A stretch of DNA of 64,000 bases from an uncultured Lachnospiraceae bacterium. GTDB lineage: Bacteria > Bacillota > Clostridia > Lachnospirales > Lachnospiraceae. Below are positions 1-64,000 of this stretch, piece by piece. The DNA is taken from the NCBI GenBank assembly GCA_947564735.1, contig CANOEC010000007.1, forward strand, positions 1 to 64,000. Reading direction: 5' to 3'. Each line of letters opens with the position of its first letter. Within the stretch, counting starts at the first letter, position 1. A program made the position numbers and the translations under genes. The notes under the pieces were generated by a model. That model saw nothing but the letters and a program-made list of their open reading frames with translations. It made no database searches and was not told where the DNA came from.

Positions 1-137
1 GTACCGTTGGCTTGCCAGCTCGTCAAAAATAAAAACCGGAGTGCCTGCCGGACACCCCAATTTTTATTTCTTCCTCACCGTCTGCGCCACCGGTGCTACC
101 TGCTCAGGGGGCTTTGCCCCCTAAGAACCCCATCCAG
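1..137. other. Non-coding left edge with hairpins
   Basis: No supportable gene. On the minus strand, downstream of the ParR-like gene, there is a hairpin with arms GGGGGC/GCCCCC (about 106-122) and further GC-rich inverted stretches around 38-68 ending in a T-rich tract. These may terminate the parMR transcript. The sequence continues off the window, so whether this is part of a conjugative element cannot be seen. Confidence 0.4.
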
Positions 138-596
138 CTATCCTCCAAAACTGAAATCAAGGAACTCATTCTCCTCCGGTTCCCCTGTTTCAGCTTCTCC
201 GCCATCTTGCAGAATACCATCGCCGGAACTTAATACCCGCACATCCCTATTGTCTTTCAAATAATTCTCCGCCTGTACATTATTTCCCATTGCCAAGATA
301 TTCTGCTGCTGCAAAAGGTAAATCCCAATAAGCTGTGGCAGGTTGCCAAGCACTTTCTGTTCCACTTTTTCCACAATCCTATCCGCAAAGGCATCCTCTT
401 TTTCCCTTGTTTCCAGGTACGGATCAATAGATATTGCCAAATGCCTTTCATAAAAATTATTGACTGCCTGAATGATAAAGTCATTCTTCGAAGAAAATGT
501 CCTGACAGCTTCTGAGTGAAGTATTTCCCATGCACGTCTGTCAGCTTCCTTTTCCTCATAAAACCGCACATTGCGGTTATGGATATTTCCTGTCAT
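138..596 (-). CDS. ParR-like partner of the actin-type segregation protein
   Basis: A 152-residue protein directly downstream (15 bp) of a ParM-like ATPase gene, with a ribosome site AAGGTG ahead of its ATG. The N-terminal third is basic and helical (residues about 5-50, with the stretch SKNDFIIQAVNNFYE), like ribbon-helix-helix ParR/StbB proteins. The C-terminal part is acidic (GDGILQDGGEAETGEPEENE), which in ParR proteins contacts the filament. Function is inferred from gene order and composition: it would bind a centromere-like site and couple DNA to ParM filaments. It points to a plasmid or large mobile element extending left of the window. I do not recognise a named family with certainty. 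Confidence 0.6.
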   Translation of the reverse strand: MTGNIHNRNVRFYEEKEADRRAWEILHSEAVRTFSSKNDFIIQAVNNFYERHLAISIDPYLETREKEDAFADRIVEKVEQKVLGNLPQLIGIYLLQQQNILAMGNNVQAENYLKDNRDVRVLSSGDGILQDGGEAETGEPEENEFLDFSFGG

Positions 597-611
597 TCCT
601 GCACCTTCTTT

Positions 612-1553
612 CTAGCTGCACTTTTTGTTGTGCCGCAAAATCATGTAACAGTAATATTCATATCCCTTTGCAGTCGCACAGATATCATGATTGAAATGCG
701 TCCTCTCCCGGTTATATTCCCCGACAGCCTCCACGATTTTTACACCGCCGCCCATAAAGTGAAGCTGCATAAGGCTTTCATTATACTCATAATCCTTCAG
801 CTTCTGAAAAATCTCCTGTACATAGGAAACTGCTGCTTCTTTCATAAGTACAGCATAAGGTTCTGCAATATCCGTTTCCCCCGTTTTCAGATAATTTTCA
901 ATGACCTCGTTCATCAGGTTTGTTCCCGTTTCGTCCAGCACCCTATTATGAATACGATTCATACAATGGAAAACACCGAGTTTCTCTGTCCATGATTTAC
1001 TCTCCATCGCCCTGCCATTATTTAAATACATGATATTCATTGTTCCGTTGCCAATGTCAGCCAGTAAATTCATCCCTTTAAAATCTTTCAGGTTTTCCGC
1101 TACCGCAGAATAGCACTGCGGCATGACTGTACATCCGGCAATCTCGACCTCGTACTGTCTGCCTTTATAACGAAACTGCACAATCTTATTCTGCATCAGA
1201 TACTGGCGGAAGGATTCTCTCTGCACCTGCACCCACTTCAACGGAAGTCCTACTGCAAGATGTACTCTGGCAGATGTTAATTCCCTTGCATTCAGTTCTT
1301 TTGCTATTGCCGCAAGTGTCAGGATATAATTATCATCATCTGACTGCTTTTCAGCGATAAAACTCTTATGACCTTCCCCGATAATGTAGAAATATCCATC
1401 ATACTCCAGATAATCCTTACTGAAAGTTGGCGCTTTCTCACTCTTAATCAGCGCTGTTGGAAATACCCTGTGCGCTGTTTTGATATTCCCATATCCATGA
1501 TCAATTCCTAAAATCAATGTTCCATTCATGTTATATTCTCTTATATTCGCCAT
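612..1553 (-). CDS. ParM/StbA-family actin-like ATPase
   Basis: A 313-residue actin-fold protein. The phosphate-1 loop GIDHGYGNIK is at residues 16-25, the second phosphate loop DIGNGT at 166-171, and a glycine-rich adenosine motif MGGGVK near 268. Proteins of this family polymerise with ATP to push plasmids or integrative elements apart at division. The chosen ATG at 1553 has GAGAGGG upstream; a second ATG eight codons in is possible. It is translationally close to the ParR-like gene that follows. Presence in a chromosome-like context suggests an integrated conjugative element whose remaining genes lie outside the window. Confidence 0.8.
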   Translation of the reverse strand: MANIREYNMNGTLILGIDHGYGNIKTAHRVFPTALIKSEKAPTFSKDYLEYDGYFYIIGEGHKSFIAEKQSDDDNYILTLAAIAKELNARELTSARVHLAVGLPLKWVQVQRESFRQYLMQNKIVQFRYKGRQYEVEIAGCTVMPQCYSAVAENLKDFKGMNLLADIGNGTMNIMYLNNGRAMESKSWTEKLGVFHCMNRIHNRVLDETGTNLMNEVIENYLKTGETDIAEPYAVLMKEAAVSYVQEIFQKLKDYEYNESLMQLHFMGGGVKIVEAVGEYNRERTHFNHDICATAKGYEYYCYMILRHNKKCS

Positions 1554-1580
1554 AATTTTTCCCTCTCTTTTCGTCTTGAT

Positions 1581-1972
1581 TTAGTGATAGCAGTAGACAA
1601 CATCTTGAAGAACCACTTCCTCTGCCATTGCCTTAGCCTGTTCCCGAAGCTGCCACATTTCCATTGTAGAGTTTGGATTCTTTGGTTTATGCTTCTGTAA
1701 ATACTGCTGCATGATCCTTTCCAACAGTTCATTTGCTTCTTCATTGATTTCTGCCGCTTTTTGTTTCAACTGCCCTAAACGAACCAGATGATAATATCTG
1801 TCCGGCTGGTTTTCTTTCAGATACTTTTTCCATAAATCCCCGTATTTTCCTGAAAAAAATCCTGCATTGCTTCTGTTTCTTCTTCGCCAATAAAGATATT
1901 GGGATATAAAATACCCTCTTTCTCTGTGTAAGTACCGCCCATCTGTTCAAATATTGATTTTTCTCTGCTCAT
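1581..1972 (-). pseudogene. tnpV: tnpV, transposon protein TnpV, frameshifted
   Basis: The N-terminal frame starts at ATG 1972 after GGAGG and reads MSREKSIFEQMGGTY, the diagnostic TnpV opening. It stops early after a run of seven T (coding strand, 1852-1858). A second frame then continues with GKYGDLWKKYLKENQPDRYY and ends at 1581, matching the rest of a TnpV protein. One base gained or lost at the homopolymer would restore a protein of about 130 residues. TnpV is encoded in Tn4451-type mobilisable transposons and its role is unclear. The break may be a true mutation, a sequencing slip or, less likely, programmed slippage. Confidence 0.75.
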
Positions 1973-2040
1973 TTTCGCATCCTCCGTTTCTGCTATCCAA
2001 TTTACAAGTTCCAATAAAAATGACAGACACTTGTATGCCT

Positions 2041-2379
2041 GTCACTACATCAGATAATTCTTCTCCATAGATTGTGCTTCCCGTGAATAACAATTTTGAT
2101 TTAATTCTTCACACAAATACATCATTTCATCAGTCAGATTTGTACACCATTTTTGACACCAATTTTTCTTCAAACTACACCATTCTGCGATAAGTTATGA
2201 TACTTCTCCTAAAAATCAAAAGTAGCTTAAGCCCTTGCAAAACCGCTATTCTTCAAGGGTTCAAGCCACTTTCTTTTCCCTGTTTAACATTTGTTCAAGA
2301 CTTGTTAAACCTTGGAACATACCATCTCCCTTCTCAGCCAATGACCTCTATATTATTCGGAAAATCTCTTCATCATTTT
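2041..2379. other. Degenerate transposon remnant without an intact gene
   Basis: About 340 bases between tnpV and tnpW with no credible full gene. On the minus strand there is a coding-like stretch ending near 2045 (containing EMMYLCEELNQNCYSREAQS) that lacks a start codon, and further up a short frame beginning MFQGLTSLEQMLNRE that stops after 19 codons. Both look like decayed element genes. The 41-bp repeat at 2310-2350 lies inside. Confidence 0.45.
2310..2350 (-). repeat. 41-bp direct repeat, copy 1 (leader with ribosome site)
   Basis: Matches 10728-10768 in the same orientation at 40 of 41 positions. Read on the minus strand it contains AGAAGGGAGATGGT followed by ATG and the codons MFQG, so it looks like a conserved leader and start of a gene, while the bodies downstream differ between the two copies. 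The two copies flank the sugar-utilisation cluster. Confidence 0.8.
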
Positions 2380-2562
2380 TCATGGTCTGCACTGTTTCCC
2401 ATACTCTAAATCGTGGAGAATAACACGCTTTAGCTTATCCTTTACACTTTGAGTACTGGTAGCGGAAAAATGTACCTCGACTAAATAGATTGTCTTATCA
2501 ATCTTTTTCTGCAAACAGAACGTTAATCGCCCTGTGGTGTTGGTCTGAATGTTATCGCTCAT
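2380..2562 (-). CDS. tnpW: TnpW-family transposon-encoded protein
   Basis: A 60-residue protein with the TnpW pattern: a short polar N-terminus (MSDNIQTNTTGRLTF), then a beta-rich segment TIYLVEVHFSATST and a basic helix DKLKRVIL. TnpW proteins are small accessory proteins of Tn4451/Tn4453-type elements with no established activity. It lies near the broken tnpV and, together with the recombinase scrap at 18.7-19.3 kb, marks the 1-19 kb region as transposon-derived. The call rests on sequence pattern and neighbours. Confidence 0.7.
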   Translation of the reverse strand: MSDNIQTNTTGRLTFCLQKKIDKTIYLVEVHFSATSTQSVKDKLKRVILHDLEYGKQCRP

Positions 2563-2764
2563 GTTCCTCCCTTTTGGCGCAAAAAAGACGCATGATTTCT
2601 ATTTTACTGTTTCCATGCGCCTTTACGCTGTTACTTTGATATCAAATTGTTGGTTATGCTAACTGCATGACCTCGGCTTCAATCTCTTTCAGTTCTTCCA
2701 ATTCCGAAGTGTTGACATCTCCTTTTCAATCCCGTCATGTCGTTTATTAAAATGTTTCATGTCA
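2563..2764 (-). other. Gene scrap between tnpW and the GH3 gene
   Basis: No intact gene. On the minus strand one frame gives a 17-residue coding-like tail ELEELKEIEAEVMQLA with a stop near 2657, and another frame begins ATG at 2760 and stops after about 23 codons. They look like two halves of one decayed small gene. A terminator for the GH3 operon is not obvious here. Confidence 0.35.
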
Positions 2765-5068
2765 TCACCCCGTTATCATTTTTTTAATGCCACGAAAATA
2801 GTGTCCGTTTGCCATTTCAAGCAGCCCTTGCATAAGACCGCCCTTCATGCCGCCAGATATCTGCATACTGCGAAGTGGTCCTCCAGCACTGGACAATATC
2901 ATCATTTTGAATTCGGGATTATCATAGTCCTTCTTTCCGTCAAAGCTTTTAGCAACCGTTGATTCCACCGCCCAAAACATAATTTTCATAATCAGACTGT
3001 GTTCCTTCATTTCCATGACGGAGTTGTCCATGGTAAACTCGCCCTTAACCGGTATTTTCTCCTTATATTTCCGACCAAGCATGGCTTCCCATACTTTCTG
3101 TGATGGGGTACCTTGAGGCTTACCATACCAATCATTACGGTAGAGGCTGATTTTTTCTCCAATCAGTTCTATTTCTGCAGATAAATCGCCAACCTGCATC
3201 GTATATATTCCAGACGGTATCACCCAGCCGTTATCCCAGATAGCATAAGCCCGATCATCTAAGGCAAATTCAACTGTTTTACTTTCGCCGGGATCTAAAA
3301 ACACCTTGGAAAAACCCTTCAACTCCCGAATAGGACGATATCCGCTGCCATTATTCTTTACATAGAGTTGAACTACTTCCGCTCCGGCAACTTTTCCTGA
3401 ATTGGTTACCGTAACCATAACCTTACTTTTTTCCGCTTTCAAATCCGAATAAACAAAAGTAGTGTAGGACAGCCCATAGCCAAAGCGCCAGCGTACAGGT
3501 ATATTTGCCTTTTCATAATATCGGTATCCCACATAAACACCTTCACGATACTGGGCATCCTTTGTACCATAGTAAGAAGAAGAAACACAGTCTTCATACT
3601 TCAGCGGCCAGCTTTCTGTCAGCTTGCCTGAAGGGACTGTCCTGCCATAAAGAAGATTTTTAACTGCCTCTCCCACAGCCTGCCCACCGAGCCCCATATA
3701 AAGGATTGCATTTACCTGATCGTCCCATGAACACTCCACTGCAGAACCGCAGCACAAAACAACAACCGTATTCGGATTTGCCTTTGCCACTTCTTCAAGC
3801 AGCTGCAACTGTCCTTCCGGCATTTTCATATTGCTTCGGTCAAAACCCTCTGACTCATAGCGTTCCGGCAAGCCTGCAAATACAACGGCTACATCGACGG
3901 ATTCCGCTGCTTTAGCCGCCTCGGCAAGCATCGCCCTCGTAGTATCTCCACGTTCATCACAACCGGGTGCATAAGTACAATTCGGCATGGCTTCCAAAGG
4001 CGAAACCACACGAAACGGATTGATATGGCTGGAGCCTGACCCCTGATACCGGGGTACTTCTGCCATAGCACCAATCAGAGCAACACTTTGGTTTTCATTC
4101 AGCGGCAAAACGCCATTGTTTTTTAACAGCACTGCCCCCTGCTCAGCGGCTTCTCTTGCGAGAGCATGATGAGCTTCTTTATCAGATGCAATGTGAGGGC
4201 GCTTCTGCACATTCAGAGCCATCTCAATAATCCGCCTCGCACAGACATCCACGGTGCGTTCCTCTAAACTTCCGTCTTTTACTGCTTCAAGGCACTCCTT
4301 CATCATATAATCACTACCGCCCGGCATATTGAGATCACACCCGGCTTTGAAACCCTCCACACGGTCATTCATCGCACCCCAATCGGTGACAACTAGACCG
4401 TCAAATCCCCATTCTCTACGAAGGATATCGGTCAGCAATTCCTCACTGTCACTGCAATGTGTGTCATTGATCTTATTATAAGCACACATGACAGTTTTCG
4501 GCTTTGCCTCCTTTACCGCTATTTCAAAGGCAGTCAGATAGATTTCCCTTAGGGTACGCTCATCCACAACACTATCCGAATTAAAACGGCTAAACTCCTG
4601 ACTGTTGCAGGCAAAGTGCTTGAGGCTTGCTGCCGTACCATTTTTCTGGATGCCACAAATCATACCGGCAGCCATTTTCCCAGCCAAATATGGATCTTCA
4701 CTGACATATTCAAAATTTCTGCCGCAAAGTGGATTTCTCTTGATGTTTGCGCCGGGCCCGAGGACAACATCCACTCCCTGCTCTGCCGCTTCTTCTCCGA
4801 TGGCTTCACCAATGCGTTCCATGAGAGCAACATCCCAGCTTGCACCAGTTGTAACAGCCGTGGGAAAACAGGTAGCTTCCCTCGACTGATTCACACCTAA
4901 CATATCAGCGGAACCTTCCTGCTTCCGCAATCCATGGGGTCCATCGCATAGGAAAGCAGACGGTAAACCGAGCCGTTCTACAGCCTTCGTCTCCCAAAAA
5001 TTTCTTCCCTCGCACAAAGCTATCTTTTCTTTCAGAGAAAGCTGTTTTAAGATTTCCTCCGCAGTCAT
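2765..5068 (-). CDS. Family 3 glycoside hydrolase (beta-glucosidase type)
   Basis: A 767-residue GH3 enzyme that hydrolyses terminal beta-linked sugars from glycosides. Visible motifs are DGPHGLR (42-48), KHFACN (150-155) and VVTDWGAMND with the probable nucleophile Asp229, followed by the alpha/beta sandwich domain (LLKNNGVLPL) and a C-terminal fibronectin-like domain (GYRYYEKANIPVRWRFGYGL region). There is no signal peptide, so it acts in the cytoplasm. The ATG at 5068 is preceded by GGAGGG and lies one base after the stop of the GH78 gene, implying coupled translation. Likely role here: removing glucose after the rhamnosidase has acted. Exact linkage preference cannot be told from sequence. 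Confidence 0.9.
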   Translation of the reverse strand: MTAEEILKQLSLKEKIALCEGRNFWETKAVERLGLPSAFLCDGPHGLRKQEGSADMLGVNQSREATCFPTAVTTGASWDVALMERIGEAIGEEAAEQGVDVVLGPGANIKRNPLCGRNFEYVSEDPYLAGKMAAGMICGIQKNGTAASLKHFACNSQEFSRFNSDSVVDERTLREIYLTAFEIAVKEAKPKTVMCAYNKINDTHCSDSEELLTDILRREWGFDGLVVTDWGAMNDRVEGFKAGCDLNMPGGSDYMMKECLEAVKDGSLEERTVDVCARRIIEMALNVQKRPHIASDKEAHHALAREAAEQGAVLLKNNGVLPLNENQSVALIGAMAEVPRYQGSGSSHINPFRVVSPLEAMPNCTYAPGCDERGDTTRAMLAEAAKAAESVDVAVVFAGLPERYESEGFDRSNMKMPEGQLQLLEEVAKANPNTVVVLCCGSAVECSWDDQVNAILYMGLGGQAVGEAVKNLLYGRTVPSGKLTESWPLKYEDCVSSSYYGTKDAQYREGVYVGYRYYEKANIPVRWRFGYGLSYTTFVYSDLKAEKSKVMVTVTNSGKVAGAEVVQLYVKNNGSGYRPIRELKGFSKVFLDPGESKTVEFALDDRAYAIWDNGWVIPSGIYTMQVGDLSAEIELIGEKISLYRNDWYGKPQGTPSQKVWEAMLGRKYKEKIPVKGEFTMDNSVMEMKEHSLIMKIMFWAVESTVAKSFDGKKDYDNPEFKMMILSSAGGPLRSMQISGGMKGGLMQGLLEMANGHYFRGIKKMITG

Positions 5069-5069
5069 G

Positions 5070-7616
5070 TTATCCCTCCATATAAGTATATACCCCACTT
5101 GTTACCATTTCAGTTCTGCCTCCGGGAAGCATAATTTTTGCCATACAGTTCGCAGGAACAACAACCGTGTAGGTCGTGACTTTGTCATTCCTCTCCCATT
5201 TGCAGGATACTTTGCCGTAAATACTTTGATATTCTGCACATGCATAAGTAAACTTTCCACCGGGCTGTGGTTTAATGGTAAACTGATTTTCCCCAGTGAT
5301 CCTGATACCACACATGGTCGTAAACAGCCATTCACACACTGCTCCCTTGGAGTAATGGTTTAATGAAGCAATGCCGCCCTGTGCTTGTGTGCCTTCCCAG
5401 CTTTCCCAGATGGTAGTTGCACCGTTCTTCGGCATATAAAGCCAGCCGGGCATTTCCTCGTTTTCCAATACCTTGTACGCCGCTTCCAAGTCATACTCCG
5501 ACAGTACATAAAGAATCAGCGGCGTCGATAAAAATCCTGTTGCCAGCCTCCAACCGTAGTTTTGCAGTGCCTTAATCAGCCTGTTTCGGGCAAACGCAGC
5601 CTGTTCTTCATCCAATAGCTCCATATAGAGTGGACGTACAAGGCTCGCCTGACGGTCGGTATCCAGCGTGAAGTCCGGTAGTTTTCGCATTGCCTGATAG
5701 GATTTCTTTACATTTTCAGCCCAGCGGCGGTATTCACATGCCTCAGCAGATTCACCCAGTTCATCGGCAATCTCCGCCATCTTACCCATAATAAACGCAG
5801 TGTAGGCAGTAGATTCTTCCGGATGAGGCAACACCATATCTGTCCATTTGTTTGGGTGGACATCTGCAGGTTCCGCCCACTCACCGTAAGACTGTCCATA
5901 GTTAACCGCATACTTCCGGTCTTTGCCATGCAGTTTCAACGGTCTGGAGAGAGGCGTTTTCCTGCCGCATCTTTTTTGCATGAAATTCGCATACTTTTTC
6001 ATGCCCGCCCAGTGCTGTGTTAAAATCGTTTTATCCCCGGTAAGCTTCCACATTACATAGGGCATCAATACGCCGGCATCCGCCCAGCCGACAGACCCGT
6101 TCATTACATTCATATAGGGGTCAACGCCTCCGGCAGGAGCAATCTGCGGCAACCGCCCATCCTTTTCCTGCCAGTCGTACATATCATTTAGATATTTGCG
6201 ACAGAATGGCGTAAAATGAAACAAATAGCCTGCCGTTTTGCAGAAAATCTGTGCATCACCCGTCCATGCATGGCGTTCACGGGTAGGGCAGTCAGTAGGA
6301 ACGTCCAGAAAATTGTTCTTGGCAGACCAAACTGTGTTTTCTACCAACTTATTTAGCAGAGCGTTAGAGCTCTCAAACCTGCCGGTCTGCTCCAAATCGG
6401 AATACACTGCGATTGCAGCAAAATCGGATGGTTTCCACTGTATATCTGTCTCGACCAATACATATTGAAATCCAAACACGGCAAATCGTGTTATATAGTG
6501 GTTCTCTCCGTCCATGCAGAAATACTCAATCTGCTGAAGCGGTGTGGTGTGATCCCGCATGGTAAGCTGAATGTTTTTCAGAGTCAGCTCACCCTTTTCA
6601 TCCATCAGTTCCCCACATTGCAGATAGATTCGCTGCCCCTGTCTGGCATTGACGGTAAATTCCACAAATCCCGCAATGTTCTGCCCAAAATCCAAAACTT
6701 TCTTCCCGCTGGGAGTGGTAATAAGCTTTGGATTGACCAAGCGTTCCTGTTTCCTCACCGGCACGTTATTAGAAGCCGATGGAGTGACCGCATGAGCAGT
6801 AATCTTTGCTTTTCCGCCATAAGTGGGCGACATTCTTGTATCCACAATTTCGCCGTCTTGATTATCGGCAAAACGAATCTTTCCGTCATTTGACCACTGC
6901 CAGCTCGCATCACTGACTGCGATAACTTTTCCGTCATTCTCCAGCTGTGCCATGAATTTTGTTTCTGTTCCGTACTCATTTAGGCGTCCCCATGCGCCGG
7001 TACTGCCACGATACCATCCGTCAGCGAGCATAACTTCCAGCGTATTCTCACCGGAATGTAACAAGTCAGTAACATCATAGGTCTGGTACTGAATACGCTT
7101 GTTATAGTCGGTATGACCGGGAGCCATGACAAAATCACCCACACGAACACCATTGATATATGCTTCATATAAACCACAGGCAGTGATATAAAGGCGGGCA
7201 TTTTTTGCCCCCTCCACCCGAAATACCTTGCGGAAGCAATCCACCGGATAACGCTGTTTTTTGTTGACAGTATAATTTCCGGTAATCCAGTCTGCTTTCC
7301 AGTCACCTGCCGCAAGCAATCCCATTTCAAAGGACGCTTCCTCGCTCCAGTCTCCCGGAGTGTCATTCTCGTCCCAAAGTCTCACCCGCCAGCACACCCT
7401 TTGGCGGGAAACAAGTTTTTCCCTGAAAGGTATTCCCGTCATCTGTGAGGATTCCACTTTCCCACTATCCCAAATCTTTTTGCCATCCGAAGTGGCTGTT
7501 ACCTGATAGGCACTTTGTTGTATACCGTCAACACAATTCCAGAAAAAACGAGGGAATGCAATATCAATGCCTAATGGATTAATCAGATACTCTGTGTATA
7601 ATCTGACAGCCTTCAT
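5070..7616 (-). CDS. Family 78 glycoside hydrolase, alpha-L-rhamnosidase
   Basis: An 848-residue protein with the full GH78 layout: N-terminal beta domains (FFWNC, QSAYQV, GDWSEEASFEMGLL), the rhamnosidase N domain (AYINGVRVGDFVMAPGHTDY), the catalytic (alpha/alpha)6 barrel with CPTRERHAWTGDAQ carrying the acidic residues, and a C-terminal beta domain after the ATTIWESWEG and LNHYSKGAV motifs. It releases L-rhamnose from rhamnosides such as plant flavonoid or saponin glycosides. There is no signal peptide. Its start overlaps the transporter's last base and its stop abuts the GH3 start, so the three are one operon. Substrate identity is an inference from the gene set. Confidence 0.9.
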   Translation of the reverse strand: MKAVRLYTEYLINPLGIDIAFPRFFWNCVDGIQQSAYQVTATSDGKKIWDSGKVESSQMTGIPFREKLVSRQRVCWRVRLWDENDTPGDWSEEASFEMGLLAAGDWKADWITGNYTVNKKQRYPVDCFRKVFRVEGAKNARLYITACGLYEAYINGVRVGDFVMAPGHTDYNKRIQYQTYDVTDLLHSGENTLEVMLADGWYRGSTGAWGRLNEYGTETKFMAQLENDGKVIAVSDASWQWSNDGKIRFADNQDGEIVDTRMSPTYGGKAKITAHAVTPSASNNVPVRKQERLVNPKLITTPSGKKVLDFGQNIAGFVEFTVNARQGQRIYLQCGELMDEKGELTLKNIQLTMRDHTTPLQQIEYFCMDGENHYITRFAVFGFQYVLVETDIQWKPSDFAAIAVYSDLEQTGRFESSNALLNKLVENTVWSAKNNFLDVPTDCPTRERHAWTGDAQIFCKTAGYLFHFTPFCRKYLNDMYDWQEKDGRLPQIAPAGGVDPYMNVMNGSVGWADAGVLMPYVMWKLTGDKTILTQHWAGMKKYANFMQKRCGRKTPLSRPLKLHGKDRKYAVNYGQSYGEWAEPADVHPNKWTDMVLPHPEESTAYTAFIMGKMAEIADELGESAEACEYRRWAENVKKSYQAMRKLPDFTLDTDRQASLVRPLYMELLDEEQAAFARNRLIKALQNYGWRLATGFLSTPLILYVLSEYDLEAAYKVLENEEMPGWLYMPKNGATTIWESWEGTQAQGGIASLNHYSKGAVCEWLFTTMCGIRITGENQFTIKPQPGGKFTYACAEYQSIYGKVSCKWERNDKVTTYTVVVPANCMAKIMLPGGRTEMVTSGVYTYMEG

Positions 7617-9076
7617 TATTTTACCTCCCTGCGATCTCTGATTGCCGCCTGTACCTTGTCAATATTTTTCTCTGCACGGAAGAAACCAAGCAGAACAAAA
7701 GCAATAATGGCTGTGATAACCTCTAAACCAACGAAGCAGAAGGTAATTGCATTTTGTGTGGCGGCATTCTGGACAAAACCAGTGGTAACCTTGGTCGCTT
7801 CATCAAATACAGGCGCAATGTAGCCGGTTCTTGCCAAAATAAAGTTGAATACACCACTTGCAATGCCGGTGGCACAAGTTACAATTATGGTCTGGATGGA
7901 TGCGGAAATACCATCGCAGCGGAAGTCATTTTTATACTCTACACCATCCAGCATATCAGCGAACAGCGCACTCATCACATAGGAACAGGGCAAGCCGCCG
8001 GTATTCTTGATGAACTGACCAATAAGCACCATGACCATATTGTGGGGGAACAGGCAGCAAACAATACCGCCGATAGCATAAAGGATTAAACCTGCCATCG
8101 TCAGATTACGCTTGCCAAATTTCTTTGCCAGCGGCCACACAGCAAAAATACCAATCCCCATCGGAATGCCGCCAAGGGCGGATACCAGCGTCTGTGTAAT
8201 TCCATCGTTGTATGTACCAAGAACGTAGTTACAGTAATAGATAAGGGCAATATTCTTAATCATCAAGCCCACATTCCAGACAATGAAGAACCCCATAAAG
8301 ATGAGCCATTCCCTATCGGTAAATACGGCTTTGATCTGTTTTCTAAAAGATACATTTTCTTGTCCTGCAGATGCATTTTCCTCGGTAATACGTTCACGGG
8401 TAAAATAGTATTCAATCAAAGTCAGCGGGAGGGCAAGAATAGACAGAATACTCATCAGCATGATCCATGCCTGCTTGTTCGCACCAATAGCTGGCATAAT
8501 AACCATAGGAAATACAAGTGCTACAATCATACCCGTAATCATAACATTGGAAATATTGTTAAACACCGCAAGACTTCCTCGTTGGGTCGTATCACGAGTG
8601 GACAACGGAACCATCAAATTGTGGCTCATATTGTAAATGGTAAACGCAAAAGAATAGAACAGGTTGTAAGACAGCATGACCCAGATAACCTGCACCGTCT
8701 CCGATGCATTCGGCACGGTAAACAACAAGATTCCCGTAACAGCCATTAAAGGTGCAGAAAACAATAGCCACGGACGGGCTTTACCAGCTTTTGTATGGGT
8801 TTTTTCGATAACCTGCCCCATCACTACATTGGTAACGGCATCAATGACCTTGCTAATGATGGGAAAAAGCATAAGAAATACGCCGCCCCATACTGAAGTA
8901 AGTTTTAGAACATCCGTATAATAGACATTCAAATATGAGGCAAGTACTGCATTCAGAAGCAACGCACCCGCCGGTCCGGCTAAGTAACCAAACCACTTTT
9001 CTTTTCCAGTGACATTATCACTGGTGATTCGGCTTTGTAAAGCTGGCTTATCTGTGATTTTTGTTCGTTTTCCCAT
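7616..9076 (-). CDS. GPH-family glycoside:cation symporter
   Basis: A 486-residue, twelve-helix transporter of the glycoside-pentoside-hexuronide family (MelB/XynB type). The family signature region is visible near residues 70-105 ([20 protein letters not shown], then GKARPWLLF). It takes up glycosides with Na+ or H+. A ribosome site AAAGGAG precedes the ATG. As first gene of the operon with two cytoplasmic glycosidases, it probably imports the intact rhamnosylated glycoside. Expression is probably under the divergent AraC-type regulator. Confidence 0.88.
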
Positions 9077-9131
9077 GTTTGCATCTCCTTTTAATATTAA
9101 AATATGTGTGTATATGAACTTTCCTAATTAC

Positions 9132-9160
9132 ATTATATATATTCCACGCCATCGAATCTT
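9132..9160 (-). promoter_or_regulatory. Probable promoter of the GPH-GH78-GH3 operon
   Basis: On the minus strand a perfect -10 TATAAT (9132-9137) sits 17 bp from a poor -35 AAGATT (9155-9160). A good -10 with a poor -35 is typical of activator-dependent promoters, which fits an AraC-type activator. Its -35 shares bases with the -35 of the divergent regulator promoter. Confidence 0.5.
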
Positions 9161-9187
9161 GCAGAATTGTCACAAGCATTGTATAAT
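9159..9187 (+). promoter_or_regulatory. Promoter of the AraC-type regulator
   Basis: TTGCAG (9159-9164), 17-bp spacer, TATAAT (9182-9187), 28 bp before the start codon at 9216. It is back-to-back with the operon promoter, so one regulator bound here could control both directions. Confidence 0.65.
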
Positions 9188-9215
9188 TAACAAAATATTG
9201 TTTGGAGGCTCTATA

Positions 9216-10394
9216 ATGATCGACTATGAATACATGGCAACAATGCTTGCCAACCTTTCTGGACTTCCAGTCCGGTTATATGAAAACGAGAAATTCCAAG
9301 GACTGTTTCATCACAGCAAATTTAAGCCTGACCTTGCCATTTTAGAAGAAACCCATATTTTTGCAAACAAGGATACCGTCAGCTATTACATGACCGATAC
9401 CTTTCTTTTTTATGGGTTATTCCGAATGAAAGAAAATAAAACAGCATTTGTGATTGGCCCGGTAGCACAAATCCCGCTTGGGAAACCGGCAGTCCGTAAT
9501 ATTCTGCGCTCTATTGGAGAGCCATTATCCCGTGAACATGAACTGAAAAACTATCTTGAGTCCATCCCGCCTTATCCCTTGCAGCAGTTTTTACAAATTC
9601 TATGCATCTTCGATTACTTTCTAAATGGAGAAAAACGGAACGCCGGTGATCTGCTATTACCGGAAATTCTTATTCCCGCAACAAGTCAACAGACTCAAGG
9701 CGAACCCCTACCAGAACCTACTTTCATTCATAATACATATGAATTGGAACAACAGCTCATTTCCATTGTAGAGCATGGCAGAATTGAAGACTTAAAGGAA
9801 CTTTATGTTACACCCCCGATTGGTCGTGCGGGAACACTGGCGCAGGATGCCCTGCGTCAACAGAAAAATCTGTTTATTTGCTGCACCACGTTAGTAACCC
9901 GTGCAGCCATTCACGGCGGACTTGACAGGGAGATTTCATTTTCACTAAGTGATTTATATATTCAAAAAGTGGAACTTTTGGATTGCTGCTCAGATGTAAT
10001 GGATTTGCAGATAAATATGATTACAGAGTTCACAGAACGGGTAAACGATGCTACCTGTGGCGAAAAAGCAAATCCGCAAATACGAAAAATACGAACCTAC
10101 ATTCTACAGCATCTTAGCGAAAAGATTACAACAGACCGTATGGCAAAACTACTCGGTATCAACCGTACCTACTTAAATGAGTTATTTCAAAGGGAAACTA
10201 ATATGTCGCCATCTGCTTATGTTATGAAACTGCGACTGGACGAAGCCAAACGGCTTCTTGCCATCAGCAAGAAGCCGCTTCAAGAAATAGCAGACCATCT
10301 TGGATTTTCATCTCAAAGTCATTTCCAAAATACTTTTAGAAGGGAGTTTGGCATCACACCGACGGAATATAGAACAAAAGAACAAATACTGTAA
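9216..10394 (+). CDS. AraC-family transcriptional regulator of the glycoside cluster
   Basis: A 392-residue regulator with a C-terminal AraC/XylS DNA-binding domain: two helix-turn-helix units around DRMAKLLGINRTYLNELFQR and QEIADHLGFSSQSHFQNTFR, ending GITPTEYR. The long N-terminal part is of the kind found in Firmicutes sugar regulators with no assigned ligand fold. The start is ATG 9216 with TTTGGAGG; a longer upstream frame exists but has no ribosome site. It is divergent from the transporter-glycosidase operon, which it most likely activates in response to the imported sugar. A terminator follows. Confidence 0.85.
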   Translation: MIDYEYMATMLANLSGLPVRLYENEKFQGLFHHSKFKPDLAILEETHIFANKDTVSYYMTDTFLFYGLFRMKENKTAFVIGPVAQIPLGKPAVRNILRSIGEPLSREHELKNYLESIPPYPLQQFLQILCIFDYFLNGEKRNAGDLLLPEILIPATSQQTQGEPLPEPTFIHNTYELEQQLISIVEHGRIEDLKELYVTPPIGRAGTLAQDALRQQKNLFICCTTLVTRAAIHGGLDREISFSLSDLYIQKVELLDCCSDVMDLQINMITEFTERVNDATCGEKANPQIRKIRTYILQHLSEKITTDRMAKLLGINRTYLNELFQRETNMSPSAYVMKLRLDEAKRLLAISKKPLQEIADHLGFSSQSHFQNTFRREFGITPTEYRTKEQIL

Positions 10395-10470
10395 TAAACA
10401 TTTTATACTTCTTGCCAATATTGATAAAAATGCTGTATTGGTATATCCTGTTAAGAGTCTTTTAACCACA

Positions 10471-10516
10471 AAAAAGCGACAGACAAAGGATCTTTATCCC
10501 CTATCTGCCGCTTTTT
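10471..10516 (+). terminator. Terminator after the AraC-type gene
   Basis: Inverted arms AAAGCGACAGA and TCTGCCGCTTT (one bulge) followed by a run of T on the plus strand, about 80 bp after the regulator stop. Confidence 0.55.
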
Positions 10517-10813
10517 CTCCCTTACTTCACAGCCACAAATTCAAGTGCTGCAAATTCCTCATCCGTCATATCCTTTCACTGTTTAAGCACCCTTTCTGAC
10601 AATTCCAGCAGGTCATTGTCTTTTAAATAGCTCATTGCTCTACCAATGTGCATTTTTTTCTAAAAAAGTACTTTTGCTGTTCTCTTGCTTAATTGTCTCA
10701 AAGCATTTTATAGTAGAAGTGTTAAAGCCTTGGAACATACCATCTCCCTCCTCAGCCAATGACCTCTAGTACATCCAGTTTCGTATTTATCAATCCCAAA
10801 CGGGAACTTTCTA
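10517..10813 (-). other. Decayed transposon gene fragments
   Basis: There is no intact gene from the AraC stop to the acetyltransferase stop (about 420 bases). On the minus strand, three short coding-like pieces lie in different frames: one starting MFQGFNTSTIKCFETIKQ from ATG 10738, one reading HIGRAMSYLKDNDLLELSER, and one reading MTDEEFAALEFVAVK before a stop near 10527. They read like a single small gene broken by frameshifts. The leader of this scrap is copy 2 of the 41-bp repeat. Confidence 0.45.
10728..10768 (-). repeat. 41-bp direct repeat, copy 2
   Basis: Identical to 2310-2350 at 40 of 41 positions and in the same orientation. On the minus strand it carries AGGAGGGAGATGGT then ATG. 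The spacing between copies is about 8.4 kb and encloses tnpW, the sugar cluster and its regulator. Confidence 0.8.
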
Positions 10814-11338
10814 TCACAATGTAATCCAATAACGTCTTAATAAATGATGTCCTTCTGCGTCATTAAAAGCTTCGATGGTATCCATTAACTTCCCGCCTGA
10901 CTTTTCGCATACATGTATAGATACTATATTCTTATCATTGATAGTAAATAATACCTTTTCCATTCCATGTCTTTTTGCAATCATCAACCCCTGACGAATT
11001 ATTTCCGTTCCATATCCCTTTCCCCACTCGGAAACTCTTACTGCATAGCCTATACTACCAATATCCAACATCACTTGTTCCGGGAACTCCGTCCTAAGTT
11101 GAAATTCACCAATGAACCTGCCATCATCTACTGCCCAATAATGAAAGCTGGCAGATTGTCCTTTTATTAATCCTTTTTCTTTTTTGTCGTACCAAGATTT
11201 TGTGCGTGTAAACCACTCTTCATCAATACTATCCGGATTTGAAGGTCTAAAATAAACAACATTATTATCGTATAATTCCTGACAATATTCTTTATAGCCT
11301 AATACGTATTCTGGACATCGTTTTATCAATTGCAACAT
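10814..11338 (-). CDS. GNAT-family N-acetyltransferase (RimJ/RimL-like)
   Basis: About 174 residues with the GNAT core: the acetyl-CoA loop near VSEWGKGYGTEIIRQGL and the C-terminal NDKNIVSIHVCEKSGGKL segment, typical of acetyltransferases acting on protein N-termini, amino acids or aminoglycoside-like amines. I prefer ATG 11338 because GGAGAGG precedes it; two ATGs further up (11353 and 11368) lack a good ribosome site. It stands alone between element scraps and the ABC exporter. The acceptor substrate cannot be inferred. Confidence 0.8.
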   Translation of the reverse strand: MLQLIKRCPEYVLGYKEYCQELYDNNVVYFRPSNPDSIDEEWFTRTKSWYDKKEKGLIKGQSASFHYWAVDDGRFIGEFQLRTEFPEQVMLDIGSIGYAVRVSEWGKGYGTEIIRQGLMIAKRHGMEKVLFTINDKNIVSIHVCEKSGGKLMDTIEAFNDAEGHHLLRRYWITL

Positions 11339-11536
11339 ATGTATCCTCTCCATAAAATTTAAATCCATATTGTGAAGTTACCACACAAAACAACTGTATA
11401 TGGAAACTCCCACTGCCTATGAGCAGAATAGCACTTTTTGGTGTCTTTCGCAACCGGAATTATGATGCCCAAAAACGTAACCTTAGAGAACGGACTATCC
11501 AGCCCTATAAGGAATGTAACCCCCCCCCAAAAAAAT

Positions 11537-12298
11537 TTACCATCCCAATTCCAATAACCAGTTATTTAACCGTTTCTCCCTATCCTTCTCTTTTATCTCT
11601 GAATCTTTAGGACTTATATACTCGCCCTTAATGTTGCCATCTACAATATATAACACTCTGGAACACTTTGCGGCAACCTTTGCATCATGGGTTACCATCA
11701 TAATCGTTGTTCCTTCTTTGTTTAACGTTACCAGTTCCTCCATTACCTCGTTTGACGTAGTTCTGTTCAAGGCTCCCGTCGGTTCATCCGCAAATATAAC
11801 CTCAGGTCTATTAATCATACTTCTACAGATGCAGGCTCTCTGGAGCTGCCCTCCCGAAACTTCATTGATGTCATTATCAGCAATGTCAATGATACCAAGC
11901 TTACGCATTAAGTCCTGTCCACGCTGGACCGTTTCCTTACGCGTTTCGGTATTCTTATCAGATTGTACCGCAGGAAGAATAATATTGTCGAGAACGGTCA
12001 GATTTTTAATCATATACATCTGTTGAAAGATAAATCCCATTTCATCAAGACGCAAGTTAGCAAGCTCCTTTTCTCCCATCCCCGCAATGTTCTTTCCGCA
12101 GAATTTTACTTCGCCTGCAGTAACGGAGTCCATTCCCGAAACGGCATACAGGAGCGTAGATTTACCCGATCCTGACGGACCCATAACGGCTACCATTTCA
12201 CCTTTGGAAATGGTAAAGTTCACATTTTTCAAAACGTTGTTCTGGCGTTTGTTTACGATATATGTTTTACAGAGGTCTTTTACTTCTAAGATATTCAT
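11537..12298 (-). CDS. ABC transporter ATP-binding protein, MacB/BceA type
   Basis: A 253-residue ATPase: Walker A GPSGSGKST at residues 40-48, Q-loop FIFQQMYM, signature VSGGQLQRA, Walker B VIFADEPTGAL, H-loop MMVTHD. The C-terminal tail EKDREKRLNNWLLELGW is typical of this subgroup. It powers the FtsX-type permease encoded 14 bp upstream. Such pairs expel or sense peptide antibiotics or export lipoprotein-like substrates. It is the last gene of the set; a run of ten C and seven A follows its stop at 11521-11537. Confidence 0.9.
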   Translation of the reverse strand: MNILEVKDLCKTYIVNKRQNNVLKNVNFTISKGEMVAVMGPSGSGKSTLLYAVSGMDSVTAGEVKFCGKNIAGMGEKELANLRLDEMGFIFQQMYMIKNLTVLDNIILPAVQSDKNTETRKETVQRGQDLMRKLGIIDIADNDINEVSGGQLQRACICRSMINRPEVIFADEPTGALNRTTSNEVMEELVTLNKEGTTIMMVTHDAKVAAKCSRVLYIVDGNIKGEYISPKDSEIKEKDREKRLNNWLLELGW

Positions 12299-12312
12299 AA
12301 TGTTTTCCTTTC

Positions 12313-14682
12313 TTATTCAATATTAGCAGTGTCGGAGGACTTGATTTTCCTTGTGTAAAGTGAGGTCAGGAATGCGCTTACGGTTGTTGTAACAAGAATC
12401 ACAATCGGGAAGATAAGATACATTTCAACAGGATCAATAACATAATCAACTGCAAGCTCCATACCCATCATTTTAAATACCGGATCAATGCTAAGGTGCG
12501 TCAGTGGCACTGCTAAAATTTCACCGATAATTACCGCGATCATTCCCACAAATGCAAACCGCAACGCATGGTATGCATAGATTTTTCCGTTTCGCATGCC
12601 AATTGCTTTCATAAGCGCGATCTCTCCCTGCTCCTTTGCGATAAAGGAACGCTCCATAAGCACGGTTATCAGCGCGGTTAAGATAATTGTAAGGATAACG
12701 ATAAGGGATTTGACCGCGGCAAGAACATCCGTAACACCCAGCATATCCGCTACTGTTTCTTCGCAGGTTTTTATATTCTCGTAATCGGGAAAGATTTCCT
12801 GAATTTCTTCTATCCTCCGTTTTATCTCTTCGCTGCCCGGATTATCTGTAAACATGATCTGCGTATTGGTACCACCTATTGCCTGAACATAATTTATATA
12901 CTCATCACAGTGGAGCCGTATGCTACTGCCCTGCATATTCATTGACTGGAAAAACGCCGAAATGATATATTCCTTATCCCCGTCAATGGTTTTGAACGTA
13001 ACGGTATCACCGATACCTACGCCCAGCTTATCCGCAGCAATTCGTGTGATTGCAATTTCATCGGTATTCTGCGGCATTGTTCCTGCGGTGTATTCGTACA
13101 TATTCATGGTCGTGCCGGTACCCTGCCAGATGGCGATATTGCTCTCGTTTTCTCCAAATGCTACCGGCAGAGTAAAGAAGATTTCCTGATAGCATTTCGC
13201 CGGAATGCCATTTTCGGCAAGAGTCTGTTCCATATCGGCAAGGCGCTTTTCAAGCTTTTCGTGTCCGTCTTCCAACATACATTCCGCAATCACTTTACTG
13301 TCAAGGGCTACGTCACAGTCCGCCAAGCCGAATGCCGAAACAAGGCTACCGCTGTTCATAGTGGAAACGGTTGCCGAAAGTATAAATAAAAGAGATAAAC
13401 AGAGGAAAAATGTAAGTGTGATAATGCTGTAGCGCCTGGGACTGCTTACAATATCATTAAACGCAAGGAAAGGCGTTGCAGGAAGCTTTGATCTGCCAAG
13501 ACTCATTACGCTCTTTTTACGGAAGCGTTCACCTGTCTGACCGTTTCTGATAGCGTCAATAGGCGTCATTTTCCGAACCTTTCCCGTACAGCCATAGCAG
13601 AACCCCAGAATAACCGCAATTACCAGCGCCGCACAGAGAATATTTACCAAGACCGGTCTCTGATTTCCGACGATAATCGTCTGTGCGGAAACGCTCATAA
13701 GCATTTCTCCGAAGGGAAAACTTAAAACAAGACCAATCGACGCGCCGATTATAGAAAGTCCCATATACTTTACAAGGTATAAGCCCCGGATTTTGAAATT
13801 ACCGATACCAATCGCCTTCATTACGCCGATTTCACGGAATTCCTCGGAAAGTGTAAAGGAAATGGTAAAACGTAAGACCACAAATGCTATGATGATCAAT
13901 GCTACGCTTACCACAAGCAGAATGCCTACCACTATCATATCAAAAACATAGCAGAATTTCATAAAAGCCCTGTCCATTGTTAAAGCGCTGTTATCTACTA
14001 ACGGCTTTATCTGCGGCAGAACCGTTTCCATATCGGAAGAATACAGGTAGACTAAAGCGCCGCCGTAATATTCTTTCGTATTTTCTGCGGAAAGGAAAGC
14101 ATTAAAATCCTCCTCGCTTATGATATAACGGGTAATACTCACCTGCTTTGACCCGAAAAGCGCATCCTTTATTTTATCTGCAAGAACAAATTCACGACTT
14201 ACGCCGTTTACTTCTATGATAAGCTTATCGCCCACCTCAACGCCGAGAGCGTCCGCTATACCCTCCGCCATATAAAACTCTCCCTGCCTGACCGTTTCAA
14301 GGATACTGCCATCCGAAAGAAAATAATTCATGCAAATATCTCCCTGAACCAGATTCGTACCGCTCCCGGCAACGATATCCTCATCCTTGAAGATAAAATT
14401 ATCGGATGATAAAAATAATATGTTTTCCGTTGCATAGCGGTCTATGGCACTTGCCGCACTTACCGTTTTATCAATATCAACGGCAAGATTTTTATTCACA
14501 ACAGCCGCCAAATAGTCAGGCGCATCCGCCATTTCAAAATAATTGTCCAGTGCCGTGGTAACATTTATAATGTTGTTTACACTGGACGACACGAACATCG
14601 TGGCAAGAATAATAAATAATAGAAGAATCATATTCATTGCCTTTTTTCGTTTCAAATCCTTTTTTAGTATGTTTAGATACAT
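12313..14682 (-). CDS. FtsX-like ABC transporter permease
   Basis: A 789-residue membrane protein with two FtsX units: one membrane segment near residue 20, a large extracellular region, helices around 255-380 (VGILLVVSVALIIIAFVVL), then a second extracellular region and three C-terminal helices with the repeated ALMKAIGMRNGKIYAY motif (compare GVMKAIGIGNFKIRGL in the first unit). The start at 14682 has AAAGGAG; frame upstream of it has no ribosome site. It forms an exporter with the ATPase downstream. The neighbouring kinase and regulator make a Bce-like peptide-sensing or resistance module likely, though this permease is longer and duplicated. Confidence 0.87.
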   Translation of the reverse strand: MYLNILKKDLKRKKAMNMILLLFIILATMFVSSSVNNIINVTTALDNYFEMADAPDYLAAVVNKNLAVDIDKTVSAASAIDRYATENILFLSSDNFIFKDEDIVAGSGTNLVQGDICMNYFLSDGSILETVRQGEFYMAEGIADALGVEVGDKLIIEVNGVSREFVLADKIKDALFGSKQVSITRYIISEEDFNAFLSAENTKEYYGGALVYLYSSDMETVLPQIKPLVDNSALTMDRAFMKFCYVFDMIVVGILLVVSVALIIIAFVVLRFTISFTLSEEFREIGVMKAIGIGNFKIRGLYLVKYMGLSIIGASIGLVLSFPFGEMLMSVSAQTIIVGNQRPVLVNILCAALVIAVILGFCYGCTGKVRKMTPIDAIRNGQTGERFRKKSVMSLGRSKLPATPFLAFNDIVSSPRRYSIITLTFFLCLSLLFILSATVSTMNSGSLVSAFGLADCDVALDSKVIAECMLEDGHEKLEKRLADMEQTLAENGIPAKCYQEIFFTLPVAFGENESNIAIWQGTGTTMNMYEYTAGTMPQNTDEIAITRIAADKLGVGIGDTVTFKTIDGDKEYIISAFFQSMNMQGSSIRLHCDEYINYVQAIGGTNTQIMFTDNPGSEEIKRRIEEIQEIFPDYENIKTCEETVADMLGVTDVLAAVKSLIVILTIILTALITVLMERSFIAKEQGEIALMKAIGMRNGKIYAYHALRFAFVGMIAVIIGEILAVPLTHLSIDPVFKMMGMELAVDYVIDPVEMYLIFPIVILVTTTVSAFLTSLYTRKIKSSDTANIE

Positions 14683-14753
14683 TTTGTTTCTCCTTTCTCT
14701 TGCTTCTGGATTGATTCTACAAGAGAAATTATTAAACAATCCTTAAATAAAAA

Positions 14754-14782
14754 CTTCAGAGCCCTTACCTGTAACTCTGAAG
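14754..14782 (-). terminator. Terminator between kinase and permease genes
   Basis: Arms CTTCAGAG and CTCTGAAG followed on the minus strand by TTTTTATTT. It sits just behind the kinase stop and ahead of the permease start, so the exporter is probably transcribed from its own promoter or by partial read-through. Confidence 0.7.
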
Positions 14783-14794
14783 CTTTCATACCCA

Positions 14795-16030
14795 TTATGC
14801 TTTTTTAACTACTATCGTCACACAAAAGACGTCTTCCTTCATCCTTGCAAAAATATCACCATCCATTTTACGCATCAGTGTTTTGCAAATGTAAAGCCCC
14901 AGACCGCTCCCTTTCATACCGCTGCTATTGCTCCCGCGATAAAAGGAATCGAAGAGATTGGGAAGCTCCTCTTTTTTCAGATTACATCCTGCGTTCTCTA
15001 TATGGATTAATTTACAGTCCTCTTCCTCGTCAAACCATATGCGGATGCGTTTACCGTCGCCATATTTTATGGCATTTTCCATCACATTCTGCAACACCTC
15101 TGCCATGCGGTCCTTATCCCCTTTGACAAGACATTCCGCAGTTTCCTCCACTTGAAATTCCGTATAAATGGCAGACAGCTTATCTTTATAATAGCTTTCC
15201 GTAATTTTCATAACTTCTGAGAGATAATATTCTCCCGCAATCACCTCCAGATTCAGAAAATCTTCTCTGGATGCAGTTACGATTTCATCCACATATCCCT
15301 TTATTTCTTTTACATTCCTTGCAATTCCCTGCAAAGCTTCTTTTCTTTTTTCCTTTGTGTCATACAAATCCCCTGACAACGCTCTGGAATATAATTCAAT
15401 GGAAGAAAGCGGCGTTTTAATATCATGCGACAAAGAAAGAATCAATGTTTTCCGTTCCTTTTGAAATGCGAGTTCTTTCTCCTTATTATCTTCCAGTTTT
15501 TCACGAAGCATGTCCATTCCCCATAGGAAACGTCCAAACAGCTTACTTTTTTCCTGTTTAACAGGCATGGACAGATTCCCTTTCGCCAGCTCATAAGATA
15601 AATCACTCATATCCCAAAAGGGCTTTAGGACTTTATGATACACATACAAAAGCACAATGATCGTCACAATCATCATACCAAGCAGCGAAATATTGATATA
15701 CAAAGGCAGTCGTGAGCTTTTTTTCTCCGCATATTCAATCCGATACAGTTTACCGGCTATTTCTTCCACTAAATAATCATAATCACAGGCTTCTCCAGCA
15801 ACAAATTCTCTGATTCCCACTATCCTTTCATACTTATCTAAACTCATTGCTTCTATTTCGGAAGCTTCCAGTTTTTGCTCTTCTATTTCCTTAATCGCAC
15901 GCTTTGCTTCCACAAGATATAGTCTTCCGTCACTGCCATTATTATGATAAAAGTACAATCCATTGACTGACACTATAAGCAATATTTCAACAATGACAAT
16001 CCAAAATGTGAATATTTTAAATTTACTCAA
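14795..16030 (-). CDS. Sensor histidine kinase
   Basis: A 411-residue kinase with membrane helices at about 8-28 and 110-131 enclosing a short, acidic extracellular domain of about 80 residues, a HAMP-like linker, the phosphoacceptor His202 in LSLSHDIKTPLSSIEL, and an ATPase domain with N box ENAIKYGDG and G boxes GSGLGLYICK. It overlaps the response regulator gene by 8 bp. It probably senses the substrate of the adjacent ABC exporter or a cell-envelope stress; the ligand is unknown. Confidence 0.9.
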   Translation of the reverse strand: MSKFKIFTFWIVIVEILLIVSVNGLYFYHNNGSDGRLYLVEAKRAIKEIEEQKLEASEIEAMSLDKYERIVGIREFVAGEACDYDYLVEEIAGKLYRIEYAEKKSSRLPLYINISLLGMMIVTIIVLLYVYHKVLKPFWDMSDLSYELAKGNLSMPVKQEKSKLFGRFLWGMDMLREKLEDNKEKELAFQKERKTLILSLSHDIKTPLSSIELYSRALSGDLYDTKEKRKEALQGIARNVKEIKGYVDEIVTASREDFLNLEVIAGEYYLSEVMKITESYYKDKLSAIYTEFQVEETAECLVKGDKDRMAEVLQNVMENAIKYGDGKRIRIWFDEEEDCKLIHIENAGCNLKKEELPNLFDSFYRGSNSSGMKGSGLGLYICKTLMRKMDGDIFARMKEDVFCVTIVVKKA

Positions 16031-16685
16031 ACCGATATCCTACTCCCCACTCCGTAATAATATGCCTAGGCTTTTTTGGTTCTTCTTCTATTTTTTCCCT
16101 AAGCCACTTAATATGTACCGTCAGTGTCTGAATCTCCGAATCACTGTCACTTCCCCAAACGGTATTGAACAAATACTCTTTCTTCATAGTCACGTTCTTA
16201 TTCTCGATTAACAGCTTTAACAGTTCAAACTCCTTTTCAGTAACTTCTTTTTTCTGTCCGTCTACATATAGCGACTGTTGCACGGTATTCAATCGGATAT
16301 TTCCTTCTACAATCTCTGCCTGACCATATTTCCTTTTAAAAATACCTTTAATCTTGGCAATTAAAATATCTACATCATAGGGTTTCTCAATGTAATCGTC
16401 CGCACCAAGATTTAAGCCTTTTAATTTATCATTCTTTTCCACCCTTGCGCTGGCAATCAGGATATGGGTATTGGATGTTTCCCTAATCTTAGAGCAAACC
16501 GCAAATCCATCCATTCCATGAAGCATAATATCCAACACAATCACTCTGGCACCATATTTTTCATACAATTCCAAAGCTTTTTCTCCGGTCTGAGCCACAC
16601 TGACCGTATAATTCTCCTTACGCAGAAAATCACACAGCAAAGTACCTATTTCTTTGTTATCTTCTACAATTAATATATCCAGCAT
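16023..16685 (-). CDS. OmpR/PhoB-family response regulator
   Basis: 220 residues: receiver domain with acidic pocket E8/D9, phosphoacceptor Asp52 in VIVLDIMLHGMDGF and the conserved Lys in IEKPYD, then a winged-helix DNA-binding domain (LTVHIKWLREKIEEEPKKPR, ending GVGYRFE). It is transcribed with the overlapping kinase gene and is the likely regulator of the FtsX-type exporter. Confidence 0.92.
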   Translation of the reverse strand: MLDILIVEDNKEIGTLLCDFLRKENYTVSVAQTGEKALELYEKYGARVIVLDIMLHGMDGFAVCSKIRETSNTHILIASARVEKNDKLKGLNLGADDYIEKPYDVDILIAKIKGIFKRKYGQAEIVEGNIRLNTVQQSLYVDGQKKEVTEKEFELLKLLIENKNVTMKKEYLFNTVWGSDSDSEIQTLTVHIKWLREKIEEEPKKPRHIITEWGVGYRFE

Positions 16686-16760
16686 ATTTCTTGCTTTACA
16701 CCTTTCCTTTGAAAACTAAAACCACTCCATAGTATATCATATTTCTGTATGACTTTCTTC

Positions 16761-16904
16761 TCAAAGTTTAACCTGTTCCATAAGCTGTTCCATAAGCCAG
16801 TTATTCAGTTCTCTTTCACGGTCACGAAGCTCCATGTCACCGTCACCAAAATGTCCCCCTTTTTTCACCGACTTTTGATAATAATCTTTTGGATAAAAAA
16901 ACAT
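16761..16904 (-). CDS. 47-residue remnant resembling an ABC-ATPase C-terminus
   Basis: Starts at ATG 16904 behind an unusually perfect ribosome site AAGGAGGTATCGCC. The part ELRDRERELNNWLMEQ is nearly the same as the tail of the ABC ATPase at 11.5 kb (EKDREKRLNNWLLELGW). The N-terminal part MFFYPKDYYQKSVKKGGHF resembles no domain I know. Two readings are possible: a deleted paralogous ATPase gene that kept only its last codons, or a real small peptide. It sits upstream of the response regulator on the same strand. Confidence 0.5.
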   Translation of the reverse strand: MFFYPKDYYQKSVKKGGHFGDGDMELRDRERELNNWLMEQLMEQVKL

Positions 16905-16956
16905 GGCGATACCTCCTTAATACCGCCATAAACAATTTTATCAATATAAAAACAAA

Positions 16957-16983
16957 GGGGCGGCTCTGTATTCAAAGCCGTCC
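16957..16983 (-). terminator. Terminator after the acetyltransferase gene
   Basis: Minus-strand arms GGACGGCT and AGCCGCCC followed by TTTGTTTTTAT, about 70 bp beyond the stop of the Vat/CatB-like gene. Confidence 0.7.
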
Positions 16984-17052
16984 ATTAATGATTTATGTGC
17001 ATGAGCAAGCAACTGCTATATGACATTTTTTCTTTTACCGTCATGCGGCAAT

Positions 17053-17673
17053 TTATAACAAACATTCCATATTTCCCGACTGTATCTCGGTTATATGCTG
17101 TGCGATACGTTCCTTAGACCAATTCCACCATTTTATTTTGAGCAGAGAATCAATCGTTTCTTGGGAAAATCGCTTTCTTATCGGTTTTGCCGGAATGCCG
17201 CCAACGATTGTATACGGTGGAACATCTTTTGTAACGACAGCTCGTGTTCCGATAACTGCACCATCCCCAATCGTAACACCCGCTAAAATAACTGCTTCAT
17301 AACCAATCCAGACATCATTTCCAATTACAATATCCCCTTTGTTATCCCATGCTCTTGTAATATCTTTTACACTCAAATCCCATTCTTCAAAAAATATGGG
17401 AAATGGATAAGTGGAAAGTGAAGATAGCGTATGGTTTGCACTATTGAATATAAATTTTGCTCCGCAGGCAATGGAACAAAATTTACCAACTATCAGCTTA
17501 TCGTCATTGATTGGATAGTGATACAAAACATTATTCTTCTCAAAATCCTTCGGCTCTCTGACAAAATCATTATACATCGTATAATCGCCGATTATGATAT
17601 TAGGATTGCTAATGACACTTTTTAAATAGACTGTTTCCCTGTCCGTTGAACGAGGGTAAATTTTTTCTGACAT
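17053..17673 (-). CDS. Vat/CatB-like xenobiotic O-acetyltransferase
   Basis: 206 residues, the usual size of streptogramin A (Vat) and CatB chloramphenicol acetyltransferases. It has the left-handed beta-helix hexapeptide pattern ([47 protein letters not shown]), the family stretch [13 protein letters not shown], the likely catalytic His in SANH, and the C-terminal KWWNWS motif. The ATG at 17673 has AAAGGAG. It would inactivate a drug hydroxyl with acetyl-CoA; which drug cannot be told. It is a possible resistance gene carried in the transposon-derived region. Some relatives are of unknown function. Confidence 0.82.
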
Positions 17674-17916
17674 AATGTCTCCTTTCTTGTTATGCAAATG
17701 GAAAACATATTTTCTTATGTTCTCAAAGCTATTATTTTTTATAAAGTATACGGTCTGTTCATTTGCAGAATAAACAAAGAACACTCTGGTCGCCCATACC
17801 CCTCCTGCAAAACGGCATGAAGCAGCGCAAATGCTTTGTATGTGTCGCTTTCATCTTACAGCCATTGGAATAAACATTCTATACACTGTACGACACAGAA
17901 AAGATTTGTATAAAAT

Positions 17917-17942
17917 AAGAGGCTGCAACTTGGCAGCCTCTT
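17917..17942 (-). terminator. Terminator after the CD3324-type gene
   Basis: Perfect 10-bp arms AAGAGGCTGC/GCAGCCTCTT with a 6-nt loop, followed on the minus strand by ATTTTAT. Confidence 0.8.
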
Positions 17943-17946
17943 ACGG

Positions 17947-18210
17947 TTATTTTTGATATATGATTTTCCGAACCGCATACAAGGATAAACAATATTTTTC
18001 AGACAGACATTCCATTGAGACACCATTGTGGTAGTCCTCTTTTATCTGCCTGTTGCGCTGTCTTAATTCTTGCCGATAGCCGGAAACTTCTCCCCAACGT
18101 TTTTGTTGCTCCTGCTCGACAGGGATATAGATATATACACCCTGAACATAATTCTGCAACTCTTTTACTAATGCGTCCGGGAGAATCAATTTTGCATTCA
18201 GATATTTCAT
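17947..18210 (-). CDS. CD3324-family small DNA-binding protein
   Basis: 87 residues matching the CD3324/Mor-like pattern: MKYLNAKLILPDALVKELQN, then GVYIYIPV, a basic linker with RQRNRQIKEDYHNG, and a C-terminal helix-turn-helix SMECLSEKYCLSLYAVRKII. Proteins of this type are small regulators common in Clostridia and mobile elements; targets are unknown. The start ATG has AAGGAGG just upstream. It is monocistronic with its own terminator. Confidence 0.75.
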   Translation of the reverse strand: MKYLNAKLILPDALVKELQNYVQGVYIYIPVEQEQQKRWGEVSGYRQELRQRNRQIKEDYHNGVSMECLSEKYCLSLYAVRKIIYQK

Positions 18211-18591
18211 GCGGCTTCCTCCTTGATATGATAGTCAAGTTACAAAGCCAGCATTTTTATTTTGCGACTCTTTTTACTCCATGCAACCGTCGCAATTTAC
18301 TGGCTTTGCATGGAGAAAAGCTTTGTTTCTCTTTTGAGCGTTGATACACATACACATCACTTCTTTCTTTGTATCTGCTATAAGGGATTGAAACGAATAT
18401 AGTCTAACACAGTTTTACCCCTATATCAATCTCGATTTTTAGTCTTTGTTGACGCTGGATTCATTCCCAACAAGCAGAATCTGTCCACAAGCCACAGGCG
18501 AAAACGGGCAGATTTACGGAAAAGGGTAACCTTTTCCTATGCTTGCTCCGAAACTTCTCACTTTGACAAATACGGAAAGGAAGGGAAAAGA
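18211..18591. other. Intergenic stretch before the recombinase remnant
   Basis: About 380 bases with no supportable gene. It holds an inverted repeat TCCATGCA/TGCATGGA (about 18277-18312) and, near 18580, a purine-rich ribosome site for the following tnpW-like frame. Confidence 0.35.
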
Positions 18592-18702
18592 ATGGAATGG
18601 GAACTTGAAATCAAGGACAGTGAATTTGTACCGCAGAACGTGAAACCGACAGAGGAAACCGTCTGCTACAAAATCGGCGGCACATACTATGTTTTGCCAC
18701 TT
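18592..18702 (+). pseudogene. 5' part of a TnpW-like gene
   Basis: Begins ATG 18592 behind GGAAGGGAAAAGA. The first 37 codons (MEWELEIKDSEFVPQNVKPT, ending YKIGGTYYVLP) look like a TnpW-like transposon protein. The frame then runs into sequence that, in another frame, is the C-terminal region of a serine recombinase, so the two genes have been joined by a deletion. Confidence 0.55.
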
Positions 18703-19291
18703 GCAAAAGTTTCAACGGCTCACAGGACCATTACCGCTGTGCAAAATATAAAAGCAATACGGGAAGCTGTACGGCGCACTTTATCCGCGAGGAAGTCTTG
18801 AAACAAATCGTATGGGGCAGAATATTTGACGTGACCGCACTTTTCTTTGACGACATTATAGCTTTCCGGGGAATGATGCATCAGCAACGCTCCGTTGAAA
18901 CAGAAAAGGAAATGAAGCGCAGAAAACGTGAAGTCGGACAGGCACAAAAACGGATTGCGGAACTTGACCGAATCTTCAAGCCTATTTATGAGGACGACAT
19001 AAGCGGCGCGATCAGCAATGACAGGTTTTTGTTTTTGAAGCTGTCCGCAGAGTATGAAGCGGAACAGCGAGAACTGGAAGAAAAGGTCAAGTCCGAACAG
19101 CAGGAAGTCGATACCTATGAACAGAACAAAAGCGACTTTGACAGCTTTTCCGCAATTACCCACAAGTATGTGGGAATAAAGGAACTCACCCCACAATCGT
19201 CAATGAATTTATCAAAAAAATCATAGTCATGCGCCGAAAAAGGTGGACGGGAAACGGGTACAGCCCTTGTAATTGGGGCTATACCGCCTAA
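18703..19291 (+). pseudogene. 3' fragment of a TnpX-type large serine recombinase
   Basis: The frame from about 18703 reads SFNGSQDHYRCAKYKSNTG with the zinc-ribbon cysteines, FIREEVLKQIV, a coiled-coil (KRRKREVGQAQKRIAELDRI) and KYVGIKELTP. One base shift near 19190 then gives TIVNEFIKKIIVMRRKRW and the stop at 19289-19291, exactly the family C-terminus. The N-terminal resolvase domain with the catalytic serine is missing, so it cannot recombine DNA. It marks one end of the transposon-derived region that begins left of the window. Confidence 0.8.
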
Positions 19292-19418
19292 TCCGAAATT
19301 ACTTCCCTCTAACCGAAAGCCCTTGATTTTACAGACTTTCCAATACCTTCTGGTTACTATATGGTCGCTATCAACTCAATTTTTCTCGATTTAACTAACA
19401 TTATCTTTTGCAACAGAC

Positions 19419-19447
19419 TTGAAATTCCCTAATCTAAATGCTATATT
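19419..19447 (+). promoter_or_regulatory. Promoter of the antitoxin RNA
   Basis: TTGAAA (19419-19424), exactly 17 bp, TATATT (19442-19447). It drives a short transcript that ends at the hairpin overlapping the tail of the toxin mRNA. Confidence 0.7.
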
Positions 19448-19453
19448 ATAAAC

Positions 19454-19540
19454 ATAAAGGAAGCAGCCGCCCACAAAGTGGTTGACCTCCAGATGTCTTA
19501 AAGCCTACCTTCACCGGTCAAGTGACAAGGTAGGCTTATT
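19454..19540 (+). ncRNA. Type I antitoxin RNA, convergent with the toxin gene
   Basis: The promoter at 19419-19447 predicts an RNA starting near 19454. It ends with a strong terminator whose 11-bp arms AAGCCTACCTT (19501-19511) and AAGGTAGGCTT (19527-19537) are followed by ATTTATTTT. The 3' end meets the toxin stop codon, so the RNA can pair with the 3' end of the toxin mRNA, as in TxpA/RatA-type systems. Length is about 85-95 nt. No coding frame is apparent. Start site and pairing are inferred. Confidence 0.7.
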
Positions 19541-19635
19541 TATTTTCGTTTATTGTTCCTATCTATGCAGGTAAGCAATGCGACTAAAAACGTACCGCCC
19601 AAAAACAACAGGCTCAAAATTTCATAAGTACCCAT
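19540..19635 (-). CDS. Putative holin-like type I toxin peptide, 31 residues
   Basis: Reads MGTYEILSLLFLGGTFLVAL, followed by a short charged tail ending RNNKRK. One hydrophobic helix with a basic C-terminus is the hallmark of the small holin-like toxins of Firmicutes type I systems, which depolarise the membrane when over-expressed. A ribosome site AAGGGTGG precedes ATG 19635. Its promoter is at 19701-19729, giving a leader of about 60 nt. An RNA from the opposite strand converges on its 3' end. Confidence 0.8.
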   Translation of the reverse strand: MGTYEILSLLFLGGTFLVALLTCIDRNNKRK

Positions 19636-19700
19636 CGCACCACCCTTCTTTTGCAAGTTCGGGAGGCTACCACCTTGTAGCACGACTGTTCCTTTCTGCC

Positions 19701-19729
19701 AGTATAGCATACACGCTTCTATGCAACAA
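19701..19729 (-). promoter_or_regulatory. Promoter of the holin-like toxin
   Basis: Minus strand: TTGTTG (19724-19729), 17-bp spacer, TATACT (19701-19706). Confidence 0.6.
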
Positions 19730-19833
19730 TTAAATTCACGCTTTTACCGCTCTCATTATGGTAGGGGCACAAAATATGCCTCCTCTGCTCCAACCAACAA
19801 TTTTCACCCCAAAGCGCACCTATATTGCACGTA

Positions 19834-19867
19834 AAAATGCCACAATTCAAATAAATTGTGGCATTTT
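19834..19867 (-). terminator. Stranded original terminator of the GGGtGRT gene
   Basis: Perfect 14-bp arms AAAATGCCACAATT/AATTGTGGCATTTT with T tracts on both strands. It lies 45 bp beyond the stop codon of the displaced GGGtGRT 3' end (19912). Before the element integrated it would have terminated that gene. It may also serve transcripts from the other side. Confidence 0.7.
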
Positions 19868-19911
19868 ATCTGTCTTTATACTATATTTTTATTGTATTTG
19901 ACGCAATTTAA

Positions 19912-19950
19912 TCAAAATTTACCAGCCTTTGCCGCTTCCTCGATAGAAAC
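19912..19950 (-). pseudogene. Displaced 3' end of the GGGtGRT gene (far side of the element)
   Basis: The minus strand reads SIEEAAKAGKF then TGA, matching the C-terminus SIEEAAKEGKF of the intact gene at 32.5 kb. It is the original chromosomal 3' end, cut off by integration. The last codons differ slightly because the element supplies its own copy at the other end. Confidence 0.85.
19931..19950. repeat. Attachment site, left copy (20-bp direct repeat)
   Basis: GCCGCTTCCTCGATAGAAAC, identical to 32515-32534 in the same orientation. The two copies bound the 12.6 kb element carrying a tyrosine integrase. The repeat is the 3' coding sequence of the GGGtGRT gene. Confidence 0.9.
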
Positions 19951-19986
19951 TGTCGCTATTGATTTTATAGGGTTTTAAGGGTTATT

Positions 19987-20007
19987 TGTGTGCTATCTGT
20001 GTGTTAC
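19987..20007 (+). repeat. Left arm-type repeats for the integrase
   Basis: Two copies of TGTGTGYTAY (19987-19996 and 19998-20007) spaced 11 bp, one helical turn. Four matching copies occur near the right attachment site. Such repeats next to att cores are normally bound by the N-terminal domain of tyrosine integrases. Confidence 0.65.
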
Positions 20008-20037
20008 ACACCTATATTTTTATCCATTTTTAAACGC

Positions 20038-20970
20038 TTACAAACACTTTCTTTTCCTTTGCTCAAGCATAGATTCTATTTGCTTCTTTCGTTCTTCATA
20101 CTCCGCTTGTATCTCTGCCCTACGTAAAGCAATATACTCTACCGTAGAAGTAAAACCATGCTCACTAAATTTGCTTACACTGTTCCTGTATGCTCCTGCT
20201 TCCACAATATCAAACTTTTCCAGTAGTTCACGCTTTGCCTTGCCTATCCGTAGCTTTCGCAACCCTTTTTCCTTAATCTGTCTTATACGGTCTATTGATA
20301 TGCCCTCGGCTCTGGCTACTGCCGCCATAGTCTGATTGTTTATAAATATCTCTCTTATAATATTGTTCTCTCTATCACTCGTAAAACGTGCTACAATCCC
20401 CCATAATTCACTTTTAGAGTGTTCAGCATATATTTTATCTATCGTTTCATTTTCAAGGCTAAAATCGGCTTGCACTGTATCGGCAAGTATCAAACTGTCA
20501 TCATCACTTAAAGGAGCATCTAAACTGGCTACCTCCTGCATCTGTATTTCCAGTTTCGGCAGCAGTCCTACAGATACGCTCATTCTATCAGCTATTTCTT
20601 TGTGCGTTGGTATTCTGCTTAGTTCCTGCTCTAACTCCTGTACGGTTTTCTTGTAACGTGCTATTTTCTGCCTTGTATGGCTCGGTATGCGTACAACAGA
20701 ACCGCACTTTTCAAGATAGCGTTGTACGGATTGCCTTATCCAGTATTCAGCATAGGTCATGAAACGCACATTTTCAGATGTTTCATAATGCTGTATTGCT
20801 TTCCATAACCCAAAATAACTTTCTTGCAACAAGTCCTCCATAGGTTCATAGGCGGCAAATGGCTTTATGGATTTCTTAATCAATGGCAGATTGTTTTCAT
20901 ACAGTAATTGCATATTATCCGTTACAGAATAACCGTTCCTAATTTCAGACACAATTTGCTCATTCGTCAT
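20038..20970 (-). CDS. Sigma-70 family RNA polymerase sigma factor
   Basis: 310 residues with region 2 (EDLLQESYFGLWKAIQHYE, then MTYAEYWIRQSVQRYL), region 3 (IPTHKEIADRMSVSV) and region 4 helix-turn-helix (TMAAVARAEGISIDRIRQIK), followed by a basic C-terminal extension of about 75 residues. It would direct RNA polymerase to its own promoter set. It is the last gene of the minus-strand block, next to the left attachment site, where it could switch on late element genes or host genes. A candidate antisense RNA lies over its leader. A sigma factor in a satellite is unusual. Confidence 0.85.
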   Translation of the reverse strand: MTNEQIVSEIRNGYSVTDNMQLLYENNLPLIKKSIKPFAAYEPMEDLLQESYFGLWKAIQHYETSENVRFMTYAEYWIRQSVQRYLEKCGSVVRIPSHTRQKIARYKKTVQELEQELSRIPTHKEIADRMSVSVGLLPKLEIQMQEVASLDAPLSDDDSLILADTVQADFSLENETIDKIYAEHSKSELWGIVARFTSDRENNIIREIFINNQTMAAVARAEGISIDRIRQIKEKGLRKLRIGKAKRELLEKFDIVEAGAYRNSVSKFSEHGFTSTVEYIALRRAEIQAEYEERKKQIESMLEQRKRKCL

Positions 20971-20997
20971 TGCAATGCACCTACCCCTTTGCTATAA
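20969..20997 (+). promoter_or_regulatory. Plus-strand promoter facing away from the sigma gene
   Basis: TTGCAA (20969-20974), 17 bp, TATAAT (20992-20997), lying across the start codon and leader of the minus-strand sigma gene. Confidence 0.55.
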
Positions 20998-21002
20998 TTT
21001 GA

Positions 21003-21062
21003 GTAGATGCAGGATATTAAGGGAAGTCGGCAAATAATTAAGGTAACGACTTCTCTTTTATT
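21003..21062 (+). ncRNA. Candidate small RNA antisense to the sigma-factor leader
   Basis: Predicted to start near 21003 from the consensus-like promoter just upstream and to end at a 10-bp hairpin (21020-21029 with 21047-21056, one G-U pair) followed by TTTATTTTAT. About 60 nt, with no reading frame. The sigma-factor mRNA leader is read from the opposite strand through the same bases, so base pairing or transcriptional interference is possible. Inferred only from promoter and terminator signals. Confidence 0.45.
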
Positions 21063-21255
21063 TTATCACAAAACCGCCTTTTTGTATATTTCAAAAAATT
21101 TTTCAGACTGGCAGCAGGACTAAGCCTTTTTGAAAATGCCCGTCAGAAAAGCCCACCTAGTAGGGGGTATGCGTGATTTTGTATAAAACCCCCACCTACC
21201 GCCTATAGCCAAAAGAAAAGGCAGCAGTCCATAAAGAACCCTGCCTAAACAATCT

Positions 21256-21933
21256 TTATTCTGCTTTCAATTCTCTCTTATACTTATAAAATGTATTCCT
21301 TGCAAGCCCTATTAGTTTCATACAATCCGCATCTGATAAAGTACCATTAAAATCTTTACTATGCTTCTGTATCTGCTTCTTTGCTTCAATAGATTTCTTT
21401 GTTGTCAGCTTTGCCCCCTGTTTCTGTCCTATCTGCTTACCATTCAATCTTGCTGTTTCTATACCCTCTTTTGTTCTCTGATGTAAGTCCTGTACTTCTT
21501 TCTCTGATTGCTCAAATGCAAGTCTTATCTGCTCTTTTGCAAGCGACATAAGATATTTATTCACGCCCTCTAAAATAAAATCTACATTTGTTCCAGTCAT
21601 TGATATATTACTCTCTAACGCTTTCTTATATGTACTTGTATTGATATGCGGCTCTTTCAGAAATATAAGCTCTATACCCTTATTATATAATTCTTCATAC
21701 AGACAAAAGCCCTCATCTGCATTCCTGCTCATTCGTGATACACTATCAAAAATAATGGTATCTCCTGTTTTTGCTTTCTTATACAGCTTATTCCATTCTG
21801 GTCTGTCCTGCTTTGTTCCTGTATATACTTCCTGTATTATCACAGCTTTATCATAGCTGCTCTTAATGTTTCGTACCTGTCTATCAATACTCTGTTGCTT
21901 TGTACTTATTCTGCAATATCCATACATACACAT
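21256..21933 (-). CDS. Resolvase/invertase-family serine recombinase
   Basis: About 225 residues. The N-terminal catalytic domain starts MYGYCRISTKQQSIDRQVRN, with the nucleophile Ser in YCRIS, then IIFDSVSRMSRN. A C-terminal helix-turn-helix follows (LSDADCMKLIGLARNTFYKY). I chose ATG 21933, which follows AGAGGGG. It is a small resolvase-type enzyme acting on short paired sites; it is distinct from the tyrosine integrase, so the element has two recombinases. Possible jobs are dimer resolution or inversion of a promoter. It is divergent from hicAB. Confidence 0.85.
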   Translation of the reverse strand: MCMYGYCRISTKQQSIDRQVRNIKSSYDKAVIIQEVYTGTKQDRPEWNKLYKKAKTGDTIIFDSVSRMSRNADEGFCLYEELYNKGIELIFLKEPHINTSTYKKALESNISMTGTNVDFILEGVNKYLMSLAKEQIRLAFEQSEKEVQDLHQRTKEGIETARLNGKQIGQKQGAKLTTKKSIEAKKQIQKHSKDFNGTLSDADCMKLIGLARNTFYKYKRELKAE

Positions 21934-22086
21934 AAGCAATACCCCTCTTTCAGTATCATTTCTATCGTTCGTCTGTTTTGATACTACTATTTTACATCTT
22001 ATTATTGTTGTTGTCAATAGCTTTTGATACAGTTTTATATGACATTACTTTTAATACTTTTCTTGAAGATTTTCCCCATAATCTCA

Positions 22087-22115
22087 TTGACAAATAGTAC
22101 TATATATGATACTAT
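22087..22115 (+). promoter_or_regulatory. hicAB promoter with palindromic operator
   Basis: TTGACA (22087-22092), 17 bp, TACTAT (22110-22115). An interrupted palindrome TAGTA-N10-TACTA (22095-22114) fills the spacer and the -10, so a dimeric repressor (probably HicB) bound here would block transcription. Confidence 0.65.
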
Positions 22116-22140
22116 ATATAAAAGAAAGGAGATACTCACA

Positions 22141-22368
22141 GTGCCAAATGTAAAAAAACTAATTGAGAAAATGAAACAACAGCCAAACGGAATGCGACCA
22201 GAAGAAATAGACAAGGTTTTAGCAGCATACGGTTATGTTCCGGCAAGGCAAAAAGGAAGTCATAAGCATTATCTGAATAAAGAAACGGGCGATTTGATAA
22301 CAATAAAACAAGAAAACCCATTAAAAAAAGCTTATGTCGTAGATGTTCTGAATAGGATAGGGGAATAA
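22141..22368 (+). CDS. hicA: HicA-type mRNA interferase toxin
   Basis: 75 residues from GTG 22141, preceded by AAAGGAG. It has the HicA fold: N-terminal helix (VKKLIEKMKQQPNGMRPEEI), then GYVPARQKGSHKHYL with the catalytic His in GSHKHY, and a C-terminal strand-helix ITIKQENPLKKAYVVDVLNR. HicA toxins cleave mRNA and stop growth. The antitoxin gene follows 47 bp downstream. In an island this can stabilise the element or act in defence. Confidence 0.85.
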   Translation: MPNVKKLIEKMKQQPNGMRPEEIDKVLAAYGYVPARQKGSHKHYLNKETGDLITIKQENPLKKAYVVDVLNRIGE

Positions 22369-22415
22369 TCCCCTTATCCTAGAATGATGCAGAAAACAGA
22401 AAGGAGCATGAAAGC

Positions 22416-22760
22416 ATGGAAGTAAAAGATTATATGAAATTGCCTTATACACGATTGGTACAGGAAATGAATGATGAAAGCGGACATTATTTTTACGGCA
22501 GGATTTTAGAACTTGACGGATGCCAAAGTACCAGCGATACGCTTGAAGGGCTATATGAAAGCCTTAATGAAGCAATGGAGGGATATATTGAAATAAAAAT
22601 AGAAAATAATCTCTCTATCCCCATTCCAGAAACATCAAGCAATTACAGCGGAAAATTTGTTGTAAGGCTTCCAAAATCTCTACACCAAAGATTAGCCATT
22701 GAAGCAGAAAAAGAGGGCGTAAGCCTTAACCAGTTAGCATTATACAAATTGGCACTTTAA
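22416..22760 (+). CDS. hicB: HicB-type antitoxin
   Basis: 114 residues: a partially degraded RNase H-like domain (YFYGRILELDGCQSTSDTLE, SLNEAMEGYIE) that binds the toxin, and a C-terminal ribbon-helix-helix (GKFVVRLPKSLHQRLAIEAE, GVSLNQLALYKL) for DNA binding. It neutralises HicA and probably represses the shared promoter through the palindrome at 22095-22114. A ribosome site GAAAGGAG precedes ATG 22416. Confidence 0.88.
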   Translation: MEVKDYMKLPYTRLVQEMNDESGHYFYGRILELDGCQSTSDTLEGLYESLNEAMEGYIEIKIENNLSIPIPETSSNYSGKFVVRLPKSLHQRLAIEAEKEGVSLNQLALYKLAL

Positions 22761-22770
22761 TAAATACACA

Positions 22771-22802
22771 TATAAGGCGGGGTTTTAATGCCCCACCTTA
22801 TA
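22771..22802. terminator. Hairpin after hicB
   Basis: Arms TATAAGGCGGGG and CCCCACCTTATA with one mismatch and an 8-nt loop. There is no long T tract, so it may be a bidirectional stop shared with the minus-strand block. Confidence 0.5.
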
Positions 22803-22825
22803 CACATATTACTCGAATATTACCG

Positions 22826-23177
22826 TTAATGCAAACCGTTAGGGAAGTAATAGACTGCTGCCCTCTGTGGCTCTACAGGCTTGAAATAATCGTCCGGGTT
22901 CTCTCCTGCCTCTGTCAATTCCTGCCGACATTGTTCTATCCTCTGTAAAAGTTCTTCCCGGCTCTCCCCGGTTATCGACATTACATCATCTAAAGAGAAA
23001 TACTCATGCTCATTAAATGCAGATGCAAGGCTCATTCTCAAACCGCTGTAGATTGCTTCTAATGATAAATCATAGTCATTTATTCCGCTTATCTATGCTA
23101 TGTTCTAATTCTGCTCTGGTAATGCCATATTTCCCATAATTCGCAAGCAGATTGTTTATAATCGTTTCTTTATCCAT
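22826..23177 (-). pseudogene. Broken small element gene (about 115 codons)
   Basis: The intact-looking C-terminal frame (22826-23041) reads RMSLASAFNEHEYFSLDDVM and ends YYFPNGLH. Upstream, a separate start at 23177 gives MDKETIINNLLANYGKYGIT, then an in-frame TAG, after which the same frame continues ISGINDYDLSLEAIYSG. A run of four T at the join to RMSLAS shifts the frame by one. It reads as a single protein broken by one stop and one base insertion. If instead the C-terminal part is used alone from TTG 23041 or ATG 23035, it has no good ribosome site. The family is of unknown function. Confidence 0.5.
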
Positions 23178-23187
23178 GACACACCCC

Positions 23188-23469
23188 CTATATTGCTATG
23201 TTTCGCCCATCAGCAAGAATAAAAGCCGCAGGTATCTTTCCTAGCAAGTGTATCTGATAGCTTGTCCTGCTATTTCTAATTATTTGTAAATCTACATATT
23301 GCCCTATTGTGTATTCTTCCGGCATAGATACCTTTACCTTGCCTTGTTCATCAGAATTTAGCCACAACTGAAAATACAAGTGATTATCTTTAATATCCAA
23401 TATTCGATATGCTTTCACATTGTTTTGATTCCGCAAAGGTGTGGTGTTCTGTTCTCTTTTACATTCCAT
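23188..23469 (-). CDS. Small element protein, function unknown
   Basis: 93 residues, ATG 23469 behind GAGGT. Mostly beta-rich with alternating polar and hydrophobic residues (NHLYFQLWLNSDEQGKVKVS, YQIHLLGKIPAAFILADGR). No motif I recognise. It is close-packed in the minus-strand block, six bp after the next gene upstream. Confidence 0.6.
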   Translation of the reverse strand: MECKREQNTTPLRNQNNVKAYRILDIKDNHLYFQLWLNSDEQGKVKVSMPEEYTIGQYVDLQIIRNSRTSYQIHLLGKIPAAFILADGRNIAI

Positions 23470-23475
23470 GATATT

Positions 23476-23877
23476 TTACCTCGCTATATTTATTTTGTTT
23501 TTATGCTTACTTTCGCCTAACTTTCTATTCCGCGATTCTCGTTCTCGGTCTAGTTCCTGCTGGTGTCGCTTCCGGTACTGCTGATATAATTCCGGGCATT
23601 GCATAGCAAATTGTGAAACTTCTTTCATTGTTCCGCTTTCATTGCTATTCATCTTTTCTTTGTACCACTCATAACTTTTTGTGCCTGCTTCCATTTCTGA
23701 TACCTCCGTTTTCTCGATTTTAATTCTGCCACTTAATAACCCATTGCTATAATCAAAAAGTGCTGTTCTGTCAGATTCAGATAGCTTTTCAAGTGCCGCT
23801 ATCCGCTCCGGGCTGTTTGGGGGTGTATTATAAACTTTTTCATAAAGCCTTGATATTCTTTTCGCATCATAATTCAT
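23476..23877 (-). CDS. Small element protein, paralogue A
   Basis: 133 residues from ATG 23877, eight bp after the stop of its paralogue. The N-terminal 50 residues (RLYEKVYNTPPNSPERIAAL, ALFDYSNGLLSGRIK) match paralogue B. The rest is charged and helical with a very basic C-terminus (RKRHQQELDRERESRNRKLG) suggesting nucleic acid binding. Function unknown. Confidence 0.6.
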   Translation of the reverse strand: MNYDAKRISRLYEKVYNTPPNSPERIAALEKLSESDRTALFDYSNGLLSGRIKIEKTEVSEMEAGTKSYEWYKEKMNSNESGTMKEVSQFAMQCPELYQQYRKRHQQELDRERESRNRKLGESKHKNKINIAR

Positions 23878-23884
23878 TTTCGCC

Positions 23885-24229
23885 TTATCTCGCTTTCTCT
23901 TTTTCAAGCCTTTGCTGATAATATTCATAAAGGCTCGGATTGCTCCTCTTAAACTCAACCAACATTTGATATGTTCCGCTCTTTACTAACGCTTTCTTAA
24001 AATCTTCATAGCTTTCAATTTTCCTTGTTTTGTTCATAGTGCATACCTCGCTTTTCTTTGTTTGGTTTTCGGGTTTCTTTATTCTGCCGGACATCAGCCC
24101 AATATCAAAATCATAAAGTGCCGCACTGTCTGCTTCGCTTAATTCTGCCAGCCTTGCTTCACGTTCCGGGCTGTTTTTTGGTGTGGAATAGACATAATTA
24201 TAAATCTTTACCATTCGTTCATAGTCCAT
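23885..24229 (-). CDS. Small element protein, paralogue B
   Basis: 114 residues from ATG 24229 (ribosome site GAGGT). N-terminal KIYNYVYSTPKNSPEREARL and ALYDFDIGLMSGRIKKPE align with the neighbouring gene; both keep the pattern Y-x-T-P-x-N-S-P-E-R and G-L-x-S-G-R-I-K. The C-terminal part (ESYEDFKKALVKSGTYQMLV) is also related to the neighbour's. The pair is a tandem duplication that has diverged. Function unknown. Confidence 0.6.
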   Translation of the reverse strand: MDYERMVKIYNYVYSTPKNSPEREARLAELSEADSAALYDFDIGLMSGRIKKPENQTKKSEVCTMNKTRKIESYEDFKKALVKSGTYQMLVEFKRSNPSLYEYYQQRLEKEKAR

Positions 24230-24255
24230 TACATTCTACCTCATTTCTCAATGCT

Positions 24256-24516
24256 TTATATTGTCGGCATATACACAATCGGACAGCCTTTAACTTCCAA
24301 TCTGTAAAATGCTTTTAATTCGTCTGACATACGCCTTTTCATTAACGACATTTCGGGATAAATTCTCCTAAGTACAGGACGAACCGTATATAGAGCAAAA
24401 CTATATTTCTCACATACCTTTGTACAAAATTCAGTTTCCAGAATATAACCCTGCTGCCTAATCGTACTGTTAATTTCTTCTTTCAAAACTTCTTCAACAT
24501 GGTTTTTAAATGTCAA
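24256..24516 (-). CDS. Small element protein, function unknown
   Basis: 86 residues beginning at a TTG (24516) one base after the small-terminase-like stop, with GGGGAGG upstream. Helical, with YSFALYTVRPVLRRIYPEMS in the middle, possibly a helix-turn-helix. Close coupling to the packaging-type gene suggests a related role, but nothing more can be said. Confidence 0.55.
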   Translation of the reverse strand: MTFKNHVEEVLKEEINSTIRQQGYILETEFCTKVCEKYSFALYTVRPVLRRIYPEMSLMKRRMSDELKAFYRLEVKGCPIVYMPTI

Positions 24517-24517
24517 A

Positions 24518-25048
24518 TCAATCTTCCTCCCCTCTAAGCTGTGGCAAAGTGCTTATACTGCCCTCTGGCATATCTCCAGAACCGTCCAATCTTGGTAATT
24601 GGTCTGCTGTCAATATATGGTGTTCTTTTTTGTTCGGTATGCTTTCCTCAATGCTGATAGCATCTTTATAAGACAACCAATTTTTCATTAAGAAGATACC
24701 GCTTGGAGGGCTGATTTTGCCGCCTAACATAGCTTGTTCAATAAATGCTCCTATAAATGCCTTTGCGGACTGTATCAGTTCTTTACATTCCTTACTGCAA
24801 TTTGTTCCCTTATTCCAGTTAAATAATGTTGTCCGGCTAATATGCAATGCCATACAAAGACTTTCTATGCCCGGTCTGATACTGGACTGTTGGCAGAATG
24901 AAAAATATTCTTCAATCCTCTGCTTGATTTCCTCGTCTGTTTCTGGCTTGCCCCTGTCGTGCAACTGCTTTAATGATGTAACTATTTCCTGTACTGCTGA
25001 CGGCTCCATATCGTCAATCTGCCCTTGTGGATAACTGTTTTTTCTCAT
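24518..25048 (-). CDS. Small terminase subunit-like (gp3 DNA-packaging type) protein
   Basis: 176 residues. A helical DNA-binding segment PGIESLCMALHISRTTLFNW is followed by CKELIQSAKAFIGAFIEQAM and GIFLMKNWLSYKDA, the pattern of phage small terminases of the gp3 packaging type. Small terminases select the DNA to be packaged. No large terminase is encoded in the element, as in SaPI/PICI satellites, which redirect a helper phage's enzyme. The C-terminal tail contains ILTADQLPRLDG, which recurs in the repressor at 29 kb. The ATG at 25048 has GAGGT. An HNH nuclease gene is just upstream. Confidence 0.65.
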   Translation of the reverse strand: MRKNSYPQGQIDDMEPSAVQEIVTSLKQLHDRGKPETDEEIKQRIEEYFSFCQQSSIRPGIESLCMALHISRTTLFNWNKGTNCSKECKELIQSAKAFIGAFIEQAMLGGKISPPSGIFLMKNWLSYKDAISIEESIPNKKEHHILTADQLPRLDGSGDMPEGSISTLPQLRGEED

Positions 25049-25132
25049 GTTTTACCTCTTTTCTGCTGATTTACAGCTATATTTTTAAAAATTCTTTTTA
25101 TGATGTTAAGATTGTGCGTTGTACTTGGTCTT

Positions 25133-25378
25133 TCACGCCCTCTTGCGGTTGTAGTAAGCGTGTATCTTCTTATGGCACGAACCGCAAAGAGTACAAAGGT
25201 CTGTCAGCACATTCTCATTACCTAATCTGGCATAAGTAATATGATGTACTTGTACGCTCCTAATCCTGTTTATCGGTCTGCCGCACATCACGCAACCGCC
25301 ATCTATGGCTATGCGTTCTTGCTTCTTAGCTTCCCATTCATCACTACGCATATAATCTTTATACTGCTGTGTCTGCAT
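25133..25378 (-). CDS. HNH endonuclease
   Basis: 81 residues with a complete HNH fold: CVMCG and CGSCHKK zinc cysteines, the VHHITY catalytic histidine pair and the final H in KKIHAYYN. Free-standing HNH proteins next to small terminases are needed for cutting and packaging in many HK97-like phages. It overlaps the upstream gene by 20 bp and precedes the small-terminase-like gene by 84 bp, so a packaging role is the best guess. Confidence 0.85.
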   Translation of the reverse strand: MQTQQYKDYMRSDEWEAKKQERIAIDGGCVMCGRPINRIRSVQVHHITYARLGNENVLTDLCTLCGSCHKKIHAYYNRKRA

Positions 25379-25637
25379 TTTTCATCATCTCCTTATAAAT
25401 CCGTTCCAGTTCATCAATGACCGCCAACAATAAAGCAATCGCCAATTTACGGTTATCATACTTCTTTGCTATCTGTCCGCTTTCATCAACTACCGCTTCC
25501 CAGTACGCATCATCTGTCTGCACATTTGAATATTTCTTGTGAAAATTCCAAACATCTTGATACAATCCCCAATACTCATTTTTAAATGAATCTCTGCGAA
25601 TATTTTCTTGTATCATATCAATGTCTTTGTTAGTCAT
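25359..25637 (-). CDS. Small element protein upstream of HNH
   Basis: 92 residues, ATG 25637 with GAGGT. Helical and acidic (WGLYQDVWNFHKKYSNVQTD, KLAIALLLAVIDELERIYKE). It resembles the small helical proteins often found between replication and packaging genes of Firmicutes phages; function unknown. Translationally coupled to the HNH gene. Confidence 0.6.
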   Translation of the reverse strand: MTNKDIDMIQENIRRDSFKNEYWGLYQDVWNFHKKYSNVQTDDAYWEAVVDESGQIAKKYDNRKLAIALLLAVIDELERIYKEMMKNADTAV

Positions 25638-25694
25638 ATTGATACCTCACTCTCTGAAATTCCGTTACAAAAACCGTAAAATTGCTTACATTCA

Positions 25695-25831
25695 TTTTGC
25701 ACACTTCATTTTATTAAAGTGCTTGAAACCGTTGATTTTACTGGATTTGTGCAAAATGTGCATTTCAAATGTGACATTCTAAAGTTAAACCCTTATAGGA
25801 AATTTACATTTACTTTGCACAAATTGCACAT
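25695..25831. other. Iteron-like repeats, putative replication origin
   Basis: Directly behind the primase-helicase stop (25845) there are five GTGCA/TGCAC sites: TTGCAC at 25697, GTGCAA at 25749, GTGCAT at 25758, TTGCAC at 25815 and TTGCAC at 25824, most extended by A or T runs, in an AT-rich stretch. In SaPI-type satellites the origin lies beside the replication initiator gene and consists of such iterons around an AT-rich melting zone. No gene occupies 25638-25844. Confidence 0.5.
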
Positions 25832-25844
25832 TTCCATTTTTTCT

Positions 25845-28139
25845 TTAGTCAAAAGGTAGCGTTTCTTGCCCCTCGTACTCTACAAAATCTGTTTCCACCG
25901 TATAGCCCTTTACGATATTTTTTACGGTCTTGCCCTCCACCGTTCCACTATTCGCAAATAAGCCCTTAGTTTTAAGTTCTGCAAAGAAATTTGACTTGTT
26001 TTCTACACCGAAACCATTTTCTTCGCACCACTTTGAATAAATCTCGTAAACATCTTTTGCTTTGCTGTTTTTGCCCGTCTTGGTTAAACATTCATTGATA
26101 AAATTACCTATTTTGTCACTGTCCGTCCTGTAAGTATCGGTTGCGGTCTGCACTGCTTGCGGTGGCTCTAATCCCTGCTGCCTGTATAACCGCAATCCCT
26201 CAATACACCAATTCAAAATGCCGGATAGTTCCTGTTTATCTCTCAATCGGTTCTTTAAGTCTTTGTCCTGCTCATGCGGTTCAAAATGTCGGTCAAAACT
26301 GATAACATTTATCCTGCCGGAACTGAAAACCGTATCATCTGTAATCGTTGGTAAATAATTTGTGTTTATCACTAATTTAAACTTAGGAATAAAGCTAAAT
26401 TCCCTCTGGTGAAGATGCCTTGCTGTGATGGAATCCCTACCCAACAAGGATTTTAATAAAGCTGTATCAAACAACATTCTTTTAGGCGGCTCACTTGCAT
26501 TACAGAACCTACACCCTGCCAACCTTGCTATATCTCCACTTGCTTGTCTGCTGTCAAGATTTTGCTTTACTGCAAGGCTTTCCGGCTTCATTGTCAGCGC
26601 ATAATCGCCCAGCAGATATATCAGAGTTTCGCAAAACGTACTTTTTCCGTTTCGTGTCGTACTTCCATAGAGAATAAAACAAGTTTCCTGCTCTGTGTTC
26701 CCGGTCAATGAAAGCCCTGCTATCTTTTGGAGATACAATATTTTCTCCTTATCGTCCTGCATGATTTCCAATAGAAATTTCTTCCATTCTTTGCAATCGG
26801 CGGCAGGATTATATTCAGCATTGCATATCTTTGAAAGAAGCATATCCGGGTTATGTTCCACAAACTTAGGATTGTCCTCGGATAAATCAAGTGTACCGTT
26901 CTGTACATTTAAAAAATAATCATTTGTATCTAACTGCTCATTATCAAAAAAGTACACATCTTTGCTGTCCTGTAGCATATTGTTTCGATTTCTGATATTG
27001 CAAAGTGCCGCTACTGCCTTTAAATATTTACCCTCTGTATCAACATTTACCGCATATCTGAGGAGCGCATCTGACAGGGCTTTTGCTGATGCCTTCGCAC
27101 TCAACCCCTCAATATCATCAACCCACTTTTTACCGTCATATCTCATAAAATCTTTTCGTGACGGATTATATCTGTGCTTGTCCTTAAAAACAGTTGCAAA
27201 CAACCTACCATTACCTTTATCCGTTGTTTCAAATCGCTCTGCGTGCAAATCCCTCAAAACCTGCTCCAAAGTCCTGTCCTGCTGCCCCTGTGCCTTTATA
27301 GGGGTGTCGTGTTTTGCCTCCCTTACGGTTTCTTTAACGGTATTCTGTTCCTGCTGTAGCAACTGTTCAAACTCCTGTTTGCTATGCCCTGCACTAAAAT
27401 AGTCTGTTATATCCGCTTTGGGCGTGTCCGTCATGGGTACAATGATTTTGCTACTCTTTGCAACTGCTTTAATGTCATTCTGGATAGTTTCAGCAACACG
27501 CTTTCCCGGCTCGTCATTATCTGCCAATATGAAAACATCTGCTCCCTGCACTAATGTAGCAAAGTCTGACTGCCAATCATTCACACCGCCATAAGTAAAA
27601 GCTGTGTAACCTTGTTTTATCAGCGTATCAACATCTTTTTCGCCCTCTGGTATAAAAATAGGTCTGCTCTCTGTAATCGCTTTATTTATGGCTTGTAGGC
27701 TTCCATAGATAGCCTTGTAACTTTTTCTGCCTACATCATGCAAACCGTATGTAAAACGGTCATTCTGCAATTTGCCATAGATGATTTTCTTTCCCTCGCA
27801 CCTAATCTTTGTAAAGGCATAAGCACCGTTAATAGAAACGTAGTTGTAAACCGCTTCAATTTTACGTTTCTCTCTGCCCTCTACATAGGCTCGCCAGTTT
27901 GGGCTTCTCGGCTCTGCATCATAAAAGGTATCTTTCTTTTCAAGTCCAACTGCTCCTAAGATTTCATCAACTCTACACCCTGCATGACAGTAGAACAATG
28001 TACACTTTCTGCCTTTTGTGATTGTCAATGAAGCGTGTTTATCGTCATGTGCCGGGCATTGACATTGTGATTTATCTCCATATCGCTTTTTCATCTTAAA
28101 GTATCGCAAATTGTTTTCGTATATCTCATTAGCGGTCAT
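25845..28139 (-). CDS. P4-type DNA primase-helicase
   Basis: 764 residues. N-terminal CHC2-like zinc finger (C28, H31, C51, C55), TOPRIM primase domain (PIFIPEGEKDVDTL and FILADNDEPGKR), D5-N region, then a superfamily 3 helicase with Walker A FILYGSTTRNGKSTFCETL and a D5/P4 C-terminal domain. It can prime and unwind element DNA, giving autonomous replication after excision. This is the replication gene expected of P4-like and PICI satellites, though prophages and integrative plasmids also use it. It overlaps the next upstream gene by 4 bp, and iteron-like repeats lie just past its stop. Confidence 0.92.
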   Translation of the reverse strand: MTANEIYENNLRYFKMKKRYGDKSQCQCPAHDDKHASLTITKGRKCTLFYCHAGCRVDEILGAVGLEKKDTFYDAEPRSPNWRAYVEGREKRKIEAVYNYVSINGAYAFTKIRCEGKKIIYGKLQNDRFTYGLHDVGRKSYKAIYGSLQAINKAITESRPIFIPEGEKDVDTLIKQGYTAFTYGGVNDWQSDFATLVQGADVFILADNDEPGKRVAETIQNDIKAVAKSSKIIVPMTDTPKADITDYFSAGHSKQEFEQLLQQEQNTVKETVREAKHDTPIKAQGQQDRTLEQVLRDLHAERFETTDKGNGRLFATVFKDKHRYNPSRKDFMRYDGKKWVDDIEGLSAKASAKALSDALLRYAVNVDTEGKYLKAVAALCNIRNRNNMLQDSKDVYFFDNEQLDTNDYFLNVQNGTLDLSEDNPKFVEHNPDMLLSKICNAEYNPAADCKEWKKFLLEIMQDDKEKILYLQKIAGLSLTGNTEQETCFILYGSTTRNGKSTFCETLIYLLGDYALTMKPESLAVKQNLDSRQASGDIARLAGCRFCNASEPPKRMLFDTALLKSLLGRDSITARHLHQREFSFIPKFKLVINTNYLPTITDDTVFSSGRINVISFDRHFEPHEQDKDLKNRLRDKQELSGILNWCIEGLRLYRQQGLEPPQAVQTATDTYRTDSDKIGNFINECLTKTGKNSKAKDVYEIYSKWCEENGFGVENKSNFFAELKTKGLFANSGTVEGKTVKNIVKGYTVETDFVEYEGQETLPFD

Positions 28140-28330
28140 TTATTCCACCGCCCTTCCAAAATTCCTCTGATATGTTCGGCTTCCTCGTCAAGGGCATCCA
28201 TTTTTCGTTGTATATACTTGTAACAACACTCATTGTCGCTATGCTCCGTCTGCAATCGTTCATAAATCTCACGTTCTTGCATTAACGCCTTTTGCTGTTT
28301 CCTTAGTCGATATCTTCTCAAAATATTCAT
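28136..28330 (-). CDS. Small coiled-coil element protein
   Basis: 64 highly charged residues (RRYRLRKQQKALMQEREIYE, IQRKMDALDEEAEHIRGILE) predicted as a coiled coil. It overlaps both neighbours by 4 bp, so it is translated together with the primase. Function unknown. Confidence 0.65.
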   Translation of the reverse strand: MNILRRYRLRKQQKALMQEREIYERLQTEHSDNECCYKYIQRKMDALDEEAEHIRGILEGRWNK

Positions 28331-28551
28331 TCTGCTGTACCCCCTTTATAAAGGAATCCCGTTTCCTCATAAAATTTCTTAGGGTAAATCAGATAAGAAT
28401 ATTGGCGGCTCTTTGGTGTCCTACGGTATGCAATTCCCCAGTTTACCGCACCGCTTTGAAGCAACAGCCTTACCGTTTGACAATCTACCTTTAAAGCCTT
28501 AGAGGCGACAGCAACAGGGATATTTGCACACTCAAAAATAGGTTCATTCAT
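28327..28551 (-). CDS. Excisionase-like helix-turn-helix protein
   Basis: 74 residues from ATG 28551, behind GGTGG; a GTG four codons further up is possible. The pattern PVAVASKALKVDCQTVRLLL then YRRTPKSRQYSYLIYPKKFY is that of winged-helix excisionase or MerR-like DNA-binding proteins. Its place at the head of the block, divergent from the repressor, fits an excisionase or early activator. Confidence 0.65.
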   Translation of the reverse strand: MNEPIFECANIPVAVASKALKVDCQTVRLLLQSGAVNWGIAYRRTPKSRQYSYLIYPKKFYEETGFLYKGGTAE

Positions 28552-28565
28552 ATCTGCCACCACCT

Positions 28566-28739
28566 TTACTCTGTTGCCAACCTGTCAATGATTGCCCTGA
28601 TTTCGGCTTTCTTTTCCTCTGACAATTCAACTCTCAATTTCCTGCTGAAATTTCCATCATTGATACCAAGTTCTATTGCTATCTGCCATAAACGCACATT
28701 TCTTTTGTTTGCATATTCTCTTATATCTTTATTACACAT
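28566..28739 (-). CDS. Small helix-turn-helix protein at the head of the replication block
   Basis: 57 residues from ATG 28739, directly behind GGAGG. It contains a clear helix-turn-helix (VRLWQIAIELGINDGNFSRK) and an acidic tail (LSEEKKAEIRAIIDRL). It is the first gene of the minus-strand block, facing the repressor gene across a 207-bp control region. Likely a Cro/AlpA-like switch regulator. Confidence 0.75.
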   Translation of the reverse strand: MCNKDIREYANKRNVRLWQIAIELGINDGNFSRKLRVELSEEKKAEIRAIIDRLATE

Positions 28740-28946
28740 AAAATACCTCCTGTTTTATAGATTGTTGTTGTTGACTTCTACCCTTGCAAGTGGTATGATA
28801 TTCATAAATCGAACACTTAATTTTGTATGCTCGTTTTATAAGCATAAAATAGCATAATATGTTGGTGTTGTTGAAAAAAGTTTATTTTTTGCTCACTTTT
28901 CGACCGATATATAATTTATGTTCATTTTTCGAGCAAGGAGTGCGAT
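28740..28946. promoter_or_regulatory. Divergent switch region of the element
   Basis: AT-rich control region between the repressor (plus) and the early genes (minus). A -10 TATAAT is at 28910-28915 for the repressor. Two direct repeats, GCTCACTTTTCGACC (28891-28905) and GTTCATTTTTCGAGC (28920-28934), differ at three positions and straddle that -10, and a related AATCGAACAC lies at about 28806-28815 on the other side. These are probable repressor operators. Confidence 0.55.
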
Positions 28947-29657
28947 ATGAATATTTATGAAAAATTAAGACGTAGCCAGCGCAAAAATAATAATGAAATG
29001 GAAAAAGAAATGACCATTGCAGAACTTGTAAAGAAATTAAATAAAGAGATTGACGGAAAGAAACTAGATAGAAATGTCATAAACAGAATTGAAGCCGGAC
29101 AGGAACCAACTTTAACGCAATTAGTGGCATATTCTAAAGTTTTTAATGTTTCAACTGATTATATACTTAATAATGTATCTCCAAAATCAGATACCGAAAC
29201 CATTAAATCTATTGCTGATTATTTAGGTTTATCTGATGTAACTATAGAAGAAATAATGAAACTAAAAACCGATTATAAACTGATTTTTGATAAAATGATT
29301 TCAAGGTACTGTTTATTGCTTATCCTGTCAGAAATTAGAAACTTATTAGGATATAATTACTTGAAGCCTCATTTAACTCTAAAATTTGATGAAAAGTGTA
29401 AATGGCTTGACGGTGCAGATATTGACCAGTTTTTAAACAATGCTGTTAGTGATAATGCTGTTTCTGTTTTTTTTAACGAAGCTGTAAACAAAAGAATTGA
29501 ACAAATTGTTAAAAATACGATGGAAGATGAAGAATTGCAAAAATATTTTGGAGAATTAGATAAACATTCCAAAATACAAGGAATATTACGAGCAGACCAG
29601 CTACCTAGATTGGGTGACTTTAAAAGCAAAGGAAGTGATGACAATGAAACTACCTAA
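28947..29657 (+). CDS. XRE-type repressor of the element
   Basis: 236 residues. The N-terminal domain is a Cro/CI helix-turn-helix with an unusual insert (MTIAELVKKLNKEI, RNVINRIEAGQEPTLTQLVA, VFNVSTDYIL), the rest helical with no peptidase or ImmA motif. It sits in the stl position of a PICI, upstream of the integrase and divergent from the replication block. There is no LexA-like cleavage site, so induction by a helper-phage protein rather than by RecA is plausible. The C-terminus contains ILRADQLPRLGD, shared with the small-terminase-like protein. Confidence 0.8.
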   Translation: MNIYEKLRRSQRKNNNEMEKEMTIAELVKKLNKEIDGKKLDRNVINRIEAGQEPTLTQLVAYSKVFNVSTDYILNNVSPKSDTETIKSIADYLGLSDVTIEEIMKLKTDYKLIFDKMISRYCLLLILSEIRNLLGYNYLKPHLTLKFDEKCKWLDGADIDQFLNNAVSDNAVSVFFNEAVNKRIEQIVKNTMEDEELQKYFGELDKHSKIQGILRADQLPRLGDFKSKGSDDNETT

Positions 29658-29693
29658 TGCCTTTGCTTCTGTCTATAGAAAGGAAGTGATTCA

Positions 29694-30896
29694 ATGGCAC
29701 TGTTGAAATGTCCAGAGTGTAAACATGAAGTATCAGACAAGGCTTCTTCCTGTCCTCATTGCGGCTATCCCATAAATAGTCCTACCAGTACAAAACCACG
29801 TATCAGAAATGGAAAGCCCACAAAGCTGCCCAATGGGTACGGAACAATCTACAAACTACCCGGAAAGCGTTCAAAACCTTTTAGGGCTGTCAAAACTGAT
29901 AAATGGGTACTGGATGCCGATACAGGCAAAAGCAAACAGATACGCTTCACTATCGGCTACTATGCTACTCGTGAAGAAGCTATGATTGCCCTTGCAGATT
30001 ACAACGAAAATCCGTATGACATTAAAGCGGATAGCATCACATTTTCGGAAGTATATGAGAGGTGGAATGAGGGGTATTTTCCCACTCTCTCCAATCCGTC
30101 CAGCATCAGAACAATTACGGCGGCATACGCTTATTGTAACGGTCTTTATGATATGCGGATGAAAGATATAAGAGTATCGCATTTGGAAGGCACTATATTA
30201 AATGCAGATGTCGGAGATAGCACAAAAGGCAGAATCAAAAGCCTGTTCAATATGATGTACAAATATGCTGTAGCCCATGATATTGTGGATAAAGATTATG
30301 CTTCTGTAATGTTCGCAAATGGCACTCCAATCAAAAGAGAACGCACAAAAGAAGTTATACCTTTTACAGATGAAGAAATTCTGCAATTATGGGATAGCAA
30401 GGACTTGATTCCTTTTGCCGATATGGTATTGATAGGAATATACAGCGGATGGCGGCCACAAGAATTATCTATATTACAAATTGCGGACATTGACCTTGAA
30501 GCAGGAACTATGAAAGGTGGTTTAAAAACAGATGCAGGAAAAAATAGAATTGTTCCTATTCATCCAATAATAAAACCGTTAATTGAAAACCGCATAGAGG
30601 AAGCCGCTACTCTGCAATCTGAATATCTTTTTAACGATTTAAACGGACAGCAGGGTACATATATGACCTATGACAAATGTCGCAAGAGATTTCAAAAAGT
30701 CATGGATAGACTAAAAATGAAACATCGCCCACATGAAACACGACACACATTTATTACAAAAGCAAAATCATGTGGCGTTGATGAATACATCTTAAAACTG
30801 ATTGTTGGACACGCCATTGAGGATATTACCGAAAAAGTATATACCCATAGAACAATGGAACAATTAAAATCCGAAATGGAGAAAATCACAAAATAG
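29694..30896 (+). CDS. int: Tyrosine integrase with an N-terminal zinc ribbon
   Basis: 400 residues. An N-terminal zinc ribbon (C6-x2-C9, C20-x2-C23 in CPECKH and CPHCGY) precedes the arm-binding and core-binding domains. The catalytic domain has Arg in SGWRPQEL, HETRHT, the second His in VGHA and the nucleophile Tyr in KVYTHR. It would integrate and excise the element at the 20-bp repeat. The zinc ribbon is not part of the standard phage integrase. It follows the repressor by 36 bp with AAAGGAAG upstream, in the same operon. Confidence 0.93.
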   Translation: MALLKCPECKHEVSDKASSCPHCGYPINSPTSTKPRIRNGKPTKLPNGYGTIYKLPGKRSKPFRAVKTDKWVLDADTGKSKQIRFTIGYYATREEAMIALADYNENPYDIKADSITFSEVYERWNEGYFPTLSNPSSIRTITAAYAYCNGLYDMRMKDIRVSHLEGTILNADVGDSTKGRIKSLFNMMYKYAVAHDIVDKDYASVMFANGTPIKRERTKEVIPFTDEEILQLWDSKDLIPFADMVLIGIYSGWRPQELSILQIADIDLEAGTMKGGLKTDAGKNRIVPIHPIIKPLIENRIEEAATLQSEYLFNDLNGQQGTYMTYDKCRKRFQKVMDRLKMKHRPHETRHTFITKAKSCGVDEYILKLIVGHAIEDITEKVYTHRTMEQLKSEMEKITK

Positions 30897-30934
30897 AAAG
30901 GAGTTGATGCAAATTGATTTGTAACACTCAAAAA

Positions 30935-30965
30935 GGCTCTACAGTACCGCAAATACCATAGAGCC
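30935..30965 (+). terminator. Hairpin behind the integrase gene
   Basis: Arms GGCTCTA and TAGAGCC with a 17-nt loop but no T tract. It may weaken rather than stop transcription into the cargo genes. Confidence 0.35.
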
Positions 30966-31052
30966 GACACCCAGTAATAAGCAACCACGCAAATTAAAGG
31001 GAGTATGTTCATTGTAGCATACTTTCCCACCAAAAGAAAGGAAGATTTTATA

Positions 31053-31292
31053 ATGAGCAAAAATGATATGCTAGACACTGTTTTTGATGCAACTTGCAAA
31101 CTGGAACTTATGCAGACTATGTTAGGCGTTTTAATTAACATGGTAGAAAAGATAGATGTTAAGACACCAGAACAGGCTATGGAGTTTGCTGTCAACCAAA
31201 ATGTAATAGACGATTTTCTCCATATCACGCTTGACGGAGTGAATTATGCCACACAAATTCTGAATGACTTGCAGAAAGGCGGTGTTGAATAA
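31053..31292 (+). CDS. Cargo protein 1, function unknown
   Basis: 79 residues from ATG 31053 (ribosome site AAAGGAAG). Entirely helical (LDTVFDATCKLELMQTMLGV, HITLDGVNYATQILNDLQKG), with no known motif. Its stop overlaps the start of the next gene (TAATG), so the two are coupled. It lies between the integrase and the right attachment site, the usual place for satellite cargo. Confidence 0.65.
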   Translation: MSKNDMLDTVFDATCKLELMQTMLGVLINMVEKIDVKTPEQAMEFAVNQNVIDDFLHITLDGVNYATQILNDLQKGGVE

Positions 31293-31861
31293 TGGGCGCA
31301 TACTACGTTTCGTTTGTAAACCGTGATATTCCCTATATGTACGCTGTTTCCGCTGATGAATTGGGTTCAGATGATATTTTTTATCTCGAACATTTGCACC
31401 ATGTAGAGCCAAAAGATTTTGTACTTGTGAAACATTCAAGGGAGTGTATTATTCTCAATAAAGCTTTGGGCGATAAGTTAAAAGAAGCCGAGAGCATTAT
31501 CACCAAAGTTATGCGGTCAAAATATCTGCCCGAAAAGCTGATAGACAAGCTTGCTGAATTGACGGATTTTGAATCATCATGTATTTTGCAGAAATATTAT
31601 TGTGATTGGAGAGACGAACTCCGAAAGAGGGAATTAAACAGACAGGCTATGTCAATGCTGAAATCAGCTAAATCATTGCGTATCAGTTGGAAAGTTAAGC
31701 GTAACAAGGAAATTATCAAAGAACTTTTTGACATTGGATATGGAATATATAAAAAAGAGGCTGTTTGCGATTATCAACAAGGAGCAGAAAACGCCTTTAT
31801 GTATGGCTATCTTTTGGGCGTTCAATCGCAGAAAGGTGGTGTTGCGAATGAGCAGAACTGA
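31292..31861 (+). CDS. Cargo protein 2, function unknown
   Basis: 189 residues. The first 55 (YYVSFVNRDIPYMYAVSADE, DFVLVKHSRECIIL) look like a beta-rich domain; the remainder is helical and basic. A Cys/Trp-containing stretch QKYYCDWRDELRKREL is conspicuous. No nuclease, ATPase or membrane motif is visible. Translationally coupled upstream and overlapping the next gene by 14 bp. A phage-interference role is only a positional guess. Confidence 0.65.
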   Translation: MGAYYVSFVNRDIPYMYAVSADELGSDDIFYLEHLHHVEPKDFVLVKHSRECIILNKALGDKLKEAESIITKVMRSKYLPEKLIDKLAELTDFESSCILQKYYCDWRDELRKRELNRQAMSMLKSAKSLRISWKVKRNKEIIKELFDIGYGIYKKEAVCDYQQGAENAFMYGYLLGVQSQKGGVANEQN

Positions 31862-32015
31862 CATAGCAAAAGCAATAGCCGAAGATTTATTAAATAATGA
31901 AGTACTGGACGAAAACAACTTTTCCTATGATGCCGTTGCCATTCTTGAATATGTCCAGAATATCATTTTAGAGCATTTAAAAGACTATTCTTTACTGTCT
32001 GGCACAATATTCTAA
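31848..32015 (+). CDS. Cargo protein 3, small acidic protein
   Basis: 55 residues from ATG 31848, behind AAAGGTGG and inside the end of the preceding gene. Acidic and helical (SRTDIAKAIAEDLLNNEVLD, YDAVAILEYVQNIILEHLKD). It could be a partner of cargo protein 2. Function unknown. Confidence 0.6.
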   Translation: MSRTDIAKAIAEDLLNNEVLDENNFSYDAVAILEYVQNIILEHLKDYSLLSGTIF

Positions 32016-32101
32016 GCAAAAGGGAAATAACCGTTACATAAAAACGAATTAGAGGGTATCTGTACAATGCAGATGCCCTTTTCTCATTCTAAAAGAGAAA
32101 A

Positions 32102-32130
32102 ACCGCTACCCTCCTATTTGGGGTAACGGT
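32102..32130 (-). terminator. Terminator after the 45-residue membrane peptide
   Basis: Minus-strand arms ACCGTTACCCC and GGGTAGCGGT followed by TTTTCTCTTTT, 8 bp beyond the stop of the small gene. Confidence 0.65.
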
Positions 32131-32137
32131 CTCTTAG

Positions 32138-32275
32138 TCAATGCCTTTTCAGAAAAGCAACTACTGCCATAGCAATATTCGCTGTCAATGAAACAAGCAA
32201 TCCCATAGCTAGAATTTTCTTACCCTTTCTTTCATGCCTCAACATCTCCATCGCTAAGCCTTCTGGTCTTTCCAT
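32138..32275 (-). CDS. 45-residue single-helix membrane peptide
   Basis: ATG 32275 follows GGAGGAAACTATA. An N-terminal charged part (MERPEGLAMEMLRHERKGKK) is followed by one membrane helix (LLVSLTANIAMAVVAFL) and a basic end. It has its own terminator and lies alone, antisense to the cargo direction, next to the right attachment site. It could be a superinfection or toxin-type peptide; no antisense RNA was identified. Confidence 0.6.
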   Translation of the reverse strand: MERPEGLAMEMLRHERKGKKILAMGLLVSLTANIAMAVVAFLKRH

Positions 32276-32383
32276 TATAGTTTCCTCCTTTTTCATATTC
32301 TGGCTATATTATCGCACCTAACAGTACCAAAAACAATGTCATGTTTTTGTCATAAAATTATCACGTTTTTATCATTCCATTTT

Positions 32384-32429
32384 TGTGTGCTACCTCATGT
32401 GTGCTACCTGTGTGTTACTTGTGTGCTAC
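32384..32429 (+). repeat. Right arm-type repeats for the integrase
   Basis: Four copies of TGTGTGYTAC at 32384, 32398, 32409 and 32420. The last three are spaced exactly 11 bp. They match the two copies beside the left attachment site. Confidence 0.7.
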
Positions 32430-32441
32430 GTGGCAAAATTT

Positions 32442-32479
32442 AAGGCTATCGCCGACAACCTATATCAACGATAGCCCTT
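32442..32479 (-). terminator. Element-supplied terminator for the GGGtGRT gene
   Basis: Minus-strand arms AAGGGCTATCG and CGATAGCCTT followed by AAATTTTG, 17 bp after the stop codon. It lies inside the element and replaces the native terminator stranded at 19834-19867. Confidence 0.65.
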
Positions 32480-32495
32480 GATTTTACTGTATTTC

Positions 32496-33506
32496 TTAGA
32501 ACTTTCCTTCTTTCGCCGCTTCCTCGATAGAAACCGCAACCGCAACCGTAGCGCCAACCATCGGGTTGTTACCCATACCGATCAAGCCCATCATCTCAAC
32601 GTGTGCCGGAACGGAAGAAGAACCTGCGAACTGTGCATCGGAATGCATACGTCCTAAAGTATCCGTGAAACCGTAGGATGCAGGACCCGCAGCCATGTTA
32701 TCGGGATGCAGTGTACGACCTGTACCACCGCCGGATGCAACGGAGAAGTATTTCTTGCCAGCCTCTGTTCTCTCTTTCTTATATGTACCTGCTACCGGAT
32801 GCTGGAATCTTGTCGGATTGGTGGAGTTACCTGTGATGGAAACATCTACATTCTCCTTCCACATAATTGCAACACCTTCCGGAACGGAATTTGCACCATA
32901 GCAGTTTACCTTGGAACGAAGACCGTCAGAATATGCAATTCTGTCAACTTCTTTTACTTCGTTCGTGTAAGGGTCATACTCTGTCTCAACGAATGTAAAT
33001 CCGTTAATTCTGGAAATAATCTTAGCTGCATCTTTTCCAAGACCATTCAGGATGACACGAAGAGGTTTCTGACGAACCTTGTTAGCCTTCTCAGCGATAC
33101 CAATTGCACCCTCTGCTGCTGCAAAGGACTCATGACCTGCCAAAAATGCGAAACAATCTGTCTCCTCCTCCAATAACATCTTACCCAGATTACCGTGACC
33201 AAGACCTACCTTACGGGTATCTGCAACGGAACCGGGAATGCAGAATGCCTGAAGTCCCTCACCGATTGCTGCCGCAGCGTCAGCCGCCTTCTTGCAGTCT
33301 TTCTTGATTGCAATTGCAGCGCCTACCGTATAAGCCCAGCAAGCATTCTCGAAACAAATCGGCTGAATTTTCTTAACCTGCTCATATACATCTAAGCCGG
33401 CATCTTTTGTAATTTTCTCAGCTTCTTCGATAGAAGAAATACCATAACTATTTAAAACGGAATTGATTTTGTCAATTCTTCTTTCATATGATTCAAATAA
33501 AGCCAT
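32496..33506 (-). CDS. GGGtGRT protein
   Basis: 336 residues containing the name-giving SGGGTGRTLHPDNMAAGPA. This family is conserved in Clostridia and related anaerobes and is usually encoded beside a NifU-like scaffold, as here (gene upstream on the same strand). The function is unknown; glycine-rich loops and LGHGNLGKMLLEEE suggest a nucleotide or cofactor binding fold. The ATG at 33506 follows AGGAGG. The last seven codons are supplied by the integrated element, which keeps the C-terminus KEGKF close to the native KAGKF. Integration therefore spares the gene. Confidence 0.85.
   Translation of the reverse strand: MALFESYERRIDKINSVLNSYGISSIEEAEKITKDAGLDVYEQVKKIQPICFENACWAYTVGAAIAIKKDCKKAADAAAAIGEGLQAFCIPGSVADTRKVGLGHGNLGKMLLEEETDCFAFLAGHESFAAAEGAIGIAEKANKVRQKPLRVILNGLGKDAAKIISRINGFTFVETEYDPYTNEVKEVDRIAYSDGLRSKVNCYGANSVPEGVAIMWKENVDVSITGNSTNPTRFQHPVAGTYKKERTEAGKKYFSVASGGGTGRTLHPDNMAAGPASYGFTDTLGRMHSDAQFAGSSSVPAHVEMMGLIGMGNNPMVGATVAVAVSIEEAAKEGKF
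32515..32534. repeat. Attachment site, right copy (20-bp direct repeat)
   Basis: Identical to 19931-19950. Here it forms codons of the intact GGGtGRT gene; the final codons and stop (32496-32514) belong to the element. Confidence 0.9.
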
Positions 33507-33552
33507 CTTATCTTAATCCTCCTGTTTATATTTAGAGATTCTCGGCAATGTT

Positions 33553-33668
33553 CGAGTTCGCGAAGCGAATCTCGCAGAGTTATTTTCCCCCATTTATCGA
33601 GTTTGCGAAGCAAATCTCACAGAGTTATTTTCTCCATTTATCGAGTTTGCGAAGCAAATCTCGCAAAG
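33553..33668. repeat. Tandem palindromic repeats between the NifU-like and GGGtGRT genes
   Basis: Three copies starting at 33553, 33598 and 33642, units of 45 and 44 bp, the last truncated. Each begins with an imperfect palindrome (CGAGTTCGCGAAGCGAATCTCG in the first) that can fold as a hairpin, followed by CAGAGTTATTTTC and a T-rich linker in copies 1 and 2. The 22-bp palindrome of copy 1 recurs exactly, inverted, at 52065-52086. Confidence 0.85.
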
Positions 33669-33691
33669 TAAATTCCGAAGGAATTTACTTT
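33665..33691 (-). terminator. Hairpin behind the NifU-like gene
   Basis: Perfect 12-bp arms AAAGTAAATTCC/GGAATTTACTTT with a 3-nt loop, three bp past the stop at 33694. There is only a short T run, so it may act as a partial terminator or an mRNA 3'-end stabiliser ahead of the GGGtGRT gene. Confidence 0.55.
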
Positions 33692-33693
33692 TG

Positions 33694-34386
33694 TTATTCG
33701 CATCTGGGGTCAATAATCTTAACAGCATCATCAACGCGTCCGTATTGTCCACATGCTTTCTCATAAGCAGTATTCGGGTCATCACCCTTCTTGATGAAGT
33801 CTGTCATCTTACCAAGACTTACGAACTTGTAACCAATAATCTCATCATTAGCATCCAATGCGATGCCTGTTACATAACCTTCAGCCATCTCAAGATAACG
33901 AGGACCTTTCTTAAGCGTACCATACATAGTACCAACCTGACTTCTTAAACCTTTACCTAAGTCTTCAAGACCTGCGCCAACCGGAAGTCCGTCTTCTGAG
34001 AACGCAGACTGTGTACGACCGTATACAATCTGTAAAAACAGCTCTCTCATTGCTGTGTTGATTGCATCACACACAAGGTCAGTATTAAGCGCTTCCATAA
34101 CCGTTAAGCCCGGTAAAATCTCAGATGCCATAGCAGCAGAATGTGTCATGCCGGAGCAGCCGATTGTCTCTACAAGAGCCTCCTGAATAATACCTTCTTT
34201 CACATTCAATGTCAGCTTACATGCACCCTGCTGAGGAGCACACCAGCCTACACCATGTGTCAAACCGGAAATATCTTTTACCTCTTTTGCCTGAACCCAT
34301 TTTGCTTCTTCTGGGATAGGAGCACAGCCATGGTGAACACCCTGTGCCACTGTACACATTTCTTCAACTTCTTTTGAATAAATCAT
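33694..34386 (-). CDS. NifU-like iron-sulfur cluster assembly scaffold
   Basis: 230 residues of the IscU/NifU_N fold type: GVGWCAPQQGACKLTLNVKE, ETIGCSGMTHSAAMASEIL and MEALNTDLVCDAI, with Cys residues in positions like those that ligate the cluster in scaffolds, although the classical GxCGD loop is not seen. The C-terminal DPRC adds another Cys. Always near GGGtGRT genes in this group of bacteria, so a joint role in cluster or metal-sulfur chemistry is probable. Start ATG 34386 has AAAGGAG. Confidence 0.75.
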   Translation of the reverse strand: MIYSKEVEEMCTVAQGVHHGCAPIPEEAKWVQAKEVKDISGLTHGVGWCAPQQGACKLTLNVKEGIIQEALVETIGCSGMTHSAAMASEILPGLTVMEALNTDLVCDAINTAMRELFLQIVYGRTQSAFSEDGLPVGAGLEDLGKGLRSQVGTMYGTLKKGPRYLEMAEGYVTGIALDANDEIIGYKFVSLGKMTDFIKKGDDPNTAYEKACGQYGRVDDAVKIIDPRCE

Positions 34387-34567
34387 GTGATAACTCCTTT
34401 CGATTATGTATAAATTATTTCATAACAGCCCCTTATGAGTCTGTCATAACCGCTAGCTTTATTTTCGCACATTACATACAAAAAATCCAGTCATTTATTA
34501 GAATTTATATACTATTTCACATAACAAAAAATATTTGTACTAAATTGAATGGGGATTTGCTACAGTG

Positions 34568-35386
34568 TCAGGATAACATCATACGGTCGTTTGCAAACTC
34601 ACCCCCGCTTACCTCCTCAAATTTTGTAAGCAGATCAGATACATGCAATTTCTGCTTTTCTTCTCCTCGCACGTCATAGATAATTCTGCCTTCATGCATC
34701 ATAATCAAGCGGTTTCCATGATGGATGGCATCCTTCATATTATGCGTAACCATCATGGCAGTCAAATGATTTCCCTCAATAATCTTATCCGATAATTCCA
34801 AAACCTTTGCCGCCGTCTTTGGATCCAAGGCTGCAGTATGTTCATCCAAAAGCAAGAGGTTCGGTTTTTGCAAAGAAGCCATCAGCAAAGTTACTGCCTG
34901 ACGCTGCCCTCCAGATAGCAGTCCAACCTTTGTAGTCAAGCGGTCTTCTAATCCCAAATCCAGAGTCTTCAACATTTCTTTATAGCGCTCTTTTTCTTCC
35001 TTGGTTACGCCCCACTTTAACTTACGGCTCTTGCCACGTCTTGCAGCGATAGCCATGTTTTCTTCTATAGACATCGTTTTTGCTGTGCCGGTCATAGGGT
35101 CTTGGAAAACTCTCCCAAGAAATCTGGCACGCTTATGTTCCGGTAAAGATGTCACATCTGTACCACCAATAATAATAGAACCTTGGTTCACTGGCCATAC
35201 ACCGGCTATGGCATTCAGGGTTGTAGACTTTCCTGCCCCATTACCGCCGATAATTGTCACAAAATCACCATCTTCCAGTTGCAAATTCACTCCATCCAGC
35301 GCAACTTTTTCATTAATGGTACCCGGATTAAATGTTTTATGTATGTTTCTTAATTCCAGTGCATACCCCGTTGTTACATCGCTCAT
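34568..35386 (-). CDS. ABC transporter ATP-binding protein (TrpZ-like)
   Basis: 272 residues: Walker A GGNGAGKST near residue 48, Q-loop RVFQDPMTGT, signature LLSGGQRQAV, Walker B LLLLDEHTAALD (H in place of the usual P) and switch His in MVTHN. The type pairs with the permease and the PF04392-type binding protein in this cluster (Trp/Tyr uptake family in Firmicutes). It overlaps the permease by 4 bp and ends the cluster. Confidence 0.88.
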   Translation of the reverse strand: MSDVTTGYALELRNIHKTFNPGTINEKVALDGVNLQLEDGDFVTIIGGNGAGKSTTLNAIAGVWPVNQGSIIIGGTDVTSLPEHKRARFLGRVFQDPMTGTAKTMSIEENMAIAARRGKSRKLKWGVTKEEKERYKEMLKTLDLGLEDRLTTKVGLLSGGQRQAVTLLMASLQKPNLLLLDEHTAALDPKTAAKVLELSDKIIEGNHLTAMMVTHNMKDAIHHGNRLIMMHEGRIIYDVRGEEKQKLHVSDLLTKFEEVSGGEFANDRMMLS

Positions 35387-36327
35387 GACTTTGCAGCCCC
35401 CTTCTTGCTATATTTTTCTTTCAGATAAGGAATTGATAAAAATACCGCCACCACGACTGCCGAAAACAGCTTTGTATCTTCCGATGGCAGAATCTTTAAC
35501 CATGTCACGAATGCCATAACAACATAGTATACTACGGCGCCTACAATTACCGAAATCATTGTGAACGCAAACGCCATCTTCCTGCCGGCACAAAACTTAC
35601 CAAATAATACTTCTCCGATAATAACTGCCGCAAGACCAATGACAATAGCGCCTCTGCCCATATTAACATCTGCCGCACCCTGATACTGTGCATACAGTCC
35701 GCCACACAACCCAACCAGACCGTTAGAAATCATCAGTGCAAGTACTGTATGGAAGTTCGTATTGATTCCTTGCGCCTTTGCCATACTCATATTACAGCCT
35801 GTTGCTCGAATTGCCTGTCCCTGTTCTGTTCCGAAATAACAGTATAAAACTCCTACTAAAACAATACAGCCAAGAATCGTACCCCCATAAAACATAATCT
35901 GTGTCAAGGAGTCTCCGCTTATATATCGAGAGGAAACAACCAGCTTATATTTATCTACACCGACCGCCTGATTGGATTTCCCCATAATATTCAAATTAAT
36001 AGAATAAAGTGATATCTGTGTCAGTATACTGGATAGAATACCCGGAATGCCTAATGCCGTATGTAAAAGTCCTGTTACCATTCCAGCCAGCATACCTGCT
36101 ACAAAAGCTGCTAACAATGAAAGCCATGGATTTACGCCTGCACGGATCAACATAACCGCCACGGCGGCTCCTGTCGCCAGAGAACCGTCAACAGTCAAAT
36201 CTGCAAAATCCAAGAGTCTGAATGTAATATAAACCCCCAGTGCCATAATCCCCCAAAGGAGTCCCTGTGCACATGCACCCGGCATAGCCCGAAAAAAAGA
36301 GATCGGGTTAAGAGTTAGTAAAATCAT
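35383..36327 (-). CDS. ABC transporter permease (TrpY-like)
   Basis: 314 residues with eight or nine membrane helices and the BPD2/LivH-like topology (GLLWGIMALGVYITFRLLDF, GNLGAT-type loops absent but GCNMSMAKAQGINTN present as the coupling loop). It forms the membrane channel with the ATPase encoded 4 bp overlapping downstream. A terminator-like hairpin separates it from the binding-protein gene. Confidence 0.85.
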   Translation of the reverse strand: MILLTLNPISFFRAMPGACAQGLLWGIMALGVYITFRLLDFADLTVDGSLATGAAVAVMLIRAGVNPWLSLLAAFVAGMLAGMVTGLLHTALGIPGILSSILTQISLYSINLNIMGKSNQAVGVDKYKLVVSSRYISGDSLTQIMFYGGTILGCIVLVGVLYCYFGTEQGQAIRATGCNMSMAKAQGINTNFHTVLALMISNGLVGLCGGLYAQYQGAADVNMGRGAIVIGLAAVIIGEVLFGKFCAGRKMAFAFTMISVIVGAVVYYVVMAFVTWLKILPSEDTKLFSAVVVAVFLSIPYLKEKYSKKGAAKS

Positions 36328-36407
36328 TTTGTAACCTCCATCAAACTTAATTCAAACAGCGACTTATTCCTACCACCGATGTCTGAATTTTTTTATATTT
36401 TAAAAAG

Positions 36408-36442
36408 AATATGGAGATGGCAGATGTGTCATCCCCATATTT
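36408..36442 (-). terminator. Intra-operon hairpin behind the binding-protein gene
   Basis: Minus-strand arms AATATGGGGATG and CATCTCCATATT (one mismatch) followed by CTTTTT. It probably lowers permease and ATPase expression relative to the binding protein, as is common in ABC uptake operons. Confidence 0.6.
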
Positions 36443-36484
36443 TCCTTTTAATCTACTGATATAAACAATTTCTTACACATAATA

Positions 36485-37576
36485 CTATTCAATGACAACT
36501 GCTTCATAACCTTCCGGAACGGTAATGCCTAATTCTTCACAGATTGAAGCATTATACATCTTTTTAACCTGCGGGGCATACTTAATTTCCATTGTAGTGA
36601 TATCTGCACCATTTACCAAAATGTCATATGCCATCTCACCTGCCGTATAACCGATATCATAGTAACTAATAGATAACGTTACAGTACCGCATCCTTTACA
36701 GATACCTTCCTCTCCTGCCACGATCGGTATGCCTGCCGGAAGTGCTATATTGTTGATTGCTTCTGTTGCACCTGCCAATGTATTATCTGTAGGAATGTAG
36801 AGAACATCACATGATTCACATGCACTGGTAACAATTGTCTGTATCTCATTAGAATCGGCAGCCGTATATTCTTCATATGCGATTCCGTCTGCATCCAGAC
36901 AGCTTTCAATCACCTCAGCCTGATATTTAGAATTTGCCTCTGCTGAACAATACAGAATACCAACTTTCTTTACATCGGGGAACATCTCTAACAACATTTT
37001 CTCTTGTTCTTCCAGCGGCGCCAAATCTGACGTGCCTGACACATTAGTCCCTGTTGCTCCAGTCCAGTCATCAATATCGAGAGCCGTTGCATAGTCCGTA
37101 ATGGAAGTTCCCAAAATCGGTATTGTATTGGTTGCCGCTGATGCTGCCTGCAGTGGTGATGTTGCATTTGCCAGAATCAAATCGTAATCATCTGTTACAA
37201 ACTGCGTGCATATGGTAGAACAGTTTACCTGCTCACCCTGTGCATTCTGGAAATCAATGTTCACATTGTCTTCACCAAATAGTTCCTTTAAAGCCTCCTC
37301 AAATCCACGTGTTGCTTCATCAAGTGCCGGATGCTCCAGCAACTGGCAGATACCGATATTATATACCTTATCCACTGCGGGAGCTTCTGTTGTCTCTCCG
37401 CTCTCTTCTGCTGTCTCTCCGCTCTCTTCTACATCCGCAGACTCTCCACTTTCCGCATCCTGTGATGCATTGTCTGTAGATGCCGTACTACCCGCGGCCT
37501 CATCTGAGCCGCATCCGGCAAGCATAGTAACAGACATTGCTGTCGCCAAAAATAGTGCCAATGTTTTCTTTCTCAT
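36485..37576 (-). CDS. ABC transporter substrate-binding lipoprotein (TrpX-like, PF04392 type)
   Basis: 363 residues from ATG 37576 (AGGAGG upstream). A lipoprotein signal MRKKTLALFLATAMSVTMLA is followed by the lipobox Cys in LAGCGS, then a Ser/Glu-rich linker with repeated ESGETAEESGETTE, and a two-lobe binding domain (VYNIGICQLLEHPALDEATR, YIPTDNTLAGATEAIN). Homologues bind tryptophan, tyrosine or similar ligands. No T-box or other riboswitch is found in the 90 bp upstream, so the ligand is uncertain. Confidence 0.87.
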   Translation of the reverse strand: MRKKTLALFLATAMSVTMLAGCGSDEAAGSTASTDNASQDAESGESADVEESGETAEESGETTEAPAVDKVYNIGICQLLEHPALDEATRGFEEALKELFGEDNVNIDFQNAQGEQVNCSTICTQFVTDDYDLILANATSPLQAASAATNTIPILGTSITDYATALDIDDWTGATGTNVSGTSDLAPLEEQEKMLLEMFPDVKKVGILYCSAEANSKYQAEVIESCLDADGIAYEEYTAADSNEIQTIVTSACESCDVLYIPTDNTLAGATEAINNIALPAGIPIVAGEEGICKGCGTVTLSISYYDIGYTAGEMAYDILVNGADITTMEIKYAPQVKKMYNASICEELGITVPEGYEAVVIE

Positions 37577-37669
37577 AATAATCCTCCTAGTAAAATACTC
37601 GTGCACTTTAAAGTGCTAAAGCGCACTGTTTCCTATGAAAATATACACGAAAAAGACACATTAGTCAAC

Positions 37670-39871
37670 CTAACCGATGAAATATTCTGATATATCAATA
37701 CAATTTAAGAGTGCCAGCCCGTTTTCTTCCTTACATTCCAGCCAGCTTGCGCTGCATCTGCTCCAGCACCGCAAAGAATAATTAAACAATTCCTCCGTAC
37801 ATCTGCAATGCGGATCCTCCTTCTTAAGATGGCGCAGGATACAGTTCTCGCAGGGTGTATCCCTATGCTGCAATGCCTTATAACAGATATCACCGATTTT
37901 GACCTCCGGCGAACTCATCAACACCTTTTTGTTAATAAAGCTGAGTTCATAAGTATCCGGATTGACAATATAAACAAAGCTGTCCAGATTATCAAAAATC
38001 GCTATCTGCGTCACAAAGTCCTGAAGCCTGTCCATCAATCCTATCTGAAGAATATGCGCTTCCAGAATACGCATCAGGGAACGGATTTCTTCCATTTCAT
38101 TCTCGTTAAACTCAAGCTGCACATCTTCGTGATTCTCAAAAACAATCGCGCCCTGAAATTCACCGTGTGACGTAACCGGATAATAGAGCATACTCTTGAT
38201 GCCCTCCACTTGGAAGTAATCATGCATCTCCACCGCCGTCAAATCATAATCATGAATGATGGTAATCTTGCGAAACGATTCATACAGGATTTCACTGACC
38301 ACCCGCTTTAACTCATAATGCTCCTTCGTCTCCCGCCCGATTTCATAGCCTGCCGCCGCAAACTGTACCGTTCTCGAAATAGGAAGCGTATCATTTCCGC
38401 ATACATATCCTCTGTGAAAATGGTAGTTCGCCGTAATCAATTCAATGACCGATTTCAGCGCCGACTCCATCATCTTGTCTTCAAACAGAACCTGCATCAC
38501 CAAATCTTCAATATTGCGGTTCATCTTCATGTCTTTATCGGAACCATAATCCATATTCTTTCTGGTAGCATGGTAGACCATCGTCGTCGCCGCATCGTAA
38601 ATACGATATCCGCATTTACCGTTTGCCTTAGCGGTATAGACAGCCTTATCCGCTTTATTGAACAATTCTTCATAATCGCCGCCATGATACGGGAAAATCG
38701 CCACGCCCACACTACACGTCAGGCGAATGGTTTTTTCCTCATGCTCAAATGAATAATTGACATTGCGCACGACTTTTCCCGCCAATATATCCGCATCGGA
38801 AATAGCGTTCAGATTCTTCATGAAGATAACAAATTCATCTCCTCCGATACGTCCGACGATATCGCCGCCTTTAAAGATGTCATTCAACGCATCCGCCGTG
38901 TCAATCAACACTTTATCGCCCTGTGCATGTCCCAGAAGGTCGTTTACCTCTTTAAAATTATCTAAGTCAACAATCATCATTGCATTCAGGACGCCATTCT
39001 TGCTCTCGCTGATTGCGTTCTCAATCAGCTGCACGGAAGCGCCTTTATTATATAATCCTGTGAGGGCGTCTTTCTCTGCGCGCAGTAACAGCTCCAATTC
39101 CCTTAACTTCTTCTCGTGTATATTAATCATGCGCCCTACGACTCTCGTCACATATCCTTCCGAACCGAGCAGGGAAGTCAGATTTGCCTGATACCATATA
39201 TAATCACCGTCAAAGCGTTTGGTTCTGTACTCTATCGTCTCGTGCTTCGGAGACGTCAATAAACCTCTGAAGACCGACCTGTAATATGCAACATCCTCCT
39301 CGTGAATCATGGACGCATCAAACTGCTCCATCCATTTTCCCTGAATATGTTCACCGGACATATCATATTCATTGGATGACTTTATGACCATAACATCCGT
39401 CTTTGCATTATAGTCAATAATCTTTTCGCCTTCTGCCTCGGAAAGAATATGCAGCCTCTCTGCCTGCTTATGCAACTCCTCTTCGATGCTCTTGCGCTCC
39501 GAAATATCATGAATCACCGTCACGATAATATATTTATCCGCTTCTCTCGAATACAGATTTCCCCTGACGTAAAGCCAGCGCAGTCCGCCGCTTCCCGTCA
39601 CCGTACGAAATTCCACATCAATAGCGCCGTCATCCTTAAGTACATCCTCAATCGCCTGTCTATAAATCGGTATATCTTCCGGAATAATATTCCTCTCTAT
39701 TTTCTTTAAAAATTTCATTCCTTGTGCTCTCGAATATCCCAGCATACGAAACATTCCCTCATTGACAAAAAAGGGAGTCATAGATTCGTCCGTTCTGCAA
39801 TATTCAAAGAAACATATGCCTGTGATTACATTGTCGATCATAGAACCGAAATTTTCCATGTTTAATTCCAT
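37670..39871 (-). CDS. PAS-GGDEF-GAF signalling protein, probable diguanylate cyclase
   Basis: 733 residues without membrane helices. Two N-terminal PAS domains (about 1-130 and 140-265), a GGDEF domain with DALTGLYNK, MIVDLDNFKEVNDLLGHAQG and the intact catalytic loop RIGGDEFVIF, then a GAF-like domain and a final PAS-like domain with a Cys-rich end (PCENC, HCRC). The intact GGDEF supports cyclic-di-GMP synthesis. The terminal cysteines could bind metal or sense redox state. It is monocistronic, with another cyclic-di-GMP gene 4-8 kb away. Confidence 0.88.
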   Translation of the reverse strand: MELNMENFGSMIDNVITGICFFEYCRTDESMTPFFVNEGMFRMLGYSRAQGMKFLKKIERNIIPEDIPIYRQAIEDVLKDDGAIDVEFRTVTGSGGLRWLYVRGNLYSREADKYIIVTVIHDISERKSIEEELHKQAERLHILSEAEGEKIIDYNAKTDVMVIKSSNEYDMSGEHIQGKWMEQFDASMIHEEDVAYYRSVFRGLLTSPKHETIEYRTKRFDGDYIWYQANLTSLLGSEGYVTRVVGRMINIHEKKLRELELLLRAEKDALTGLYNKGASVQLIENAISESKNGVLNAMMIVDLDNFKEVNDLLGHAQGDKVLIDTADALNDIFKGGDIVGRIGGDEFVIFMKNLNAISDADILAGKVVRNVNYSFEHEEKTIRLTCSVGVAIFPYHGGDYEELFNKADKAVYTAKANGKCGYRIYDAATTMVYHATRKNMDYGSDKDMKMNRNIEDLVMQVLFEDKMMESALKSVIELITANYHFHRGYVCGNDTLPISRTVQFAAAGYEIGRETKEHYELKRVVSEILYESFRKITIIHDYDLTAVEMHDYFQVEGIKSMLYYPVTSHGEFQGAIVFENHEDVQLEFNENEMEEIRSLMRILEAHILQIGLMDRLQDFVTQIAIFDNLDSFVYIVNPDTYELSFINKKVLMSSPEVKIGDICYKALQHRDTPCENCILRHLKKEDPHCRCTEELFNYSLRCWSRCSASWLECKEENGLALLNCIDISEYFIG

Positions 39872-39915
39872 ACACTTATCCCCAAATACACTAGCTTACC
39901 ACAATTTACCGCATC

Positions 39916-40590
39916 CTAATACTTTTCAGCTATCTCACCCTGTTTCTTATAAATGCTATGCGCCGGTATATACCCTCTCACCATTGAAGTCGGATATACA
40001 TTCGCCTCTCTTCCGATGACAGTTCCGGGATTTAATACGGAATTACAGCCGACCTCCACATTGTCCCCTAACATTGCCCCGAATTTCTTAAGCCCGGTCT
40101 CAAACTGTTCCTCACCTGCTTTTACGACAACTAACGTCTTATCGCTTTTGACATTGGATGTGATGGAACCTGCCCCCATATGCGCCTTGTATCCTAAAAT
40201 ACTGTCCCCTACATAGTTGTAATGAGGCACCTGCACCTTGTTAAACAATATCACGTTCTTCAGCTCCGTAGAATTTCCAACCACGGCGCCCTTCCCCACA
40301 ATGGCATTTCCTCTGATGAAAGCACAGTGCCTTACTTCCGCTTCCTCATCAATAATCGCCGGTCCGTTGATACAGGCGCTCGGGTAAATCTTCGCACTTC
40401 TGGCAACCCAGACATTATCGCCCCGCTTTTCATAACGATCTGCTGGAAGCGTATTGCCCAGCTTCACAATAAAATCACTAATCTTTTTTAAGACTTCCCA
40501 CGGATAGGTGACGCCTTCAAAAATATCCTTTGCAATTGTCTCATCCAAAGTATAAAGTGCATTAATTTCCGTATCTTTTAAACATGCCAT
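39916..40590 (-). CDS. Left-handed beta-helix acyl/nucleotidyl-transferase-like protein
   Basis: 224 residues. A short N-terminal helical part is followed by hexapeptide repeats (IYPSACINGPAIIDEEAEVR, AIVGKGAVVGNSTELKNVIL, VGCNSVLNPGTVIGREANVY) like the C-terminal domain of GlmU. It lacks the GlmU pyrophosphorylase domain, so although relatives are often named as UDP-GlcNAc pyrophosphorylases, it is more likely an acyltransferase or binding module. AGGTAAAAAT precedes ATG 40590. Confidence 0.75.
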   Translation of the reverse strand: MACLKDTEINALYTLDETIAKDIFEGVTYPWEVLKKISDFIVKLGNTLPADRYEKRGDNVWVARSAKIYPSACINGPAIIDEEAEVRHCAFIRGNAIVGKGAVVGNSTELKNVILFNKVQVPHYNYVGDSILGYKAHMGAGSITSNVKSDKTLVVVKAGEEQFETGLKKFGAMLGDNVEVGCNSVLNPGTVIGREANVYPTSMVRGYIPAHSIYKKQGEIAEKY

Positions 40591-40701
40591 ATTTTTACCT
40601 GTCCTTTCCTAAATCTAAAGCCCCAAATATTTCCTATATAATTCCGTTGTAAAAAAATCTCAAATTCGCGCACGGAGCACCTCGTTTCGGGGCATCCCAC
40701 G

Positions 40702-42714
40702 CTATTTCTTATAAAACTGTGCCACATACCGGAACCTGTTGTAAAGCACGGACTGATTACTCATCTGTTTCACCGTATTGGTCCTTCTTGTAACAAAATC
40801 ATCTAACTTCATCATATATTCATTTTCTGATATCTCACCGTCAGCCACAAGCGTCAATCCCTTCTCCCAGCTTGCCGTCAGCCTCGGATCGAGCAGCGGT
40901 TTGATGGAACCAGCCACCACTTCATAAATCATCTCCCCAAGCAGCGTCGGTGTGATAATCTGGGTTTTCTTATTCAATGCCAGATACTTAATATTGACCA
41001 GCTTCTTAAGGATTTCCGCCCTTGTCGCGGAAGTACCGATGCCGCTCCCCTTAATCTGTGCCCGCAGTTCCTCATCTTCGATAAACTGTCCCGCATTTTC
41101 CATGGTCAAAATCATCGTTCCGGAATTATACCGTTTCGGAGGCGACGTCTCACCTTCCTTTTTATCCAAGTTTAACAGCGTTAACTGTTTACCCTTTCGC
41201 ATCGTTTTGAGAACTTCCATGAAGGATTCATCGCAGGCAGTCTCCTGCTCCTCTTTTTTCTCTTCCCCCTCATCCTCCTCTTTCTTTTTCCTCATAAAAG
41301 AATACTGCGTCAGTGGGAGATATCCCGCCTCTGTAAGCACCTTGAAACCTGAGGAAAACAATTCTCCTTTTATCATGACATTTAACGCAATTTTCTGATA
41401 TACTGCCGGCGGATAAAAAATGCTTAAGAATCTTCTCACGATAATCTCATAGACTTTTGCCGATGTTGGATGCAGCCCGTTAAGCGCCCCCAGTCCCTGT
41501 CCGGTTGGAATAATCGCATAATGGTCGGTAATCTGTTTGTCATTGACGTATCTGGTCTTTGCAATCGCCCGATAGCTCCCTGTGCTTAGCACCTCTGCCG
41601 CATAAGACGCAGCAATGTCATAATTCTTAAGTCCGCCGATATTTTTATGTATCTCCTTCGCGACCGCACTCGACAGCACTCTCGCGTCCGTGCGCGGATA
41701 AGTCGTTAATTTCTTCTCGTATAGCTCCTGCGCAATCCTAAGCGTCTCATCCGGACTGATTTTAAACAGCTTGGAGCAGTCATTCTGCAATTCCGCCAGA
41801 TTATATAAAAGCGGCGGATTCTTCGTTTCCCGCTTCTTCTCAAGTTTCTCGACAACCGGTGCCTGTATCGGTTCTCCCTGCAGATATTGTATGAATGCGT
41901 CAGCTTCTTTTTCCTGTAAAAATCCGGTGTCTTTGTAAAGCAAAGGAGAGCCTTCATAACGCGACCCTTTTACCGCTTTCCATTCACAGCTGCATTCCCG
42001 TCCTTCTATATCAATCTTTGCAAGCACTCTATAAAAAGGTATCTTGACAAACTCCCTGATTTCCCGCTCCCTGTTGACCACCATCCCCAGCACGCAGGTC
42101 ATCACACGCCCGACTGATACCACAGCGCGATCCGTTCTTAAGTAAGACTTAATCGGATTGCTGTATTTGAGCGTCAGAACGCGGGAAAAATTAATCCCCA
42201 TCAGATAATCTTCCTTGGCGCGCAGATAAGCTGCGCTTGACAAATTATCATAAGCAGACAAATCTTTGGCTTCCTTGATGCCGCGTAAAATCTCTTCTTC
42301 CGTCTGAGAATCAATCCACACCCGCTTCCTGCATTTGCCGTGTACATGCGCCTGCTGTTCTACAAGACGATAAATATATTCTCCTTCCCGTCCGGAATCG
42401 GTACAGACATAGATTGTCTCCACATCTTCCCTGTTGAGCAGTCCGCTTACAATCTGAAACTGCTTTTTGACCGCCCCGATTACCTCATACTTAAATTCTT
42501 CCGGAATAAAGGGAATCGTATCAAGCGACCATCTCTTGTACTTTTCATCATATGCTTCCGGATAACTCATCGTTACAAGATGCCCTACGCACCACGTCAC
42601 CACTGCCTCTTCAGACTCGAGATAACCATCCTTATTTTTCATATTATATTTCAGTGCTTTGGCGAACTCTTTTGCAACACTGGGCTTCTCCGCTATATAA
42701 ATACTCTTCCCCAT
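40702..42714 (-). CDS. topB: DNA topoisomerase III
   Basis: 670 residues from ATG 42714, preceded by GAGGAG. A type IA topoisomerase: TOPRIM domain (SIYIAEKPSVAKEFAKAL, TDSGREGEYIYRLVE), catalytic Tyr in KKLTTYPRTDARVL, and the C-terminal GIGTSATRAEIL and LTASWEKGL motifs. There is no zinc-finger tail. It decatenates and relaxes DNA through single-strand passage. The sequence lies in core chromosome, not in the mobile region, although topB is also common on conjugative elements. Confidence 0.92.
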   Translation of the reverse strand: MGKSIYIAEKPSVAKEFAKALKYNMKNKDGYLESEEAVVTWCVGHLVTMSYPEAYDEKYKRWSLDTIPFIPEEFKYEVIGAVKKQFQIVSGLLNREDVETIYVCTDSGREGEYIYRLVEQQAHVHGKCRKRVWIDSQTEEEILRGIKEAKDLSAYDNLSSAAYLRAKEDYLMGINFSRVLTLKYSNPIKSYLRTDRAVVSVGRVMTCVLGMVVNREREIREFVKIPFYRVLAKIDIEGRECSCEWKAVKGSRYEGSPLLYKDTGFLQEKEADAFIQYLQGEPIQAPVVEKLEKKRETKNPPLLYNLAELQNDCSKLFKISPDETLRIAQELYEKKLTTYPRTDARVLSSAVAKEIHKNIGGLKNYDIAASYAAEVLSTGSYRAIAKTRYVNDKQITDHYAIIPTGQGLGALNGLHPTSAKVYEIIVRRFLSIFYPPAVYQKIALNVMIKGELFSSGFKVLTEAGYLPLTQYSFMRKKKEEDEGEEKKEEQETACDESFMEVLKTMRKGKQLTLLNLDKKEGETSPPKRYNSGTMILTMENAGQFIEDEELRAQIKGSGIGTSATRAEILKKLVNIKYLALNKKTQIITPTLLGEMIYEVVAGSIKPLLDPRLTASWEKGLTLVADGEISENEYMMKLDDFVTRRTNTVKQMSNQSVLYNRFRYVAQFYKK

Positions 42715-42765
42715 AGACTCCTCATCAATGATACATCCGTCCTGCATCCCGCAAATGTGCACCTG

Positions 42766-44139
42766 CTACATATCCGAAAGCTGGACGAGTTTTAGCCCCG
42801 GTTTGATTTTTGACTCCAGATTCAGTTTCTCGTCAAACCGAAATGCCGTATACATATAGACGTAATCAACGTTAATCTTCGCTTTTCTGGCATAGCTCAA
42901 CAGATTCTCATAATCCTCGTAAGACGTCGGTCTTTCCCAATTACACAATCCGACCAATGTCTTTCCTTCCTCGTCCTGCGCTATAATGTCCAGTTCTCCC
43001 GCTTTTCCAACCCATTCTCCGATAATATCGGGCATTATCGGAAGTTTTCCTCTGTCATTTAATTTCATCAAATGCTGTCTACAGACCTTTTTATAATAGC
43101 CTGCCACATATTTTCTGAAATCCGGCATAATATAGCGGTGATAGAACTCTCCCACAGAACATGTCTGCAGACTGCTCAGATACGGATACATATATGTGTA
43201 ATAAAAATCGACAAACGGATGGCTGATCCGATAGATTCCCTTCTGGACATTTTCCTTGCCAGCCGTATCGTAAGAAAAAACTTTCTCCACCAGTTCAAGT
43301 TCTATCAGATTTTTCAGATAGACGCTTATCTTTGCACGGGAAAATTCCGTATGCAGGTACAGATTGTTCAGCTTATGGCTTCCCGCCGCGATAGACGCCA
43401 TGATTGTATTATATACGCCCGGTTCACGAAGCTGGTCCGTCAGCATACGCTCCCCTTCCTCAAAAAGAAAACTATTCACATCCAAAATGTTTCTGCATAT
43501 ATTCTGCTGGATAGTCAGTCTGTCATCAAACTGATTCCACAATCCGGGAAAACCGCCTAATATGGCATATGCCTCCACACATTCTTCAATCCGGAAATTC
43601 GGAAACCGCTGTACGATATCCTCAAATGTAAGCTCCCTTATCTTTAAAAAACCGGACAATTCATAAGCTGCATCGCCGATGCGCGTAATCATGCTGTTTT
43701 CAATCCAGCCGATAGAAGAACTGCACAATACCACCATCATTTCATCCCTGTTCCATTGGCTGTGTACAAACGAGACAAGCTCCTGCATAAATCGTTCACC
43801 CGCTCTGACAACATTCTGGAACTCGTCGATCACAAGCACTTTTTTTCCCTTGGAATGCCGGCTGATTATCGCAAAGATATCATGAAAAGACGGAAACGGA
43901 TCCAGCTCGTATCCGTCCTGAATAAGCTGTCTGCTCCACTGATATGTCTGCTCCCGCTCAGAGCATGCTCTGGCAAGATAATAGCAGTGTGGTTTATCCT
44001 TCATAAACTCTTTGACAAGCGTGGTTTTTCCGATACGCTTTTGTCCATATACGACCAGCAGCTGACTGCCTTCCCTGTCGTAATAGTTATTTAAGTACTT
44101 TAATTCAGATGTTCTGCCAAGTAACATAGATTTCCTCAC
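42766..44139 (-). CDS. AAA ATPase of the archaeal-type/DUF234 family
   Basis: 457 residues: Walker A VYGQKRIGKTTLVKEF (about 30-45), Walker B VLVIDEFQNV, sensor region LCSSSIGWIE, a winged-helix part (FSRAKISVYLKNLIELELVE) and a C-terminal DUF234 nuclease-like domain (GKAGELDIIAQDEEGKTLVG, matching the E-x-D-x(n)-E/V-x-K style of PD-(D/E)XK folds, with WVGKAGELDII and CNWE). The physiological role of the family is unknown. It lies 4 bp before a GGDEF-EAL gene stop on the same strand. Confidence 0.8.
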   Translation of the reverse strand: MRKSMLLGRTSELKYLNNYYDREGSQLLVVYGQKRIGKTTLVKEFMKDKPHCYYLARACSEREQTYQWSRQLIQDGYELDPFPSFHDIFAIISRHSKGKKVLVIDEFQNVVRAGERFMQELVSFVHSQWNRDEMMVVLCSSSIGWIENSMITRIGDAAYELSGFLKIRELTFEDIVQRFPNFRIEECVEAYAILGGFPGLWNQFDDRLTIQQNICRNILDVNSFLFEEGERMLTDQLREPGVYNTIMASIAAGSHKLNNLYLHTEFSRAKISVYLKNLIELELVEKVFSYDTAGKENVQKGIYRISHPFVDFYYTYMYPYLSSLQTCSVGEFYHRYIMPDFRKYVAGYYKKVCRQHLMKLNDRGKLPIMPDIIGEWVGKAGELDIIAQDEEGKTLVGLCNWERPTSYEDYENLLSYARKAKINVDYVYMYTAFRFDEKLNLESKIKPGLKLVQLSDM

Positions 44140-44142
44140 GTA

Positions 44143-45867
44143 TTATGCAGTCATATCCGCCAGCAAATTTTCTATTTTATCTGAAGGCATCGGTTTACCA
44201 AGGAAATAGCCCTGAATATTATCACAGTCAATCTCAGTCAGATATTGAAACTGTTCTTCCGTCTCCACTCCTTCGGCTATCGTTTCAAATCCTAATTTTT
44301 TTACCATATAAATAATGGATTCCGTAATAATCCTCGTATTCTCATCCGTTATCACAGTGTCAATAAAAGATTTATCTATTTTCAGCGTATCAATAGGCAG
44401 GCCCTTCAGATAAGACAATGAAGAATATCCCGTCCCAAAATCGTCTAAGGAAATCTTCACGCCGATATCCCTTAAAAGAACCAATTTTTCAGTGATTTCT
44501 TTAAAGTCGTCTATCAATATGGATTCTGTAATCTCCAGCTCTATCTCTGCCGGAGACACGTCATACTTATCCATCAGCCTAATCACATTGTCGATGAAAT
44601 CCGGTTGTCTGTATTGAATTGCAGAAATATTGAGCGACAGAACCATCGGATAATGATATTTGCGTTTCCACTCCGCAAAAGCATGAAGACTTTCTTCGAT
44701 AACCCATGTGCCAATCGGGACGATTGCACCGCTCTTCTCAGCTATCGGGATAAACACTGCCGGACTAATCATCTTGCCGTTGTCGTCCTTCCAGCGGATT
44801 AATGCCTCCACGCCTCTAAGCGCTTTATCATTCGTCCGAAACTGCGGCTGATAGTACATCGTAAAATTCTGCCGGAACACAGCATCTTTCAATTTGTTTT
44901 CAATCGTTACCTTTTTTATGAAATCATCCAGAATCGCGCCATTATAATATAGCACCTTGTCTTTGCCCATACTCTTTGCTTTGAACATGACAATCTCGGC
45001 GCAGTTAATCAGTTCAAGCGCCTTTGTTGCCGCTTCGGGATATTCGGCTACTCCAACGCTGACCGTAAGAAATATTTCCTGCCCACTGGAAAGCCTAAAG
45101 GGAGTCTTAAGGCGTTCCCAGATTGTTCTGTAGAGCGTCTCTATACTTCTTGCACCGCACGGACTGTAGATAGCAATACAAAAAATATCGCTGTTAAAAT
45201 GGGAAATAATGATATTATCACCCATCAGCCCCGACAAAAACTGTCCGAATAACTGTACCAGTTCGTCACCGATAATGAGACCCATACCATCGTTAATCCT
45301 GCGGAAATCATCGATATCCAGAAACATGACCGCTACCGTCTCGTTCTCGTCTTCCGCCCGTCTGATATACTCACCAAGATGCCTGACAAAATAGTTGCGG
45401 TTATATAGCCCCGTCAGACTGTCATAATATGCGAGATATGTCAGTTCATCATTCTGCGAGTTGAATTTCGTCACGTCCTTAAAACGAATAATCTTATCCG
45501 TAGGATTCCCCAGCGCATCATAGACAACACTTACTTCCACCTCAACGCAAAGGCGCTTCCCCTTCAATTTCACATCAATAGACTGGCTTTTTAAGCCCTG
45601 TTTCTCAATAAACAGAATTTCCTTTAGAGGAATGATATACTGCTCTTCAACACATTCATACAGTCTGTTAAAATCACGTATATCCGTAATCGTAAAGTCA
45701 AAAAAGTGATTCCAGTTCGCAAGCGTCCTTATTTTTCCTTCATCATAATTGTAATATAAAAACGCGCTGTTAGATGTTTCGCAGATTAAGCGAAGCATTT
45801 TCTCATCTTTACTCAGTTTCTGATTCATCGCATTTAATAAACCAACCTGATATTCTAATTCTTCCAT
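44143..45867 (-). CDS. GGDEF-EAL protein, probable cyclic-di-GMP phosphodiesterase
   Basis: 574 residues from ATG 45867 (AAGGG upstream). An N-terminal PAS-like domain, a GGDEF domain whose catalytic loop is degenerate (SHFNSDIFC in place of GGDEF), and an EAL domain with all usual motifs: GVEALIRW, ELEITESIL, DDFGTGYSS, LKIDKSF, EGVETEEQ and IQGYFLGKP. So it should degrade cyclic-di-GMP while the GGDEF part only regulates. No membrane helices are seen. Confidence 0.88.
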   Translation of the reverse strand: MEELEYQVGLLNAMNQKLSKDEKMLRLICETSNSAFLYYNYDEGKIRTLANWNHFFDFTITDIRDFNRLYECVEEQYIIPLKEILFIEKQGLKSQSIDVKLKGKRLCVEVEVSVVYDALGNPTDKIIRFKDVTKFNSQNDELTYLAYYDSLTGLYNRNYFVRHLGEYIRRAEDENETVAVMFLDIDDFRRINDGMGLIIGDELVQLFGQFLSGLMGDNIIISHFNSDIFCIAIYSPCGARSIETLYRTIWERLKTPFRLSSGQEIFLTVSVGVAEYPEAATKALELINCAEIVMFKAKSMGKDKVLYYNGAILDDFIKKVTIENKLKDAVFRQNFTMYYQPQFRTNDKALRGVEALIRWKDDNGKMISPAVFIPIAEKSGAIVPIGTWVIEESLHAFAEWKRKYHYPMVLSLNISAIQYRQPDFIDNVIRLMDKYDVSPAEIELEITESILIDDFKEITEKLVLLRDIGVKISLDDFGTGYSSLSYLKGLPIDTLKIDKSFIDTVITDENTRIITESIIYMVKKLGFETIAEGVETEEQFQYLTEIDCDNIQGYFLGKPMPSDKIENLLADMTA

Positions 45868-45957
45868 ACCCTTTACCCTTATTACGCCGCATCCCCTAAT
45901 GAGGCGCAACTCCCAATTGTATTCATTATATCGTTTCCTATGTACCCAGTATATTCC

Positions 45958-47043
45958 TTATTTCTTTGTGATATATCCCTTCGCCTTCAAAGTCTCTGCG
46001 CAAAGTACTGCCCCTCCTGCTGCACCCCGCACCGTATTATGGGAAAGACCAACAAACTTCCAATCGTATACATGATCCTGTCTGATACGCCCCACGCTGA
46101 TTCCCATACCATTCTCATAGTCCACGTCGAGCGTTACCTGCGGGCGGTTATCCTCCTCCATTACCCTGATAAACTGTTTTGGAGCGCTGGGAAGGTCAAG
46201 CTCCTGTGGAATGCCTCTAAAATTCACCAATTTCTCAACAAGCTGCTCTTTGGTCGGTTTCTTTCTGAATTTTACAAACACAGCCGCCGTATGACCGTTT
46301 AAAACGGGTATGCGGATGCATTGACATGTAATCACCGGCTCCGCCGCCGGAACAATCTCGCCGTCCTCAATTTTACCCCATATTCTAAGCGGTTCTTTCT
46401 CACTCTTCTCCTCTTCGCCGCCAATATAGGGAATCACATTTTCCACCATCTCCGGCCAATCTTTAAAAGTCTTGCCCGCACCCGAAATCGCCTGATACGT
46501 TGTAGCAACCACCTCGTACGGCTCAAATTCTTTCCATGCGGTAAGCACCGGTGCATAACTTTGAATGGAACAGTTCGGTTTCACTGCGATGAATCCTCTT
46601 GTCGTTCCAAGACGCTTCTTCTGCGCCTCTATCACCTCAAAGTGTTCCGGGTTAATCTCCGGAATGACCATCGGCACGTCCGGCGTCCAGCGATGCGCGC
46701 TGTTATTGGATACTACCGGCGTCTCCGCCTTCGCATATTCTTCTTCAATCTTCTTGATTTCCTCTTTGGTCATATCTACCGCTGAAAAGACAAAATCGAC
46801 TTCCGATGCCACCTGCGCCACTTCGTTCACATTCTTGACGACGATATTCTTCACTGCCTCCGGCATAGGCGTCGTCATTTTCCATCTGTCGCCTACAGCC
46901 TCCACATATGTTTTCCCTGCTGAACGGGGACTTGCGGCAATTGTCGTCACCTCGAACCACGGATGGTTCTCCAGCAGCGCGATAAATCTCTGCCCAACCA
47001 TTCCGGTTCCTCCCAAAATTCCTACCCTTAATTTGTCATTCAT
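45958..47043 (-). CDS. asd: Aspartate-semialdehyde dehydrogenase
   Basis: 361 residues: NADP-binding GILGGTGMVGQRFIALLENH at the N-terminus, catalytic Cys in VKPNCSIQSYAP (about residue 155), the substrate motif and active-site His in IPVLNGHTAAV. The PNCS pattern places it in the fungal/archaeal-type branch used by many Clostridia. It converts aspartyl phosphate to aspartate semialdehyde in the Lys/Met/Thr pathway. AGGAGG precedes ATG 47043. It stands in line behind argH. Confidence 0.92.
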   Translation of the reverse strand: MNDKLRVGILGGTGMVGQRFIALLENHPWFEVTTIAASPRSAGKTYVEAVGDRWKMTTPMPEAVKNIVVKNVNEVAQVASEVDFVFSAVDMTKEEIKKIEEEYAKAETPVVSNNSAHRWTPDVPMVIPEINPEHFEVIEAQKKRLGTTRGFIAVKPNCSIQSYAPVLTAWKEFEPYEVVATTYQAISGAGKTFKDWPEMVENVIPYIGGEEEKSEKEPLRIWGKIEDGEIVPAAEPVITCQCIRIPVLNGHTAAVFVKFRKKPTKEQLVEKLVNFRGIPQELDLPSAPKQFIRVMEEDNRPQVTLDVDYENGMGISVGRIRQDHVYDWKFVGLSHNTVRGAAGGAVLCAETLKAKGYITKK

Positions 47044-47123
47044 AATCTTCTCCTCCTGTTTCCCGTATAGAGTTCCTTATAAGTTCAGCGCATCCGCCTT
47101 GCGGGCTCTCCGCACCTTCAAAC

Positions 47124-48536
47124 TCATTTCGGGATATCAATTTTATCCTCTTCCTGCCAGTTCTTTGCCAGATACTCTTTCTGCGCGGCAATGACTTCCT
47201 TCATCGCAAAAGCCCCCGGCGCACCCACCGTAAGCCTCTTCTCCACACAAGTCTTTAAGCTGATTGCATCATACACATCCTCTTCAAAAACAGGACTTAT
47301 CTCCTTCAGCTCCTCGATAGACAATTCCTCTATACTGCACTTTTTATCAATGCAGTACAATACCAGCCTGCCGATAATGCCGTGCGCATCTCTGAATGGA
47401 ACGCCCCGCCCCACCAGATAATCCGCCGCATCGGTCGCGTTGGTAAACCCCTTCATGGCGCTTTTTTCCATGACATCTTTACGAAACTTCATGGTGCGTA
47501 TCATTCCCTCGAACAAAGCAAGACAGCCTTTGACCGTATCAATCGCATCAAATGTCAGTTCCTTGTCTTCCTGCATATCTTTGTTATATGCAAGCGGAAT
47601 CCCTTTCATTGTTGTCAGAATGGACATGAGCGCCCCGTAAACACGCCCCGTCTTGCCTCGAATCAGCTCGGCAATATCGGGATTTTTCTTCTGCGGCATA
47701 ATACTGCTTCCGGTGGAATAAGCATCGTCAATCTCCACGAAACGGTATTCGTCCGAATTCCAGATAATGATTTCCTCACAAAAACGGCTTAAGTGCATCA
47801 TAATCGTGGCAAGCGCCGCCAAAAATTCTATCACATAATCCCTGTCCGAGACAGAGTCCATACTATTGAGTGTCGGTCCCTCAAATCCCAGCACAGAAGC
47901 CGTGTAATTCCGGTCAAGCGGATAAGTCGTTCCCGCAAGCGCACCGGCGCCCAGCGGACAATAGTTCATACGATGGTAAATATCCTTTAACCTTGAACGG
48001 TCTCTTTTAAACATCTCAAAATACGCGCCCATATGATGTGCCAGCGTCACCGGCTGCGCCTTCTGCAAATGCGTAAAACCCGGCATATAGGTATCCGTAT
48101 TCTCCTCCATAATGTGAAGAACCGTACCTAATAATTCTTTCACAAGTTCATCCACATGGAGCACTTCCAGCCTTACATAAAGCCGCATATCAAGCGCCAC
48201 CTGATCGTTGCGGCTTCTGCCGGTATGCAGCTTCTTGCCGGCTTCCCCGATTCTCTCAATCAGATTTGCCTCCACAAAGCTGTGAATATCCTCATATTCT
48301 TCCGTAATCCGCAACCGTCCTTCCTCCACGTCCCTGCGGATTCCGGTCAGTCCCTTTAAAATCGCATCTTTCTCTTCTTTCGTCAATATCCCCTGCTTTG
48401 CCAGCATAATCACATGGGCAATACTGCCCTCTATATCCTGCCCAAAAAATTTCTGGTCAAATGAAATCGACGCATTGAAATTATATACAAGTTTGTCCGT
48501 TTCTTTCGTAAAACGACCGCCCCACAACTGTGCCAT
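47124..48536 (-). CDS. argH: Argininosuccinate lyase
   Basis: 470 residues from ATG 48536 (GGAGG upstream; the frame extends 15 codons further without a site). The fumarase/aspartase superfamily signature [16 protein letters not shown] with the catalytic Ser is complete, and [17 protein letters not shown] and TPGFTHLQ-like [16 protein letters not shown] are present. It makes arginine and fumarate. No argG is adjacent. asd follows 80 bp downstream and may be co-transcribed. Confidence 0.94.
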
Positions 48537-48684
48537 GCGATAGTCCTCCACTCTAATTAAATCTAAATTTGATGATACCATAAAAAATTCTTCTTTTCAA
48601 TCATAATACTTTTCTTTTAGGTAAAAAACACATATTTTTTAATTATTCATAGAATATCGTATAACCATAAGGAGTTGTTGTTCC

Positions 48685-49482
48685 ATGAATTCATTATTAT
48701 CATTACAGGATATCTCCTATTCTTATCACAGTTTAAAAGAAGAAACTCCTGCTCTCTCAAATATATCCTTTGAAGTATCCGATGGCGAATTTCTGGCAAT
48801 CGTGGGTCCCAGCGGATGCGGAAAATCCACGCTTTTGTCCATTATCGCCGGACTTCTTATGCCGGAACAGGGAACTGTCTTCTATAAAGACCGCGCCCTT
48901 TCCTGCTGCGGTTCTGAAAACAGTGTTAAAATCGGCTATATGCTGCAGCATGACCATCTATTTGAATGGCGTACCATTTATCAGAATGTCATTCTCGGAC
49001 TGGAACTCAATCATACGCTGAACGCAAAAAACCGTGATTATGTCCTAAAGCTTCTCAAAGATTATGAACTGTATTCCTTTAAAGATAAGAAGCCTTCCGA
49101 ATTGTCCGGCGGTATGCGTCAGCGTGCAGCGCTCATACGGACTATGGCAATCCGCCCGGACCTGCTTCTTCTTGACGAGCCGTTTTCCGCATTGGATTCG
49201 CAGACACGGTTAAATGTATCCGCAGATATCGCCCAGATTATCCGCAACACGCACATGACTGCCATCCTAATTACGCATGACCTTGCGGAAGCAGTTACCT
49301 TGGCAGATCGCGTTCTCGTGCTGTCCAAAAGACCCGCCTGCGTCAAATGCCAGATGCCGATTCAATTTAACATCGACCGCCACGACCCAATGATGATCAG
49401 GAATACTCTGGAATATCAACTCTATTTCAATCAACTTTGGGAGGTGTTGACTCATGAACAGACCATTTTCCAATCCGCCTAA
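48685..49482 (+). CDS. ABC transporter ATP-binding protein, SsuB/ThiZ type
   Basis: 265 residues: Walker A GPSGCGKST, Q-loop MLQHDHLFEWRTI, signature LSGGMRQRAAL, Walker B LLLLDEPFSALDSQ, H-loop LITHDLAEAV. This is the nitrate/sulfonate/thiamine-precursor subgroup. It overlaps the permease gene by 29 bp. No substrate-binding protein follows, which leaves the ligand open. A ribosome site AAGGAG precedes ATG 48685. Confidence 0.9.
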   Translation: MNSLLSLQDISYSYHSLKEETPALSNISFEVSDGEFLAIVGPSGCGKSTLLSIIAGLLMPEQGTVFYKDRALSCCGSENSVKIGYMLQHDHLFEWRTIYQNVILGLELNHTLNAKNRDYVLKLLKDYELYSFKDKKPSELSGGMRQRAALIRTMAIRPDLLLLDEPFSALDSQTRLNVSADIAQIIRNTHMTAILITHDLAEAVTLADRVLVLSKRPACVKCQMPIQFNIDRHDPMMIRNTLEYQLYFNQLWEVLTHEQTIFQSA

Positions 49483-50284
49483 GCGAGCACCTGAGAAGAT
49501 GTCCGAAAATCAATATCTCTTTCTGAAAGCGCACTATAGGCATCACCATATGGTCAGTCTGTCCAGATTCCTTCTGATTACCGTATTCCTGTGCCTGTGG
49601 GAGACCGCTGCGCGAAAAGAATGGATTGACGTCTTTTTTTTCAGCAGTCCTTGTGGAATCCTCTCCTACCTGTATCAGATGTTTCTGGACCATTCTTTCT
49701 TTACACATACAGGCATCACCCTGTTAGAAACAATCATAAGCTTCCTGTTAGTCACGCTGCTCAGCCTTGTTGCCGCAACGCTTCTATGGTATATCAGCGG
49801 ACTTTCAGAAATACTTGAACCCTATCTTGTTATCCTCAATTCCCTGCCGAAATCTGCATTGGCGCCGCTCCTGATTGTCTGGCTCGGCACCGGAACAGAC
49901 ACCATCATCGTTGCCGGTATTTCCGTCGCCATCTTCGGATCCATCATCAATCTGTACACCGGATTTTGTCAGGCGGACGCCGAAATGTTAAAGCTTATCT
50001 ACACGCTGGGCGGCAATCGCAGGGATGCTTTTATGAAAGTCATTCTTCCAAGCAGCATACCGCTCATTTTAAGCAACATGAAAGTTAACATCGGTCTGTC
50101 GTTAGTGGGCGTTATCATCGGTGAATTTCTTGCAGCCAGACGCGGTCTTGGATATCTGATTATCTACGGTTCCCAAGTATTCCAGTTGAATATGGTCATC
50201 ACATCCATTATCATCCTATGTGCCATTGCCATGGCTTTTTATCAGATAATTCAACATCTGGAACACGCCTACCGCAAAAAGTAA
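49454..50284 (+). CDS. ABC transporter permease, SsuC/ThiX type
   Basis: 276 residues from ATG 49454 (GGGAGG inside the preceding gene). About six membrane helices and the BPD coupling loop EMLKLIYTLGGNRRDAFMKV-ILPSS. It forms a transporter with the ATPase. The binding protein must be encoded elsewhere. A bidirectional terminator follows. Confidence 0.88.
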   Translation: MNRPFSNPPKRAPEKMSENQYLFLKAHYRHHHMVSLSRFLLITVFLCLWETAARKEWIDVFFFSSPCGILSYLYQMFLDHSFFTHTGITLLETIISFLLVTLLSLVAATLLWYISGLSEILEPYLVILNSLPKSALAPLLIVWLGTGTDTIIVAGISVAIFGSIINLYTGFCQADAEMLKLIYTLGGNRRDAFMKVILPSSIPLILSNMKVNIGLSLVGVIIGEFLAARRGLGYLIIYGSQVFQLNMVITSIIILCAIAMAFYQIIQHLEHAYRKK

Positions 50285-50291
50285 AAAAACG

Positions 50292-50320
50292 AGCGCCACC
50301 GTTATCCGATGGCGCTTTTG
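50292..50320. terminator. Bidirectional terminator between convergent genes
   Basis: Arms AGCGCCA/TGGCGCT with an 11-nt loop; TTTT on the plus side and a run of seven T on the minus side. It serves both the ABC pair and the sigma-like gene. Confidence 0.8.
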
Positions 50321-50331
50321 CTGTTCTTCTG

Positions 50332-51975
50332 TTATTTTTCAACAATCATGACAACTCCCTCCGCCCCGATCTTCTTCTCCGGCTTGGAAAGGATACCTTC
50401 CCTGATACATGCCTCGATCAGTTTGGTGATAATGCTGCTCCCTGCAATCAACTCATTGTACTTCCGATATTCATTCATCAGATGTGCAGGGATATGCTGT
50501 CTCATAAACTCGGAAATTTCTGCCGCTATCTGCTGTATGACGCGTTTCATTTCCTCATCAAAATCCTGCGTAAGACGATAAAATTCCCTCTCGTTTTGTT
50601 TCTCTACCACGATGATTTTTGGCGTGACCACATTCCCTCTCTTGCGAAGATAGCCACATTCAATCGCTTTTGCCGCAACCTCCTTTTCATCCTCCGTAAG
50701 CTTGTCAACTTCAAGTCCGTCGATAGCTTTCAGCGCCATCAAAAGACATGCATCCTGCGATATATTATGTCCACAGTGAAAATGTTTCTCGATATGTCTG
50801 CCGTAAATATTGGAAACCTTCACCGAGCGGTATCCACAAACCGACTCCGCATCAATCCCGTCGCATCCGTAAAAATTAAATTCAGGCGGCTGTCCTTCTG
50901 AATACGCTATCGCTGCACACGTAAATTCCCGCTCCACCGGCGTGATATCCGCAAAATGCTTTTCATCAATGATTTGATTAATTCTCTCTTCTATCTCCCA
51001 CACCGTACTCGAAATCAATGACCATAAGATAAATGACAGACTGTCCTGCCTGCTCAGATACGGGAACGAAAGAATCTTCTCTTCGCTGCGTTTTAAAATA
51101 TTCTGAAGCGCACAACAAATCTCCGGAAGATGTTTCTCATAAATCATATTCGCCTGCTTATATTCATCATAATCAGCCAAAAGAACATTGATAGTATATT
51201 TGCCATTTTCGAGTCTGCGCAGCATCCCATACCTGCCGTTTTCACCATAACACTGGATTTCCAATTCCTCCTCGATATACGGTGCCGGTACACACAGTTC
51301 TCCCGAAAGTTCCTTTGCGCTTTTTGGCTCGTTCTTGCACAGATAAATCAAATTTTGTGAAAGCAGTCTTTCAGCCTTTATCCGCGGGTCATTGCCACAG
51401 GGCTTCCCGGTTCCCAAATATGCCAGTCTGACAGGTTTCAATGCATAATTTCTATTGTTCATGGATTCTACCTCATTTCTGATTGTATTTCGTGCAAAAA
51501 ACAGACGCTGCTTTACAGTTGTTTCCTTGATGCCAAGCTTCGCGGCGATATCCTTTACTTTATATTCGTCAATATAATACATCACCATGACTTCCCTGTA
51601 TGCCTTGGAAAGAAACGCAATTTCAGAGAATATTTTCTTTAACTGTGCTTCCTCGGCGATGGTTTCAATAAATTCATCTATCCCATTCTCCTTTGCCGTC
51701 AGAACCTGCGCTTCATTCTCAATACTTACCGTTTGACGATCCGCGCTTCTTTTTGCACAGTAATCTGCGTACACCCTGCGCGCTATCGTCCATACAAAAG
51801 CATAGAAATTGTCTATGTTCTCCTGCTTATGTACCGCCGATATCACTGCAAGAACAATATCGGAGCACAAGTCTTCCGCCTCATGGGAGGTATTACACCG
51901 ATGATAGGAAAAATGATAAATTTTATCCAGAAAATCCTTGTCACCAATTTGCTTCAGTATCTCGTCTGTCTTCAT
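50332..51975 (-). CDS. ECF-type sigma factor fused to a large C-terminal domain
   Basis: 547 residues. The first 170 form a sigma-70 region 2 (HEAEDLCSDIVLAVISAVHK, FYAFVWTIARRVYADYCAKR) and region 4 (SKAYREVMVMYYIDEYKVKD, IKETTVKQRLFFARNTIR). The remaining 370 residues are a helical domain with a possible second winged helix (AKELSGELCVPAPYIEEELE) and several Cys/His (FNFYGCDGID, EKHFHCGHNIS). No anti-sigma gene is adjacent, so the extension may do the sensing. The family is known from Lachnospiraceae but not characterised to my knowledge. Confidence 0.8.
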   Translation of the reverse strand: MKTDEILKQIGDKDFLDKIYHFSYHRCNTSHEAEDLCSDIVLAVISAVHKQENIDNFYAFVWTIARRVYADYCAKRSADRQTVSIENEAQVLTAKENGIDEFIETIAEEAQLKKIFSEIAFLSKAYREVMVMYYIDEYKVKDIAAKLGIKETTVKQRLFFARNTIRNEVESMNNRNYALKPVRLAYLGTGKPCGNDPRIKAERLLSQNLIYLCKNEPKSAKELSGELCVPAPYIEEELEIQCYGENGRYGMLRRLENGKYTINVLLADYDEYKQANMIYEKHLPEICCALQNILKRSEEKILSFPYLSRQDSLSFILWSLISSTVWEIEERINQIIDEKHFADITPVEREFTCAAIAYSEGQPPEFNFYGCDGIDAESVCGYRSVKVSNIYGRHIEKHFHCGHNISQDACLLMALKAIDGLEVDKLTEDEKEVAAKAIECGYLRKRGNVVTPKIIVVEKQNEREFYRLTQDFDEEMKRVIQQIAAEISEFMRQHIPAHLMNEYRKYNELIAGSSIITKLIEACIREGILSKPEKKIGAEGVVMIVEK

Positions 51976-52064
51976 GCCGCACGTTTTACTCCAATCATGA
52001 TTGTCATGTCTATATAGTCAGACTTTTTGAAATCCGGTTAGATAAAATCGAACAAGTTCGATTA

Positions 52065-52086
52065 CGAGATTCGCTTCGCGAACTCG
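52065..52086. repeat. Dispersed 22-bp palindromic repeat
   Basis: Exact reverse complement of 33553-33574. It lies in the intergenic space between the sigma-like gene and nrdG, next to another small palindrome TCGAACAAGTTCGA. Confidence 0.8.
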
Positions 52087-52116
52087 TGCTTAAAACTTCC
52101 TGATAAAAATAAAAAT

Positions 52117-52145
52117 CACAAAGCAACTTTTTTTATTGCTTTGTG
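52117..52145 (-). terminator. Terminator overlapping the end of nrdG
   Basis: Minus-strand arms CACAAAGCAA/TTGCTTTGTG followed by ATTTTTATTTTT. The first arm is part of the last codons of nrdG (52133 is the gene end), so stop codon and terminator are merged. Confidence 0.8.
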
Positions 52146-52663
52146 ACATTCCATAACACTGTTCTGCCCGTGCGCAGAGATTCCTGCACCAAAATGATGC
52201 GCTGGTTGCGCGAGCCCTTAAACTGTAAACTGATATCTTTCTCTTCCATGATAAATTCCCCGTCCACAAGCACATCAAGATAGGAGAGAAATTCCCGCAT
52301 CCCATCCCACTGTACACAGAACTTATCAAGAATATCTTCTTCAAACCGGTATCCGCTGTAACACCAGATTGTTTTCTGCGGATACCGTTTCTTCACTTTG
52401 CAGACAAACGGCAAAAGCGCCTGCCAGTTCGCATATTCGAGCGGCTCGCCGCCAAGAAGCGTAAGTCCTGCAATATAGTCCGGCTCCAGATAAGATAACA
52501 GTTTCTCCTGTGCATCTATGTCAAAAGGAATACCATAATTAAAATCCCATGTTTCCTCATTGAAACAGCCCTTACAGTGATGGGTGCATCCGCTCACAAA
52601 GAGGGTCACCCTCACGCCGGGACCGTTTGCAATATCACAATTTTTAATCTCAGAATAATTCAT
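52133..52663 (-). CDS. nrdG: Anaerobic ribonucleotide reductase activating enzyme
   Basis: 176 residues from ATG 52663 (AGGAGG upstream). Radical SAM motif C26-x3-C30-x2-C33 in GCTHHCKGC, then LLGGEPLEY for SAM binding. It makes the glycyl radical on NrdD. It follows nrdD by 42 bp; the gap contains a hairpin ACGAGC-AA-GCTCGT with its T tract on the other strand, so it is no terminator for this operon. Confidence 0.93.
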   Translation of the reverse strand: MNYSEIKNCDIANGPGVRVTLFVSGCTHHCKGCFNEETWDFNYGIPFDIDAQEKLLSYLEPDYIAGLTLLGGEPLEYANWQALLPFVCKVKKRYPQKTIWCYSGYRFEEDILDKFCVQWDGMREFLSYLDVLVDGEFIMEEKDISLQFKGSRNQRIILVQESLRTGRTVLWNVTKQ

Positions 52664-52705
52664 CTGCCGCCTCCTGCGTCTGTTCACGAGCTTGCTCGTT
52701 TTTTT

Positions 52706-54868
52706 CTAGAGGTGCAATACCCGCTCCTTAATCTCCTGCGTACGTCCCTGATTCCAGAACTGTGTACCAATATAACCGCAGGTGCGCCTTGCCACGTTCA
52801 TTTTATCCTGATCCGTATTCCCACAGTTAGGACATTGCCATATCAGCTTGCCATCCGAATCTGTGACAATTTGAATTTCTCCGTGATAATCACATTTCTG
52901 GCAATAATCACTCTTCGTATTTAACTCTGCATACATGATATTTTCATAAATGTACTGCATCACTGTCAACACCGCGTCAATGTTATTTTCCATATTCGGC
53001 ACTTCCACATAACTGATTGCCCCGCCCGGCGATAATTCCTGAAACTGTGATTCAAATTTCAACTTATCAAATGCATTGATTTTTTCCGTTACATGTACAT
53101 GATAACTATTCGTAATATAATTCTTATCCGTCACACCCTTAATCACACCGAAACGCTTCTGCAGACACTTCGCAAACTTATAAGTGGTAGACTCAAGCGG
53201 CGTCCCATACAGACTGAAATCTATGTTTGTCTCCTCGCGCCACTCTTTACATGCATTATTAAGATACTGCATGACCTTCAATGCAAAGGGCGTACCCTCC
53301 GGATCCGTATGGCTCTTGCCCGTCATATATCTTGTACATTCGCATAGTCCGGCATATCCGAGCGAAATCGTGGAATATCCGCCATAGAGAAGCTTGTCGA
53401 TCTTCTCACCTTTCTTCAGTCTTGCCAGCGCGCCGTTCTGCCATAGTACCGGCGCCACATCGGAGGGTGTTCCCTTTAATCTGTTATGTCGGCACATAAG
53501 CGCGCGTCTGCACATGTCAAGACGCACATCCATAATCTCCCAGAACTTCTTCATATCCCCGCCTGAAGAACATGCCACGTCCACCAGATTCAAGGTGACA
53601 ACACCTTGATTAAACCTTCCGTAAAATTTCGGCTTGTCTTCCTCATCGTGATAAACCGTCAGAAAAGAACGGCAACCCATACAGGTATAGCAGTTTCCAT
53701 CTTTTAATTTCTTCATGATTTTCTCAGAGATATAGTCCGGCACCATGCGCTTGGCAGTACACTTTGCCGCCAGCTTCGTCAGATACCAGTACTTGCTGTC
53801 CTCATGAATGTTGTCCTCCTCCAGCACATAGATTAACTTCGGAAACGCCGGCGTGATATAGACGCCCTTCTCATTCTTGACTCCCACGATACGTTGATTG
53901 AGCATTTCCTCGATAATCATTGCCAGATCGTCCCTAAGCTGTCCCTCCGGTACTTCATCAATATACATAAATACCGTAATAAACGGCGCCTGCCCATTGG
54001 TGGTCATCAATGTGATCACCTGATACTGAATCATCTGCACACCGCGTTTGATTTCATCCCTGACCCGGCTTTCGGCTATCTGGTTCATTTGCGCCTCACT
54101 CGCTTCCAGTCCGCTTTCCGCCAGCTCCATCCGAATCTCCTTGCGGAATTTTTCCCTGCTCACCTGTACAAAGGGCGCAAGGTGGGACAAGGAAATGCTT
54201 TGTCCGCCATATTGGCAGCTTGCAATCTGGGCGATGCACTGCGTCGCCACATTACATGCCGTCGAAAAACTCTTCGGCGTATCAATCATCGTTTCACTGA
54301 CGACCGTGCCGTTCTGTAACATATCTTCTAAATTGACAAGGCAGCAGTTGTGCATATGCTGCGCAAAATAATCCGCATCATGAAAATGCAGAATCCCCTG
54401 CTCATGCGCCTCCACAATATCCGGCGGCAAGAGGAAACGCTTCGTAATATCCTTACTGACCTCGCCCGCCATATAATCACGCTGTACGCTGTTCACGGTA
54501 GGATTTTTATTTGAATTTTCCTGCTTTACTTCCTCATTGTTACATTCCAGCAGACTTAAAATTTGTTCATCAGTCGAATTGGATTTTCTGACCAGAGCCC
54601 TCTTATAACGATAAGTGATATAGTTTCTTGCCATCGTGTACGCACGGTATTTCATCAGTTGGTTTTCCACCATATCCTGAATCTCCTCCACACTTGGGGA
54701 TCGCTTCATCTCTTCACAATTCTTCGCTACGACTTCAGCAATTTCATCAATTTCTCCATTCGTCAGCTTATCTTCCTCTTTGACACTGTTATTTGCCTTA
54801 CAGATTGCCGCAACGATTTTTTCCAAGTCAAAGGTCACTTCCGCACCGCTTCTTTTAATAATTTTCAT
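52706..54868 (-). CDS. nrdD: Anaerobic ribonucleoside-triphosphate reductase
   Basis: 720 residues: N-terminal ATP-cone (KIIKRSGAEVTFDLEKIVAA), the reductase barrel, a zinc site CQKC/CPNC near the C-terminus and the glycyl-radical loop RRTCGYIG with Gly698. It reduces NTPs to dNTPs under anaerobiosis and needs NrdG. Tandem NrdR-type boxes lie upstream, so it is probably repressed by NrdR. Placement with nrdG downstream is standard. Confidence 0.95.
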   Translation of the reverse strand: MKIIKRSGAEVTFDLEKIVAAICKANNSVKEEDKLTNGEIDEIAEVVAKNCEEMKRSPSVEEIQDMVENQLMKYRAYTMARNYITYRYKRALVRKSNSTDEQILSLLECNNEEVKQENSNKNPTVNSVQRDYMAGEVSKDITKRFLLPPDIVEAHEQGILHFHDADYFAQHMHNCCLVNLEDMLQNGTVVSETMIDTPKSFSTACNVATQCIAQIASCQYGGQSISLSHLAPFVQVSREKFRKEIRMELAESGLEASEAQMNQIAESRVRDEIKRGVQMIQYQVITLMTTNGQAPFITVFMYIDEVPEGQLRDDLAMIIEEMLNQRIVGVKNEKGVYITPAFPKLIYVLEEDNIHEDSKYWYLTKLAAKCTAKRMVPDYISEKIMKKLKDGNCYTCMGCRSFLTVYHDEEDKPKFYGRFNQGVVTLNLVDVACSSGGDMKKFWEIMDVRLDMCRRALMCRHNRLKGTPSDVAPVLWQNGALARLKKGEKIDKLLYGGYSTISLGYAGLCECTRYMTGKSHTDPEGTPFALKVMQYLNNACKEWREETNIDFSLYGTPLESTTYKFAKCLQKRFGVIKGVTDKNYITNSYHVHVTEKINAFDKLKFESQFQELSPGGAISYVEVPNMENNIDAVLTVMQYIYENIMYAELNTKSDYCQKCDYHGEIQIVTDSDGKLIWQCPNCGNTDQDKMNVARRTCGYIGTQFWNQGRTQEIKERVLHL

Positions 54869-54897
54869 TCCACAACACCACTAATCCCTTCTCCAGA

Positions 54898-54942
54898 ACA
54901 CAAAATATAGTATACCCGAATCGCGTATACTATATATTGTAT
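54898..54942 (-). promoter_or_regulatory. Tandem NrdR boxes ahead of nrdD
   Basis: Two 16-bp imperfect palindromes, ACACAAAATATAGTAT (54898-54913) and ATACTATATATTGTAT (54927-54942), centred 29 bp apart, close to the NrdR consensus (ACAC-WATATATW-GTGT type). The spacing of nearly three helical turns is as expected for cooperative binding. Confidence 0.75.
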
Positions 54943-54989
54943 CACCGAAAAAAATACTGTCAAGGTGTTGTATATTTTATTTTGAGATT

Positions 54990-55379
54990 TTATTTTGACT
55001 GACCAAGACGGTCAAAACCGACCAAGATATTACTATAACGATTTTCGAGATAATTTAATGCCTCTCTCGCATATTCTTCACGCTCCATCCGCAATTTATG
55101 CATCACGCCATTCTTTGTCTCAAGCATCAGATAATATTCCTTTAACAGAAACTCCCCGCTTTCCCCGCTCTCTTCACGAAGATATGCTTTCACAATTTCC
55201 TCATATGAAGTATACCTGACTCTGATGAAATAGCGGTAAAACAGATGTGTCTCTCCCATTCTCACTTCACCTAACCGTTTTGCCGATTTAAATTCAGCCG
55301 TCAATGCATCTTTTTCCATATCCGATGTTCTTACCTGCTTATTATTTCTTGTCATATCTGACAGGCAGACGAATTTCAT
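54990..55379 (-). CDS. Conserved protein of unknown function
   Basis: 129 residues from ATG 55379, behind AAAGGGAATCG. Mixed alpha/beta, with FKSAKRLGEVRMGETHLFYR and YFIRVRYTSYEEIVKAYLRE; no catalytic motif. The pattern resembles small Lachnospiraceae proteins with a PH-like fold, but this is a guess. It lies between nrdD and the tRNA gene on the same strand. Confidence 0.6.
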   Translation of the reverse strand: MKFVCLSDMTRNNKQVRTSDMEKDALTAEFKSAKRLGEVRMGETHLFYRYFIRVRYTSYEEIVKAYLREESGESGEFLLKEYYLMLETKNGVMHKLRMEREEYAREALNYLENRYSNILVGFDRLGQSK

Positions 55380-55504
55380 AATCGATTCCCTTTCCTTTCC
55401 CCGAACACCGGAGCTGCTTCTTAAATCCGTGTACGAACGATGGAATTTTCTATTATCAAAAAAACAGCACACATGCATATACACGGTGCTGTCTTACTTA
55501 GGAA

Positions 55505-55576
55505 GCTGGAAAAGGGACTCGAACCCTCGACCTACTGATTACGAATCAGTTGCGCTACCGACTGCGCTATTCCAGC
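55505..55576 (-). tRNA. tRNA-Thr (anticodon CGT)
   Basis: 72 nt on the minus strand. Acceptor stem GCTGGAA/TTCCAGC, D arm AGCGCAGTCGGTAGCGC, anticodon loop TTCGTAA within the stem ACTGA/TCAGT, T loop GGTTCGAGTCC. The anticodon CGT (55541-55543) reads ACG. CCA is not encoded. Confidence 0.95.
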
Positions 55577-55698
55577 ATGTTCCTGCAACAATGGTTATTA
55601 TACTTGCTTACCGGAAATTTTGCAAGTACAAATTGCAGATAAATTCCAAAATGAATCCTAAAATTCCAAAATTCTGGCGGATATGGCTTTTTAACCCG

Positions 55699-56775
55699 TC
55701 AAATCTGCTCATTCTGTCTGTGAAGCGCCGGCTCTTCGTACCGGTCCATGAAATCCTCACCCAGATATACAATCTCCTGTGCAAAGCGTATTGCATTCGG
55801 CACTGTAAACACCGAAACCACCCTTTTAAAACGCAATCCCGGAATAAAGTTCATGACTTCCATCGGAAACATGCCATACATCACAATGTGTTCCGGAAAA
55901 AGTTTACGATAGTCCAGCACATCCCGCGGATGGGGCTTGATGATTATCTGCGCAGCTTTTTCGCCAATTTTCCCGTACTCCTCTATAATATCCGTAAAAA
56001 TCCGCTTTCTCGTCTCCAAATCACATAACGGCTCGGAAAGCACGAGTACCTTATCCTCCGCCCCAGAATCAAGCGCACATTGCAGTTCGTCCATATTTTC
56101 GATAAAAAGATGTACTAGCACATTCTTGTCATCGTCTGTCAGATGCGCCGTCAGTTCTTCCCTCGGCTGCTCAATATGCTTATCAATTGGATATGGGAGA
56201 ATACGCTTATCGTTGATCTCCATATCCAGACAATATTTCGCATAACCGTTCTGGATAAAAATCAGATTATGCGCCGCCATCCACGCTTTCAGCGCAAAGT
56301 GCCCTCTGTTGTCATAGCGCGCCGTATCGTATGTCTCTAAACAGTTTAACCCGTCTTCCACCGCATGATAATAGATTTTCTTATAACTCAAATAATATCC
56401 GATGGGGTCGGAATCGCAAAACACATAGATGTCCCGGTATTTTTTAAAATCCACCGGCACATAGGGCTCCTGCAATCTGCCGAGCAGCTTCGTATATCTG
56501 ATACGCGCCAGCATATTGACAACAATATTTCCTCTATCCTTATGGTACTTTTGAAGCTTCGGAAAAAATTCGGCATTCTTTTCCTCAAACAGATACACCG
56601 CTTCAAATATTCCGCTTTGCTCTGCACGTTCTTTCAGATTCCCGAAATCGTTCGACATGGTACTGAGCACCAAAGATGCCCTTCCCTGCTCTTCCTTCGG
56701 CAGAAAAAATTCCTTCAGGCAGGCAACATATACATGGTAATACGTATGGCACACATAGATTCGTTCCTTCATCAT
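55699..56775 (-). CDS. GT52-like glycosyltransferase (capsule/sialyltransferase type)
   Basis: 358 residues; ATG 56775 follows AGGAAG. N-terminal IYVCHTYYHVYVACLKEFFL is typical of GT52-like enzymes, and the C-terminal part has IIIKPHPRDVLDYRKLF, the HP nucleotide-sugar motif, followed by SVFTVPNAIRFAQEIVYLG. These enzymes act in the cytoplasm on surface polysaccharide. Followed upstream by GT2 and EpsG-type genes on the same strand, so it is part of a small polysaccharide cluster. Donor and acceptor are unknown. Confidence 0.7.
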   Translation of the reverse strand: MMKERIYVCHTYYHVYVACLKEFFLPKEEQGRASLVLSTMSNDFGNLKERAEQSGIFEAVYLFEEKNAEFFPKLQKYHKDRGNIVVNMLARIRYTKLLGRLQEPYVPVDFKKYRDIYVFCDSDPIGYYLSYKKIYYHAVEDGLNCLETYDTARYDNRGHFALKAWMAAHNLIFIQNGYAKYCLDMEINDKRILPYPIDKHIEQPREELTAHLTDDDKNVLVHLFIENMDELQCALDSGAEDKVLVLSEPLCDLETRKRIFTDIIEEYGKIGEKAAQIIIKPHPRDVLDYRKLFPEHIVMYGMFPMEVMNFIPGLRFKRVVSVFTVPNAIRFAQEIVYLGEDFMDRYEEPALHRQNEQI

Positions 56776-56819
56776 CAAACTTCCTCGCGATCCCCTCTTG
56801 TTACGCTTGTCCCACTGCC

Positions 56820-57860
56820 CTAAGCAGCAGACTGTTTTCTTCTTTTTCTGAAATTACGGTATGCCCATAACAGCTTATAATATAGGATAAACCACAACGT
56901 GGACCGCTGCTGCATTCCGACCAGCTTCCTTTCCTCTTGGTGTATCCGTTCACGATAATACGGATTGTCCTGAAAATCCGGAAATGCCTGCCGCATCTCT
57001 TCTCCCAGCTTTTTCACAAACCGGAATCTGACAGGCTTCACCCCCTGCATATAAGTAAAAAGAGTATTCACGTAAAATAACACGGCAAAACTAAATTCCA
57101 GCTCCGTCCGGTACTTCTCAAGATACCCGTATGTTTTTGCCTCCTTTAGCATAATCCTGCCCGCTTCCATGCGGTCAAAACACCGCTTCTCATTGACGGT
57201 GTGCACCGTCGATACGTCATGCTGGTAATAGTAATACAACGGTTCCTCGATATATTCAAAATGCTTTGCTCGAAGCATCCATGAATTGCCGATTGCATTA
57301 TCCTCGTAAAAAATGCCCTCCGGAAATCGACTTGGATGGTCAATCACAATCTCCCTGCGGTAGACTTTTACCACCAGACTCCCGCCGTCTAATAACAGCG
57401 ACTTGTACTTTTCCTCATTCAAAATCCCCGTCTGCTCCCACTTATTATTGTGCACTACCTGTCCGATTTCCATCGTATGCTTATCCGTCAGATGATAGTC
57501 GCAGCCGACCATATCCGCCCCGGTCTCTTCCCCTTTGCGAATCAGTCTTTCATAGAAGTCAGGCGTCACCCAGTCGTCACTGTCGATAAAGCCAATCCAT
57601 TCCCCTCTGGCGCGTTCCATACCGATATTCTTCGCGCCTCCCTGCTTTTTGTTTACCTCGGAATGCACTGCACAAAATCTGTCCGGATACTTCTGTGCAT
57701 ATGCCTTCAGAATCTCCATCGAGGCGTCCGTGGAACAGTCGTCCACCGCAATGATTTCATAGTCCCTGATTGTCTGATGCACAAGCGACTCCAAGCAGTA
57801 TTCCAGCTTTCCATCCGCCGCCATATTATAAACCGGAACGATAATCGATAATTTTATCAT
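56820..57860 (-). CDS. Family 2 glycosyltransferase
   Basis: 346 residues from ATG 57860 (AAGG nine bases upstream; an ATG three codons earlier is too close to it). GT-A fold: KLSIIVPVYNMA, DYEIIAVDDCSTDAS, GGAKNIGMERARGEWIGFID-SDD with the DxD-type metal site, and W in SWMLRAKHF. It transfers a sugar to a growing polysaccharide or lipid carrier. The C-terminal tail is basic (YRNFRKRRKQSAA), suggesting membrane association. Confidence 0.88.
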   Translation of the reverse strand: MIKLSIIVPVYNMAADGKLEYCLESLVHQTIRDYEIIAVDDCSTDASMEILKAYAQKYPDRFCAVHSEVNKKQGGAKNIGMERARGEWIGFIDSDDWVTPDFYERLIRKGEETGADMVGCDYHLTDKHTMEIGQVVHNNKWEQTGILNEEKYKSLLLDGGSLVVKVYRREIVIDHPSRFPEGIFYEDNAIGNSWMLRAKHFEYIEEPLYYYYQHDVSTVHTVNEKRCFDRMEAGRIMLKEAKTYGYLEKYRTELEFSFAVLFYVNTLFTYMQGVKPVRFRFVKKLGEEMRQAFPDFQDNPYYRERIHQEERKLVGMQQRSTLWFILYYKLLWAYRNFRKRRKQSAA

Positions 57861-57925
57861 AATGTCCATGCCTTTTTCTCAGTCCGCCAATCTGTAAGCC
57901 AAGACGCTATCAGCGTCGGCACAAA

Positions 57926-59032
57926 TTACGACCTGTCTGATATGATATCCACCATATGGTGAAAGAAAAAACTCTGATACGGCAGAATCCGCAGTCCGTC
58001 GTCATACGCCCTGCTCATAAAAAGCAGAAAATACAGTATTGCCGCCACAATCATACCAAACCGCAAAAATTTCCGCAGCTTTTCATTTTCTGTCTCCCCT
58101 ATCAGCGCTGGCAAAAAGAAGATGTGGCTGACTGTCAGGTAATATCCGATACGGGAAATCACCGGCAGGAATGAACAAAGCGTATATAGCACCAGCGCGC
58201 CCAGATTCAGATAAAAATAGAACTGCATTTTTCTGTTTCCACGTATCGACCTGCGGTAATAAAACAGCGACAGCACAAACACCGCAGCACAGCGCAGAAT
58301 GTTGATATAACTTGTGCCGCCCTCAAGGTACTCTGTATCCTCATAGCTGGGATAGAGAAACACCGCAAGCTTTAAATAGAAATCCTGCAAAAACAAAAAA
58401 GTCGTGCAAAACAGCCCAATGAGCGCAAGCTGCCACCTCTTCCATGCGACGGATGCCAGCAGATAAAGCGGCAGCACCACAAGCAGGGACTTATGGAAAA
58501 AAGAGCCAAGAATCACAAGCAGTACAAACCTGACCCATTGTTTTCTTATCACAAACTTCATGGAGTACAGAGCAATCGCTAACGCCAGATAATAACGCAC
58601 GGTACTAAAGGTCTGAAAATAATATCCGAGCGTCATAAACAGGAAAAAAGTGAGCGGAAACTCATCGCTCTGTTCATAGATTGCCAGCATAAACAAAAAA
58701 ATCGTCACAAAAGCATAAACCGCAAACACCAGCAGAAAATTCTCAAAGCCTGAGATGCCATATATGACTTTCACTAACAGATTGAATCCCGCCTCTGTCG
58801 GCACATAGGCATCACAGTTTACCAGATGCATAAACTCCACATATTTTGCATAATCGTTGCCCACATTCAACCGGCTGGCGGACACGGCAGACAATATGAA
58901 AAATATAGCTGCCAGACAGATACGGTTGCACATCTGCTGTCTCGTTATCTTATAAGCTTGTATATGCGGGTGGTTATCCACCATGCCGGCAAGCAGTATG
59001 GTTCCCACTGCCACCGAAAAATACAATACCAT
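57926..59032 (-). CDS. EpsG-family polysaccharide polymerase-like membrane protein
   Basis: 368 residues with about ten membrane helices. Typical EpsG/Wzy-like features are SRLNVGNDYAKYVEFM in the first loop, TEAGFNLLVKVIYG, and STVRYYLALAIALYS. Such proteins are thought to polymerise repeat units of extracellular polysaccharide. It is the first gene of the polysaccharide cluster; AAAGGAGCG precedes ATG 59032. Confidence 0.82.
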   Translation of the reverse strand: MVLYFSVAVGTILLAGMVDNHPHIQAYKITRQQMCNRICLAAIFFILSAVSASRLNVGNDYAKYVEFMHLVNCDAYVPTEAGFNLLVKVIYGISGFENFLLVFAVYAFVTIFLFMLAIYEQSDEFPLTFFLFMTLGYYFQTFSTVRYYLALAIALYSMKFVIRKQWVRFVLLVILGSFFHKSLLVVLPLYLLASVAWKRWQLALIGLFCTTFLFLQDFYLKLAVFLYPSYEDTEYLEGGTSYINILRCAAVFVLSLFYYRRSIRGNRKMQFYFYLNLGALVLYTLCSFLPVISRIGYYLTVSHIFFLPALIGETENEKLRKFLRFGMIVAAILYFLLFMSRAYDDGLRILPYQSFFFHHMVDIISDRS

Positions 59033-59082
59033 GAACGATTCTTCGCTCCTTTAATCATATATTATCATTTCAAAACCGACAC

Positions 59083-59946
59083 CTAGTCGGTGTCCCGCCC
59101 TATATGGACATCCATCTGCGGATAGGGAATCGAGATACCGGCAGCATCAAGCGCATACTTTATCTGCTCCGTGATACGCCATTTACATTCCCAATACTGC
59201 TCATTCGCCGCAAAACATCGCACATTCAAGTTAACACTGCTGTCCGCCAGCTCCTGTACAAACACAAGGCGGTCTTTTTCTTTTATGACCGCTTCATCCG
59301 CATCAAGCACTTTCAAGATGACCTCCCTTGCCGTGCGAATATCCGCTTCATAGGAAATTCCTACTGTAATATCCATTCTGCGCTCCCCCAGCATACTCAT
59401 ATTGAGGATGCTGGTATTTGCCAAAGAACCGTTGGGGATAATCACCACATGGTTGTCCGGCGTCGCAAGCTTCGTATAGAAAAGCTGGATTTCCCTGACG
59501 GTTCCTTCATGCCCGTCATTATCCATCTTGATATAATCATCCACCCGGAAAGGCTTTAGCAATAGAATCAGCACACCGCCCGCAAAATTAGAGAGACTGC
59601 CCTGCACCGCAAGACCGATTGCCACACCCGCAGAGCCGAGGAGCGCCACGACGCTGGCTGCATCCAGCCCAAATCCGGAGGCAATCATGAACACGAGCAG
59701 AACATACATGACCGCCTTGATAAAGGAATCCAGAAACTGCATGACGCCCACGTCTGCATTTCCCCTTTGCAGGGAACGGCGAAGGATTTTTCTGACCAGC
59801 TTGATGATTTGTGTACCAATCAGAAAAACAAGCAGCGCCAACAGCACTCTCACACCGAACCGCAATGCCTTATCCGGCAATTGCTGCAGATAAGTCTGTA
59901 ACACTCCCATATTCATTTCTTCTATTGCAATCTGTTCCAGTTCCAT
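59083..59946 (-). CDS. MscS-family mechanosensitive channel
   Basis: 287 residues. Three membrane helices, the last being the glycine/alanine-rich pore helix (VVALLGSAGVAIGLAVQGSL-SNFAGG), then the beta domain (FRVDDYIKMDNDGHEGTVRE, VVIIPNGSLANTSILN). It opens on membrane stretch to release solutes. Its ATG overlaps the glgB stop (TAATG), so they are translated together. It ends with GRDTD. Confidence 0.92.
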   Translation of the reverse strand: MELEQIAIEEMNMGVLQTYLQQLPDKALRFGVRVLLALLVFLIGTQIIKLVRKILRRSLQRGNADVGVMQFLDSFIKAVMYVLLVFMIASGFGLDAASVVALLGSAGVAIGLAVQGSLSNFAGGVLILLLKPFRVDDYIKMDNDGHEGTVREIQLFYTKLATPDNHVVIIPNGSLANTSILNMSMLGERRMDITVGISYEADIRTAREVILKVLDADEAVIKEKDRLVFVQELADSSVNLNVRCFAANEQYWECKWRITEQIKYALDAAGISIPYPQMDVHIGRDTD

Positions 59947-62441
59947 TATTTACTCCGTTTTTGTGCCGTATTTGTTTTAGGGTTACTGTTATGTTTCTCC
60001 TGCTCCTGCGTAATCTTTTGCAGTTTATCCGCCGCTTCTTTCGCCATCTTAAGCATCTTCTCAGCCTCTTTTGCCTTCTCCTTCGCCTCTGCAGCGGCAA
60101 TCTTAGCCAGTCTCTTGGCTTCCTCAGCTTCCCTCGCAATCGCGTCCGCCTCTTCTTTCGCCGCCCTTCTCTCCGCTTCCTCTCTCTCCTTGCGCAGCTT
60201 CTCGGCACGCGCCCTCTCAATCTCCGCCTTTTCCTCCGGCGTGTAAGGCGTATAAGAGAAAATGCTGATAGAAAGCGGGGCGCTCACCATATCAATCGCA
60301 TAAGGCTTGCCGTCCCATTCCGTCTCAATGACCTCACAAACCTTCTTATTCACAGTGCCACTGCCACCGTATATCTTCGCATCCGTATTCAGAATTTCCT
60401 TGTATTTTCCCTCATAGGGCACACCAACGCGGAACTCCTGCTTCACATTGGCAAAATTTGCCACCACGACAAGACTTTCCTCTATCTTATCCGTCTTGCG
60501 CAGGTATGACAGCATACACGCATTGGGCGTAATGCAGTTAATCCATTCAAAGCCCTCCCACGAAGTGTCCTTGGCGTACAGCGCCGGCTTCGATGTATAG
60601 AGCTTATTCATATCCGCTACCAGACGATTTAATTTCGCATGTTCCTCATTTTCAAGCAGTTCCCACTCTACCTGTCTCGCCTCATTGAACTCGTCATATT
60701 CACCGATATCCTGCCCCATAAAAATCAGCTTCTTACCCGGATGCGTCATATGATAGGCGTATGTCAGACGCATATTCGCAAACTGTTCCCTGCGCGTACC
60801 CGGCATCTTGCCAAGAAGCGTCGCTTTGCCATGCACCACCTCGTCATGGGAGAACACAAGCATGAATTTCTCACTGTAAGCATAAATCATACTGAATGTC
60901 AAATCGTTGTGACGTCCCGAACGGAAATAGGGATCCGTCTTAATATAGCTTAAATAATCGTTCATGAAGCCCATATTCCATTTTAAATCAAACCCAAGAC
61001 CGTCGTCGTCCAGATTGCCCGTAATCTTTGGCCACGCCGTAGATTCCTCTGCAATCATAAGAACGCCCCTGTTGCGTTTCTTCATCACGGAATTTAAATG
61101 CTTCATAAACTCCACTGCTTCCAGATTCTCATTGCCGCCATAAATATTGGCAACCCACTCCCCGTCGTTTTTCCCGTAATCCAGATATAACATGGATGCA
61201 ACCGCATCAATACGGATACCGTCAGCATGATACTGCTCTACCCAATAGAGTGCATTGGCAATCAGATAATTGCGTACTTCCGGTCTGCCATAATTGTAGA
61301 TTAACGTTCCCCAGTGGGGATGGCTGCCCTGCCGAGGATCCTGATGCTCATACAGGCATGTGCCGTCAAACCCTGATAGTCCGTAAGTGTCCCTCGGAAA
61401 ATGCGCCGGAACCCAGTCGAGTATCACACCGATACCGGCTTTGTGCATTTCATTCATAAAATACATAAAGTCCTCCGCGCTGCCGTACCTTGACGTTGGC
61501 GCGTAGTACCCGATTACCTGATATCCCCATGAAGCGTCAAAGGGATGCTCCATCACCGGCATCAGTTCCACATGCGTATATCCCATCTTCTTGACATATT
61601 CGATAAGCTTCGGCGCCAGTTCACGGTAATTATAGTATTCCCTGCCGTCATCGGGCTTTGCAAACGAGCCAAGATAGACCTCGTATACATTGATGGGGGC
61701 ATTCTGGGACTGCTGTCCCGCACGGTTCTTCATCCACTTTGTATCTTCCCAGCGAAAACCTTCCAGATTTCTGACAATGGAAGCGCTCTCCGGACGAAGC
61801 TGCTGTCCGAAAGCATACGGATCCGCTTTCATAAATGTCAGACCGCCCTTCGCCTTGATTTCAAATTTATAACATTCCCCCTCTTTGATATCCGGCACAA
61901 ACAATTCAAAAATACCGGAATCCCAGAGTCTTCTCATCTGGTTTATCCTGCCGTCCCAGCCGTTAAAATCACCCACAACACTGACACGCAGTGCATTCGG
62001 CGCCCACACCGCAAACAATACGCCTTCCACGCCATCTACTTTCATCGGGTGCGCTCCCAGCTTCTCATATATCATATAGTGGATGCCGGCATTGAACTTC
62101 TCCGTATCTTCCTTTGTAATCTGCGCAGGGAAATTGTAGGCGTCCTTCACTTTCTTTAAGGTGCCGTCCTGTGCCTCAACAATATATTCGTATTCCGGAA
62201 TCTTTTTCCCCGGAAGCGCCACGGCAAAAAAACCTTCCTCATCCGCCATTTCCATCTTATAACTCTTATCTCCGTCCACCGGCTGCAGACGCACCCCCTT
62301 TGCCCCCGGCTGGAATGTTTGTACCAGCACATTGCTGCCGGTCACATGGGCCCCCAAAACCTCATGTGGATTATCCGACTCGGAATATACGATTTCCTCT
62401 ATTTTAGGCCAGTTCATCAATTTATATAATCTTTTATTCAT
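59946..62441 (-). CDS. glgB: 1,4-alpha-glucan branching enzyme with coiled-coil tail
   Basis: 831 residues from ATG 62441 (GGAG six bases upstream; an ATG four codons further up is less likely). CBM48 domain (NPHEVLGAHV, VRVSVVGDFNGWDGR-like ALRVSVVGDFNGWDG), GH13 barrel with nucleophile Asp in GIRIDAVASMLYLDY, acid Glu in LMIAEESTAW and SHDEVVHGK. The usual enzyme ends at about residue 720; the last 110 residues are an extra Ala/Glu/Lys-rich coiled coil (EEKAEIERARAEKLRKEREE and so on). It makes alpha-1,6 branches in glycogen. No other glg gene is adjacent. Confidence 0.93.
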   Translation of the reverse strand: MNKRLYKLMNWPKIEEIVYSESDNPHEVLGAHVTGSNVLVQTFQPGAKGVRLQPVDGDKSYKMEMADEEGFFAVALPGKKIPEYEYIVEAQDGTLKKVKDAYNFPAQITKEDTEKFNAGIHYMIYEKLGAHPMKVDGVEGVLFAVWAPNALRVSVVGDFNGWDGRINQMRRLWDSGIFELFVPDIKEGECYKFEIKAKGGLTFMKADPYAFGQQLRPESASIVRNLEGFRWEDTKWMKNRAGQQSQNAPINVYEVYLGSFAKPDDGREYYNYRELAPKLIEYVKKMGYTHVELMPVMEHPFDASWGYQVIGYYAPTSRYGSAEDFMYFMNEMHKAGIGVILDWVPAHFPRDTYGLSGFDGTCLYEHQDPRQGSHPHWGTLIYNYGRPEVRNYLIANALYWVEQYHADGIRIDAVASMLYLDYGKNDGEWVANIYGGNENLEAVEFMKHLNSVMKKRNRGVLMIAEESTAWPKITGNLDDDGLGFDLKWNMGFMNDYLSYIKTDPYFRSGRHNDLTFSMIYAYSEKFMLVFSHDEVVHGKATLLGKMPGTRREQFANMRLTYAYHMTHPGKKLIFMGQDIGEYDEFNEARQVEWELLENEEHAKLNRLVADMNKLYTSKPALYAKDTSWEGFEWINCITPNACMLSYLRKTDKIEESLVVVANFANVKQEFRVGVPYEGKYKEILNTDAKIYGGSGTVNKKVCEVIETEWDGKPYAIDMVSAPLSISIFSYTPYTPEEKAEIERARAEKLRKEREEAERRAAKEEADAIAREAEEAKRLAKIAAAEAKEKAKEAEKMLKMAKEAADKLQKITQEQEKHNSNPKTNTAQKRSK

Positions 62442-62548
62442 TATCTTCTCCATTTCTACGCTGCATCAATATTCAAATTCCAGATGGATTACGAGTCTGT
62501 GTCATGCAGCGCACAGACACAAATCTTATGTATCAATTTTTCCACCTG

Positions 62549-63790
62549 CTACCGCTCTATCTTATGAATCAGCAGACCGCTTCGCAGTTTCGGTTCAAAC
62601 CACGTCGATTTCGGCGGCATCAGCCTGCCCGCATCGGATACGGCAAACAGTTCATGAATATCTGTCGGATACATGGCAAAGGCAACCTTTGCATCCTTAT
62701 GTACACGGTTCTCTAATTCGTCAAGCCCTCTGATGCCGCCTACGAAATCAATCCGCACATCCACCTTCGGATCCACAATTCCTAACAACGGTTCCAGCAA
62801 ATCCTCCTGCAAAACAGACACGTCAAGACTAGACACCACATCTTTTGCCTCACGGCTTTGCCGGATTTTCAAACAGTACCATGTATCTTGCAGATACATG
62901 CCGATTTCACCCTTCCGCTGCGGACGATACGCATCCTTTCCCACCTTCGCCACGTCAAAAATCCGGCTGACCTTTTGCAGAAATTCCTCTTCGGAATACC
63001 CGTTCAGGGATTTGACCACACGATTATAATCCATAATCATTAGCTGCTCGTCCGGAAACAGCACCGCAAGGAAAAAATTAAACTGTTCCCTGCCGGAATA
63101 CCTCGGATGCGCCGCTCTCCTTTTTTTAGAGACATTTACTGCCGACGCGCATCTGTGATGTCCGTCCGCAATATAGACGGCTTCCACCTTCTCGAACTCC
63201 TGTCTGATTTGCTCCACATCGTCAGCATCACTTATAACCCATATCCTGTGTGTGATTCCATCCTCCGCTGTAAAATCGTACACCGGTCTTCGTTCCATCG
63301 CTTTACGAACCTGTATCTCTATCTCCTCTCTCTTTCTGTATGCCAGAAAAATCGGCCCGGTCTGCGCACTGCAGACATCCACATGACGTATCCGGTCTGC
63401 TTCCTTATCAGCCCTTGTATTCTCATGTTTTTTTATAATCTGATTTTCATAGTCGTCCACCGAAGCGCAGGCGCCGATACCTACCTGCGAACGTCCGTTC
63501 ATCACCAGTTCATATACATAATAGGCGTCCTTCTCCTCCTCTATGAAAAGTCCCTCGCGCAGCATCTCATAAAACATCTGTGACGCCCTCTCATAAACCT
63601 CCGGTGCATACATATCGTACTCCTTCGGAAACTGCGTCTCCGGTCTGTCAATTCTCAAGAAGGTATAGGGGTCACCTTGCACCTTCTCATATGCTTCCTG
63701 CCTGCTGTAGACATCATAAGGAAGCGCAGCAATACGGTCTGCTAGATCTTCTCTGGGACGTACAGCGCGAAACGGATTTATTTTTGCCAT
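62549..63790 (-). CDS. DUF1015 family protein
   Basis: 413 residues from ATG 63790 (AGGAGAG upstream; the longer frame has no ribosome site). Conserved features of the family are INPFRAVRPREDLADRIAAL at the N-terminus, YDVYSRQEA, and YIADGHHRCASAVNVSKK. It is often encoded near serA/serC in Clostridia, though not here. Biochemical function is unknown; the GHHR motif suggests a phosphate or cofactor site. Confidence 0.85.
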   Translation of the reverse strand: MAKINPFRAVRPREDLADRIAALPYDVYSRQEAYEKVQGDPYTFLRIDRPETQFPKEYDMYAPEVYERASQMFYEMLREGLFIEEEKDAYYVYELVMNGRSQVGIGACASVDDYENQIIKKHENTRADKEADRIRHVDVCSAQTGPIFLAYRKREEIEIQVRKAMERRPVYDFTAEDGITHRIWVISDADDVEQIRQEFEKVEAVYIADGHHRCASAVNVSKKRRAAHPRYSGREQFNFFLAVLFPDEQLMIMDYNRVVKSLNGYSEEEFLQKVSRIFDVAKVGKDAYRPQRKGEIGMYLQDTWYCLKIRQSREAKDVVSSLDVSVLQEDLLEPLLGIVDPKVDVRIDFVGGIRGLDELENRVHKDAKVAFAMYPTDIHELFAVSDAGRLMPPKSTWFEPKLRSGLLIHKIER

Positions 63791-64000
63791 CTTCTCTCCT
63801 GTCCTGATACATGACTCGAACCGCCCTGCAGACGCTTTATGCCATGCAGCATTGATAAATATACAGATATATTTTATCAAATATGCCTATACAGCACAAG
63901 CGCGAAGTGATATATTTATTTCTATAGGCAGCGGATGCCTGTCTTTCATCCTTTATACATGGTAGGACGAATGGCTTTGCAGGCTGCCAGCCGACTCAAG
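63791..64000. other. Right edge, no gene seen
   Basis: 210 bases upstream of the DUF1015 gene, AT-rich around 63841-63890, with no frame supported by a ribosome site. It may hold the promoter of the DUF1015 gene. Confidence 0.35.

Follow-up and report, generated by a model that had tools for sequence, protein, structure and literature searches.

The phage satellites closest to the locus described here are the phage-inducible chromosomal islands (PICIs) of the SaPI type. According to the available part of PMC6092414, integrase and repressor are read one way in these islands and primase, origin and small terminase subunit (TerS) the other, over ~12–15 kb and with no head or lysis genes. A tape-measure gene links the PLE of Vibrio cholerae, as covered in the available part of PMC12987554, to some relatives of the locus. 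The window analysed is a stretch of 64,000 nucleotides from an uncultured member of the Lachnospiraceae. These bacteria are a major gut family, and a limited search of the open-access literature found no description of a satellite family in them. Two further systems enter the comparison, namely cf-PICIs, whose content includes HNH and TerS, and P4, which has a primase-helicase of comparable D5 type.

The island shares the gene order and size (12.6 kb) of SaPI-type PICIs, with no head or lysis genes found; integrase and regulator stand opposite a replication module with its origin, and for xis there are HTH-like candidates only. It differs from them in that a sigma factor and a serine recombinase are common parts, an HNH gene lies beside terS, the ends of GGGtGRT and rpsI genes serve as attB, and a private site is scattered over the island. 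Likeness to PLE is confined to the tape-measure gene of two relatives (loci L018 and L041); host and gene set are others, and the window island is without this gene. HNH and TerS are shared with cf-PICIs, whereas the capsid and large terminase (TerL) genes of their own that mark cf-PICIs were not found in the islands scanned. The D5-type primase-helicase recalls P4-type satellites, but the island has its own TerS, and no match carried the name of a capsid-size or late-activator protein of P4. The relaxase or conjugation gene that would mark an integrative mobilizable or conjugative element was absent from the island ORFs scanned.

Boundaries and gene map

The island is integrated at 19931–32534 of the window (12.6 kb between repeats) and duplicates the 3′ end of a host gene through its end repeats. 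The 20-bp direct repeats seen in an earlier, sequence-only reading of this DNA are exact (20/20 nt, 19931–19950 versus 32515–32534) and lie inside a longer pair of 35 nt with 83% identity (19916–19950 and 32500–32534), both copies of which encode VSIEEAAK.GKF-stop, the terminus of gene 32496–33506. This gene, for which there was no NCBIfam match, encodes what we take, from its motif, to be a GGGtGRT protein. A clear empty site is found in one same-genus relative. The features are given below with positions and strand; entries for the 93-, 160-, 114-, 86-, 92- and 64-aa genes rely on Pfam/PHROG scans and comparison with relatives.

19916–19950, no strand: att repeat at the far end, copying the host gene 3′ end (repeat comparison)
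20038–20970, minus: sigma-70 factor with Sigma70 r2, r3 and r4 and a C-terminal extension (Pfam)
20971–21085, minus: sigma gene leader with a promoter-like box, a 5′ hairpin and a hairpin covering the ribosome-binding site (covariation weak)
21256–22017, minus: serine recombinase of the resolvase/invertase type (PF00239, 4e-22), its start probably downstream of the annotated TTG
22024–22368, plus: HicA-like toxin, cargo (4e-7), the real start probably later than annotated
22416–22760, plus: HicB-like antitoxin, cargo (3e-15)
22826–23041, minus: conserved 71-aa gene (83–94% in most islands having it)
23188–23469, minus: 93-aa gene
23476–23958, minus: 160-aa gene
23885–24229, minus: 114-aa gene
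24256–24516, minus: 86-aa gene
24518–25048, minus: small terminase subunit (TerS), body type A (PHROG 606)
24581–24616, minus: TerS tail peptide ILTADQLPRLDG (C-terminal comparison)
25133–25378, minus: HNH nuclease (3e-9)
25359–25637, minus: 92-aa gene
25638–25844, no strand: candidate replication origin with TGTGCA iterons (repeats in the gap)
25845–28139, minus: primase-helicase of D5 type (D5_N, 1e-22)
28136–28330, minus: 64-aa gene
28327–28563, minus: 78-aa protein, a relative of which adjoins TerL in phage locus L119
28566–28739, minus: 57-aa protein, HTH-like by eye
28947–29657, plus: HTH repressor (profile scans)
29583–29618, plus: repressor tail peptide ILRADQLPRLGD (C-terminal comparison)
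29694–30896, plus: tyrosine integrase (2e-14)
31005–31861, plus: accessory gene pair (95 aa, 189 aa) following the integrase (ORF list, comparison with relatives)
32496–33506, minus: host gene serving as attB, present in 25/31 same-genus genomes
32500–32534, no strand: att repeat within the host gene 3′ end (repeat comparison)

Profile scans bear out the earlier layout, with integrase and repressor on one strand and primase-helicase, HNH nuclease and TerS on the other; the primase-helicase, called P4-type there, is of D5 type, the nuclease is confirmed, and the iteron-like repeats correspond to five hexamers (TGTGCA/TGCACA) within the 207 bp behind the primase gene. The profile search proposed for the small-terminase-like protein also came out in its favour, with PHROG 606 'terminase small subunit' at 2e-9 and Pfam GP3_package just below cut-off (1.7e-6, 28.6 against 29.4 bits), and gave no NCBIfam match at E ≤ 0.01. 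As to the divergent excisionase-like HTH genes, HTH-like genes do lie on the opposite strand, but the PHROG matches of 28327–28563 and 28566–28739, only to families of unknown function, leave an excisionase identity unproven.

Profile scans and a resident helper

The scans took in 22 island ORFs altogether, with Pfam and PHROGs each run on 20 of them (E ≤ 1), and no large terminase, capsid, relaxase or conjugation family was met. The claim that structural genes are lacking holds for the window island but not for the whole family, two relatives having a tape-measure gene. Weak PHROG rows taken as chance would have made the sigma factor a portal (0.008), the 92-aa protein a virion protein (0.024) and the HNH protein a TerS (an HNH-containing 'terminase small subunit' PHROG, 4e-5). 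No known interference gene was named among the matches of the scanned ORFs, PADLOC gave no defence cargo at E ≤ 0.01 (10 proteins), Rfam gave no match at the gathering threshold, and megablast of the island against the phage collection gave none either. The sigma factor has counterparts in 171 records of this collection, all <60% identical. Since the window genome is without PHROG-38 TerL at E ≤ 1e-10 and has only a weak PHROG-2 match (4.5e-4), no resident helper of these types is seen.

Relatives of the island

Primase and TerS occur together in 14 of the 23 relatives fetched. The search of related genomes proposed in the earlier reading found that the gene order recurs, at two attB genes (GGGtGRT and rpsI ends), and the arrangement is therefore beyond chance; the TerS–HNH module is conserved as well. 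The sigma factor and the resolvase, previously regarded as unusual extras, are instead common parts of the family, the former being a single ORF at 12 of 17 far ends and split or missing in 5 of the 17 islands; no publication on satellite sigma factors was found in the literature searched. HicAB, listed with them, is indeed cargo, yet recurs in relatives L012 and L026. PHROG-38 TerL is absent from all nine satellite virus records, and TerL, capsid and portal are absent among the matches listed for 51 island proteins of the family. A search for relatives whose island also holds large terminase and capsid genes, a finding that would have spoken for a decayed prophage, came up with none. One relative, L163, assembles as a circular contig; it has a ParA gene and gave no blast match to the family's integrases.

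A tail common to TerS and the repressor

The TerS tail word L[ST]A..LP[KR][LF] is present in 17 of 28 satellite-like TerS proteins (11 are without it), on two divergent TerS bodies. Phages with TerL have it as well, on TerS-like proteins that were initially picked out by means of this word; 5 of 10 such proteins are without it. These phage proteins have no PHROG match and their genes do not adjoin TerL; PHROG-38 TerL is present in 8 of the 12 records holding one. A second tail word, LSDVRK, is common to satellite L025 and phage L173. Two distant records of the phage collection match TerS, and a PDB sequence search with TerS and the product of the gene behind terS returned chance-like rows only. 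The TerS of lambda binds TerL through its C-terminal part (available part of PMC6739421); judged from sequence, the satellite tail is probably a docking peptide for the large terminase.

The window repressor ends in ILRADQLPRLGDFKSKGSDDNETT, and its C-terminal word, L[RS]A..LP[KR]L, is a near-match to the TerS tail word. The tail persists in each of the five repressors of this kind, of which two are 99%, two 89% and one 51% identical; the last (L041) has a different N-terminal half. The word A[ADE][EQ]LP[KR]LG occurs at five places in 397 genomes, against three for the reversed control; three of the five are satellite places, one being the window repressor, and of the other two, one falls within an unrelated protein and one has no ORF to match. 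Codon identity between the terS and repressor tails is not above chance (P 0.07, 0.47, 0.95 and 0.33), so that the likeness is kept at the protein level and is not a recent copy; recent gene conversion was rejected on this ground. No repressor was found in viral_contigs, a search that reaches close relatives only, since the L041 repressor was also missed.

A site scattered over the islands

A 15–17-bp site, ACGGTT-N2-4-TGTAACG, recurs across islands, with 94 matches inside and 1 in flanks; looser matching weakens the enrichment (367 in islands versus 127 in flanks at three mismatches). The window sites are:

20642–20658, plus: 0 mismatches, in the sigma gene
20920–20936, minus: 0 mismatches, in the sigma gene
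25663–25677, minus: 0 mismatches, preceding the 92-aa gene
27325–27339, plus: 1 mismatch, in the primase gene
30127–30141, plus: 1 mismatch, in the integrase gene

A site common to satellite and helper was rejected, 13 phage or phage-like loci giving 0 matches with one mismatch allowed and 4 with two; five phage records gave 0 matches. DNA-level constraint on the site in the sigma gene was weak (rank 6 of 77 windows only). The reader of the site is perhaps the 57-aa HTH-like protein.

A probable satellite and the alternatives

The island is probably a PICI-like phage satellite of Lachnospiraceae, packed via a helper with a PHROG-38-type TerL. The assignment to PICI/SaPI-like satellites, already made in the sequence-only reading, is supported by gene order, att duplication, a relative's empty site, its own replication module and TerS, by the lack of any TerL or capsid gene found and by the same order in relatives. 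That the island is functional or recent has indirect backing only, from intact ORFs and one circular family relative. Such a satellite would be held silent by its own repressor until phage infection brings derepression, excision and replication by the primase-helicase, presumably from the origin that gene order and iterons place behind the primase gene. Satellite DNA would be marked for packaging by TerS and HNH. Docking of the TerS tail on TerL of a PHROG-38-type helper would bring the satellite into the heads of that phage. The serine recombinase might conceivably resolve multimers, and the sigma factor might perhaps switch satellite or helper genes. The satellite virus records without TerL, the tail words common to satellite and phage, and the lambda parallel speak for this course of events. 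Counting against it are the lack of a resident helper of the types looked for, the satellite and phage proteins without the tail word, the way in which the phage proteins came to light, their lack of a PHROG match and their distance from TerL, and the islands in which the sigma factor is split or missing.

That TerS and HNH are phage-type genes and that two relatives have a tape-measure gene would suit a decayed prophage having lost its head and tail genes; this is very improbable, however, given that relatives integrated at different attB genes share the compact order, that the nine satellite virus records are without TerL and that TerL, capsid and portal are absent among the matches listed for the 51 island proteins. 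The serine recombinase, HicAB and the circular L163, with its ParA gene and no blast match to family integrases, could point to an integrative mobilizable element or integrated plasmid, which is hardly probable at all in view of the conserved TerS–HNH module and of island ORFs scanned without relaxase or conjugation families.

The common tail leaves room for an addition to the satellite reading, in which TerL or another binder of the TerS tail captures the repressor tail and frees the satellite as heads fill. The resemblance of the two tails (ILRADQLPRLGDFKSKGSDDNETT and ILTADQLPRLDG), the retention in all five repressors, the rarity of the word and its upkeep at the protein level argue for it, as does the release of SaPI Stl repressors by phage proteins through mimicry (available part of PMC6695447). 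It is nevertheless on balance unlikely, the word having been defined after sighting, the five repressors amounting to about two independent lineages and other repressor types of the family being without the word. Moreover, TerL is usually a late protein, which would make it a strange trigger for release early on. It is doubtful that the tail is instead a signal for a host factor or protease, such as a degradation tag: its brevity, its place close to the C-terminus and its presence on a pair of unrelated proteins would suit a tag, but no clear case outside satellites and phages was met in 397 genomes, and different tail words are common pairwise to satellite and phage TerS, as would be expected of a changeable partner in the phage rather than of a constant one in the host. 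The combined proposal, a repressor acting as terminase sensor by wearing the TerS docking peptide, together with a private island-wide site whose reader silences or organises the island, is tentative and rather improbable.

Implications

The family now has att sites, a core gene set and a candidate helper type. The recurrence of its private site is a strong regularity. Should the repressor tail indeed sense terminase, the induction cue would not be among those described for SaPI repressors in the available part of PMC6695447. If the TerS tail is a terminase dock, helper range would be readable from a dozen residues.

Gene content of the island and its family

The Pfam and PHROGs scan covered 22 ORFs of the island (window 19931–32534) overall, 20 with each library, and named a sigma-70 factor, a serine recombinase, HicA, HicB, TerS, an HNH nuclease, a D5-type primase-helicase, an HTH repressor and a tyrosine integrase. 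The identity of TerS (24518–25048, minus strand) is based on PHROG 606 (2e-9) and a Pfam match slightly below its cut-off; NCBIfam gave no match. Neither Pfam nor PHROGs assigned a function to the small genes behind terS, the genes for 57, 64 and 78 aa or those behind the integrase. A portal PHROG match of the sigma factor (0.008) was taken as chance. The sequence-only reading had seen no large terminase, and none was found among the 22 ORFs, nor any capsid or relaxase. Judged by its parts, the island would work like a PICI.

A primase search of genome contigs returned 23 loci. Primase and TerS occur together in 14 of them (L012, L013, L014, L016–L021, L023–L026, L031), whose record titles name Lachnospiraceae or genera presumed to belong to that family; the rest consist of cut contigs, fragments and loci where a primase but no TerS was seen. 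Among genomes sampled from the host's family, primase matches occur in 10/299 (E ≤ 1e-60) and TerS profile matches in 12/397 (E ≤ 1e-5), both counts including the host's own genome and distant, partly phage-like cases. The common gene order is integrase, repressor, the 57-, 78- and 64-aa genes, primase, the 92-aa gene, HNH, TerS, small genes, cargo, serine recombinase and sigma factor.

Large terminase and capsid genes in the relatives' islands would have pointed to a decayed prophage. Nineteen related elements hold 57 unassigned ORFs, 44 of which were scanned together with seven other island proteins (51 in total). The families listed (25 of 41 PHROGs, all 24 Pfam) included tape measure, ParA, ERCC4 nuclease, helicase and transposase; TerL, capsid, portal and relaxase did not appear among them. 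Likewise, PHROG-38 TerL is absent from all nine satellite virus records (E ≤ 1e-10). The claim that structural genes are lacking stands for the window island, where none was found, but fails for two relatives: a tape-measure protein (PHROG 1535) is encoded between terS and the recombinase in L018 (7e-53) and L041 (2e-32). These genes (L018:15208–19485, L041:6982–10627) each follow a 132-aa gene without a family match. Tape-measure genes are shared with PLEs, satellites for which an excerpt of PMC12987554 already describes such genes and chimeric tails, so L018 and L041 are a further instance.

Exact end repeats were looked for in 17 contigs and found in L163 (141 bp), L039 (127 bp) and L064 (70 bp). 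L163 (IMG/VR 3300013414_000984), by its repeat a circle of 16,429 bp, encodes relatives of HNH (47%), TerS (26%), recombinase (90%) and sigma factor (64%), carries a ParA gene, has no blast match to the family's integrases and is a putative plasmid-like satellite. A circular relative is thereby documented; excision of the window island is not.

Integration site and an empty site in a relative

The proposed direct repeats are real: 19931–19950 and 32515–32534 are identical over 20 bases and belong to a 35-nt pair at 83%. The gene at 32496–33506 (minus strand) has the C-terminus VSIEEAAK.GKF-stop, which each copy encodes, so insertion leaves the host gene with a proper end. This is presumably the GGGtGRT gene, so named from its motif; it has no NCBIfam match and is present in 25 of 31 same-genus genomes. 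Twelve loci were listed in the empty-site comparison, one being the window itself. In genome G427 (L152), the GGGtGRT end lies 133 bp from sequence matching window 19695–19438, beyond the far repeat, which reads as a clear empty site. In G432 (L162), a weak alignment runs over the gene end into window 19944–19874 (71 nt at 75%), and the remaining nine listed loci show no alignment to the far flank past the repeat. Att duplications in GGGtGRT characterize seven islands (window, L012, L017, L018, L019, L025, L026); L013, L020, L021 and L023 have repeats of 13–80 nt at or near the end of another gene, named 30S ribosomal protein S9 by NCBIfam (4/4 tested).

A scattered site specific to the elements

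The pattern ACGGTT-N2-4-TGTAACG (at most one mismatch), found and defined in these same data, has 94 occurrences across 17 islands (213 kb), many of these being the same site in related islands, versus one in 168 kb of flanks; none lies in the 13 phage or phage-like loci. When three mismatches are allowed, the contrast drops to 367 in islands versus 127 in flanks. The window alone has five sites inside the island and one outside, the expectation for the island being 0.03 from Markov shuffles (average of 60 runs) and 0.02 from letter-permuted motifs (60 motifs).

Scattered sites in the window island
20642–20658, scattered site
20920–20936, scattered site
25663–25677, scattered site
27325–27339, scattered site
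30127–30141, scattered site

Sites lie on both strands, within and between genes. The integrase and primase genes contain sites, the sigma gene contains two, and others lie behind the integrase operon, ahead of an unassigned gene behind terS, and 22–26 nt ahead of the 92-aa gene (nine islands where the script named that gene next). Across 15 host genomes, the looser ACGG-N4-6-TGTAACG and its reversed control have similar frequencies, island clusters aside. The pattern is described as an element-specific putative binding site. Loci L022 and L034, with a related primase and 92-aa gene, no TerS seen and an ERCC4-like gene by eye, each have one exact copy ahead of an HTH-like gene.

The sigma factor and its leader

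The sigma factor, which matches SigA/RpoD regions 2–4, had been called an unusual extra, a view not borne out by the 17 elements read to the far end. It is a single ORF in 12 (window, L012, L019, L021, L023, L025, L026, L031, L040, L041, L081, L083), split in three (L016, L017, L020) and absent from two (L013, L018), and in L013 an acetyltransferase-like gene (16660–17475) stands behind the promoter box that precedes the sigma gene elsewhere; it is therefore common but dispensable. Outside this count are the distant L042, L043, L064, L065 and L163 (sigma gene at 28–64% identity). The leader (window 20971–21085, minus strand, and relatives) combines a promoter-like box with two hairpins, one at the 5′ end and one covering the ribosome-binding site. 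Since compensatory changes are few (3/20 consensus pairs) and the covariation term is small, the predicted fold is plausible, not proven.

Tails of TerS and of the repressor

Island TerS comes in two bodies, the other being 27–29% identical to the window's and related to it by profile (4e-14). In L012, the body is exchanged while the neighbouring primase, 92-aa, HNH and 86-aa genes are 92–100% identical to the window. Both bodies end in the tail L[ST]A..LP[KR][LF], present in 17 of 28 distinct TerS of satellite-like loci, with a partial version in L042 and L043.

The window repressor ends in ILRADQLPRLGDFKSKGSDDNETT, and L[RS]A..LP[KR]L stands there in all five repressors of its type, among them that of L041, which has another N-terminal half; other repressors of the family are without this word. 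The likeness to TerS is at the protein level, not the codon level. The word A[ADE][EQ]LP[KR]LG, defined after being seen, with few and related cases, is rare: five places in 397 genomes (two satellite TerS, the window repressor, one inside an unrelated protein and one in no matching ORF) versus three for its reversed control.

Scanning viral contigs with the back-translated TerS tail gave ten stretches: three satellites (L035, L040, L106), one unrelated protein (L107) and six with a protein of 183–217 aa (L101, L102 and L104, the same phage protein; L103, L105, L108). This phage protein has no PHROG match and its gene does not adjoin TerL, but it aligns by profile to both TerS bodies (7e-9 and 2e-6, partly via the tail). 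A search with other conserved peptides gave 12 loci and ten distinct proteins, whose tails are exact in four, variant in one (L169) and different in five; PHROG-38 TerL was found in 8/12 records containing this phage protein, three of the eight being one phage. A second tail word, LSDVRK, is common to satellite L025 and phage L173. In phage locus L119, the gene directly ahead of TerL (5797–6015) encodes a protein related (63%) to the 78-aa protein of the island.

In the host genomes, PHROG-38 TerL reached the threshold (E ≤ 1e-10) in three of 18, strongly in G426 and weakly in G414 and G416, and was not found in the other 15, including the window's; in the latter, the sole genome searched beyond PHROG-38, PHROG 2 TerL matched weakly. 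In an excerpt of PMC6739421, the C-terminal part of lambda TerS binds TerL. From this precedent, the sharing of tails between satellites and phages and the records containing TerL, we infer that the TerS tail would be a TerL dock.
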